43,324 nucleotides of DNA. Origin: Elioraea tepidiphila DSM 17972 (lineage in GTDB: Bacteria; Pseudomonadota; Alphaproteobacteria; Acetobacterales; Acetobacteraceae). The notes under the pieces are model-generated. The model was not told the DNA's origin and did not search any database. It worked only from the letters and a program-made list of their open reading frames with translations. Position numbers and translations under genes: made by a program. Positions 1 through 43,324 of this stretch are shown piece by piece. The stretch is taken from contig NZ_KB899938.1 in the NCBI RefSeq assembly GCF_000378465.1, positions 1 to 43,324 of the forward strand. The letters run 5' to 3'. Within the stretch, counting starts at the first letter, position 1; each line of letters opens with the position of its first letter.

Positions 1-184
1 CCGGGCGTCGCCGCGCACCATGAGGCCGCGGCGCCGTGCTGCCGGTCGCGCGATACAACTGCGACCAACGCACCGCGCTCGCCACGCTCACCGAGAACAG
101 CTTGGCCGCCTCGCGGCAACTCGCGCCATTCCGCATGGCCGCCACGACGCGATCACGCAGATCACAGGACAGGGCTCGGGTCAT
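1..184 (-). CDS. IS630-family transposase, N-terminal fragment (runs off window)
   Basis: The frame opens at an ATG at 184-182 and reads leftward without a stop to the window edge, about 61 residues. It begins MTRALSCDLRDRVVAAM and continues through CREAAKLFSVSVASAVRW, the helix-turn-helix DNA-binding region typical of IS630 transposases. It then enters the Arg/Pro-rich linker. The DDE catalytic part would lie outside the window. The matching C-terminal part of an equivalent copy is seen at 43064-43324. The partial state comes from the window edge, not from a visible mutation. Confidence 0.85.
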   Translation of the reverse strand, partial: MTRALSCDLRDRVVAAMRNGASCREAAKLFSVSVASAVRWSQLYRATGSTAPRPHGARRRP

Positions 185-277
185 CGGCTGCTGGCCTCCA
201 GCCCAGCCAGCAGCTTGAATCAGAAAACCAAACGCGCCGGAACACCCAATCCGATTCCACCAGAAGGAATCAGGCTC
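1..277 (-). mobile_element. IS630-family insertion sequence, 5' part only
   Basis: This is the transposase-start end of an IS630-type element, running off the left edge. Read outward on the minus strand, the element begins GAGCCTGATTCC at base 277. The same first nine bases (GAGCCTGAT) begin the element fragment at 43051, which defines the terminal inverted repeat. A TA dinucleotide at 278-279 adjoins the end, as expected for a family that duplicates a TA target. Only 277 bases are visible, so the length of the element and the second TA are unknown. Confidence 0.85.
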
Positions 278-279
278 TA

Positions 280-667
280 GGGACGCTGCGCGCGTCGGCG
301 ATACGGCATGCGAGATTGGCGAGGCACTCGACCACTTGAGGCGCGGTGACCTGCTGGGCTGGCGCTGGCGTCAGTCCGAACCGGGTAAACTTGTCCACCG
401 CGCGCCCTGAGCAGGTGCGAACCGCCACGACCGTCGCGGCCAGCTCGACCGCCGGAATAGCGATCACGCACTCCCTGGTCGCCCGTCGCGCGGTGACGCT
501 GTATGGCCGCTGCTCACGGTGCAGGCGACCAATGGCGGCTCGAAGTCCACCATCATATGCCAGGACATCGTCATGACATTCGGCTTGCCGCGGTGAGCCG
601 TCGTCAGGAGGACGACCGGGCCGGGTTCGAGCAGCTGATAGACCTTGCCGAGCGCCAGGGTCCGCAT
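280..667 (-). pseudogene. Flavin reductase-like (flavoredoxin family) pseudogene, frameshifted and cut by the IS
   Basis: Translation from an ATG at 667 gives MRTLALGKVYQLLEPGPVVL, then a TTAHRGKPNVMTMSWHMMV stretch typical of the N-terminal FMN-binding barrel of flavin reductase-like/flavoredoxin proteins. A GGAGGGGG ribosome site lies just upstream. Around 505-510 the reading frame shifts. The expected continuation (ATRECVIAIPAVELAATVV, then CSGRAVDKF) is found in another frame. That frame runs into the insertion sequence at 277, where it meets a stop at 270-272. About 129 codons remain of a usual 190-200. Both a frameshift and a 3' truncation are therefore visible, and the gene is very probably dead. 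The intact family binds FMN and supplies reduced flavin or acts as a small reductase. Confidence 0.75.
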
Positions 668-755
668 CGCCCCCTCCGGCGGGGAATGATCTTGCATTCT
701 CCTGCGATCGGCGTGCCGATCGCAAGATGAGGCGCTGACGGGGAGGGGGCCGCGC

Positions 756-1550
756 CTAGCGCGCTGCGGGATGCAGCCCGGCGAAGAACGCCGCGCGATC
801 GCGGGCCCCCCGCAGCAGCAGCGTCATGTCGTTCTCGGTCAGCACCATCCGCACGCCGGCGCCGATCGCCGCACGCCAGACGGCCTCCACCGGCGGCCCA
901 CCGAGCCCGACGAACTTGCCGACCGCGCCGGCGGCTGCCGTGCACGTCGCGACCGCCTCCGCGAGCTCGCGGCTCTGGTAGCCGCCGGGCAGGCCAAGGT
1001 CCCAAAGCAGGTCGGAGGCACCGATGAAGATGCCGTCGATCCCTTCCGTCGCGGCAATCGCGGCGACATTCTCGACCGCCCGCGCGCTCTCGATCATCGC
1101 GATCACGACGACCTCTGCGTTGAACCGCGCGCAGGCCTCGGCAAGCTTGAGGCCGTAGCCGAATTGCGGCAGCGAGCCCGGCACCGAGAGCTTCCCACGC
1201 GGGGCGAAACGGCAAGCGGCCGCGATCGCCGCCGCCTGTTCGGCCGTGTCAACGTGCGGGGCCAGCACGCCGAGCGCGCCGTTGGTCAGCAGTCCAGCGA
1301 TCTCACACGCATCGTGTGAGGCCGGACGCGCAAGCGGCAGCACACCAGACCGGATCGCGCCGAGCGCGATGTCGTAGGCGAGATGCGGTGTCATCGGGCT
1401 GTGCTCGAAGTCGAGCATCATCCAAGCGAAGCCGCACTCGGCGAGCATCGCGCCGATCTCGGCGCTACGGCTGAAGCGCACATTGCTCCCGAGGACGATC
1501 CCGCCACCGCTGATCGTCGCACGGAAGCGTGTCGCCGGACTGACCGTCAT
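756..1550 (-). CDS. HpcH/HpaI-type class II aldolase
   Basis: A 264-residue protein of the 2-oxo-acid aldolase/citrate lyase fold (4-hydroxy-2-oxoheptanedioate aldolase type), which splits hydroxy-oxo acids into pyruvate and an aldehyde using a divalent metal. The family residues are in place: His50 in DFEHSPMT, Arg75, Glu154 in MIESARAVENV and Asp180 in IGASDL. Their spacing matches what I recall for HpaI (45, 70, 149, 175). The length is normal. It is the last gene of a minus-strand operon behind an ABC transporter, and its start overlaps the permease stop by one base (TGATG), so translation is probably coupled. It may act on the end-product of the imported compound. The exact substrate cannot be told. 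Confidence 0.88.
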   Translation of the reverse strand: MTVSPATRFRATISGGGIVLGSNVRFSRSAEIGAMLAECGFAWMMLDFEHSPMTPHLAYDIALGAIRSGVLPLARPASHDACEIAGLLTNGALGVLAPHVDTAEQAAAIAAACRFAPRGKLSVPGSLPQFGYGLKLAEACARFNAEVVVIAMIESARAVENVAAIAATEGIDGIFIGASDLLWDLGLPGGYQSRELAEAVATCTAAAGAVGKFVGLGGPPVEAVWRAAIGAGVRMVLTENDMTLLLRGARDRAAFFAGLHPAAR

Positions 1551-2389
1551 CAGGCCCGCCAGCGCAGCACGTGACGCTCAAGCCGCTTCAGTCCGCCGTT
1601 GATCGCTGCCCCCACCACAGCCAGGACGACGAGTCCGGCGAAGGTGCTCGCGGTGTCGAACATTGCCGAGGACTGTGCGATCAGGAACCCGACCCCGCGG
1701 TTCGAACTCATGAACTCGCCGACCACGGCACCGATCAGAGCGTAAGGGACCGACACCTTGAGCCCGGTGAACACCCACGCCGCCGCCGAGGGCAGGATCA
1801 CTTTGCGCAGCAGCTGCCACTCGCCTGCCCCCATGATGCGTGTGGCATGGATGTGCACCGGGTTGACGTCGCGTACCCCCGCATAGGTGTTCAGGAACAC
1901 GAGGAAGAACACGATCACGGCGGATACGGCGACCTTGGACTCGATGCCTATCCCGAACCACATGATGAACAGCGGCGCGAGCGCGATCTTCGGCAGGCAG
2001 TAGATCGCGGTGATGTAGGGATCGAAGATGGTCGCGAGATCGTTCGACCGGCCGAGCGCGAAGCCGATCGTGAAACCGATCAGCGAGCCGAGCAGGAAGC
2101 CAAGTCCCGTTGCGGTCAGCGTGAAGGAGAGATGGTAGAACAGCGTGCCGTCCGAGAGCCACTGCCACAGCCGGCCACCGACCGCGACCGGGCTCGAGAC
2201 GAAGAATGCGTCGATCAGCCGGTCGGAGGCGAACTCCCAGAACGCCAGGAACACCACACCGACCAGCACGCGCAGCGCCATCAGCACCTGGTGGCGGCGC
2301 GCCTCGGCCGCGGCATGGGCAGCAGCAGCAGCGGAAGGCCGGCCCGGGGCGAACTCGTCGGCCTCGTAGACGCCGGCCCGCGTGGTCAT
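1550..2389 (-). CDS. ABC transporter permease, SsuC/TauC/NitT type
   Basis: A 279-residue inner-membrane permease of the nitrate/sulfonate/taurine uptake family. After a hydrophilic Ala-rich N-terminus of about 35 residues it has roughly six hydrophobic segments. The cytoplasmic loop ATRIMGAGEWQLLRKVILP carries the EAA-type motif that docks the ATPase. Its start overlaps the stop of the ATPase gene by four bases (ATGA). With the ATPase and binding protein upstream it forms a complete importer. The class transports small organic ions or pyrimidine/thiamine precursors, and the substrate here is unknown. Confidence 0.92.
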   Translation of the reverse strand: MTTRAGVYEADEFAPGRPSAAAAAHAAAEARRHQVLMALRVLVGVVFLAFWEFASDRLIDAFFVSSPVAVGGRLWQWLSDGTLFYHLSFTLTATGLGFLLGSLIGFTIGFALGRSNDLATIFDPYITAIYCLPKIALAPLFIMWFGIGIESKVAVSAVIVFFLVFLNTYAGVRDVNPVHIHATRIMGAGEWQLLRKVILPSAAAWVFTGLKVSVPYALIGAVVGEFMSSNRGVGFLIAQSSAMFDTASTFAGLVVLAVVGAAINGGLKRLERHVLRWRA

Positions 2390-3165
2390 GCGGCATCCTC
2401 CTCGCGGCGGATATCGGGTTCGAGCGCGGACCAGAGCGTCTCATAGAGCTCCTGGAAGCGTCGGTCGAAGCGGATGCGGAAGATGTCGCGCGGCCGCGGC
2501 AGGTCGATTTCGTGCACCGACTGCACGCGGCCTGGCCTCGTCGTGAAAACCACAACCCGATCGGCGAGTGCCACCGCTTCGGCGATGTCGTGGGTGACGA
2601 ACACCACGGTCTTGCGGCTCTCCTCCCAGATCGCCGTCAGTTCGGCCTGCATGACGAGCTTGAGCTGCGCGTCGAGGGCGCCGAACGGCTCGTCCATCAG
2701 GAGGGTCGGCGGGTCATAGGCGAGCACCTGGGCCAAGGCGACACGCTTGCGCATCCCGCCGGAGAGTTCAACCGGGAAGTGTCGGCGAAACTGCTCCAGC
2801 TTGACCATGTTCAGCATCCGGTCGATGCGTGCGCTCGCGTCCGGTTTGGCCATGCCCTGGAGTTCAAGCGGCAGGCCGATATTGTCCTCCGCGGTGCGCC
2901 AGGGCAGCAGGCTGTCCACCTGCGTCATGTAGCCGACGCGTCGGTTGATGCCGTCGACCACGCGGCCGTCATGGACGATGCGCCCATCGCTCGGCGGAAT
3001 GATCCCGGCGATCATGTTCAGCATCGTCGACTTCCCGCATCCCGATGGGCCGAGGAAGGCGACGAACGCGCCATCCTCGATCGTCAGGGTCACCGGGGCG
3101 AGCGCCTCGATCTCGCGGCCGCGACGCAGGTAGCGCTTGGCTGCGCCCTCGATCTCGATCGCCAT
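2386..3165 (-). CDS. ABC transporter ATP-binding protein, SsuB/TauB/NrtD type
   Basis: A 259-residue ATPase with Walker A GPSGCGKST near residue 39, signature LSGGMRKRVALAQ, Walker B TLLMDEPFGALD and a following switch histidine in VTHDIAEA. The SGGM(R/K) form of the signature and the overall length are typical of the nitrate/sulfonate/taurine subfamily. It lies 22 bases after the binding-protein gene and overlaps the permease by four bases, so it powers that importer from the cytoplasmic face. All catalytic motifs are intact. Confidence 0.93.
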   Translation of the reverse strand: MAIEIEGAAKRYLRRGREIEALAPVTLTIEDGAFVAFLGPSGCGKSTMLNMIAGIIPPSDGRIVHDGRVVDGINRRVGYMTQVDSLLPWRTAEDNIGLPLELQGMAKPDASARIDRMLNMVKLEQFRRHFPVELSGGMRKRVALAQVLAYDPPTLLMDEPFGALDAQLKLVMQAELTAIWEESRKTVVFVTHDIAEAVALADRVVVFTTRPGRVQSVHEIDLPRPRDIFRIRFDRRFQELYETLWSALEPDIRREEDAA

Positions 3166-3187
3166 CTCCGCTGCTCCGGTGGCGTGA

Positions 3188-4282
3188 TCAGGCCTTCATC
3201 GCGGCTTCGACGAACCGAAGGTCCCACGCGTCGCCGAAGGCATAGCTTTCGGGCGGCGGCGGTTGGTTCGTGAGGCGAAGCTCGTCCTTCAGGAACTCCA
3301 TGTTCAGCTCGAAGTGACGCTGCGTCGGTACCGGCGTGGCCATGTAGATGTCGATATTGTTCACGAAGCTCGTCTCGAACAGCTGGTCCTCCATGCCGGT
3401 GAACCACTCCTTGGACCAGGCCTTGAAGTCGTCAGGAGTCTTCTTGATGGCTTCGAGTGCCATCGCCACGCCCTTGCAATAGGCGGTGAGCAATTCACCC
3501 TTCTCGCGCAGCGTCCGCTCGGTGACCGACGCGGTGATGTAGAGATAGTCAGCGAGCGCTGGCGGGGGATTGGTGGACATGTTGAACAGGTACACCGCGC
3601 CGAAGCGCTGCACAGCGAGATCGGACGTCGGCGACGACAGACAGAAGCCGTCGAGCTGGTTGTTCTGCATTGCCGCCAGCATCGCCGGTCCACCGCCACG
3701 CACGGGCACGAGCTGCCCATCGCGGTCCGGATCCAGCCCACCGAGCCGCATGACGTAGCGGATGAGCTGGTCCGGGCCAGCGCCGACGCCGGTGGTGCCG
3801 AGCCGCAGCCCCCTCAGCGCGCGCCCCTTCGCGGCCGGATCGGACGCCTCCGTCACGCCGGCGCGATCGGCGAGCTCCTTCTTGATGACGATGTTCGAGG
3901 CGTACTTGTTCACCATGCCGCAGATCATCTTGATGGGCTGACGGCGGATCTGGACGCGCATGTTCTGGGTAGGCGCGCCGAGCAGGATGTCGGTGGCGCC
4001 GGCCAGCAGCGCATCCTGGTTCACGCCCCGCTCGGTCGCGGCCATTCGGACCCGGAGCCCGGCCCTCTCGAACATTCCCCGTGAGCTGGCATAGTCCTCG
4101 GCCGCCCAGAGCCACGACTTGGCGGTGGCGCGCAAGGTGCTGAGCTCGCCCGTCTGCGCGCGTGCGGACGGTGCGAGCAGCAGGGCCGAGGCGGCACCCT
4201 GCATGGCGGCGACACCACCGACCGCAAGGCTCGCGCGCAGCATCGCGCGGCGCGACTTGGCCATCTCCAGCGTCCTGTCCAT
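3188..4282 (-). CDS. ABC transporter substrate-binding protein, NMT1/SsuA type
   Basis: A periplasmic binding protein of about 364 residues. The chosen start (ATG at 4282) has GGGGAG about six bases upstream. Alternative starts at 4300 and 4264 have a purine run jammed against the codon. The N-terminus carries a twin-arginine-like export signal (SRRAMLRASLAVGG, then a hydrophobic stretch ending SARAQ). The mature part resembles NMT1/THI5-like and SsuA proteins, as in the NQDALLAGATDILLGAPTQN segment, which contacts small ligands in this fold. As first gene of the operon it probably sets the specificity of the importer. Proteins of this family bind sulfonates, nitrate, pyrimidines or aromatic acids, and I cannot pick one. 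Confidence 0.85.
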   Translation of the reverse strand: MDRTLEMAKSRRAMLRASLAVGGVAAMQGAASALLLAPSARAQTGELSTLRATAKSWLWAAEDYASSRGMFERAGLRVRMAATERGVNQDALLAGATDILLGAPTQNMRVQIRRQPIKMICGMVNKYASNIVIKKELADRAGVTEASDPAAKGRALRGLRLGTTGVGAGPDQLIRYVMRLGGLDPDRDGQLVPVRGGGPAMLAAMQNNQLDGFCLSSPTSDLAVQRFGAVYLFNMSTNPPPALADYLYITASVTERTLREKGELLTAYCKGVAMALEAIKKTPDDFKAWSKEWFTGMEDQLFETSFVNNIDIYMATPVPTQRHFELNMEFLKDELRLTNQPPPPESYAFGDAWDLRFVEAAMKA

Positions 4283-4422
4283 CTCCGGCTCCCCATCCAT
4301 CCTCCCGTCCCTTTGGCGACCGCCGATGCGGATGGCGCATGCGCGGACGGGTTGTCGTGTCACCGTAGTGCAGGCATCCTTGCCCGGCAAGGCAGCCTTG
4401 CTGTTGCAGAGCCGAAAGCACA
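4283..4422. promoter_or_regulatory. Divergent promoter region with overlapping palindromes
   Basis: This 140-base gap separates the minus-strand transporter operon from the plus-strand hyuB operon and must hold both promoters. It contains two overlapping dyads: CCTTGCC-C-GGCAAGG at 4378-4392 and GCAAGGC-A-GCCTTGC at 4387-4401. They form three alternating half-sites within 24 bases. That arrangement looks like an operator for a dimeric regulator able to bind two registers. No regulator gene lies in the cluster. I could not identify convincing -35/-10 boxes. Confidence 0.5.
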
Positions 4423-6048
4423 ATGCGCGCGCCCACCCACGCGACTGATGTCGTCACGCTCGGTGTCCTCTGGCAGCGTTTGACCGGGCTGATGGATGAG
4501 GTCGCGCAGGCCTTCGTGCGCACGAGCTTCAGCGCGGTGGTGCGCGAGAACTGGGATCTCGCGGTGTCGCTGATGGACGCGCAAGGCCGCCAGTTCGCGC
4601 AGTCCTCGCGCTCGATCCCCTCTTTCCTCGGCACCATGCCGCGCACCTTGCGGGCCATGCTGGCGCGCATCCCTGCGCAGAGCCTGAAGCCCGGCGATGT
4701 GCTGATCAGCAACGATCCGTGGCTCGGCACCGGGCATCTGAACGACATCACGCTCGCGCGACCGATCTTTCTCGACGGCCGGCTGATCGCATTCGTGGGC
4801 GGCACGTTCCACTGCGTCGATGTCGGTGGGGCGCCGCGTCCCGATGCGCGCGACGTGTACGAGGAGGGACTGACCATCCCGATCTGCCGCATCGTCAAGG
4901 CCGGGGTCGAGGACCGTGAGATCGTCGGCTTCCTGGTCGAGAACTTCCGCGAGCCCGACGAGGCGATGGGCGATATCCGTGCGATGTTCGCTGCCTTCGG
5001 GGTGGCCGAGCGGCGCCTGCTTTGCATCCTCGATCAGGAGCGGGTTGTGGAACTCGGGCCGATCGTGGACGCGATCCTGGCACGTTCGGAGGCGAGCATG
5101 CGTGCGGCGCTCGCGGCCGCACCCGACGGCGTGGTCGAGGATGAGACGGTGGCGGACGGGTTTGAGGCGCGGCTGCCTATCCGCTGCCGGATCGAGAAGC
5201 GTGGGGACGGGATCGCGCTCGACTTCGCCGGAACAGCACCGCAGGTGCCGCATCCCGTAAACTCGCCGTTCGGCTTCAGCAGCGCCTATGCCGCCTACGC
5301 CGTGAAGTGCGCCTTCAATCCGCGCGCGCCGAACAACGATGGTGGCCTGCGACCGATCACGATCAGCGCGCCGGAAGGCTGTCTGGTCAATCCGCGCCGG
5401 CCGGCGCCGGTGTGGGGCCGGCATCTGTCCGGCCACTATCTGCCGTTCGTTGTCCTCGGCGCGCTTGCGAAGCTCGTGCCCGAGCGCGTGGCGGCGGAAG
5501 CCGGGGCGCCGGCCTGGAACGTGTACTTCCGCGGCGAAGACCGCACGGGTCGGCGCTTCGCGAAGATGTACTTCATGAGCGGTGGCCACGGTGCGCGCGC
5601 CGCAAGCGACGGCCCGTCGGTGCTGTCGTTCCCGACCAACGTCGCGAACACCCCGGCCGAGCAGTTCGAGAACGATGTGCCGTTGCTGGTGACGGAGCGG
5701 CGGCTGATCCCCGACAGCGGTGGCGCGGGCCGGCAGCGTGGCGGGCTCGGCCAGCGCATCGCGTTCCGAAACATCGGCATGGCGCCGGTGCGTTTCATGT
5801 ATCGGCACGAGCGGGTGCTGCACCCGCCGCGCGGCCTGCTCGGAGGCGAGCCGGGCGCATGCGGTCGCGAGCTGCTGGACGGCAAGCCCATCCCGGCAAA
5901 GACCGCGGGCTCGCTCGATCCCGGCAGCACGCTCGCTTTCGAGACGCCCGGCGGCGGTGGCTTCGGCCCACCTTCGGAACGCCAGCAGGCCGACCACGAA
6001 GCCGATCTCGTCGAGGGCCTGATCACGGGCGCAGGACGTCCCGCGTGA
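4423..6048 (+). CDS. hyuB: Hydantoinase B / oxoprolinase-type subunit (HyuB family)
   Basis: A 541-residue protein of the HyuB family, the partner subunit of ATP-dependent hydantoinases, 5-oxoprolinase and acetone carboxylase. Diagnostic stretches are VRTSFSAVVRENWDLAVSLM near the N-terminus, the NDPWLGTGHLNDITL segment, and the C-terminal ETPGGGGFGPP with its poly-Gly loop. The length is normal for a stand-alone subunit. The ATG at 4423 has only a weak purine-rich upstream site. Its stop overlaps the GTG start of hyuA, so the two subunits are made together. The family opens cyclic amides or carboxylates ketones at the cost of ATP. The true substrate is not readable from sequence. Confidence 0.9.
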   Translation: MRAPTHATDVVTLGVLWQRLTGLMDEVAQAFVRTSFSAVVRENWDLAVSLMDAQGRQFAQSSRSIPSFLGTMPRTLRAMLARIPAQSLKPGDVLISNDPWLGTGHLNDITLARPIFLDGRLIAFVGGTFHCVDVGGAPRPDARDVYEEGLTIPICRIVKAGVEDREIVGFLVENFREPDEAMGDIRAMFAAFGVAERRLLCILDQERVVELGPIVDAILARSEASMRAALAAAPDGVVEDETVADGFEARLPIRCRIEKRGDGIALDFAGTAPQVPHPVNSPFGFSSAYAAYAVKCAFNPRAPNNDGGLRPITISAPEGCLVNPRRPAPVWGRHLSGHYLPFVVLGALAKLVPERVAAEAGAPAWNVYFRGEDRTGRRFAKMYFMSGGHGARAASDGPSVLSFPTNVANTPAEQFENDVPLLVTERRLIPDSGGAGRQRGGLGQRIAFRNIGMAPVRFMYRHERVLHPPRGLLGGEPGACGRELLDGKPIPAKTAGSLDPGSTLAFETPGGGGFGPPSERQQADHEADLVEGLITGAGRPA

Positions 6049-8147
6049 GCGATCCTCGGCTGCGGCTCGGTGTCGATATCGGCGGCACCTTCACCGATCT
6101 CGTCCTGAGCGATCCCGCAAGCGGCGCGCTGTGGAACGGCAAGGTGCTGACCACGCCCGCCGATCCATCCGAGGGCGTCCTCGCAGGCATCGATGAGGTG
6201 ACGCGGCTTGCCGGTGTCGCGCCGCAGGCGATCGCCCAGGTCATCCACGGCACCACCCTGGTCGCCAATGCGATCATCGAGCGCAAGGGCGTGCGTACCG
6301 GCTTCGTCACCACGGCGGGGTTCCGTGATCTGCTGGTGATGGCGCGCGAGTGGCGCTGGGACATCTATGACCTGAACATCACGCTTGCCGCGCCGCTCGT
6401 GCCCCGCTCGCGCTCGGTCGAGGTCACCGAACGGCTCGGCCCCGACGGAGCGGTCCTGATCCCCTTCGACCCAGGCTCGGCGGAGGAGGCCGTGGAGTGG
6501 CTTGCCGCGATGGGGGTCGAGGCGGTGGCGGTGACATTTCTGCACGCCTTCCGCAACCCCGCGCACGAGCGGGCGATGGCGGAGGTCATCGCCCGCCACC
6601 TGTCCGATGTCGAGGTGTCGCTGTCCAGCGAGGTGGCGCCTGCGCTCGGCGAGTACGAGCGTGCGACGACGACGGTTGCCAACGCCTATGTCCAGCCGGT
6701 GTTTCGTCGCTATCTCGCGCGCCTCGCCGAGGGGCTGCGCGCGCTCGGCGTACGCTCGGAACTGCTGCTGATGCAGTCGGATGGCGGCACGATCCATCAG
6801 GGAGCGGCCATGCGATACCCGGTGCGGCTGGTGCAGTCCGGCCCGGCGGGTGGTGCGCAGGCGACTGCGCTTGCCGGTGCGGCGATCGGCGCCCACGACG
6901 TGCTGGCCTTCGACATGGGCGGCACCACCGCCAAGGCCTGCCTGATCCCCAACGGCGAGCCGTCTCACACCTCCGTCTTCGAGGTCGCGCGCATCGCCCG
7001 TTTCCGCCCCGGCAGTGGCCTGCCGCTGCTGGTGCCGGCGATCGACATGATCGAGATCGGCGCGGGCGGCGGCTCGATCGCGCGTGTCAACGCGCTCGGC
7101 GTGATCGAGGTCGGGCCGGACAGTGCCGCGGCCGATCCGGGCCCCGCGTGCTACGGCCGCGGCGGCACGCAACCGACCGTGACGGATGCCGATCTGCTGC
7201 TCGGGCATCTCGATGCCGGAAGCTTTCTCGGCGGTACGATGCGCCTGGACCGCGCCGCTGCGGAGGCGGCGATCCGGCGCGCGATCGCCGAGCCGCTCGG
7301 GCTTTCGGTGATCGACGCCGCGCTCGGCATTCGCGCGATCGTGGACGAGAGCATGGCGCAGGCCGCAGCGATCCATGCGATCGAGAAGGGCGTGCGCGTC
7401 GCCGACTACGCCATGGTCGCGATCGGCGGCGCCGGGCCGGTCCATGCCTGCGATGTCGCGCGTCGGCTCGGCATGCGCCGGGTGATCTGCCCGGCGGGTG
7501 CGGGTGTGGCCTCGGCCTTCGGCTTCCTCGCGAGCCCCGTCGCCTTCGCTGCCGCGCGTTCGCACATCATTCCGCTCGCCGCCGTCTCCGCGGACGAGGC
7601 GGCGGTACTGCTTGACGCGCTTGCCGACGAGGCGCTCTGCCATCTCGCCGGCACGGGCGTCGATCACAGCGCGGCCGGGCTCGATCGGTTGGCGGAGCTG
7701 CGCTATCGCGGCCAGGGGCACGCGATCGAGGTGGCGCTGCCCGATCCGCGCGCGGGCGACTGGCACGGGCGCACGCAGGCGGCGTTCGAGGCGCGTTACC
7801 GGACGCTCTACGACCGGATCGAGCCCAGAGGCGAGATCGAGATCGTGACATGGCGTGTCGTCGCGCGGGGTCCACGGCCGCAGATGCGTATGTCGGCGGC
7901 CGTGACGTCCGACGGCGAGGCAGTCAAAGGTGTTCGGGCCGTGTTCTGCGCCAACGCCCGCAGGTTCCGTGACGCGACCGTGTACGACCGCTATCGTCTT
8001 GCGCCGGGAAGGCTGATTGTCGGACCTGCGGTGGTCGAGGAACGCGAGAGCACGGCCGTGATCCCAGAGGGCGCGACCGCTTCGACGGATGCGGCCGGCC
8101 ACCTGGTGATCAGGCTCGCGGAAGCAGACGGGGGAGAAATGACGTGA
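6045..8147 (+). CDS. hyuA: Hydantoinase/oxoprolinase ATPase subunit (HyuA family)
   Basis: A protein of about 700 residues. The frame is open far upstream, but the GTG at 6045 is the natural start: it overlaps the hyuB stop (GTGA) and puts LGVDIGGTFTDLVL, the N-terminal phosphate-binding motif, at residues 7-20. A second motif, LAFDMGGTTAKACLI near residue 286, belongs to the actin-like ATPase core, followed by the conserved GAGGGSIA segment. The C-terminal VVEERESTAVIPEG matches the family end. It would phosphorylate or activate the cyclic substrate while HyuB completes turnover. It overlaps the next gene by four bases. Confidence 0.9.
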   Translation: MSDPRLRLGVDIGGTFTDLVLSDPASGALWNGKVLTTPADPSEGVLAGIDEVTRLAGVAPQAIAQVIHGTTLVANAIIERKGVRTGFVTTAGFRDLLVMAREWRWDIYDLNITLAAPLVPRSRSVEVTERLGPDGAVLIPFDPGSAEEAVEWLAAMGVEAVAVTFLHAFRNPAHERAMAEVIARHLSDVEVSLSSEVAPALGEYERATTTVANAYVQPVFRRYLARLAEGLRALGVRSELLLMQSDGGTIHQGAAMRYPVRLVQSGPAGGAQATALAGAAIGAHDVLAFDMGGTTAKACLIPNGEPSHTSVFEVARIARFRPGSGLPLLVPAIDMIEIGAGGGSIARVNALGVIEVGPDSAAADPGPACYGRGGTQPTVTDADLLLGHLDAGSFLGGTMRLDRAAAEAAIRRAIAEPLGLSVIDAALGIRAIVDESMAQAAAIHAIEKGVRVADYAMVAIGGAGPVHACDVARRLGMRRVICPAGAGVASAFGFLASPVAFAAARSHIIPLAAVSADEAAVLLDALADEALCHLAGTGVDHSAAGLDRLAELRYRGQGHAIEVALPDPRAGDWHGRTQAAFEARYRTLYDRIEPRGEIEIVTWRVVARGPRPQMRMSAAVTSDGEAVKGVRAVFCANARRFRDATVYDRYRLAPGRLIVGPAVVEERESTAVIPEGATASTDAAGHLVIRLAEADGGEMT

Positions 8148-9778
8148 CGGTTCAGGCCAGGACCGCCATCGCTGCGCCGACCGTGGCGGATGTGCTGGCG
8201 GATGTGTTCGCCCAGCTCGGCGTCAGCCGAATCTTCGGCGTGCCCGGCGGCGGATCGAGCCTCGATCTGATCGAGGCAGCGGCGCGTGCCGGCATTCCGT
8301 TCACCCTCGCGCGCCACGAGGGGGCTGCGGCGATGATGGCGACCGCCTGCGCCGAGGTCACCGGCCGGCCAGGTGCGGTCCTGGTCACCAAGGGGCCAGG
8401 GCTTGCGAACGCCGCCAACGGCATCGCCAATGCCTCGCTGGAGCGCGCGCCGGTGCTGCTGGTGACGGACGGGTTCACACCGACACAGGCCGGCTATGTC
8501 ACGCACCAAGTGTTCGATCAGGCGGCGTTCATGGCGCCGCTCGTGCGCGGCTATGCCGTGACCAGCGGACCCGATCTGGGCGCAAGGATCGCCGAACTTG
8601 TCGCGGCGATGCACGGGCCGTGTCGCGGCCCGGCCGTTCTGGAGATGACCGGGGAGGCGGCGCGGCGGCTCGCCGAGACCGTGACGCTCGGTCCGCTGCC
8701 GTTCGCGTCGGCGCCCGATGACGCCAGCGTGACATCCGCAGCGGCGCTGGTGCGGAAGGCACGGCGCCCGGTGATCGTCGTCGGACTGGAGGCGCGCGAC
8801 GCGTCGCGCTCGGTGCGCGCGCTCGCCCGGACGCTCGGCGCGCCGGTGCTGGTCACCTACAAGGCGAAGGGCGTGATCGCCGATGACGACCCGTTCTTCG
8901 CCGGCATCTTCACCGGCGGCGCGGCGGAAGCACCGCTCGTCGATCAGGCGGACGTGATCCTGCTGGCCGGCGTCGATCCGGTGGAGCTGATCCTGCAACC
9001 CTGGCGCTACCGCGCCCCGGTGATCGATCTCGTGCGGTTCCGTCGTCCGGTGCACTACACGGAGCCTGCTGTGGTCATCGAGGGCGCGATCGCGGCCGGT
9101 CTGGACGCCCTCGCGGCGGACGCGCGCGCAAGCGCCTGGAGCCCGACGGAGATCGCGAGGGCGCGGACCGGCTGGCTCGCGGCGCTCGCCAATCCCGGCG
9201 CGGGCGATCGCGTCGGGCCCGAGCGCGTCGTCACGCTCGCCGCCGAGGCCTGCGCGCGCGCGGGGCTCCATCCGCGCGTGACGGTGGATGCGGGCGCGCA
9301 CATGTTCAGCGCGACCAGCTTCTGGCCGTGCCGGGAACCCAACGATCTGCTCATCTCGAACGGCCTCGCCTCGATGGGCTTCGCTCTGCCGGCCGCAATC
9401 GCCGCCGCGTTGGCGGACCCCGAGCGCCCGGCACTCGCCTTCACCGGCGATGGCGGCCTCCTCATGTGTCTCGGAGAACTCGCGACCGCCGCGAGCTCCG
9501 GTGCGCGGGTCGTCGTGATCGTGTTCAACGACGGCTCGCTGAGCCTGATCGATCTGAAGAAGGGACGGCGCGCGCTGCCGCCGGGCAGCGTCGGCTGGGC
9601 GCATCCCGGCTTCGCCGAGGCGGCGCGGGGGATGGGGTGTCTCGGCTTCACCGTCGAGACGGTGGCGGAGTATCGTACGGCCCTCGACGCGGCACTCGCG
9701 GCGCCAGACCGGGCGCTGATCGATGTGCGCATCGATGCCGCGGGCTATCCGGCCCAGCTCGCGGCCGCACGCGGATGA
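8144..9778 (+). CDS. Thiamine-diphosphate-dependent enzyme, acetolactate synthase/decarboxylase-like
   Basis: A 544-residue enzyme starting at a GTG inside the hyuA stop (GTGA). Three domains are visible: an N-terminal pyrimidine-binding part with the catalytic glutamate (Glu59 in LARHEGAAAMM), a central part (about 190-310), and a C-terminal part with the GDGG motif at about 435-438 leading to VFNDGSLSL, the Mg/diphosphate site. Such enzymes decarboxylate or ligate 2-oxo acids, with relatives among acetolactate synthases, benzoylformate decarboxylases and sulfopyruvate-type enzymes. Its place next to HyuAB is unusual and suggests it handles the opened product. Its stop overlaps the next start (ATGA). 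Confidence 0.85.
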   Translation: MTVQARTAIAAPTVADVLADVFAQLGVSRIFGVPGGGSSLDLIEAAARAGIPFTLARHEGAAAMMATACAEVTGRPGAVLVTKGPGLANAANGIANASLERAPVLLVTDGFTPTQAGYVTHQVFDQAAFMAPLVRGYAVTSGPDLGARIAELVAAMHGPCRGPAVLEMTGEAARRLAETVTLGPLPFASAPDDASVTSAAALVRKARRPVIVVGLEARDASRSVRALARTLGAPVLVTYKAKGVIADDDPFFAGIFTGGAAEAPLVDQADVILLAGVDPVELILQPWRYRAPVIDLVRFRRPVHYTEPAVVIEGAIAAGLDALAADARASAWSPTEIARARTGWLAALANPGAGDRVGPERVVTLAAEACARAGLHPRVTVDAGAHMFSATSFWPCREPNDLLISNGLASMGFALPAAIAAALADPERPALAFTGDGGLLMCLGELATAASSGARVVVIVFNDGSLSLIDLKKGRRALPPGSVGWAHPGFAEAARGMGCLGFTVETVAEYRTALDAALAAPDRALIDVRIDAAGYPAQLAAARG

Positions 9779-10509
9779 GCGCCTCGCCGCTGCCCTCCGG
9801 CACGTCGGCCCGACTGGGCGCGATCGTGCCGCCCGCCAACCCGGCCGCCGAGCCGGAGCTGCACGCGTTGACCGGTCCGTCCGCGGTGCTGCACATCGCC
9901 CGCCTGCCTGTGCTGCCGGGTGATCTGCGCGCGCGCTGCGAGGGCTACGGCGCGGCCTATCCGGAGGCCGTGCGCGCGTTCGGCGATCTCGATCTCGCCG
10001 CGATCGGCATCGCCTTCATGAGCGCGACCTATCGCGACGGTCCGGACGCCGACGCCGCGCTGTGCGGGCGTCTCTCCGAGCTGGCCGGACGTCCGGTCGC
10101 GACCGCGAGCTTCGCCGTGACCGAGGCGCTGCGTGCGCTTGGCGTGCGGCGGATCGCACTCGTCTCGCCCTATCCCGACTGGCTGACCGAGTGGTCGCGC
10201 GGTTATTGGCGGCAGGGCGGGTTCCAGTTGGCGGCCTTGGCGACGATGGGCGACGTGTTCCGCGCCTATGACGCGAGCGAGGACGAGCTGGCCGACGCGA
10301 TTGCGGCGGTTGGTGCCACGGAGGCGGATGCCGTGCTGCTCACCGGCACGGGTGCCTACACGATCGGCGCGCTGGCGCGCATCGGTGCAGCGCACCAGGG
10401 GTGCTACCTCACCTCCAATCTCTGCCTCGCCTGGTGGCTGATGCGCGCGGCAGGGCTCCCGCAGGCGCCCCTGCTCACGGCCCTCAACCCCGACCTCGCC
10501 GCCCGCTGA
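9775..10509 (+). CDS. Maleate isomerase/Asp-Glu-hydantoin racemase-like protein
   Basis: A protein of about 244 residues beginning at the ATG at 9775, which overlaps the previous stop. The N-terminal LGAIVPPANPAAEPELHAL (residues 14-32) has the phosphate/carboxylate-loop pattern of maleate cis-trans isomerases and arylmalonate decarboxylases. ALGVRRIALVSPYPDWL matches the central strand-loop of the fold. At the two places where the catalytic cysteines of this superfamily usually stand, the sequence reads AFMSATYRDG (80-89) and LTGTGAYTIGAL (189-200). Both lack Cys. It may therefore use different chemistry or be a lyase or binding variant. Its position in the hyuBA operon suggests handling of a chiral or unsaturated diacid intermediate. 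Confidence 0.72.
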   Translation: MSASPLPSGTSARLGAIVPPANPAAEPELHALTGPSAVLHIARLPVLPGDLRARCEGYGAAYPEAVRAFGDLDLAAIGIAFMSATYRDGPDADAALCGRLSELAGRPVATASFAVTEALRALGVRRIALVSPYPDWLTEWSRGYWRQGGFQLAALATMGDVFRAYDASEDELADAIAAVGATEADAVLLTGTGAYTIGALARIGAAHQGCYLTSNLCLAWWLMRAAGLPQAPLLTALNPDLAAR

Positions 10510-10532
10510 GAGCCCCCGGAGATCCTGAGAGC

Positions 10533-11183
10533 ATGCCGGACGATCCAGATGCCCCTGACGGCACGGCGATCCTCGCCGAGGTGGAGGCGAAGCGCGGCTA
10601 CACGCTCCCGTATCACCGCATGTTCGCTGCCCACGCACCCCGGCTGCTGCGTGACTACGACCGTTTCTACGAGAGCCTGACGCTCACGCCCCGCGTGCTG
10701 ACCCCACGCGAGCGCGAGACCGTCTGGGCAGGTCTGCTGGCGGCCGCGCGGGAGGTGCACGGCTTCATCCACATGCGCCGTGCCGTCGCGGCAGGACTCA
10801 GCAACGATGACATCGCGCGCGCCGTGGCGATCGCGGCCGTCACCGAAGGTTTGGGCGTGGTCGAGTTCGTCGGGGCGCATTGGCCGCGCTGGGCCCTCCC
10901 GGATACGCTGAAGCAACGCTACCTCGCCGCGTTCGAGGCGGTGCGCGGCACGCTGGAGCCGTCACTCGCGCATCTGGTTGCCGCGACATGCCAGGCGGCG
11001 CGCCGGCACCGTCAGGGCACGGTGCTGCATCTCGCCGAGGCCTGCGCTGCCGGCGCTACGTCTGCGCAGATCTGCGAGGCGTTCTCCTATCTGCTGCTGC
11101 CCTGCGGCGGCAACACGCTGATCGAGGCGGTCGAATACTGGGAGGAGGCGGCGCGCGAGCGGCTGGTTCCCCCGCCCTACTGA
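10533..11183 (+). CDS. Carboxymuconolactone decarboxylase (AhpD-like) domain protein, copy 1
   Basis: A 216-residue, largely helical protein starting at the ATG at 10533. It appears to hold two CMD-type repeats (about 35-110 and 135-205). The first contains ETVWAGLLAAAREVHGFIHM followed by RRAVAAGLSNDDI, the signature layout of this fold. The CxxC pair of peroxidase AhpD is absent (HGFIHM instead), so a thiol peroxidase role is unlikely and a decarboxylase or lactone-type role is more plausible. It ends the hyuBA operon after a 23-base gap. It shares the opening KRGYTLPYHRM pattern with the convergent gene at 11177-11899 and is probably its paralogue. Confidence 0.75.
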   Translation: MPDDPDAPDGTAILAEVEAKRGYTLPYHRMFAAHAPRLLRDYDRFYESLTLTPRVLTPRERETVWAGLLAAAREVHGFIHMRRAVAAGLSNDDIARAVAIAAVTEGLGVVEFVGAHWPRWALPDTLKQRYLAAFEAVRGTLEPSLAHLVAATCQAARRHRQGTVLHLAEACAAGATSAQICEAFSYLLLPCGGNTLIEAVEYWEEAARERLVPPPY

Positions 11184-11899
11184 GCCACAGATCCTGCACG
11201 CTGCACGGCCTCGTCGAAGCCGCCCTGGCCTTGCAGCCGTGCCCAGGCGGCGAAGGCCGGTGATGGTTGCACGGTGCCCGCACGGATCAGATCGAGCCAG
11301 ACGCGCGCCGCCTCGACAAAGCGCGGCACGCTGCCGGGGAACATCATGATGGTGAGCGCCTCTGCGAGTTCGAGCTCGGGCACTCCGATCACATAGGCGA
11401 CGGCGATTGCGCGCGCGAGCAGCGTGAAGTCGCCACGCGCGGCATGCACCGCGGCGACGGCCGGAACGGCGATGCGCAGCGCCATGTCGCCCGCGTTGAC
11501 CGCGAGATCGGCGCGGTAGCGGTCGGCGATCGGCACATCCGGCAGGTGCCGGGCCCAGTGCTCGGCGATGAAGGTGTAGGCGGGTGCACCGACCGCCCAG
11601 GCGGTCAGGCGGATTGCCGCGGCGATCTCGTCCGCCGTGCCGCCGCCCTGGCGGAACCTGGCGATGTGATGGCTGGCGATCGCCTCGTCGGTCGCGATCA
11701 GCACGCAGAGCCAGACGAACTCGCGCGCCCGGTCGTCGAGCTGTTTCCGTTCGAGCGCGAGTGCGGTGTAGAGCGCGTCGTAATGCGCCAGCATCGTCTC
11801 GGACATCGCGGCGAGCAGGCCGTGATGCGGCAGCAGATAGCCGCGCTTGTCCTTGACGGCCCGAACCCGCGCGATCAGCACCTGATCATCGCTCGCCAT
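11177..11899 (-). CDS. Carboxymuconolactone decarboxylase (AhpD-like) domain protein, copy 2
   Basis: A 240-residue protein with the same plan as the convergent gene at 10533-11183: an N-terminal KRGYLLPHHGLLAAM, a helical CMD-type segment (FVWLCVLIATDEAIASHHI, then RFRQGGGTADEI), and a second repeat in the C-terminal half. It also lacks the AhpD CxxC motif but keeps a His pair. An AAGGGA ribosome site precedes the ATG at 11899. The two genes face each other, and their 3' ends overlap by seven bases. They may form a heteromer or act on related substrates. It is transcribed on its own. Confidence 0.72.
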   Translation of the reverse strand: MASDDQVLIARVRAVKDKRGYLLPHHGLLAAMSETMLAHYDALYTALALERKQLDDRAREFVWLCVLIATDEAIASHHIARFRQGGGTADEIAAAIRLTAWAVGAPAYTFIAEHWARHLPDVPIADRYRADLAVNAGDMALRIAVPAVAAVHAARGDFTLLARAIAVAYVIGVPELELAEALTIMMFPGSVPRFVEAARVWLDLIRAGTVQPSPAFAAWARLQGQGGFDEAVQRAGSVAQ

Positions 11900-12020
11900 G
11901 GCATCATTCCCTTCCGCTGCGGCTCCCCCAGAATCGGGCCGATCTTGCGGGAGTGTGCGGGTTTGTCACGGGGCGGGGGAGGGCCGGTCCCTCGACAGGC
12001 GCTCGAGACGTGGCTCGGGA

Positions 12021-13136
12021 TCACACGAGGGGGCGCAACGAGCGGAGCGCGGCGAGGCACGCCTCGACGTCGCTGAGCGCGTTGTAGCCATGCACGCTGA
12101 TGCGCACGCGTCCGCGGCCGTTCCACACCAGCACGCCCCGTTCGGCGAGCCGCGCGGTGATCTCCTCTGCGTTCGGGCTCTCGAAGCAGACCGAGGCGCC
12201 GTGATGCGCGGGGTCCGCGGGCGTGGTGCTGGCGATGCCGAGTTCGGCGAGACCGGCGAGCAGGGCCGTGGTGCAGCCCTGGATGTGCCGCTGCACCGCT
12301 GACGGGTCGAAGTCGCGCAGGTAGTCGAGCGCGCCCGCCAGCACATAGACCGGCCCGTGCGCGGGATTGCCACGGCAGAACCGCATCGCGTCCGGCCGCA
12401 GCGCGGGTACTTGATCCCAGCGCGGACGTGCCGTGCCGCCGAGCGAGTGCCAGCCGGCCGTGCGCGGCGCCCAGCCGGGCTGGCGCGCGCGGTTCCAGTA
12501 GGCGACGGCCACGCCGGTCATGCCGAGCAGCCATTTGTAGGTCGCGGCGAAGGCGAAGTCGGCGATCGCGGCGGCGATCGGCATCGCGCCTGCGGCCTGC
12601 GTGTGATCGACCACCAGCAGCGCGCCGACGCGGTCGGCGAGCGCGCGCAGCGCCGGCAGATCGGCCCGCGCGCCGTGCAGGTACGAGACATGGCTCGCGC
12701 CGATCAGCCGCGTGCGGCCGTCCACCAGGCTCGCCATCGGGCGTTCGGCCGAGGCGAGCCGCACCTCGGCCGCGCCCGCGACCAGCAGCGGGGCGATCAC
12801 CGAGGGATACTCGTTCGCGTCGAACACGGCGTTATCGCCCGGCCGCCAGTCGATGCTCTCGATCAGCATCGAGACGCCCTCGGCGACCGAGGAGACGAAG
12901 CCGATATCCTCCACCGCCACACCCCACAGGGCGGCGGCGAGGGCGCGGGCGCGCTCCACCTCCGCCTCCTGGGCGTGGCGGCCGGCCTCGCCGTTGCTCT
13001 TGTCGACCGCGTAGCGCCGCAGCGCCTCGTCGTGCCGGAGCAGGAACGGAGTTTCGCCGCCAGCGCAGAGATGTGCGATCCCGGGTCCGATGCGGAAAGC
13101 CGCAGGATCGAACAGCGGGACCGCGGGGGCGCTCAC
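12021..13136 (-). CDS. Class V aminotransferase/cysteine desulfurase-like PLP enzyme
   Basis: A 371-residue fold-type I PLP enzyme related to isopenicillin-N epimerase-like class V aminotransferases. The start is a GTG at 13136 overlapping the stop of the hydrolase gene (GTGA). The cofactor lysine is Lys201 in ATYKWLLGMTG, and the aspartate that binds the pyridine nitrogen lies in LLVVDHTQAAGAMPI. The C-terminal half ends with NGRGRVRISVHGYN, a typical small-domain motif. No cysteine-loop signature of NifS is visible. It is the last gene of the operon with the carbamoylase and may deaminate or epimerise the amino acid released. Substrate unknown. Confidence 0.85.
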   Translation of the reverse strand: MSAPAVPLFDPAAFRIGPGIAHLCAGGETPFLLRHDEALRRYAVDKSNGEAGRHAQEAEVERARALAAALWGVAVEDIGFVSSVAEGVSMLIESIDWRPGDNAVFDANEYPSVIAPLLVAGAAEVRLASAERPMASLVDGRTRLIGASHVSYLHGARADLPALRALADRVGALLVVDHTQAAGAMPIAAAIADFAFAATYKWLLGMTGVAVAYWNRARQPGWAPRTAGWHSLGGTARPRWDQVPALRPDAMRFCRGNPAHGPVYVLAGALDYLRDFDPSAVQRHIQGCTTALLAGLAELGIASTTPADPAHHGASVCFESPNAEEITARLAERGVLVWNGRGRVRISVHGYNALSDVEACLAALRSLRPLV

Positions 13137-14158
13137 CGCATCAGCCCGCGCTGGTCCATCCAGGCCTGGATGCGGGCCGCGATCGCGTCGCTGTTGCGGT
13201 CCATCATCAGCATATGGCTGTTGCCGGGAATGCCCTCCTTCGGCAGGTCGAGCGTGTCGGCACGCCCGCCTGCCGCCGTGATCGCCTGTTGCCAGCGCGT
13301 GACATTCGGGACCAGCCGCGTCCACAGCGGATGACCTTCGATGAAGTCGCCCCACACGACGAGATGCGGGACGTCCTTCAGCACCGTCGCATCCGCGCGC
13401 GCCGGGTCGGGCGCCCCCGAGGGCTCGATCGCGATCAGCGCCTTGACCTTGTCGGGGGCGGCGAGGGCGGCGTTGAAGCCGAAATTGCCGCCCTGGCTGT
13501 GCACCATGATCACGCAAGGGCAGACGCGCTGCACGAGCGCGTTGTATGCCGCCTGGATCGCCGGATCGGTGGTGACCCAGCGCGGCACGGACTGCTTGCC
13601 GAACTGGTCCCAGGCCGCCACGGGGAACTGGGTGGTCGGATAGGCGCGCCGCTGCGCCGGGTCCGGGTTCCAGCCGTCGGCGGGGCCGACACGAAACAGG
13701 TGCCAGCCCTCGGCAAGCGAGCGGAAGATCGGCGCGGTGGGGAAGATCTCAGGAAAGCGCGCCCAGCCTGAACGGCCACGCTCGACCGCATCGGAGACAT
13801 AGACGTCATGACCCGCGCGCAGGAACGCCATCTGCCAGCCGGGCCGACCGTCGGGCGTGGTCTCCCAGGTGACGCCGGTCAGCCCGCCGCCATGCCACAT
13901 CAGCAGCGGATAGCGCGCGCGGGGGTTCGCGAGCCGCACGTACTGGACATACATCTGCTCGACCTGGAACTGCCCGTTCGGGTCGTAGCGGAACGGCGGC
14001 GCGCCGGCGGTGAAGGTGATCTCCTGGGTCGGCAGCCCCTCCAGCGTGGCGGTCCGCCCGCCGATGTGGAAACTGCCGATCTCGCGCACCGCGATCTCCT
14101 GCGCGGCGGCAGGGGCGGCGAGCAGGAGGGCGGACAGGGCGGCCGCGATTGGGCGCAT
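13133..14158 (-). CDS. Secreted alpha/beta hydrolase, esterase 713-like
   Basis: A 341-residue protein with a cleavable signal peptide (MRPIAAALSALLLAAPAAAQ), preceded by GGGAGAG. The frame is open further upstream, but the signal peptide fixes the start at 14158. The nucleophile is Ser221 in MVHSQGGN. Glu245 in IEPSG and His315 in GNSHMLMMD complete a Ser-Glu-His triad. The 24-residue Ser-Glu and about 94-residue Ser-His spacings agree with esterase 713 of Alcaligenes as I remember it, which uses Glu instead of Asp. It would act in the periplasm on an ester or lactone. It sits between the ABM monooxygenase and the aminotransferase genes, with which it overlaps by four bases. Confidence 0.82.
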   Translation of the reverse strand: MRPIAAALSALLLAAPAAAQEIAVREIGSFHIGGRTATLEGLPTQEITFTAGAPPFRYDPNGQFQVEQMYVQYVRLANPRARYPLLMWHGGGLTGVTWETTPDGRPGWQMAFLRAGHDVYVSDAVERGRSGWARFPEIFPTAPIFRSLAEGWHLFRVGPADGWNPDPAQRRAYPTTQFPVAAWDQFGKQSVPRWVTTDPAIQAAYNALVQRVCPCVIMVHSQGGNFGFNAALAAPDKVKALIAIEPSGAPDPARADATVLKDVPHLVVWGDFIEGHPLWTRLVPNVTRWQQAITAAGGRADTLDLPKEGIPGNSHMLMMDRNSDAIAARIQAWMDQRGLMR

Positions 14159-14211
14159 CGTTCTCTCCCTGACGGTTGGGTCAGTGACGCATTCGGAGCA
14201 GGAAGGGGTCA

Positions 14212-14520
14212 TCAGAGCGGGCGCAGAACGTGGATCGCCACACCCTTGACATAGGGTTTCACGGCGGCGCGGTAGGCCGTCATGTGCGGCGCGGTGCTGT
14301 GCGCCTGCAAGGCCGCCGCATCCCGCCAGCGCTCGACGATCACCACGGTGTCGGGCGGCAGAGGGCTCTGGGCGCCGAGCACGCCCGGTTGCTCCAGCGT
14401 CGCCTCGTAGGCCTCGCAGCCGTCCTCGGCCAGCACGGCGGGGCGGACCTCGGCGAAGGCGCGGCTCCAGGGCTCGAACCCCCCCTCGGCGAGCGTCACA
14501 GTGGCGATGACATGCAGCAT
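14212..14520 (-). CDS. ABM-domain (antibiotic biosynthesis monooxygenase/YgiN-like) protein
   Basis: A 102-residue dimeric alpha-beta-barrel protein. MLHVIATVTLAEGGFEPW opens the fold, the central GCEAYEATLEQPG is the usual second strand, and VIVERWRDAAALQAHSTAPHM is the hallmark helix with the conserved ERW and H. Family members oxidise quinols or small aromatics without cofactor, or degrade haem. This length matches YgiN-type quinol monooxygenases. It lies 17 bases after the carbamoylase gene in the same operon. The substrate is unknown. Confidence 0.85.
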   Translation of the reverse strand: MLHVIATVTLAEGGFEPWSRAFAEVRPAVLAEDGCEAYEATLEQPGVLGAQSPLPPDTVVIVERWRDAAALQAHSTAPHMTAYRAAVKPYVKGVAIHVLRPL

Positions 14521-14537
14521 TGCGGGATTCCTCGGGA

Positions 14538-15788
14538 TCAGAGCACGCGGTTGGCGCGCGCCAGCACGGCCTCGAACAGCACCTGCGCACCGGCGGCGGC
14601 GTGCTCGGGAAGGATGCTCTCGGCCTCGTTGTGGCTGAGCCCGTCCTTGCAGGGCACGAAGATCATCGCCGTCGGGATGATGCGCGCGACGGCGCAGGCA
14701 TCATGTCCGGCACCGGAGACGATCTCGCGCGCGGGGTAGCCGAGCCGCGCCGCCGCCTCGCGCACCAGCGCGACGCAGGCCGGGTCGAAGGGCTGTGCCG
14801 GATAGCGGAAGATCCGCGAGAGCGAGAGATCGAGCTTCAGGTCGGCCGCGATCGCGCGCGCCTCGGTCTCGAAACGCCGATCCAGCGCATCGATCACCGC
14901 ATCCGATGGGTGGCGGAACTCGGCCGAGAACGTCACCTTGCCCGGCACCACGTTGCGGCTGTTCGGTTCGACCGCGAGATAGCCGACCGTGCCGCGTCCG
15001 TCCTCGCCCTGCTCGCGCATCAGCCGATCGACGAGGTCGATCACCCGCGCCGCGCCAACGAGCGCATCCTTGCGCCGCGAGGGCGGCGTGGTGCCGGCAT
15101 GGCTCTCCCAGCCGGTGAGCGCGAGATCGTACCAGGCCATGGCCTGCGCGCCGGTGACGATGCCGATGGTCTTCTCTTCGGCCTCCAGGATCGGGCCCTG
15201 CTCGATGTGGAGCTCGAAATAGGCATCGGCCGCGAAGGCGCTGGCAGGCTGGTCGCCCTTGTAGCCGATCTGTTCCAGCGCCTCGCCGACCGTCATCCCC
15301 TCGGTGTCGGCGAGCGCATAGGCCTTCTCCAGCGCGATCCCGCCCACCCACACGCCCGAGCCCATCAGGGAGTGGCCGAAGCGGCTTCCCTCCTCGTCGG
15401 TCCAGTTGCAGAGGATCAGCGGCGCCTCGGTCTCGATCCCCCGCTCGTTCAGCGTGCGGATGACCTCCAGCCCGCCCAGCACGCCCAGCGCGCCGTCGAA
15501 CTTGCCGCCCGAGGGCTGGCTGTCGAGATGGCTGCCGAACATCACCGGCTTGCGCGCGGGGTCGCGGCCTTCACGCCGCGCGAACATGTTGCCGATCGCA
15601 TCGACGCTCACCGTCAGCCCCTCGGCTTCGCAGAGCGCGCGGAACCGGTCCCGTCCCTCCTTGTCGACCGTGGACAGGGTGAGTCGCCGCACACCGCCCT
15701 TCGGCGTGGCGCCGATTCGCGCCATTTCCATCAGGAGATCCCACAGTCGCCGCTCGTCGATCCGGACATTGCCGGCGAACACACCCAT
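14538..15788 (-). CDS. hyuC: M20-type N-carbamoyl-L-amino acid hydrolase/allantoate amidohydrolase
   Basis: A 416-residue zinc or manganese amidohydrolase of the hydantoinase/carbamoylase family. Metal and catalytic positions are seen: His87 and Asp89 in GSHLDSQPSGG, Asp98 in KFDGALG, Glu132-Glu133 in TDEEGSRF, His194 in ELHIEQGP and His386 in LSHNEAE. The dimerisation domain spans about 215-325. The ATG at 15788 follows AAGGAG at ideal spacing; the frame is open further upstream but without family sequence. The enzyme removes the carbamoyl group from N-carbamoyl amino acids (or acts on allantoate or beta-ureidopropionate), the step after hydantoin ring opening. First gene of a four-gene minus-strand operon, it fits the HyuAB genes 7 kb away. 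Confidence 0.88.
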   Translation of the reverse strand: MGVFAGNVRIDERRLWDLLMEMARIGATPKGGVRRLTLSTVDKEGRDRFRALCEAEGLTVSVDAIGNMFARREGRDPARKPVMFGSHLDSQPSGGKFDGALGVLGGLEVIRTLNERGIETEAPLILCNWTDEEGSRFGHSLMGSGVWVGGIALEKAYALADTEGMTVGEALEQIGYKGDQPASAFAADAYFELHIEQGPILEAEEKTIGIVTGAQAMAWYDLALTGWESHAGTTPPSRRKDALVGAARVIDLVDRLMREQGEDGRGTVGYLAVEPNSRNVVPGKVTFSAEFRHPSDAVIDALDRRFETEARAIAADLKLDLSLSRIFRYPAQPFDPACVALVREAAARLGYPAREIVSGAGHDACAVARIIPTAMIFVPCKDGLSHNEAESILPEHAAAGAQVLFEAVLARANRVL

Positions 15789-15980
15789 CGTCCGCTCCTT
15801 GTCGCTCGGCCCATCTTGCCGGTGCGTGCCGCCTCCGCAACCCTTGGCCGCGCATCTGGCGGTGGAGGGCGGAAAACCGGGCCTCGGGCCTTCCTCTGCC
15901 GCCGAACCCTCTGCTAGAGGTTGCATTCCTTCGCCCGCCCGCTCGCGACCGCCCTCCGACCCTTGGGGACCCGCGCCACC
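15789..15980. promoter_or_regulatory. Divergent intergenic region (carbamoylase operon / lipoprotein)
   Basis: This stretch of 192 bases must contain the promoter of the minus-strand carbamoylase operon and that of the plus-strand lipoprotein. The ribosome site of the carbamoylase (AAGGAG) lies at its left edge. An alternative upstream ATG for the lipoprotein frame occurs at 15921. I see no clear -35/-10 pair, palindrome or structured leader in it. Confidence 0.4.
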
Positions 15981-17054
15981 GTGAAGCCGCTCCGCTGCCC
16001 CCCGCCTCTCGCCCTGGTCGCGCTCGGGTTGGCGCTGTCCGGTTGCCAGATGCTCCAGCACAGCGAGGCGCCGGTGCAGCGGATCGAGATTCCGCCCTCG
16101 GCGGAGGAGATGGCGGCGTTGGCGACCGCCCCGCCGCGGCTGACGCCCACCGGCACGGTGGTGGATTCGCGGGTGCAGCAGCTCGGCGCCGAGCTTGGCG
16201 CGCTCAAATCCGCTGTGAACGGCACGGCGCAGGAGTTCCGCACCACGCGCGCCGCGATCGCCGATCTCGCCGCACGCTATCAGACGCTCGTCGCCGGCAT
16301 CACCGCGCGGCTTCAGGTCGGGACCACGCCGGGCAACCCGGAACTGATCTCATCGTGGAACGAGGCGCAGGGACTGCTCGGCCAGCTCGAGCAGAATGTC
16401 GGGCGGCTCTCGGCGTTGTCCACGCGCGCAGCCGCGAATGCCTCGACCGCGAGCTTCCTGCAGAACTCGATCCGCTCCGCCTACCGGCTCTCGGGCGGCA
16501 TCGACCAGGACCACCGCAATCTCGATCTGCTGGAGGATGACACCAACCGCACCATCGTCGCGATCGAACGGGTGCTGAACGAGATCGCCGACGATGTCAG
16601 CCGCCAGTCCGCGACCGTGGCGTCGGAGCGGCGCACCATGGGCAGCTTGGCGCTGTCGATCAACAGCGGGCGGATGTACGGCGCGCCGTTGTCCACCCGG
16701 GTCGCCGCCACGCCGACGGCGCTGCCGACGCGGCCGGTACCAGCCGCGGCGCAGCGCCGCCCGCTCGTGACGATCCGCTTCGATCGCCCGGACGTCGCCT
16801 ACCGCCAGCCCCTCTACGACGCGGTATCAGCGGCGCTGGACCGCAACCCGGGGGTGCAGTTCGAGGTGCAGGGCGTTGCCCCGGCGCGCGGCGAACCGGC
16901 CGATCAGGCGCGTGCCGCGAACGATGCGCGCCGCCAGGCCGAGGGCGTGGTGCGCAGCCTCGTCGAGATGGGGCTGCCGTCGGACCGGGTGTCGCTGTCG
17001 GCCGCCACCGCGCGCGAGGCGTCGGTCACCGAGGTCCGGGTCTTCGTCCGCTGA
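15981..17054 (+). CDS. Outer-membrane lipoprotein with OmpA-like C-terminal domain
   Basis: A 357-residue protein. I chose the GTG at 15981 over the in-frame ATG at 15921 because it gives a compact lipoprotein signal: KPLRC, a hydrophobic run, then the lipobox LSGC with Cys22. The middle (about 60-230) is rich in Ala, Gln and Arg heptads and looks coiled-coil. The last 95 residues (VTIRFDRPDVAYRQPL to VTEVRVFVR) have the strand-helix pattern of an OmpA-like peptidoglycan-binding domain. It probably tethers the outer membrane to the wall. It stands alone and converges on the FNR-type gene with ten bases between stops. The specific role is unknown. Confidence 0.72.
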   Translation: MKPLRCPPPLALVALGLALSGCQMLQHSEAPVQRIEIPPSAEEMAALATAPPRLTPTGTVVDSRVQQLGAELGALKSAVNGTAQEFRTTRAAIADLAARYQTLVAGITARLQVGTTPGNPELISSWNEAQGLLGQLEQNVGRLSALSTRAAANASTASFLQNSIRSAYRLSGGIDQDHRNLDLLEDDTNRTIVAIERVLNEIADDVSRQSATVASERRTMGSLALSINSGRMYGAPLSTRVAATPTALPTRPVPAAAQRRPLVTIRFDRPDVAYRQPLYDAVSAALDRNPGVQFEVQGVAPARGEPADQARAANDARRQAEGVVRSLVEMGLPSDRVSLSAATAREASVTEVRVFVR

Positions 17055-17064
17055 GCCGCTTGGC

Positions 17065-17829
17065 TCAGGTCAACCCGGCTGCCATGTCCTCGAGCGTCGC
17101 GCGATCGAGCACGCGCACATGCGTGGTGTCATCGAGCGCGATGAGCCGCCGCTTGCGCAGGGCCGTGAAGGTGCGGCTGACGGTTTCGATCGTGAGGCCG
17201 AGATAGTCGGCGATGTCGCTGCGGTTCATCGGCAAGGCGATCGGCTCACCCGGCTCGCCGCGCCGGACCTGGCCCTGACCGAGCAGCAGGAGGAACGAGA
17301 CGAGCTTCTCTTCGGCATGCTTGCGGCCGAGCAGCACGAGCTGTTCCTGCGTCGCCGTGAGCTCGTCGATCGAGAGCTCAAGCAGGCGCTTGTCGATGCG
17401 CCCCATGCGCTCGCGCAGCATGTCGAGCTTGCGCCGCGCGAACCGGCACACACGGGTTTCGGTCAGAGCCTCGACCGAATAAGCGTAGTCGGCGCCGGCG
17501 GTGAGGCCGATGAAGTCGCCTGCGAAGCGGAAACCAAGGATCTGTCGCCGCCCGTCCGCCAGGAGCTTGTAGAGCTTCACCGCACCGCGCGTGATGTTCA
17601 TCACGTACTCGGCGGGCTCGCCCTCGCGGAACAGCGTGCCATGGGCCGGCACCTGCGCCTCGGTCAGGATGCGCGTGAGCTCCGCGATCCCCTGCGGTTC
17701 GAGGGCGGCGCAGAAATTGCGCTCCCGCACGTCGCAGCCCGCGCAGGGCGCGGGCAGTGAGCCCAGTCGCTGCGAGACAACGCGTAGCGCTTCCGGATGG
17801 ACCATCGCGGCGCTGCACTCCCGGGCCAT
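17065..17829 (-). CDS. fnr: FNR/FnrL-type oxygen-sensing transcription regulator
   Basis: A 254-residue Crp/Fnr-family regulator. The N-terminal cysteines Cys29, Cys32 and Cys40 (PCAGC, then NFC), together with Cys128 (TRVCRF), match the four ligands of an oxygen-labile [4Fe-4S] cluster. The C-x2-C-x7-C spacing is that of alphaproteobacterial FnrL. A cyclic-nucleotide-fold sensor domain spans 45-140, then the dimer helix. The helix-turn-helix reads SDIADYLGLTIETVSRTF, with Glu215, Ser218 and Arg219 as in proteins recognising TTGAT-N4-ATCAA. It probably controls genes for low-oxygen growth. No perfect FNR box was noticed in the window. An in-frame ATG at 17805 is an alternative start. Confidence 0.9.
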   Translation of the reverse strand: MARECSAAMVHPEALRVVSQRLGSLPAPCAGCDVRERNFCAALEPQGIAELTRILTEAQVPAHGTLFREGEPAEYVMNITRGAVKLYKLLADGRRQILGFRFAGDFIGLTAGADYAYSVEALTETRVCRFARRKLDMLRERMGRIDKRLLELSIDELTATQEQLVLLGRKHAEEKLVSFLLLLGQGQVRRGEPGEPIALPMNRSDIADYLGLTIETVSRTFTALRKRRLIALDDTTHVRVLDRATLEDMAAGLT

Positions 17830-17904
17830 TCATTGGATGGCGGCCCGGTCGCGCCGTACCGCCTCACCGTCCCACGAAGATGAGAATAGACGTGCGACAA
17901 CGCA

Positions 17905-19164
17905 ATGCACAACCCAAAACGGGATGCATTGCTCATCAGCGATGCGGCCGCCATGGTCTGGCGCGTGACCAACCCTGTTCCTGACCGCGTGACCCTGCGC
18001 CTGCGCCCCGGCCATGACCGGCGACTGCGCGCCGGTCATCCGTGGGTCTTCTCCAACGAGCTCGACTGGTCGGCCGACATGCGTCAGCTCGCTGCGGGGC
18101 TCGTGGTGCGGCTGGAGGCCGCCGGCGGCCGGCCCGAGGGCACCTTCATCTTCAACCCGCGCAGCCTGATCGCGGCGCGGCGGCTGTCGCGCGACCCCGA
18201 AGCGGTGATCGACCGCGGATTCGTCGCCGAACGGTTGGAGCGGGCCGGCGCCCTGAGGGCCCGGCTGTTCGCCGCGCCGTTCCACCGCCTCTGCCATGCC
18301 GAGGGCGACGGCCTGCCCGGGCTGGTCGTCGACCGCTACGGCGACGTGTTCGTGGTCAGCCACAACACGGCCGGGATGGCCGCGCTGGAGCCCGCGATCC
18401 TGGCCGCGCTGACCGACCTGTTCGCGCCTGTCGCGGTGGTGGCGCGCGACGACAGCCCGGCGCGGACGCTCGAGGGGCTCGGCGAGCGGGTGGCCGTCCT
18501 GGCCGGCGCGCTGCCCGAGCGCGTGACCGTGCAGGAGGGGGGAGTCGTGTTCCCGGTCGATCCCCTTGGCGGGCAGAAGACCGGCTGGTTCTACGACCAG
18601 CGCTTCAACCGTGACGCCGTGGCGGCGCTGGCGCGTGGTGGCCGGGTGCTGGACGTCTACTGCCACACCGGCGCCTTTGGCCTGCGCTGCGCGGCCGAGG
18701 GAGCGGAGCATGTCTCGCTGGCCGACCGTTCGGAGCCGGCCCTGGCGTTGGCGGCGGAGACCGCGCGGGCGAATGGCCTCGCCGCGCGGATCGAGATCAT
18801 GCGCGCGGAGGCGTTCGGGCTGCTCGAGCGCCTGGCGGGGGAGGGGGCGCGCTACGACCTCGTGGTGTGCGATCCGCCCGCCTTCGCCAAGTCGCGCAAG
18901 GACCATGGGCCGGCGCTGAAGGGCTACGAGAAGCTCGCGCGGCTGGCGGCCGCCGTCGTCGCGCCGGGAGGGTTCCTGTTTGTCGCCTCGTGCAGCCACC
19001 ATGTGAATGCCGAGGAGTTCGCGACCTGCGTCGCGCGTGGCTTGGCGCGCGCGGGCCGCGAGGGGCGCGTGCTGCGGTCGGCAGGCGCCGGGCCGGACCA
19101 TCCGGTGCATCCGCACCTGCCGGAAAGCGCGTATCTGAAGGCCGAGTTGTTGCAGCTCGACTGA
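17905..19164 (+). CDS. rlmI: Class I SAM-dependent 23S rRNA methyltransferase, RlmI-like
   Basis: A protein of up to 419 residues. After an uncertain start (ATGs at 17905 and 17953, neither with a good ribosome site) comes a PUA-like RNA-binding segment, LRLRPGHDRRLRAGHPWVFS. The Rossmann methyltransferase follows: VLDVYCHTGAFGLRC for SAM binding, DLVVCDPPAFAKSRKD as motif IV, and VASCSHHVNAEEF as the later catalytic-loop region. E. coli RlmI makes m5C1962 in 23S rRNA, and this COG1092 family is expected to do similarly. It is divergent from the FNR-type gene and ends before the aconitase terminator. Confidence 0.85.
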   Translation: MHNPKRDALLISDAAAMVWRVTNPVPDRVTLRLRPGHDRRLRAGHPWVFSNELDWSADMRQLAAGLVVRLEAAGGRPEGTFIFNPRSLIAARRLSRDPEAVIDRGFVAERLERAGALRARLFAAPFHRLCHAEGDGLPGLVVDRYGDVFVVSHNTAGMAALEPAILAALTDLFAPVAVVARDDSPARTLEGLGERVAVLAGALPERVTVQEGGVVFPVDPLGGQKTGWFYDQRFNRDAVAALARGGRVLDVYCHTGAFGLRCAAEGAEHVSLADRSEPALALAAETARANGLAARIEIMRAEAFGLLERLAGEGARYDLVVCDPPAFAKSRKDHGPALKGYEKLARLAAAVVAPGGFLFVASCSHHVNAEEFATCVARGLARAGREGRVLRSAGAGPDHPVHPHLPESAYLKAELLQLD

Positions 19165-19218
19165 GCGTGCGTTCACGGGGTTGGAGGCAAAGGCCCTTGG
19201 CCCCAAACACAGAAAAGA

Positions 19219-19250
19219 TTGGGGGAAGGGCCGGAAGGCCCTTCCCCCAA
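19219..19250 (-). terminator. Intrinsic terminator of acnA
   Basis: A perfect 14-bp stem (TTGGGGGAAGGGCC) closes on a four-base loop at 19233-19236. Read on the minus strand it is followed by TCTTTTCT, and it begins 24 bases after the aconitase stop. It could also slow the plus-strand transcript of the rRNA methyltransferase, though no T-run follows in that direction. Confidence 0.85.
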
Positions 19251-19273
19251 ACCCCGATCCCTGGAACTTGGCG

Positions 19274-21967
<2,694 letters not shown>

Positions 21968-22080
21968 GGGTTCGCTCCGCGTTTGCGCCCAGAAGGCTCA
22001 CAGCGCCCGGGCGTCTTTGCGGGAGCAGGGCTTACACCATAGGGTGCGGGCGCGTCCATGCGGGGTCGGAAGGGTCAGGG

Positions 22081-22680
22081 GTGTTCGAGGCGCAGGAACT
22101 GGCGGGCGAGCGCGGGGGACGGATCGTCTTCGCCGCCGTCTCCTTCGTGCTGGCGCCGGGTGGGGCGCTGCTGCTGACCGGGCCGAACGGCGCGGGCAAG
22201 ACGAGCCTCCTCCGGGTTCTGGCGGGGCTCGGGCAGGTGGCGGATGGCGCGCTGCTCTGGGACGGGCGGCCGGCGCTGGAGGACCGTATCGCCCATGCCT
22301 CGCGGCTCGCGCTGGTGGGGCACCAGGACGCGCTGAAGCCCGCGCTGACGGTGGCGGAGACGCTCGGCCACGAGGCGCGGATCATCGGGGGGGACGCCGG
22401 TGCTGCCCTCGCGGCGCTGGAGCTTGAGGGGCTGGCGGATCACCCCGTCCGCATCCTCTCGGCCGGGCAGCGCCGGCGGGTGGCGCTCGCACGCCTGGTG
22501 CTGGGGGCGGCACGCCCGCTCTGGCTGCTCGACGAGCCGACCGTCGCGCTCGACGTCGCCGGCGTGGCCACGCTGGGGCGCGTGCTCGCAGGCCATCGCG
22601 CGCGCGGCGGCATGGTGGTGGCGTCCTCGCATCTAGCACTGCCGCTGGACGACGCAACCGAGCTTCGGCTTGCGGCATGA
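22081..22680 (+). CDS. ccmA: Haem exporter ATPase CcmA
   Basis: A 199-residue ABC ATPase starting at a GTG with GGAAGGG nearby. Walker A is TGPNGAGKTS (about 33-42), the signature is LSAGQRRRVALARL, and Walker B is LWLLDEPTVALD. The short length and LSAGQ signature are characteristic of CcmA, which with CcmB forms part of the system I cytochrome c maturation machinery and releases the haem-CcmE complex. It overlaps ccmB by four bases (ATGA). Its position beside aconitase is familiar in Acetobacteraceae-type genomes, from memory. Confidence 0.92.
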   Translation: MFEAQELAGERGGRIVFAAVSFVLAPGGALLLTGPNGAGKTSLLRVLAGLGQVADGALLWDGRPALEDRIAHASRLALVGHQDALKPALTVAETLGHEARIIGGDAGAALAALELEGLADHPVRILSAGQRRRVALARLVLGAARPLWLLDEPTVALDVAGVATLGRVLAGHRARGGMVVASSHLALPLDDATELRLAA

Positions 22681-23342
22681 GGGCGATGTTCGGGCTGATC
22701 CGGAAGGACCTTGCGCTTGCGCGCCGCAATGCCGGCGACACGCTGGCGGCGGTCGCGTTCTTCCTGCTCGCCTGCGGATTGTTCCCGTTCGGGGTCGGTC
22801 CGGACCCGAACGTGCTGGCCCGGATCGCGCCGGGTGTGGTGTGGGTGGCCGCGCTGCTGGCGGCGCTGCTGCCGCTCGACCGTCTGCTCGGCGCGGACTA
22901 CGACGACGGCACGCTCGATCAGCTCCTGGTCTCGGGACTGCATCCGGCAGCGATCGCGGCGGCCAAGGCGGCGACGCACTGGCTTGCGACCGCGCTGCCG
23001 CTGCTGCTCGCGGCACCAGCCGGGGCGATCATGCTGAACCTGCCGATCGGCGCGATCCCCGCGTTGGTCGCTGCGCTGGCGCTCGGCATGGGTGTGCTCT
23101 CGCTGCTCGGCACGGCCGGGGCGGCCTTGACGCTCGGCGCGCGCCGCGGCGGCGTGCTGCTGCCGCTGCTTGTGCTGCCGCTCGCGATCCCCGCGCTGAT
23201 CTTCGGTGCGGCGGCGGTGGAGGCGGCGACGCTCGGCCTGCCGGTGCGGCCGCACCTGGCGATGCTCGCGGCGATGCTGGCCGCAGCACTGCCGCTTGCG
23301 CCGCTCGCCGCGGGGGCGGCGCTGCGCAGCGCCGCGGAGTGA
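22677..23342 (+). CDS. ccmB: Haem exporter permease CcmB
   Basis: A 221-residue inner-membrane protein with about six hydrophobic segments, beginning MFGLIRKDLALARRN after the initial MRA. That start, DYDDGTLDQLLVSGL and ATHWLATALPLLLAAP are typical CcmB sequence. The length is normal. It works with CcmA in cytochrome c biogenesis. ccmC, which usually follows directly, is not present. After the stop there are about 150 non-coding bases and then an unrelated gene on the other strand. Confidence 0.93.
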   Translation: MRAMFGLIRKDLALARRNAGDTLAAVAFFLLACGLFPFGVGPDPNVLARIAPGVVWVAALLAALLPLDRLLGADYDDGTLDQLLVSGLHPAAIAAAKAATHWLATALPLLLAAPAGAIMLNLPIGAIPALVAALALGMGVLSLLGTAGAALTLGARRGGVLLPLLVLPLAIPALIFGAAAVEAATLGLPVRPHLAMLAAMLAAALPLAPLAAGAALRSAAE

Positions 23343-23494
23343 TAGTGGTGCCCATGGGGAGTGCCGCGCGATCGGCGCGCCGACCGCCCAGGGCGCTAAA
23401 CGCTTCAGTTCAGAAGTGCGAACCTGGGAATGCCGCCAGATCGCCGCGCGCAACCGGCATGGTCCAGAATCGCGTGCTGCGCGCTCGGAAATCG
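23343..23494. other. Non-coding gap after ccmB
   Basis: About 150 bases between the convergent ccmB and the next minus-strand gene. It holds a GC-rich palindromic patch (CGGCGCGCCG) near 23377 but no T-run. I see no remnant of ccmC in any frame and no convincing terminator. Confidence 0.4.
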
Positions 23495-23863
23495 TCAGCC
23501 GTTGGCGAAGTAGTCCATGATCCACGCGAATTCCTCGATCACCGCCCCACTCCTGACCGGCGGCTGATTGCGACGCCAGTTCTGGTCGCAGATCTCCCCG
23601 TCGCGGATGTAGGTCCAGCCGCCCCCACCTCTGCCCTGCTGGCCGTCGCTCCAGGCCAGCATGGACACGGCCAGGCGGATGTCGCCGCCGACCCTGACGG
23701 TACGGTTCCCCCGGATGCGCAGGTGCAGATGCGGATGCTCGGTCGTATTGTTCCCATTATAATAAAGATCGCCCCCCGAGCCGCGTACCCAGCCGCGATC
23801 GCGGAACTTCTTCGCGATGTCGTCGGTGAACATGTAGTTGATCGGTGGCGGTGATCCGGACAT
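23495..23863 (-). CDS. Unrecognised small protein with a His-rich EHPHLHLRI motif
   Basis: A 122-residue protein starting at the ATG at 23863, which has CGGGAG about nine bases upstream; the frame is open above it but without support. I do not recognise it. It begins with a Pro-rich tip and a helical DDIAKKFRDRGW. A glycine/asparagine-rich loop follows (GGDLYYNGNN). A strand with EHPHLHLRI (42-50) and a second strand VGGDIRLAVSML come next, and it ends in an aromatic helix. It has no signal peptide or membrane segment. It lies between ccmB and a broken serine hydrolase. Codon use is somewhat less GC-extreme than its neighbours, hinting at recent acquisition. The function is unknown. Confidence 0.6.
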   Translation of the reverse strand: MSGSPPPINYMFTDDIAKKFRDRGWVRGSGGDLYYNGNNTTEHPHLHLRIRGNRTVRVGGDIRLAVSMLAWSDGQQGRGGGGWTYIRDGEICDQNWRRNQPPVRSGAVIEEFAWIMDYFANG

Positions 23864-24078
23864 GGCAGATACTCCCGGATGTGCAGACCGAACAGAACAA
23901 TATGCCCGCGGCTTCACGCGGGCAAGTTGCACCACGACGGCCTTCAGCGGTCATTCAGCGAGGGCGGGGCATGACCGGATGTGCCGGGACGGGCGCTGCG
24001 GATCATCTCCCAGGCCTCATGTCCTGCGAACGCTTCAGCCACCCGTATCGACCCAGCCTGCTGATGCCGCGGACGGGA
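23864..24078. other. 215-base gap with one hairpin
   Basis: This gap lies upstream of the small unknown gene and downstream of the serine hydrolase pseudogene. It contains a hairpin at 23904-23923 (GCCCGCG, six-base loop, CGCGGGC). On the minus strand the hairpin is followed by an AT-rich ATATTGTTCTGTT. It could be the terminator of the pseudogene transcript. The AT-rich patch may be part of the promoter for the small unknown gene. Nothing else is recognisable. Confidence 0.35.
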
Positions 24079-25102
24079 TCAGCAGGCCGTCGACCAGCCG
24101 ATGCAGATCGCGGCATGTCCCATCGCTCCGCCCGAACGCTGGGTCGGGTCGGAGGTCATGACGACGCTCAGGCCGAGACGCGGCACGATGTGGATCATCT
24201 GCCCGCCGAAGCCCCAGGCGTAGAAGCGCGGGTATCCGTTCACTTCGGCCAGGAACCACGCATAGCCGTGCGGTGCGCCGGTGAAGCGCGAGGCGGTGCG
24301 CGGCGTCCAGCAGGCACGGATCCAGTCCTCGCGCAGCACCCGCGTGCCGCCGATGCGCCGCCAAGCCGATGGAGCTCAGCGAAACGCAACAGGTCGCGCG
24401 GCGAGAGCAGCATGTCGTTGCCGCCGACATAGATGCCCTGCGGATCGCGTGGCCAGGGCGGGATCTTGATGCCAAGCGGGGCCCCGAGCCATTCCCGCGC
24501 GAGCGCCAGGGTACTGCGCCCGGTGGCTTGCGTCAGCAGCGCGGCGAGCAGGTGCGAGTCGCCAGTGGAGTAGAGCATCGGCCCGCCCGGATCGGCGACG
24601 AAGGGGCGGGAGAGCACGTGGCGCACCCAGTCGGGGCTGATGACCCAGCGTCCGTAGTTCACGCACGAGGTGCGATCCAGCCCGGCGCGCATGGACAGCA
24701 GATGGACAGCAGGTGGTCGATCGTGATGGCGTGCAGCCGCGGGTCGGGGTTGCGCGGCAGCCGGTCCGCGAGCAGCGGCGCGATGGTCTGGTCCAGGCCG
24801 GTGAACACGCCGCGGTCGATCGCGATGCCGACGAGTGCGACGATCACCGCCTTCGACACGGACTTGATGTTGGCCCGCCGGTCGAGCGGCGGGCCGCCGA
24901 AGCGACGCGCGACGAGAATACGGCCGTCGCGCGCGACGATCAGGCTGTGCAGCGGCGTCAGGCCCGCAGCAGTCTCGAGCGCCCGGCCAAGCAAAGCCGG
25001 TTCGAGCGGCTGCGCCCTGGTTGCATACGGTACGGCGAGCGCGGCAGGTCCGACCAGGGCGGCGCGGCGTCGCCACGGTCGCATGAAGCCGATATAGCGC
25101 AT
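24079..25102 (-). pseudogene. Serine hydrolase (beta-lactamase/class C type), broken by two frameshifts
   Basis: The N-terminal part, from an ATG at 25102 or 25084, has an export-like signal (RPWRRRAALVGPAALAVPYA). It then has a segment with the SxxK active-site motif SVSKAV typical of penicillin-binding-protein-like serine hydrolases. The frame breaks at 24691-24712, where an 11-base unit is repeated in tandem. Removing one copy restores TIDHLLSMRAGLDRTSCVN. The second part runs through VGGNDMLLSPRDLLRFAELH and breaks again near 24356-24362 (two bases missing or one extra). The third frame continues as LREDWIRACWTPR to the stop at 24079. Two separate lesions make a sequencing slip unlikely. 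The intact family hydrolyses esters, amides or peptides in the periplasm. Confidence 0.82.
24691..24712. repeat. 11-bp tandem duplication inside the serine hydrolase
   Basis: ATGGACAGCAG occurs twice in immediate succession (24691-24701 and 24702-24712). Eleven bases is not a multiple of three, so it shifts the frame. Deleting one copy in translation joins the two halves of the protein exactly. Confidence 0.9.
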
Positions 25103-25229
25103 CGATCCGTGCCCGCGAGGCTCGCTCGCGGGCGTTTCATCCTGCGTTGTACGCCTCGGCGTCGGTGCGGAGCGCATGTGGTGTAGGATGTTCGGCGAGG
25201 ATCGGACTCCGGCGGCATGAGGTGACAAC
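25103..25229. other. Divergent gap with hairpin before the serine hydrolase start
   Basis: This gap holds the upstream regions of the minus-strand pseudogene and the plus-strand unknown gene at 25230. A perfect 9-bp stem (GCCCGCGAG, five-base loop, CTCGCGGGC) lies at 25111-25133, only eight bases before the pseudogene start codon. GAGGTG, the ribosome site of the plus-strand gene, is at the right edge. No clear promoter boxes are seen. Confidence 0.4.
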
Positions 25230-25838
25230 ATGGCCAAGCCCGTGGCGTGGACGCATGGTTTCAAGCCCGCGATCACCCAGCAGCAACAACAGTTGATCCT
25301 CTGGTTCGAGGGCATGATCGTCGGGCTGGCCGCGCGTGCCGGCCAGCATCTCGGCGCACTCGACGTCGAAAGCGCGGGCAAGTTCGGCCTCAAGCTCGAG
25401 GAGCGGTTCCTGGCCGACAACCCGAAGCCTCATCGCTTCTTCCGCGCCTCGATCGGCTCGACGGTCGAGCGCAAGGTCTATGGCGAGCTCTGCGGCCTCT
25501 GGACCGGTGCAAAGCGCGTCATCCCGAGCGGGGACTGGGCCGGGGTGTATCAGGGCGAGATCGGCACCAAGGACGACATCGTCACCATCACCTTCGCGAT
25601 CGAGTATCAGGCAAGCCACTCGCCCGTGCTGCCGTGCAGCTTCAAGAACTCGCGCCCGGACATCCGCCTGTCGATCGGCGCCGGCAGCGACGGGGTGAAC
25701 TACGAGGCGCTGTTCGACCTGACCTCCGAGGGGCAGGTCGGCCACGTGTTGAAGAAGGGCGACAAGTGGCTGAGCAAGGCAAACGTCGCCTACGTGTCGG
25801 AGATCGTCTGGACCAACGACGACATCATGCACAAGTGA
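25230..25838 (+). CDS. Unrecognised 202-residue cytosolic protein
   Basis: The ATG at 25230 follows GAGGTG at good spacing, and codon position bias supports a real gene. I do not recognise the family. The N-terminal third is helical, with a run of glutamines (ITQQQQQLILWFEGM). The middle is basic and aromatic (NPKPHRFFRASIGS). The C-terminal half looks rich in beta strands (DDIVTITFAIEYQ, PDIRLSIGAGSDG). It has no signal peptide, membrane span or metal motif. It stands alone, divergent from the broken serine hydrolase and convergent with hemB. Its composition is less Arg/Ala-rich than neighbouring genes. Confidence 0.7.
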   Translation: MAKPVAWTHGFKPAITQQQQQLILWFEGMIVGLAARAGQHLGALDVESAGKFGLKLEERFLADNPKPHRFFRASIGSTVERKVYGELCGLWTGAKRVIPSGDWAGVYQGEIGTKDDIVTITFAIEYQASHSPVLPCSFKNSRPDIRLSIGAGSDGVNYEALFDLTSEGQVGHVLKKGDKWLSKANVAYVSEIVWTNDDIMHK

Positions 25839-25869
25839 CGGAGGGTCCGGGGACCGTTGGCCCCCGGGC

Positions 25870-28198
<2,329 letters not shown>

Positions 28199-28221
28199 GG
28201 CGGTGTTCCCCGGAGTTGCCC

Positions 28222-28440
28222 GTGAGGGATGGCCGCGACGATAGGGCAGCCGGGCGGCAGCCGCTACCCGGGCGCGAGGTGATCTACGAGCACCGCCGGT
28301 TCGGCGCCTGGTTGCGGGTGGCGGCGGTTGATGCCGCAACAGGGCTGGAGGCGGTGGCCACCGGGCCGGCGGATGCACCGGCGATGGTGGAGCGACTGGC
28401 GGCGGCCAAGCTGCGGCGGCTGCTGGATGGACGACGATGA
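28222..28440 (+). CDS. Small DUF6898-like protein
   Basis: About 72 residues from a GTG at 28222, with CCGGAG upstream. The conserved core reads EVIYEHRRFGAWLRVAAVD, then ATGLEAVATGPADAP and a C-terminal helix ending in LRRLLDG. I associate this pattern with DUF6898, a small alphaproteobacterial family of unknown function, from memory only. Its stop overlaps the start of the dienelactone hydrolase gene (ATGA), so the two are translated together. The frame is open further upstream but would run into metY. Confidence 0.7.
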   Translation: MRDGRDDRAAGRQPLPGREVIYEHRRFGAWLRVAAVDAATGLEAVATGPADAPAMVERLAAAKLRRLLDGRR

Positions 28441-29249
28441 TCGCTTGGATGCGGCTGTTGGTGTTCGCGACGGCGCTGCTCGTGGCGGCGCATGCCGAGG
28501 CAGGCGAGACTATGCATCTGACCTCCCGGGACGGTACCGTGCTGAACGCGGTGTTGATCCGACCGGCGGGGGAGGGGCCGCATCCGGCGGTGATCCTGCT
28601 GCATGGATGCGGCGGGCGCGATGCGCGCGCGGGCGGGCTCGATCCGCGCCACGCCGACTGGGCCAGGCGCCTCGCCGAAGCAGGTTTCGTCGTTCTGCTG
28701 CCGGAGAGTTTCACCTCGCGCGGACAGGGGCCGCAATGCGCGGTGCGCGAGCGGCACATGCTGCCCTGGCGCGAGCGGCGGGCGGATGCGCTGGGCGCAC
28801 GCGACTGGCTGGCCGCCCAGCCCTTCGTCCGGGCCGACGGCATCGCTCTGATGGGCTGGAGCCATGGTGGCTCGACCGTGCTCGCGACCGCCGATGCGCC
28901 CGGATTTGCCGGATTCGTCGCCTTCTATCCCGGCTGCTCGCGGACGCTGCGCGCACCGTCCTTCGCCCCCGCGGCGCCGGTCCTGCTGCTGATCGGCGAG
29001 GCCGATGACTGGACGCCGCCTGGGCCCTGCCGCGCACTCGCCGAACGGGCGGGGCCGGTCGTCACCTATGTCGGCTATCCCGGCGCCTATCACGGCTTCG
29101 ACGCGCCGGGGGCGCGCGTAAGGCTGCGCACGGGGCTTGCATTCACCGTGCGTGGCGACGGCACCGCGCATGTCGGCACCGACCCCGCGGCACGCGCGGA
29201 TGCGATCGCGCGCGTGCCCGCCTGGCTCGTCGAGCGCACGGGCCGCTGA
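28437..29249 (+). CDS. Secreted dienelactone hydrolase-family protein
   Basis: A 270-residue alpha/beta hydrolase. The first 22 residues form a signal peptide (RLLVFATALLVAAHAEA). The oxyanion region is VILLHGCGGRDARAGG, the nucleophile is the serine in GWSHGGS, the acid is in GEADDWTPP and the histidine is in YHGFD. This order and spacing match the dienelactone hydrolase family, though the classical nucleophile there is Cys and here it is Ser. It probably acts on an ester or lactone in the periplasm. The preceding DUF6898-like gene overlaps it by four bases. It is unrelated in sequence to the esterase at 13133-14158. Confidence 0.82.
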   Translation: MIAWMRLLVFATALLVAAHAEAGETMHLTSRDGTVLNAVLIRPAGEGPHPAVILLHGCGGRDARAGGLDPRHADWARRLAEAGFVVLLPESFTSRGQGPQCAVRERHMLPWRERRADALGARDWLAAQPFVRADGIALMGWSHGGSTVLATADAPGFAGFVAFYPGCSRTLRAPSFAPAAPVLLLIGEADDWTPPGPCRALAERAGPVVTYVGYPGAYHGFDAPGARVRLRTGLAFTVRGDGTAHVGTDPAARADAIARVPAWLVERTGR

Positions 29250-29356
29250 GGCCCCGGCGCACGCCGCCGCGACGGGCCTGGTGGCCGGAGCAGGTTCCTG
29301 TTGCCGTTCTGCACCGGACTGGGCAAGGCTTCATCCGTGGTAACGGAGTGCCCGCC

Positions 29357-29974
29357 ATGCCCGAACTCGTCTGCCCGCGCTGCAAGCCAGCGTCCACCAC
29401 CCTGACTAACGTGATCACCTGCATCGCCATGGGGCAGAAGGGGGTGACCAATCCCAATCCTCCGGGAGGAACGCTCGACATGCCGGCGATCGACACCGAC
29501 AAGATGCGGTTCCCGTATTTCGGCAAGGGGCGGTCAAGAAACCTGATGGGCGCGGGATTCGTGGTCGGGTTCAAGGAGGAGATCACCAACGGGAACGGAG
29601 CCAATGGACGCGGCAACCGTTGGCGGCTCGACTACGATCCGGACAAGGGCCTGCATGTCAATTTCGAGAGCGACACGGTGCCGAAGATGGCGCACCGCTT
29701 CCATCGCATCGACGCCCAGCCCTTCGTGGCGAAGGTATGCGACTTCCCTGACGGCATGGCGAAACTGCATCCCGAGGAACAGGTGAAGCGGATGTGGTTC
29801 TCCTGGACCAAGATGTTTGTCGCCAAGGGCAAGCAGGTCGCCGAAGTGCAGAACGAGATGGCGAACGCCTACAAGGATATCGGCATCAAGGATGCCGACA
29901 CCTTCATCAAACGGTTTGGCACGGGCTCGACCTACGGGAGCGTCGCCGACCTGCTGACGAACACGAACAGCTGA
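29357..29974 (+). CDS. Unrecognised 205-residue protein with CPRC tip and D-x-D-x2-KG-x-H motif
   Basis: The ATG at 29357 has GGAG eight bases upstream. The N-terminus holds Cys6-Pro-Arg-Cys9 and another Cys22, perhaps a metal knuckle. A Pro/Gly-rich linker follows, then a GFVVGFKEEITNGNG segment. The motif NRWRLDYDPDKGLHVNFE (88-104 region) comes next. A central part with several histidines (MAHRFHRIDA) precedes a helical, Lys-rich tail. I do not recognise the family. The D-x-D-x2-KG-x-H-x-N pattern faintly recalls C-terminal domains of polymorphic toxins, but no delivery domain or immunity gene is visible. Its lysine-rich, lower-GC composition differs from its neighbours and may mark acquired DNA. 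Confidence 0.68.
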   Translation: MPELVCPRCKPASTTLTNVITCIAMGQKGVTNPNPPGGTLDMPAIDTDKMRFPYFGKGRSRNLMGAGFVVGFKEEITNGNGANGRGNRWRLDYDPDKGLHVNFESDTVPKMAHRFHRIDAQPFVAKVCDFPDGMAKLHPEEQVKRMWFSWTKMFVAKGKQVAEVQNEMANAYKDIGIKDADTFIKRFGTGSTYGSVADLLTNTNS

Positions 29975-29996
29975 CGGGTGAGGTGGGCGCGCGGAC

Positions 29997-30764
29997 TCAG
30001 GCGCGGACGGGCAGGAAGGGCTCGAACCGCGTGACCACCGCGTCGAGATCCTCCGACAGATAGGCCCGGGCGGTGCGTGCAATGTCGGCGGGCAGCCCAT
30101 GCACGGCTTCGGCGACCGCACCGGCAATGCAGCCCAGCGTATCGGCATCGCCGCCGAGTGCCACGGCCGTGCGCACCGCGCCCTCCCAGTCCCTTGCCTC
30201 GAACACCGCGGCAAGCGCGGGGGGCACGGTGCCGGCGGCGGAGACGTCGAAGCGCCCGGGCCTCAGCGCGGTCTCCGGCGTGAGATCGTAGCCGAACTGG
30301 GCGGTGATCCGCTCGCGCAACACCTCCACCGGTTTGCCGTGGCGCCCCAGCAGGATGGTGAGCGCGACCGCCTGCGCGGCCGCGATCGCGTCCGGGTGGT
30401 TGTGGGTGACCGCCGCCTGCGCCTCGGCGACGTCGAGCGCCTCGGTCTCATCCGCGGCAAGCCAGCCGACCGCTGAGACACGCATCGGCGCGCCGTTGCC
30501 CCAGGAGCCGTAGGCAGGGGCATGGTCAGTGTGCGCCCAGCGCCGGAACATACTGGCATAGCCGCGATTCGGATGCTGCCGCACGAATGCGCGCAACGCG
30601 CTTGCGTAGTCGCGATCGCCCATCAATGCCGCGGCGATCGCGATCGTACAGACGGTGTCGTCGGTGAAGCGGCAACGGGGATGGAACAGCGCAAAACTGC
30701 GCCGAGGGGCCGCATGCCCCTCGAACCGCGAGCCGATGATGTCGCCTGCGATCGCCCCCAGCAT
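29997..30764 (-). CDS. ADP-ribosylglycohydrolase (DraG/ARH-like)
   Basis: A 255-residue helical hydrolase. The N-terminal MLGAIAGDIIGSRFEG, the FTDDTVCT motif (about 33-39) and the late GGDADTLGCIAGA motif together supply the Asp/Thr ligands for the two Mg ions of the ADP-ribosylhydrolase fold. Proteins of this family remove ADP-ribose from arginine or other acceptors, or from small molecules. The start at 30764 was taken because the motif begins there; an open frame upstream overlaps the permease gene. It is 11 bases after an ArsP-like permease and probably the last gene of the arsR operon, which is an unexpected partner. Confidence 0.88.
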   Translation of the reverse strand: MLGAIAGDIIGSRFEGHAAPRRSFALFHPRCRFTDDTVCTIAIAAALMGDRDYASALRAFVRQHPNRGYASMFRRWAHTDHAPAYGSWGNGAPMRVSAVGWLAADETEALDVAEAQAAVTHNHPDAIAAAQAVALTILLGRHGKPVEVLRERITAQFGYDLTPETALRPGRFDVSAAGTVPPALAAVFEARDWEGAVRTAVALGGDADTLGCIAGAVAEAVHGLPADIARTARAYLSEDLDAVVTRFEPFLPVRA

Positions 30765-30775
30765 TCCGCATGCTA

Positions 30776-31843
30776 TCAGGCCCAGGCCATCACGGCCATG
30801 AACGCGTACCCGGCCGCGAGCGCGCCAAGCGCCGCGAACGCCAGGTAGGCGGCGAACACCCGGGGCTTGACCAACGCCCACACCGCCATGGCGGCCGGGA
30901 TGCTGGTGACACCACCGGCGAGCATGAAGGTCAGCCCCACGGCCGGGCTCATGCCGAGCCCGATCAGCCCCGAGACCAGCGGAATCGCGGCGAAGCCGTT
31001 GAGATAGGCCGGCACGCCGAGCAGTACCGCGAGCGGGATCGCGAACGCGTTGCCGTCACCGAGCAGCCGCGCGACCGCCTCGCCCGGGACCCACACCACC
31101 ATCAGGCTCTCGATCAGGAAGGCGAGCGACAGCCAGCGCAGCAGGAACCAAGCCGACCGGCCCGACTCGGTGACGAACATCTGCGCGCGCTCGGGCTCGG
31201 TCCAGAAGCGCCAGACCGGGGCGGGCGGCTTGAGCGAGCGCTTGGCGCGGCAGGCCGAGGGCCGGCCGACGGTCGGGCGGAGCGGATCGGCAAGCCCCCC
31301 GGCGCCGACGATGGCGAGCGTGCCGAACCCGCCGAGCAGGCCGATCCCCAGGGCGGCGACCGTCTTGGCCACCGCGAACTCGACCCCGATCGCGCCGACC
31401 AGGATCGCGAACTGGTTCGGGTCCATCAGCGGGCTCGCGAGCCAGAACGCCATCACCGGCGCGATCGGCACGCCAGCGGCGAGCAGCCCCGCGATCAGCG
31501 GGATCACGCCGCAGGAGCAGAACGGCGAGAGCGCGCCGAACCCGGCCGCGGCGAGGATCGCAACCGTCTCGCGACCCTGGAAGGCGCGCGCGACCTGCTG
31601 GTCCGCGCCCGTGGCCTTGGCCCAGCCCGCGACCAGCACCGAGATCGCGAGGAACGGCGCGATCGAGGCGAGCGCGGCCGCGAGGAAGCGCAGGCTCGCG
31701 ACGGCCTGACCCGGCGCAGCGATCAGCAGAACGATCAGCAGGGCGGAGATCGCGAGCAATACGCGGTCGGCGCAGCGGAGCCGGGCGCGCCAGTCCGGCT
31801 TCGGTGGGAGCGCAGCGTCGATCGCCGGGGTGGTCGTGGTCAT
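30776..31843 (-). CDS. YraQ/ArsP-family (DUF318) permease
   Basis: A 355-residue inner-membrane permease with about eight to ten hydrophobic segments in two repeats. The first repeat has ALSPFCSCGVIPLIAG, with the Cys-x-Cys hallmark of this family. The second has a related GVPAYLNGFAAIPLVSGL. A long cytoplasmic loop of about 70 residues joins them. ArsP members export methylated or aromatic arsenicals through these cysteines, and other members move unknown metal(loid) species. A GGAG site precedes the ATG. It follows the arsR-type regulator after 51 bases, which supports a metalloid or metal-linked role. Confidence 0.87.
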   Translation of the reverse strand: MTTTTPAIDAALPPKPDWRARLRCADRVLLAISALLIVLLIAAPGQAVASLRFLAAALASIAPFLAISVLVAGWAKATGADQQVARAFQGRETVAILAAAGFGALSPFCSCGVIPLIAGLLAAGVPIAPVMAFWLASPLMDPNQFAILVGAIGVEFAVAKTVAALGIGLLGGFGTLAIVGAGGLADPLRPTVGRPSACRAKRSLKPPAPVWRFWTEPERAQMFVTESGRSAWFLLRWLSLAFLIESLMVVWVPGEAVARLLGDGNAFAIPLAVLLGVPAYLNGFAAIPLVSGLIGLGMSPAVGLTFMLAGGVTSIPAAMAVWALVKPRVFAAYLAFAALGALAAGYAFMAVMAWA

Positions 31844-31894
31844 CGGGTCATCTCCACAGGACCAGAAAAGTCGTTATTTCCGGGCACAAGACGA

Positions 31895-32215
31895 TCACGC
31901 CGCATCGCGCGACGCGTCCTCCACGGCCGGCAGACCGGTGCAGCACTCCTGGCGCAGGAAGGCGATCACGTCGGTCAGCGCCTCGAAGCAGGGGCGGCAG
32001 AGCACGGTGCGGCCATCCTTCGTCTGGGTGACGAGATGGGCGGAGACGAGCCCGCGCAGATGGAAGGCAAGGGTGGAGGCCGGCATGCCGAGATGCGCCT
32101 GGATCTCGCCTACCGTCAGTCCATCCGGGCCGGCCTTGATCAGCAGGCGCATGATCTCCAGCCGGGCACGGTTGCCGAGCTGGGCGAGGGTGTCGGCGGC
32201 CTCCTCGAGCGTCAT
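31895..32215 (-). CDS. arsR: ArsR-family metal(loid)-responsive repressor
   Basis: A 106-residue winged-helix repressor. The core runs LGNRARLEIMRLLIKAGPDG, then a recognition helix MPASTLAFHLRGLVSAHLV and the wing TKDGRTVLCRP. The classical ELCVCDL metal site of ArsR is missing from the DNA-binding helix. Cysteines are instead found at Cys73 and Cys76 (LCRPC) and Cys91-Cys92 (ECC) near the dimer helix, so sensing may be at that end. The start at 32215 lies inside a palindrome that looks like its own operator. It heads the operon with the ArsP-like permease and the ADP-ribosylglycohydrolase. Confidence 0.88.
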   Translation of the reverse strand: MTLEEAADTLAQLGNRARLEIMRLLIKAGPDGLTVGEIQAHLGMPASTLAFHLRGLVSAHLVTQTKDGRTVLCRPCFEALTDVIAFLRQECCTGLPAVEDASRDAA

Positions 32216-32250
32216 AATAATACTATGACACGGCGCTTCGACAAATGCAA
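32211..32250 (-). promoter_or_regulatory. arsR promoter and operator overlapping the start codon
   Basis: The 19-base dyad GTCATAATAATACTATGAC (32211-32229) has perfect six-base arms and only one mismatched inner pair, and it covers the arsR ATG at 32213-32215. On the minus strand a -35-like TTGCAT (32245-32250) and a -10-like CATAGT (32222-32227) are 17 bases apart. Transcription would then start at or next to the ATG, giving a leaderless message. Repressor bound at the dyad would block the -10 box. The patch is strikingly AT-rich for this DNA. Confidence 0.65.
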
Positions 32251-32375
32251 CCATATTTCCGGTTTTATCGTGATGAGCCTCCGTCCAGCCATGTCTTGTG
32301 TGCCGGTTTCCCCGCCTCCGCAGCCCGTGGTATGACGCGCCGGCCCGCCGGGATGCGGGCGCGAGGACTCCCCCG

Positions 32376-32843
32376 ATGGCCGAGACAGGAACCAAACCAG
32401 CGGTCGCGATCGGCGCCGATCACGCCGGCTTTCCGCTGAAGGCGGCGCTCGCCGAGGCGCTGCGCGAGATGGGCCACCAGGTGCTGGATCTCGGCACGGA
32501 CGGGACGGTTTCGGTCGACTACCCCGACTTCGCCCATGCCGTGTGCCGCGCGGTGGCCGAGGGCCGCGCGCGCTTCGGCGTGCTCGTGTGCGGCACCGGC
32601 ATCGGCATGTCGATCGCGGCCAACCGCCATCCGGAGATCCGCTGCGCGCTGGTGCACGACGCCACCGGCGCGCGGCTCACCCGCGCGCACAACGACGCCA
32701 ATGTGCTGGCGATGGGTGCGCGCATGACCGGCGTCGAGCCCGCGCTCGATGCGCTGCGCGCCTTCCTCGCCACGCCGTATGAGGGCGGCCGGCACGACCG
32801 CCGCCTCGCCAAGCTGACGCCTGTCCTGGAGGCCACCCGATGA
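32376..32843 (+). CDS. rpiB: Ribose-5-phosphate isomerase B
   Basis: A 155-residue RpiB/LacAB-family isomerase interconverting ribose 5-phosphate and ribulose 5-phosphate. Family marks are [14 protein letters not shown] near the N-terminus, [26 protein letters not shown] with the active-site Cys and Thr, and [14 protein letters not shown]. The ATG at 32376 gives the standard start; the open frame above it is unsupported. Its stop overlaps the glyA start (ATGA). It heads the long plus-strand run and supplies the pentose phosphate used for nucleotide and riboflavin precursors. Confidence 0.95.
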
Positions 32844-34141
32844 ACGTCGCCACACCCGCCGAGAGCCGCACGCGCTTCTTCACCGCCCCGCTCGCCGAGG
32901 TCGATCCGGCTGTGGCCGAGGCGATCGCGGGCGAACTCGCGCGCCAGCAGGACGGGATCGAGCTGATCGCCTCGGAGAACATCGTCTCGGCGGCGGTGCT
33001 GGAAGCCCAGGGCTCGGTGATGACGAACAAATACGCCGAGGGCTATCCGGGAAGGCGCTACTACGGCGGCTGCGTCGAGGTGGACAAGGTGGAGACCCTG
33101 GCGATCGAGCGCGCGCGCAAGCTGTTCGGGTGCGCCTTCGCCAACGTCCAGCCGCATTCGGGCGCGCAGGCGAACCAGGCCGTGATGCTGGCGCTGCTGA
33201 GCCCGGGCGACACGATCCTCGGCATGGACCTCGCCGCCGGCGGGCACCTGACGCACGGCGCCGCGGTGAACCTCTCGGGCAAGTGGTTCAAGGCGGTGAC
33301 CTACGGCGTGCGGCGCGAGGACAGCCTGATCGACATGGACCAGGTCGCGCGGCTGGCCGCGGAGCACCGCCCCAAGATGATCGTGGTCGGCGGCAGCGCC
33401 ATCCCGCGAGCGATTGATTTTGCGGCATTCCGCAAGATCGCCGACAGCGTGGGCGCGTACCTGATGGCGGATGTCGCCCACTTCGCCGGGCTGATCGCGG
33501 CGGGCATCTACCCGAGCCCGTTCCCGCACGCCCACGTGGTCACGACCACCACGCACAAGACGCTGCGGGGTCCGCGCGGCGGCATGATCCTCTCCGACGA
33601 CGAGGCGCTCGGGAAGAAGATCAACTCGGCCGTGTTCCCGGGGCTCCAGGGCGGGCCGCTGATGCACGTGATCGCCGCCAAGGCGGTCGCGTTCGGCGAG
33701 GCGTTGACCCCCGCCTTCCGGGCCTATCAGAAGCAGGTGCTGGAGAACGCCCGGGCGCTGGCCGACGAGCTGCTCGGCCAGGGGTTCGGCGTCGTGACGG
33801 GCGGCACCGACTGTCACCTGATCCTGGTCGATCTCAGGCCCAAGAACCTCACCGGCAAGGCCGCCGAGGCGTCGCTCGAACGCGCCCATATCACCTGCAA
33901 CAAGAACGCGGTGCCGTTCGATCCGGCCAAGCCCATGGTTACGTCCGGCATCCGGCTCGGCTCGCCGGCGGCGACCACGCGCGGCTTCGGCGTGGCCGAG
34001 TTCCGCGAGGTCGGGCGGATGATCGGCGAGGTGCTGGACGGGCTCGCGAAGTCGAATGACGGGTCGAACGATGCGGCCGAGCGTGCGGTGGCCGAGCGGG
34101 TGAAGGCGCTCTGCGCGCGTTTCCCGGTCTATCGCGCCTGA
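32840..34141 (+). CDS. glyA: Serine hydroxymethyltransferase
   Basis: A 433-residue PLP enzyme converting serine and tetrahydrofolate to glycine and methylene-tetrahydrofolate. It has the N-terminal [39 protein letters not shown] and the cofactor lysine in [14 protein letters not shown]. The C-terminal [17 protein letters not shown] is also diagnostic. The length is normal. It overlaps rpiB by four bases, and nrdR follows seven bases after its stop. This rpiB-glyA-nrdR order is common in alphaproteobacteria. Confidence 0.98.
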
Positions 34142-34148
34142 GCCGCCG

Positions 34149-34610
34149 ATGCGCTGTCCTTTCTGCGGCCATGACGACACCCAGGTGAAGGATTCCCGCC
34201 CCACCGAGGACGGGGCGGCGATCCGGCGGCGGCGCTACTGCCCGGCGTGCAGCCAGCGCTTCACCACGGTCGAGCGCACGCAGCTCCGCGAACTCACGGT
34301 GGTGAAGAGCGACGGACGGCGCGTCGCCTTCGACCGCGACAAGCTCGCCAGGTCGATCCGCATCGCGCTCCGCAAGCGCCCCGTCGACGACGACAGGATC
34401 GAGCGCATCGTCAACAGCATCCAGCGCCAGTTGGAGACCTCCGGCGAGAGCGAGATCCCGTCCAAGATGATCGGCGAGATGGTGATGGACGTGCTGCGCG
34501 ATCTCGACCCGGTGGCCTATGTGCGGTTCGCCTCGGTGTACCGGGATTTCCGCGAGGCCAAGGACTTCGAGCGGTTCGTTGGCGCGCTCGCCGATGGGCG
34601 CGGGGATTGA
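34149..34610 (+). CDS. nrdR: Transcriptional repressor NrdR
   Basis: A 153-residue regulator of ribonucleotide reductase genes. The N-terminal zinc ribbon uses Cys3, Cys6, Cys31 and Cys34 ([10 protein letters not shown] and YCPACSQRF). Next come the [17 protein letters not shown] region of the ATP-cone domain, which senses ATP and dATP, and the closing [11 protein letters not shown]. The length is standard. It is joined to glyA in the transcript. A REP-like repeat separates it from ribD. Confidence 0.97.
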
Positions 34611-34622
34611 GCGGGTGTGACC

Positions 34623-34722
34623 GGCCCTCACCCTGACCCTTTCCCGCACGCGGGAGAGGGGACGCAGCGTCGCCACCGGGTTCCCTCTCCCGCCTCGGTG
34701 GGAGAGGGTCAGGGTGAGGGCC
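34623..34722. repeat. REP-like nested inverted repeat upstream of ribD
   Basis: The outer arms are 23 bases long (34623-34645 and 34700-34722, starting GGCCCTCACCCTGACCCT) and match at all but one position. Inside them a second stem (about 34650-34660 with 34683-34693, GCGGGAGAGGG) forms, leaving a loop of about 22 bases. The CCCTCACCCTGACCC motif is the kind of dispersed extragenic palindrome found in many high-GC proteobacteria. The right arm ends eight bases before the ribD start and supplies the GGGTGAGGG that looks like its ribosome site. Confidence 0.85.
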
Positions 34723-34729
34723 ATGCTTC

Positions 34730-35842
34730 ATGAGCCCCCCCGACGACATCGCGCATATGCGCGCCGCGCTTGCGCTCGCGCGCCGGGGCCTGGGCAATGT
34801 CGCGCCCAATCCGGCGGTCGGCTGCGTGATCGTGCGCGACGGCGCGGTAGTCGGTCGCGGCTGGACCCAGCCCGGCGGCCGGCCCCACGCCGAGACCGAG
34901 GCGCTGGCCCGGGCCGGCGAGGCGGCCCGGGGCGCGACCGCCTATGTCACGCTCGAACCCTGCTGCCACTGGGGCCGCACCCCGCCCTGCACCGATGCGC
35001 TGATCGCCGCCGGCATCGCGCGCGCGGTGGTCGCGCTGCGCGATCCCGACCCGCGCGTGAACGGCGAGGGCCTCGACCGGCTGCGCGCCGCCGGCATCAC
35101 GGTGACCGAGGGCGTGCTGGAGGCCGAGGCCGCGCGGCTGAACGCCGGGTTCCTCTCGCGCGTGCGCGCAGGCCGTCCGCTGGTCACGCTCAAGCTCGCC
35201 ACCACGCTGGACGGGCGCATCGCGGCCGCTTCGGGCGAGAGCCGTTGGATCACCGGGCCGGAAGCGCGCCGCCTCGCGCATCGGCTGCGCGCGCGTCACG
35301 ACGCGGTGATGGTCGGATCGGGCACCGCGCTCGCCGACGACCCGGCGCTGACCGTGCGCATCCCCGGCCTCGTCCCGCCCGGGCACGCGGGCCCTGTGCG
35401 CATCGTCGCCGACGGGCGCCTCCGCCTGCCGCTCACCTCCGTGCTCGCCGCCACCGCGCGCGCCACGCCCACCTGGATCCTGACCACCCAGGGCGCGGAC
35501 CGGCACCGCGTCTCCGCCTTCACCGATTGCGGCGTCACGGTCATCTCGATCCCCGCCGACCCGAACGGCCAGCCGGAACCGCGCGCGGCCTTGCGGGCGC
35601 TCGCGCAACGGGGCATCACCCGCGTGCTGGTCGAGGGCGGCGCGCGGCTCGCCGCCTCGCTGCTCCGCGCGGGCGTGGTGGATCGGCTCGCCTGGTTCCA
35701 TGCCCCCGGCGTGCTCGGCGGAGACTCGGTGTCCGGGATCGAGGCGCTGGGGCTCGCCGGGCTCGACGCGATGCCCCGGTTCCGCGTCGTGGACAGCCTG
35801 ACCGCGGGGCCCGATCGTCTGACGCTGTTGGAACGGGAGTAG
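34730..35842 (+). CDS. ribD: Bifunctional riboflavin deaminase/reductase RibD
   Basis: A 370-residue enzyme carrying out the second and third steps of riboflavin synthesis. The N-terminal deaminase has the zinc ligands His53 (HAETEAL, with Glu55), Cys78 (PCCHWGRTPPC) and Cys87. The C-terminal reductase starts near TLKLATTLDGRIAA and has GESRWITGPEARR and VLVEGGARLAAS. The ATG at 34730 sits eight bases after a large inverted repeat. It is followed four bases after its stop by ribE. Confidence 0.96.
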   Translation: MSPPDDIAHMRAALALARRGLGNVAPNPAVGCVIVRDGAVVGRGWTQPGGRPHAETEALARAGEAARGATAYVTLEPCCHWGRTPPCTDALIAAGIARAVVALRDPDPRVNGEGLDRLRAAGITVTEGVLEAEAARLNAGFLSRVRAGRPLVTLKLATTLDGRIAAASGESRWITGPEARRLAHRLRARHDAVMVGSGTALADDPALTVRIPGLVPPGHAGPVRIVADGRLRLPLTSVLAATARATPTWILTTQGADRHRVSAFTDCGVTVISIPADPNGQPEPRAALRALAQRGITRVLVEGGARLAASLLRAGVVDRLAWFHAPGVLGGDSVSGIEALGLAGLDAMPRFRVVDSLTAGPDRLTLLERE

Positions 35843-35846
35843 CGCG

Positions 35847-36446
35847 ATGTTCACGGGGATCGTCACCGATCTCGGCACGGTCCGGACCGTCGAGCCCGCG
35901 GGCCAGGGGCGCGACCTGCGCATCGTCATCGCCACCGCCTGGGACACGGGCGGGATCGCGCTCGGCGCCTCGGTCGCCTGCAACGGCTGCTGCCTGACGG
36001 TGGTGGAGAAGGACGAGGGCACGCTCGCCTTCAACGCCTCGGCCGAGACGCTGTCGAAGACCACGATCGGCCGCTGGCGGCCCGGCACGGCCGTGAACCT
36101 GGAGCGCTCGCTCCGCCTCGGTGACGAACTCGGCGGGCACCTGGTGCAGGGCCATATCGACGGGGTCGGCACGGTCGCGGAGGCGATCCCCGAGGGCGGC
36201 AGCACCCGGGTGCGGATCCGCCCGCCGCCGCACCTGATGCCATTCATCGCGCCGAAGGGCAGCGTTGCGGTGGACGGGGTCAGCCTGACCGTGAACGACG
36301 TTGACGCCGATGCCTTCGGGGTCAACATCATTCCCCACACGGCCAGCGTCACCACCTTCGGCCGGATGAAGCCCGGAGATCCCGTGAACATCGAGGTCGA
36401 TCTGGTCGCGCGCTACCTCGCGCGGCTGCTGGATGCCAGGAGCTAG
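35847..36446 (+). CDS. ribE: Riboflavin synthase alpha chain
   Basis: A 199-residue trimeric enzyme that dismutates two 6,7-dimethyl-8-ribityllumazine molecules to riboflavin. It starts with the invariant MFTGIVTDLG and contains two lumazine-binding barrels, one around LGASVACNGCCLTVVEK and the second around KGSVAVDGVSLTVND. HLVQGHIDGVG joins them. The length is normal. It lies four bases after ribD and two bases before ribBA. Confidence 0.97.
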   Translation: MFTGIVTDLGTVRTVEPAGQGRDLRIVIATAWDTGGIALGASVACNGCCLTVVEKDEGTLAFNASAETLSKTTIGRWRPGTAVNLERSLRLGDELGGHLVQGHIDGVGTVAEAIPEGGSTRVRIRPPPHLMPFIAPKGSVAVDGVSLTVNDVDADAFGVNIIPHTASVTTFGRMKPGDPVNIEVDLVARYLARLLDARS

Positions 36447-36448
36447 GC

Positions 36449-37567
36449 GTGGAGACCACGCGCATCCATTGGACCGACGCGCTCTCGCCGACCGAGGAGA
36501 TTCTCGCCGAGGCGCGGGCGGGGCGGATGTTCATCCTGGTCGATGATGAGGACCGCGAGAATGAGGGCGACCTCGTCATTCCCGCCCAGTTCGCTGACGC
36601 GGCCGCGATCAACTTCATGGCCAAGCATGGCCGCGGGCTCATCTGCCTGGCGCTCACCGGCGAGCGCGTCGAGCAGCTCGGGCTCCGGCTGATGGCGCAG
36701 TCCAACGCCTCGCGCCACCACACCGCCTTCACCGTCTCGATCGAGGCGCGCGAGGGCATCACCACGGGCATCTCGGCGGCCGACCGCGCGCGCACGATCG
36801 CGGTGGCGATCGACCCGACGAAAGGGCCGAACGACATCACCACGCCGGGCCATGTGTTTCCGCTGCTCGCGCGCGAGGGGGGCGTGCTGGTGCGCGCGGG
36901 CCACACCGAGGCCGCGGTCGATCTCGCGCGCATGGCGGGGCTCAATCCCGCCGGCGTGATCTGCGAGATCATGAACGACGACGGCACCATGGCGCGGCTG
37001 CCGGACCTGATCGCCTTCGCCCAGCATCACGGGCTGAAGGTCGGCACGATCGCGGACCTGATCGCGCATCGCCGCCGCACCGAGCGCCTGGTGGAACGGC
37101 GCGCCGAGACCGTGATCGACAGCGTCCATGGCGGCACGTTCCGTCTGATCGTCTATGTCAACACGGTCGAGTACGCCGAGCATATCGCGCTGGTGAAGGG
37201 CGACATCGCGGCACCCGGTCCGGTGCTGGTGCGCATGCATGCGCTCAACGTGCTGACGGATGTGCTCGGAGATCGCGGCGGCTCGGACCTTGCGGCGGCG
37301 ATGCGGATGATCGAGCGCGAGGGCAGGGGTGTGGTGGTGCTGATCCGCGAGCCGCGTCCGACAGCGATCTCCGAACGCGTGCTGCGTGCGGCCAATGGCG
37401 GGACGCCGCAGCTGCGCGACTACGGCGTCGGTGCGCAGATCCTGCTCGATCTGGGCGTGCGCGAGATGGCGCTGCTGACCAACCACCCGCGGACGATCGT
37501 GGGACTCGAGGGCTACGGGCTCTCGATCGTCGAGCATCGTCCGATCCCGCGCGAGGAGCGACCGTGA
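36449..37567 (+). CDS. ribB: 3,4-dihydroxy-2-butanone-4-phosphate synthase with degenerate GTP cyclohydrolase II domain
   Basis: A 372-residue RibBA-like protein from a GTG with AGGAG upstream. The N-terminal DHBP synthase is intact: DDEDRENEGD (about 32-41), ASRHHTAFTVS, REGITTGISAADR and TPGHVFPL. The C-terminal half aligns with GTP cyclohydrolase II but has lost its zinc site. Where R-x-HSEC-x-GD and CDCG are expected, it reads VRMHALNVLTDVLGDRGGSD, with no cysteines, and the RQEGRGIGL motif is replaced by IREPRPTAISE. Such degenerate fusions are known in alphaproteobacteria. GTP cyclohydrolase II activity must then come from another gene. Confidence 0.92.
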   Translation: METTRIHWTDALSPTEEILAEARAGRMFILVDDEDRENEGDLVIPAQFADAAAINFMAKHGRGLICLALTGERVEQLGLRLMAQSNASRHHTAFTVSIEAREGITTGISAADRARTIAVAIDPTKGPNDITTPGHVFPLLAREGGVLVRAGHTEAAVDLARMAGLNPAGVICEIMNDDGTMARLPDLIAFAQHHGLKVGTIADLIAHRRRTERLVERRAETVIDSVHGGTFRLIVYVNTVEYAEHIALVKGDIAAPGPVLVRMHALNVLTDVLGDRGGSDLAAAMRMIEREGRGVVVLIREPRPTAISERVLRAANGGTPQLRDYGVGAQILLDLGVREMALLTNHPRTIVGLEGYGLSIVEHRPIPREERP

Positions 37568-38013
37568 CCGCACCGCATGTCCTGATCGTCGAGGCGCCGT
37601 ACTACGCCGGGATCGCGGCCGGCATGCTGCGCGGCGCGACGCGCGTGCTCGACGAGGCCGGCGCGACGCACGAGGTGGTGCAGGTCGCCGGCGCCTTCGA
37701 GCTGCCGGGCGCGGTGCGGCTCGCGCTGAAGGCGATGGCCAGGACGGGTGGGCCCCGGTGGGACGGTTTCATTGCCTTGGGCTGTGTGGTGCGGGGCGAG
37801 ACCGACCACTACGAGCACATCTGCACCCAGGCCGCGCGCGGCATCATGGACCTGACGGTTCAGTTCGGCGTCCCGGTCGCGTTCGGTGTGCTGACCGTGC
37901 ATGACGAGGCGCAGGCGGAGGCGCGCGCGCGCGACGATGACATGAACAAGGGCGCGGAGGCGGCCAAGGCCGTGCTGGCGCAGGTCGCGCTCGCGCGGCG
38001 CTGGGGGGTCTGA
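37564..38013 (+). CDS. ribH: 6,7-dimethyl-8-ribityllumazine synthase
   Basis: A 149-residue lumazine synthase beginning at a GTG that overlaps the ribB stop (GTGA). VAGAFELPGAVRLALK is the substrate loop, and FIALGCVVRGETDHYEHIC carries the conserved GE-T-HY motif. The closing GAEAAKAVLAQVALA is the last helix. It condenses the ribB product with the pyrimidine from RibD to form the substrate of RibE. The stop abuts the nusB start. Confidence 0.97.
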   Translation: MTAPHVLIVEAPYYAGIAAGMLRGATRVLDEAGATHEVVQVAGAFELPGAVRLALKAMARTGGPRWDGFIALGCVVRGETDHYEHICTQAARGIMDLTVQFGVPVAFGVLTVHDEAQAEARARDDDMNKGAEAAKAVLAQVALARRWGV

Positions 38014-38534
38014 TGGCGCGACCGAAGCGCGGCACCCCGCCCGGGCGTCCGCGCACCGCCGCGCGGCTTGCGGCCGTGCAGGCGCTCTATCAGGCCGAGC
38101 ACGCCGGGATCAGCCCGGAGACCGCGCTCGACGAGTTCGTCCGCCACCGTGTGGCCGGCGCCGAGGCCGCGCCGCTCGCCGAGGCCGCCGTGGAGGAGGG
38201 CAGGGCGCCGGGCGCGCATGTGCCGCTGCTCGCCGCGATCGTGCGCGGCTGGGCGGTCAACGCCGAGGCGCTCGATGGCGCGATCTCGGCTGCCCTCGCA
38301 AAGGACTGGCCTATGGAGCGGCTCGACCCGGTGCTGCGCGCGCTCCTGCGCGCCGCCGCCGCCGAGCTGTTCGACGCCGCCGGGGCGCCCGCGCGCGCGG
38401 TGATCAACGAGTATCTCGACATCGCCCACGGATTCTTCTCGGGCGACGAGCCGCGTTTCGCCAACGGCGTGCTCGACCGCCTCGCGCGGCTGATGCGCGC
38501 GCAGGAGTTCGAACAGGACCGGGCGGGCGCCTGA
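38013..38534 (+). CDS. nusB: Transcription antitermination factor NusB
   Basis: A 173-residue all-helical RNA-binding protein. It begins with the basic PKRGTPPGRPRTAARLAAVQALYQ typical of the family, has WPMERLDPVLRALLRAAAAELF in the middle, and ends with INEYLDIAHGF and RFANGVLDRLAR. It binds the boxA element with NusE (S10) during rRNA transcription. The ribH-nusB-thiL linkage is widely conserved. Its ATG shares a base with the ribH stop, and its stop overlaps the thiL start. Confidence 0.95.
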   Translation: MARPKRGTPPGRPRTAARLAAVQALYQAEHAGISPETALDEFVRHRVAGAEAAPLAEAAVEEGRAPGAHVPLLAAIVRGWAVNAEALDGAISAALAKDWPMERLDPVLRALLRAAAAELFDAAGAPARAVINEYLDIAHGFFSGDEPRFANGVLDRLARLMRAQEFEQDRAGA

Positions 38535-39520
38535 TGGCCCTGCCCGGAGAGTTCGCCCTGATCGCCCGGCATTTCCGCCCGCTCGCCGAGGGCGTGCCGG
38601 GCGCGCTCGCCCTCGCCGACGATGCCGCCCTGCTCGATGCGCCGCCGGGGCGCACGCTGGTGCTGGCGGCCGACGCGATGGTCGCGGGCGTGCATTTCCT
38701 GCCCGACGATCCGCCCGACACGATCGGCCGCAAGCTCCTGCGCGTGAACCTCTCGGATCTCGCCGCGATGGGTGCCGAGCCGCTCGGCTATCTGATGACC
38801 ACGGCGCTGCCGCCGGACATGACGCCCGAGTGGCTGGACGCGTTCGCGCGCGGATTGAAGGAGGACCAGCGCAGCTTTGGCTGCGGTCTGCTCGGCGGCG
38901 ATACGGTCTCGACGCCGGGGCCGCTGACATTGTCGCTGACGGTCGTCGGCAGTGTCGCGCCGGGGCGCGCGCTGACGCGGGCCGGCGCGCGCCTCGGCGA
39001 TGCCGTATGGGTCAGCGGCACCATCGGCGACGGTGCGCTCGGGCTGCTTGCGTTGACGGATCGGCTGCCGCAACTCGCCGAGGTGCAGCGCGACGCGCTC
39101 GCCGAACGCTACCGCCTGCCGCGGCCGCGCCTGCTGCTCGGACGGCTTCTCTCCGGCATCGCCACCGCCTGTCTCGATGTCTCGGACGGTCTGGTGCAGG
39201 ACCTCGGCCATCTCTGCCGCGCGGCCGGACTCTCGGCGGAGCTCGACGCCGAGGCGGTACCGCTGTCCGAGGCCGCGCGCGCGGCGGTCGCGGCCGATCC
39301 GGCGCTGCTCGCGCGCTGCCTGACGGGTGGTGATGACTACGAGCTCGTGTTCACCGCGCCCGAGTCGGAGGCCGTCATGCTCGCGGGCATCGCCACCGCG
39401 GTCGGCATCCCGGTCGCGCGCATCGGCCGGATGATCGCGCCCGGCGAGACCGAAGTGCGCGTGCTGCGCGATGGCGCGCCGCTCCGGCTCACCGAGACCG
39501 GCTGGAGCCACATCCGATGA
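38534..39520 (+). CDS. thiL: Thiamine-monophosphate kinase
   Basis: A 328-residue kinase of the PurM-like fold that makes thiamine diphosphate from thiamine phosphate. Seen motifs are FALIARHFRPLAEG, DDAALLD, LVLAADAMVAGVHFLPDDPPDTIGRKLLRVNLSDLAAMGA with its metal aspartates, CGLLGGDTVS and the late ACLDVSDGLVQDLGHL and TGGDDYELVFTAP. The length is typical. It follows nusB with a one-base overlap, and the MFS gene starts inside its stop. The product is the cofactor used by enzymes like the one at 8144-9778. Confidence 0.96.
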   Translation: MALPGEFALIARHFRPLAEGVPGALALADDAALLDAPPGRTLVLAADAMVAGVHFLPDDPPDTIGRKLLRVNLSDLAAMGAEPLGYLMTTALPPDMTPEWLDAFARGLKEDQRSFGCGLLGGDTVSTPGPLTLSLTVVGSVAPGRALTRAGARLGDAVWVSGTIGDGALGLLALTDRLPQLAEVQRDALAERYRLPRPRLLLGRLLSGIATACLDVSDGLVQDLGHLCRAAGLSAELDAEAVPLSEAARAAVAADPALLARCLTGGDDYELVFTAPESEAVMLAGIATAVGIPVARIGRMIAPGETEVRVLRDGAPLRLTETGWSHIR

Positions 39521-40710
39521 TCAGGCTCCGCGAGCCGAAGCGCACGGTCGGGCTGCTGTTCCTCGCCCAGGCGCTGAACCAGTCGGCGATGACCGGGCAG
39601 GTGGCGATGGCCGCGCTGATCGGCCACGCGCTCGCCGAGGACAAGGCGCTCGCCACCCTGCCCATGGCCGTGCAGATGCTGGCGACCATGTCGGTGTCGA
39701 TCCCGGGCGCGGTGATCTTCGGCAGGCTCGGACGTTATGCTGGATTCCTCACGGGCGCGGCCGCGTCCCTGATCGCGATGGGCGTGTTCTTCTCCGCGCT
39801 CTGGATCGGCTCGTTCCGGCTGTTCCTGCTGGGCTGCGTGTTCTCGGGCGCCGGCTTCGGCATCTCGATGTATTACCGCTTCGCCGCCGCCGAGGTCGCC
39901 GAACCCGCCTACCGCCCGAAGGCGATCAGCCTGGTGATGGCGGGCGGCGTGATCGGCGCCTTCCTCGGCCCCACTGTGGTCAAGCTGACCAAGGACCTGT
40001 TCGCGCCTGTGCTGTTCGCCGGCACCTATCTCGCCTTCGCCGCGATCCCGATCCTGACGGCGCTGCTGGTCACCGCGATGCGCCTGCCGCCGGCGCCGCA
40101 CCCCGCGGGCTCGGCCCCGGTCAGGCTCGGCCCGATCCTGCGCCGGCCCGGGGTGTTCGTCGCGATCCTCTGCGCGGTGGTCGGCTGGGACACGATGAAC
40201 CTGCTGATGGCGGTCACCCCGCTCGAAATGATGTTGTGCGGCTTCACCGTCAGCGACAGCGCGACGATCATCCAATGGCATGCGGCGGCCATGTTCGCGC
40301 CCTCCTTCGTCACCGGCCATCTGATCGCGCGATTCGGCCTGCTGCGCGTGATCGGCACCGGCGCGGTGCTGACCGGCATCTGCGCTGCCGTGGCCCTCTC
40401 GGGGGCGAGCTTCGCGCATTTCTGGGTGGCGCTGGTGGCGCTCGGGGTCGGCTGGAACTTCATGTTCGTCGGCGCGACCGCGCTGCTCACCGCCTCGCAC
40501 ACGCCGGCCGAGCGCACCAAGGCGCAGGCCGCGAACGACGTGATCGTGTTCGGCTCCGTCACGATCACCTCGGTCGCGTCGGGCGCGATCCACCACCTGT
40601 TCGGATGGGCGGTGCTGAACCTCGCCGTGATCCCGGCGCTGATCGTCGCCCTCCTGGCGCTCGCCTGGCTGGCACGGCAACGCTCGGCGGCGCAGCTCCG
40701 GCCGGCCTGA
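39517..40710 (+). CDS. Major facilitator superfamily transporter
   Basis: A 397-residue inner-membrane protein with about twelve hydrophobic segments. After a short basic N-terminus ([12 protein letters not shown]) comes [14 protein letters not shown] central hydrophilic loop ([23 protein letters not shown], residues about 190-212) divides the two halves, and the loop after helix 2 carries FGRLGRYAG, a shortened MFS motif. The substrate is unknown. Related predicted transporters often follow thiL in this group, from memory. It overlaps thiL by four bases (ATGA), so it belongs to the same transcript. Confidence 0.85.
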
Positions 40711-40861
40711 GCCCGGCCGCTCCCCGGGCCGGATTGCGCCTCCGGGAGAGGTCTGGCATACCCCGCCCGCCTCGCGGCGCCGTGACATGCCCGGGGGCCG
40801 GGAGGCGCGCCCGCCGCGCACGCCGCGCCATGAACGACCAGCACCGGATCGGATGCCGCCC

Positions 40862-42955
40862 ATGATGACTTTCCAGTTCATCCTCGTGATCGTCTGCGGC
40901 CTCTTGGCCGTGGGCTTCGGCGCCTACGCGGGCAAGATCGTGCTCGCCGCGCCGGCCGGGACCGCGCGGATGCAGGAGATCGCGGCGGCGGTGCAGCAGG
41001 GCGCGCAGGCCTATCTGAACCGCCAGTACACCACGATCGCGATGGTCGGCGTGGTCGTGACGGTGCTGCTCGGCGCGTTGCTGTCGCTCTGGTCGGCGAT
41101 CGGCTTCGTGATCGGCGCGGTGCTCTCGGGGGCCGCCGGCTATATCGGCATGAACGTCTCGGTGCGCGCGAATGTCCGCACGGCCGAGGCGGCGCGGCAG
41201 GGGCTTCAGCCCGCGCTCGACCTCTCGTTCCGGGCCGGCGCGATCACCGGGCTGCTGGTCGTCGGCCTCGGCCTGCTCGGCGTGGTCGTGTACTGGGCGA
41301 TCCTCGCGGGCGCCGGCGTCGAGCAGCGCGTGATCCTCGAGGCGCTGATCGCGCTCTCCTTCGGCGGCTCGCTGATCTCGATCTTCGCCCGCCTCGGCGG
41401 CGGCATCTTCACCAAGGGGGCCGATGTCGGCGCCGATCTGGTCGGCAAGGTCGAGGCCGGCATCCCCGAGGATGATCCGCGCAACCCGGCCGTGATCGCC
41501 GACAACGTGGGCGACAACGTCGGCGACTGCGCGGGCATGGCGGCCGACCTGTTCGAGACCTACGTGGTCGCGATGGTGGCGACCATGCTCCTCGGCGCGA
41601 TCTTTTTCTCGGGCGCGGCCGTCAGCACGCTGATGATGCTGCCGCTGGTGATCGGCGGCGTGTGCATCGCGGCCTCGGTCGGCGGCACGTTCTTCGTCAA
41701 GCTCGACGGCTCGAACAACATCATGAAGGCCCTCTACAAGGGCTTCATCGCGACTGGCGCGATCGCCGCGTTCCTGATCCTGATCGTGATGTTCCTGTTC
41801 GTCGGCCTGACGACCACCTACACGCCGTCGAGCGGGCCGTCCTTCACCGGCTTCGGGCTGTTCGTCTGCGCCCTCGTCGGGCTGCTGGTGACGGCCGCGA
41901 TCGTGTGGGTGACCGAGTACTACACCGGCACCGACTATCGTCCGGTCAAGACGATCGCCGATGCCTCGACCACGGGCCACGGGACCAACATCATCCAGGG
42001 CCTGGCCATGAGCATGGAGGCGACCGCCGCCCCGGTGATCGTCATCTGCCTCGGCATCCTGGTGAGCTACCTCACCGCGGGCGTCTACGGCATCTCGATC
42101 GCGGTCACGACCATGCTGGCGCTCGCCGGCATGGTGGTGGCGCTCGACGCCTATGGTCCGGTGACCGACAACGCCGGCGGCATCGCCGAGATGGCCGATC
42201 TGCCGCCGGATGTGCGCGTGACCACCGACGCACTCGACGCGGTCGGCAACACCACCAAGGCGGTCACCAAGGGCTACGCGATCGGCTCGGCCGGGCTCGC
42301 CGCGGTGGTGCTGTTTGCCGCCTATATCGAGGACCTGAAGCACTACTTCCCGGATATCGAAGTGGCGTTCTCGCTCGCCGATCCGTTCGTCGTGGTCGGC
42401 CTGTTCGCGGGTGGCCTGCTGCCCTACCTGTTCGGCGCGATGGGCATGACCGCGGTCGGCCGCGCGGCGGGCGCGGTGGTGGTCGAGGTGCGCCGCCAGT
42501 TCCGCGAGATCGCCGGGATCATGGAAGGCACCGCGAAGCCCGACTACGGCCGCGCCGTGGACATGCTGACCAAGGCCGCGATCAAGGAGATGGTCATCCC
42601 CTCGATGCTGCCGGTGTTCGCGCCGGTGGTGCTGTGGGTGGTGATCTGGGCGATCGCCGGTCAGGCGGCGGCGTTCTCGGCGCTCGGCGCGATGCTGCTC
42701 GGCACGATCGTCACCGGCATCTTCGTCGCGATCTCGATGACCGCCGGCGGCGGCGCCTGGGACAACGCCAAGAAGCTGATCGAGACGGGCTTGCACGGCG
42801 GCAAGGGCTCGGAGGCGCACAAGGCGGCCGTCACCGGCGATACCGTGGGCGACCCCTACAAGGACACGGCGGGGCCGGCGGTGAACCCGATGATCAAGAT
42901 CATCAACATCGTCGCGCTGCTGCTGCTCGCGATCCTCGCCAAGCTGCTCGCCTGA
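40862..42955 (+). CDS. hppA: Proton-pumping membrane pyrophosphatase, K+-insensitive type
   Basis: A protein of about 697 residues with some 14-16 membrane spans that couples pyrophosphate hydrolysis to proton export. Catalytic motifs are [39 protein letters not shown] and the C-terminal [19 protein letters not shown]. The stretch [17 protein letters not shown] has Lys where K+-dependent enzymes have Ala, so it should be K+-independent. Start candidates are the ATGs at 40853, 40862 and 40865; I chose 40862 because MMTFQFILV leads directly into the first membrane span. It ends the plus-strand run and is closed by a strong hairpin. Confidence 0.95.
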
Positions 42956-42976
42956 CCGACGGGCGGCCCAACGACT

Positions 42977-43006
42977 GCGCCCCGCCGGAGCGATCCGGCG
43001 GGGCGC
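42977..43006 (+). terminator. Terminator after hppA
   Basis: A perfect 12-bp GC stem (GCGCCCCGCCGG) with a six-base loop (AGCGAT), followed by TTCCGTTT. It begins 21 bases after the hppA stop. The T-tract is short and interrupted, but the stem is very strong. Confidence 0.82.
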
Positions 43007-43050
43007 TTCCGTTTCACCGGCCGGGTGGATGCCGCGCGGCGCGGCCTCTA

Positions 43051-43324
43051 GAGCCTGATCCATTTACGGTGAAGCATAGCCTGCGTGCCGGAAGTAGTTG
43101 GCGCATTCGGTGGGTGAGAACTCGCCGAGCAGGGCGCCGATGCGGTGCCATACGGTGGCGATGGATCGCTCGTCGGCCTTTCGCAGCAGGGTCTTGAGCT
43201 TGGCGAACATCATCTCGATCGGGTTCAGGTCCGGGCTGTAGGGCGGCAGGGACAGCAGGTGGGCGCCGGTGGCGCGGATGGCGCGGCGGACGGCGACGCC
43301 CTTGTGACTGCCGAGATTGTCGAG
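43051..43324 (-). mobile_element. IS630-family insertion sequence, 3' part only
   Basis: The transposase-end terminus of a second copy of the same element type as at the left edge. The boundary reads CTCTA then GAGCCTGATCC. The TA at 43049-43050 is the expected target dinucleotide, and GAGCCTGAT repeats the left copy's terminal bases. The copy continues beyond the window. It lies 95 bases after the hppA stop, beyond the terminator, so it disrupts no gene seen here. Confidence 0.85.
43064..43324 (-). CDS. IS630-family transposase, C-terminal fragment (runs off window)
   Basis: The frame enters from the right edge and ends at a TAA at 43066-43064, 86 residues. It starts LDNLGSHKGVAVRRAI, which holds the second catalytic aspartate of the DDE triad. 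It then has LLSLPPYSPDLNPIEMMF, where the final glutamate gives the IS630/Tc1 signature, and ends YFRHAGYASP. The stop lies 13 bases inside the element. It is the complementary part to the N-terminal fragment at 1-184 but from another copy. Confidence 0.88.
   Translation of the reverse strand, partial: LDNLGSHKGVAVRRAIRATGAHLLSLPPYSPDLNPIEMMFAKLKTLLRKADERSIATVWHRIGALLGEFSPTECANYFRHAGYASP

Follow-up and report, generated by a model that had tools for sequence, protein, structure and literature searches.

A conserved HyuB-HyuA-ThDP gene cassette of Elioraea tepidiphila points to a possible uncharted breakdown route for a nitrogen compound

Two divergent operons of Elioraea tepidiphila DSM 17972, together with a nearby carbamoylase operon, raise the question of whether they encode one catabolic system and what such a system would degrade. 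In the window, the whole 43,324-nt stretch of DNA analysed here, the minus strand carries an HpcH/HpaI-family aldolase (756-1550; PF03328, 4.6e-25, 88.7 versus 25 bits), an ABC importer permease (1550-2389; PF00528) and ATPase (2386-3165; PF00005), and an NMT1-type substrate-binding protein (3188-4282; PF13379/PF09084). The plus strand encodes HyuB, the metal-site subunit of the ATP-dependent hydantoinase/oxoprolinase family (4423-6048; PF02538, 5.4e-142), HyuA, the ATP-site subunit, of the Lys type (DMGGTTAK; 6045-8147, GTG start; PF01968/PF05378/PF19278), a ThDP-dependent enzyme (8144-9778, GTG start; PF02775/PF02776/PF00205), a protein of the AMDase/maleate-isomerase fold without catalytic cysteines (9775-10509) and CMD protein 1 (CMD1; 10533-11183; PF02627). 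Reading frames and Pfam matches confirm these genes as initially annotated, including the four-base overlaps from HyuB to the AMDase-like gene and the 23-base gap to CMD1, which converges with CMD protein 2 (CMD2; 11177-11899, minus strand; PF02627) in a 7-base overlap. The window contains no tRNAs and no Rfam families at the gathering score, and a search of 4150-4650 for a sigma-70-like promoter gave no match, as did shuffled sequence, so that it carries no information either way.

We examined the best 80 of 259 HyuB relatives, retrieved by two peptide patterns built on the window HyuB aligned with four HyuB known beforehand to lie beside a ThDP and an IlvE-like gene; because these seeds already adjoin such genes, the sample is biased to cassette members. 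A ThDP homologue (at least 40% identity, within 9 kb of HyuB on either strand) occurs at 63 of these 80 loci, at 56 of 63 when flanks of at least 2.3 kb are required, and at 39 of the 41 loci that are well flanked, with 5.5 kb or more to either side; 11 of these 41 are one close Roseomonas-like group. Of the 17 loci without it, 15 are flanked by less than 5.5 kb to one side or both, and HyuA is missing at 5 of the 80, every one ending at most 0.7 kb past HyuB. A separate search matched 37 of 395 genomes, and ten HyuB-hit regions were fetched from it, some the same as database loci (L223 is L105, L224 is L107, L226 is L106, L236 is L133 and L239 is L173) and others beyond the 80 (L225, L234, L235, L237 and L238); the ThDP gene is present at three of four additional well-flanked loci outside the 80. 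The E. tepidiphila genome holds eight HyuB in total, and none of the seven others (0/7) has a ThDP homologue. The linkage of HyuB, HyuA and the ThDP gene is more than chance and supports a conserved unit.

Within the same best 80 of 259, an IlvE-like aminotransferase accompanies HyuB at 27 of the 41 well-flanked loci, and 40 of the 41 have at least one of the two partners. After removal of near-identical rows, HyuB distances correlate with those of HyuA (0.919, n 31; shuffle maximum 0.151), the aminotransferase (0.858, n 25; shuffle maximum 0.222) and the ThDP enzyme (r 0.789, n 33; shuffle maximum 0.160), correlations that do not tell co-function from common descent of a linked block. Cassette records are titled Alpha-, Beta- and Gammaproteobacteria, with lakes, sea and groundwater as source titles; carriers include Ramlibacter lithotrophicus and Roseomonas ponticola, and the locus of Limnohabitans sp. 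WS1 (L110) reads hyuB-hyuA-ALDH-ThDP-RraA-tctC-aminotransferase. An aldehyde dehydrogenase (ALDH) lies at 15 of the best 80 of 259 loci, and a cluster of acyl-CoA dehydrogenases (ACAD) in 22 of 85 sequences, three examples of which were checked by family models; these counts and those of gamma-glutamyltransferase (GGT) genes below come from tblastn cut-offs or clustering, with family models applied to examples only. The complete order HyuB-HyuA-ThDP-racemase-CMD, which the initial annotation proposed to seek in other genomes, is seen in the window alone among the loci examined. Text searches of the literature found no description of a HyuBA-ThDP cassette.

The HyuB alignment and tree comprise the window and 67 of the 80 loci. 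The 13 left out are two at 84% coverage and 11 of a group with a GGT gene, which have a stop codon in the aligned stretch, presumably the reason that the filter dropped them. The metal ligands D45, H105, D108 and H130 (an Asp-His-Asp-His tetrad) are identical in 68/68 aligned rows, counts of this kind under-representing the GGT group because the dropped loci mostly belong to it. In HyuA, the phosphate motifs of the family, DxGGTxTD and DxGGT (PMC8453981), appear as D11-IGGTFTD and D290-MGGT, with each position at least 97% conserved in a 72-row alignment. The adenosine motif GxxPGP reads AADPGP, with P365-G366-P367 conserved and the first Gly replaced by Ala.

The caprolactamase CapAB of Pseudomonas jessenii belongs to the same HyuA/HyuB family and shares the metal ligands and phosphate-binding motifs, but the window proteins score 494 and 180 bits against CapA/CapB cut-offs of 1000. 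In the structure 6yra, which we take to be CapAB from its length and motif, the CapB pocket has a vicinal disulfide (Cys-Cys) where all 68 cassette HyuB rows have Ser-Phe; Leu38 is replaced by Glu/Asp and Ile62 by Ser, and CapA Asp302 by Lys. The best solved sequence relative of both subunits (420 and 232 bits) is N-methylhydantoinase (PDB 7hk5), which differs in being a single 1288-residue chain that covers the two subunits and has Asp where the cassette has Lys; we know of no ThDP partner for it.

The ThDP enzyme has the three TPP domains and the motifs expected of the decarboxylase superfamily, with E59, which we take to be the activating Glu, and G435-D436-G437 with N462, presumably the metal motif (GDG...N), conserved to at least 97% across 63 rows. 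Among its nearest named families are catabolic acetolactate synthase and 5-guanidino-2-oxopentanoate decarboxylase, with which it shares the cofactor residues, but it reaches 260.2 against a cut-off of 509 and 199 against 500, and the Lys after GIPGA in AlsS aligns with Ser in the window. The enzyme is probably a 2-oxo-acid decarboxylase; it falls below the cut-off of every NCBIfam family among the matches listed (25 of 54), and could therefore also have lyase or ligase chemistry; glyoxylate carboligase and oxalate-type functions were among the candidates considered. Of three cassette aminotransferases compared with the ilvE_I cut-off, two pass and one narrowly misses. Elsewhere in its genome, E. 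tepidiphila carries a single IlvE-like gene (49%), besides a distant class IV homologue (32%). A plasmid search found two Variovorax ThDP homologues (48 and 44%), one adjoining an aldehyde dehydrogenase, with no hydantoinase in the annotated stretches around them.

We consider it about an even bet (roughly 0.5) that the window carries a variant of a conserved catabolic cassette for amide hydrolysis by HyuBA, transamination and ThDP-dependent decarboxylation; the analysis shows the gene linkage, the correlated descent and the residues of the cofactor, metal and ATP sites, from which we infer the reactions, their order and the substrate. The importer would take up a compound whose amide is cyclic (lactam- or ureide-like) or otherwise hard to hydrolyse, HyuA would activate it using ATP, and the HyuB metal site would hydrolyse the amide to an L-amino acid. 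Conversion of the amino acid to a 2-oxo acid would fall to an IlvE-like aminotransferase, which many cassettes encode and which here probably comes from elsewhere in the genome; the ThDP enzyme would decarboxylate the 2-oxo acid to an aldehyde, and an aldehyde dehydrogenase would yield the acid. Acyl-CoA dehydrogenases may act next in several lineages, and HpaI/RraA aldolases would serve a hydroxylated branch. A route distinct from the textbook hydantoin one, as initially proposed, is plausible. Several observations count against this reading, apart from the ThDP scores. The ThDP gene is not universal, being absent from L139 and L166 (of the 41), from L235, and from two shorter loci, L237 and L236 (the contig of L133); no aminotransferase lies by the window HyuB, by L105 or L107, or at any of the 15 GGT loci; and HyuA Lys297, kept in 72/72 aligned cassette HyuA, is Asp in caprolactamase and N-methylhydantoinase but Lys in the acetophenone carboxylase subunit Apc-alpha'.

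In an unlikely alternative, a gamma-glutamyl or 5-oxoproline-type route, HyuBA would open pyroglutamate or a substituted form of it to yield an analogue of glutamate, which would become by transamination a 2-oxoglutarate analogue and, through decarboxylation by the ThDP enzyme, a succinic-semialdehyde analogue. Oxoprolinases are members of the HyuBA family, a GGT gene lies near HyuB at 15 of the best 80 of 259 loci, genes resembling GGT (32-68% to that of L123) occur in the stretch read at 7 of 16 ThDP loci without HyuBA, which we count for the preferred reading as well, and the L123 GGT passes TIGR00066 (399.3 versus 357.85); the aldolases would also suit 4-hydroxy-2-oxo acids. However, the 15 loci carry one GGT at 90-100% identity and are thus one close Roseomonas-like group, and there are GGT-fold amidases that act on other substrates.

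The cassette reading also meets a quite unlikely rival in which importer-aldolase-CMD(-GMC) and HyuBA-ThDP are two modules for unrelated substrates, made neighbours by chance local gene order. Close relatives of the binding protein occur in 12 of 200 genomes of the family, counting its own, and in 6 of the 11 others the importer has no HyuBA in the stretch read, which speaks for separate modules and against our preferred reading; one of the six, G038, carries a pair of HyuB of the cassette type on different contigs from the importer. On the other side, importer, HpaI aldolase, HyuBA, ThDP gene and CMD pair recur together, ordered differently from the window, in four other genomes (L223-L226, L278), and an HpaI aldolase, with relatives of the window's near 9 of the best 80 of 259 cassettes, accompanies HyuBA-ThDP in two more branches of the HyuB tree. 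The window aldolase aligns with GarL over 8-249 and has in place, by eye, the His, Arg, Glu and Asp that we take to be active-site residues, and it lies under all five equivalog cut-offs matched. In relatives, CMD1 is found together with the importer, a GMC oxidoreductase and CMD2, and the convergent CMD1/CMD2 arrangement is repeated in L106, L274 and L278. The proposed partnership of the aldolase and CMD genes holds in the window's own close relatives.

The gene first called maleate isomerase/racemase-like was placed in the right fold family, its sole Pfam match being PF17645 (arylmalonate decarboxylase; 1.4e-14), but the alignment shows Cys at neither catalytic site, with Thr at the position of the Cys by which 4fq7 and 4fq5 differ. 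A racemase-like gene is near 4 of the best 80 of 259 cassettes and never follows the ThDP gene there. As a marker of the system the AMDase-like protein was rejected, since none of 20 fetched loci with it has HyuBA and ThDP together. At L042 it lies behind an importer-aldolase operon, and at L052 a different HyuBA is close by.

A two-subunit ATP-dependent carboxylase appears improbable to us; in such a system, HyuA of the Lys type would phosphorylate bicarbonate and HyuB would carry out the carboxyl transfer, leaving a later C-C step to the ThDP enzyme. Apc-alpha' is proposed to activate bicarbonate, and the invariant cassette Lys occupies the place of its Lys281, tentatively the bicarbonate site. 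Acetophenone carboxylase, whose subunits are related to HyuA and HyuB, has five kinds of subunit whereas the cassette has two; no extra acetone/acetophenone carboxylase subunits are found among the genes assigned in 756-15788, nor were any noticed by eye in the cassettes inspected. Moreover, caprolactamase requires bicarbonate yet hydrolyses, and a Lys-type HyuA paralogue of the same genome adjoins two M20-like amidase genes, a hydantoinase-like setting (a HyuB-HyuA-M20 arrangement is present elsewhere in this genome). More speculatively, and as a long shot, the cassette could be an unrecognised pathway, widespread in the environment, whose Lys-type HyuBA is a biotin-free two-subunit bicarbonate-activating enzyme passing its product directly to a new ThDP group for C-C cleavage; in the window's lineage, the AMDase-fold protein lacking the cysteines and the CMD proteins would then supply accessory steps.

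The carbamoylase operon on the minus strand encodes a class V aminotransferase (12021-13136, GTG start; PF00266), an esterase-like protein (13133-14158; PF00561, barely, at 26.5 versus a cut-off of 25.8), an ABM protein (14212-14520; PF03992) and an M20 carbamoylase-like HyuC (14538-15788; PF01546). We find it very improbable that HyuBA opens a cyclic ureide which this HyuC decarbamoylates before the class V aminotransferase and ThDP enzyme act, for although the operons are adjacent, the HyuC subfamily match is strong (609.7 bits versus 452) and hyuC and aminotransferase homologues begin about 4 kb apart at L269, hyuC lies near 1 and the aminotransferase, esterase and ABM genes near 0 of the best 80 of 259 cassettes, and none of nine fetched loci of the aminotransferase, whose relatives are present in 46 of 200 genomes of the family, counting its own, has HyuBA or ThDP beside it within the stretch read. 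The textbook HyuA-HyuB-HyuC and racemase system has a linked carbamoylase, in contrast to this separate operon. Co-occurrence elsewhere, on which the initial annotation had staked its proposal, is therefore found for HyuBA-ThDP and lacking for the neighbouring carbamoylase genes, which do not seem to be part of the cassette system and were rejected as members.

HyuA and HyuB genes are common and, to our knowledge, mostly named by similarity; the recurrent ThDP and aminotransferase partners offer a way to test what one branch does. The cassette hints at a degradation route, as yet unnamed, shared by bacteria with records from lakes, sea and groundwater, and new biocatalysts may be found among the ThDP group and the AMDase-fold proteins without the cysteines.

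The HyuB-HyuA-ThDP cassette of the window is real and is conserved in other genomes. All the genes named in the initial annotation are present where it placed them and their family names hold; the 4-base overlaps that join HyuB (4423-6048), HyuA (6045-8147), the ThDP enzyme (8144-9778) and the AMDase-like protein (9775-10509; all + strand), as well as the spacing of 23 bases before CMD1, match exactly. The genome measures 4.3 Mb and is split into 56 contigs; the window makes up all of contig 29, and past 17 kb it resembles ordinary housekeeping genes by eye. Close to the contig edge, residues 77-146 of a 151-aa frame at 270-725 match flavin reductase marginally (27.9 versus 27 bits), and the frame may be a fragment or a frameshifted gene.

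A search for the ThDP enzyme across 385 genomes from the class gave a match at 1e-70 in 39, own genome included. Of 20 regions retrieved at the best-scoring matches besides the own one, four have HyuB and HyuA next to the ThDP gene; each of these also encodes a class IV aminotransferase and transporters of the TctC/TctA or LIV type. The aligned HyuB sequences of the window and these four regions then served to scan a species-level genome collection: among 277 matching stretches, 259 encode relatives, and the best 80 of the 259 were kept. Within 9 kb of HyuB in these 80 loci, we found HyuA in 75, a ThDP homologue of at least 40% identity in 63, the aminotransferase in 48, tctC in 39, tctA in 19, ALDH and GGT in 15 each, HpaI aldolase in 9, RraA aldolase in 7, AMDase-like and GMC genes in 4 each, and CMD1, CMD2 and the importer binding protein in 3 each. 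Among the 41 loci whose sequence extends 5.5 kb or more beyond HyuB in each direction, 11 of which form one close Roseomonas-like group, the ThDP gene is present in 39, the aminotransferase in 27, both in 26 and either in 40; among the 63 loci that reach 2.3 kb or more each way, the ThDP gene is present in 56 and the aminotransferase in 41. Pairwise distances of HyuB correlate with those of HyuA (0.919, n=31), the aminotransferase (0.858, n=25) and the ThDP enzyme (0.789, n=33), compared with a maximum of 0.222 in 500 shuffles, and HyuB differences within this set reach 49%.

The well-flanked loci L139 and L166 have no ThDP gene. Ten further regions were fetched around HyuB matches from the window's taxonomic order, five of which repeat loci of the 80; among the five additional loci, ThDP is present in L225, L234 and L238 and absent from L235 (9.0 + 8.4 kb flank) and L237 (6.2 + 3.9 kb flank). 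It is absent as well from L236, a wider cut of L133. These loci indicate that ThDP is a very frequent, not an obligate, partner of HyuBA. The own genome encodes seven other HyuB genes (30-38% identical), and the 18 kb read at these loci contain no match to the ThDP enzyme, the IlvE-like aminotransferase or the aldolase.

The carbamoylase operon (12021-15788, - strand), which had been included in the same system, is best treated as separate from the cassette. Within 9 kb of HyuB in the best 80 of 259 loci, hyuC occurs once, and the class V aminotransferase, esterase and ABM genes not at all. Counting the own genome, 46 of 200 genomes of the family encode relatives of the class V aminotransferase. 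Nine of these loci were fetched; HyuBA and ThDP are unmatched in all nine, and in one a hyuC homologue (73%) lies some 4 kb from the aminotransferase gene.

The window's importer (1550-4282, - strand) and HpaI aldolase (756-1550, - strand) recur with the cassette in close relatives, L105, L106 and L107 (HyuB 77-79% identical) and genome G004 (L225/L278; 76%). All four encode the aldolase, HyuB, HyuA, ThDP enzyme, binding protein, permease, ATPase, a GMC oxidoreductase, CMD1 and CMD2 in an order different from the window's; GMC is present and the AMDase-like gene unmatched, the reverse of the window. The window-type importer occurs in 11 other genomes among 200, adjoining HyuBA-ThDP in four and Asp-type HyuBA with a CMD2 homologue in one (G052). 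The G052 locus (L276, 3014-10739), which also has an isochorismatase-like gene by eye, is a second pairing of this importer family with HyuBA. In the other six (G038, G050, G103, G125, G163 and G177), the importer lies with aldolase, GMC, CMD, ALDH or AMDase-like genes, and HyuBA is absent from the 3 to 17 kb read. Since the importer is found both with and without HyuBA, the window joins two modules, each also able to stand apart.

The HyuB metal tetrad is kept in all 68 aligned rows (67 of the 80 loci and the window). The cassette pocket is unlike that of caprolactamase: of the CapB pocket residues whose roles are described for caprolactamase (PMC8453981), Leu38 is replaced by Glu or Asp (34 rows each), Ile62 by Ser and the Cys-Cys pair by Ser-Phe (both 68/68). 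In HyuA, the Lys of DMGGTTAK is found in all 72 rows (71 loci and the window); Asp takes its place in the best two relatives of solved structure. The CapAB authors equate this Asp with Lys281 of Apc-alpha' (PMC8453981), and the Apc authors tentatively assign Lys281 to bicarbonate (PMC5214803). Two of the seven own-genome paralogues are also Lys type; one lies beside a pair of M20-like amidase genes and the other about 5 kb from a GGT-like gene, so Lys alone does not mean a carboxylase. In the own genome, the HyuB-HyuA set of L233 (8455-14755; G000:C23) is accompanied by two genes for M20-like amidases (28-29% against the window HyuC) and by what looks by eye like an ABC importer of the peptide type, and is the likelier hydantoin-type system.

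The ThDP enzyme retains Glu59 and GDG...N462 and reaches no cut-off of the curated family models shown. The AMDase-like protein has no Cys at either active-site position. Among 25 aligned rows (the window and L033-L052 included), the first-site Cys is present in 8, and is missing from the window and other members of this AMDase/maleate-isomerase-fold branch; the second is present in L050 only, with a Gly-Thr-Gly-like motif in the other 24.

The Limnohabitans locus L110 reads hyuB-hyuA-ALDH-ThDP-RraA-tctC-aminotransferase; in the HyuB tree, HpaI aldolases occur in three branches and RraA in two. Of three cassette aminotransferases tested, two (from L087 and L110) score above the ilvE_I cut-off, and that of L144 narrowly misses it. 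Near a freshwater cassette, a PLP enzyme (L113, 17423-18619) scores 486.6 against the PRK05957 cut-off of 498 and 232.1 against that of GntC of guanitoxin biosynthesis (415), and is probably merely a related aminotransferase. Acyl-CoA dehydrogenase-like genes cluster in 22 of 85 sequences (three examples confirmed), and L153 additionally has ALDH, thiolase and enoyl-CoA hydratase. Of 16 ThDP homologues that lack HyuBA, 7 have a GGT-like gene within the stretch read. In L086 and L088 such a gene adjoins the ThDP homologue, close to LIV-type binding proteins and a RidA-like gene (these two named by eye), which gives this ThDP group another type of neighbourhood.

A full-text literature search, judged by title and abstract start and with most subscription papers and all preprints outside its scope, returned no description of such a cluster; the cassette is thus undescribed in the literature searched, and its components are known enzyme families. 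HyuBA would release an amino acid from an amide, and a ThDP step following this release would explain most of the partner genes.
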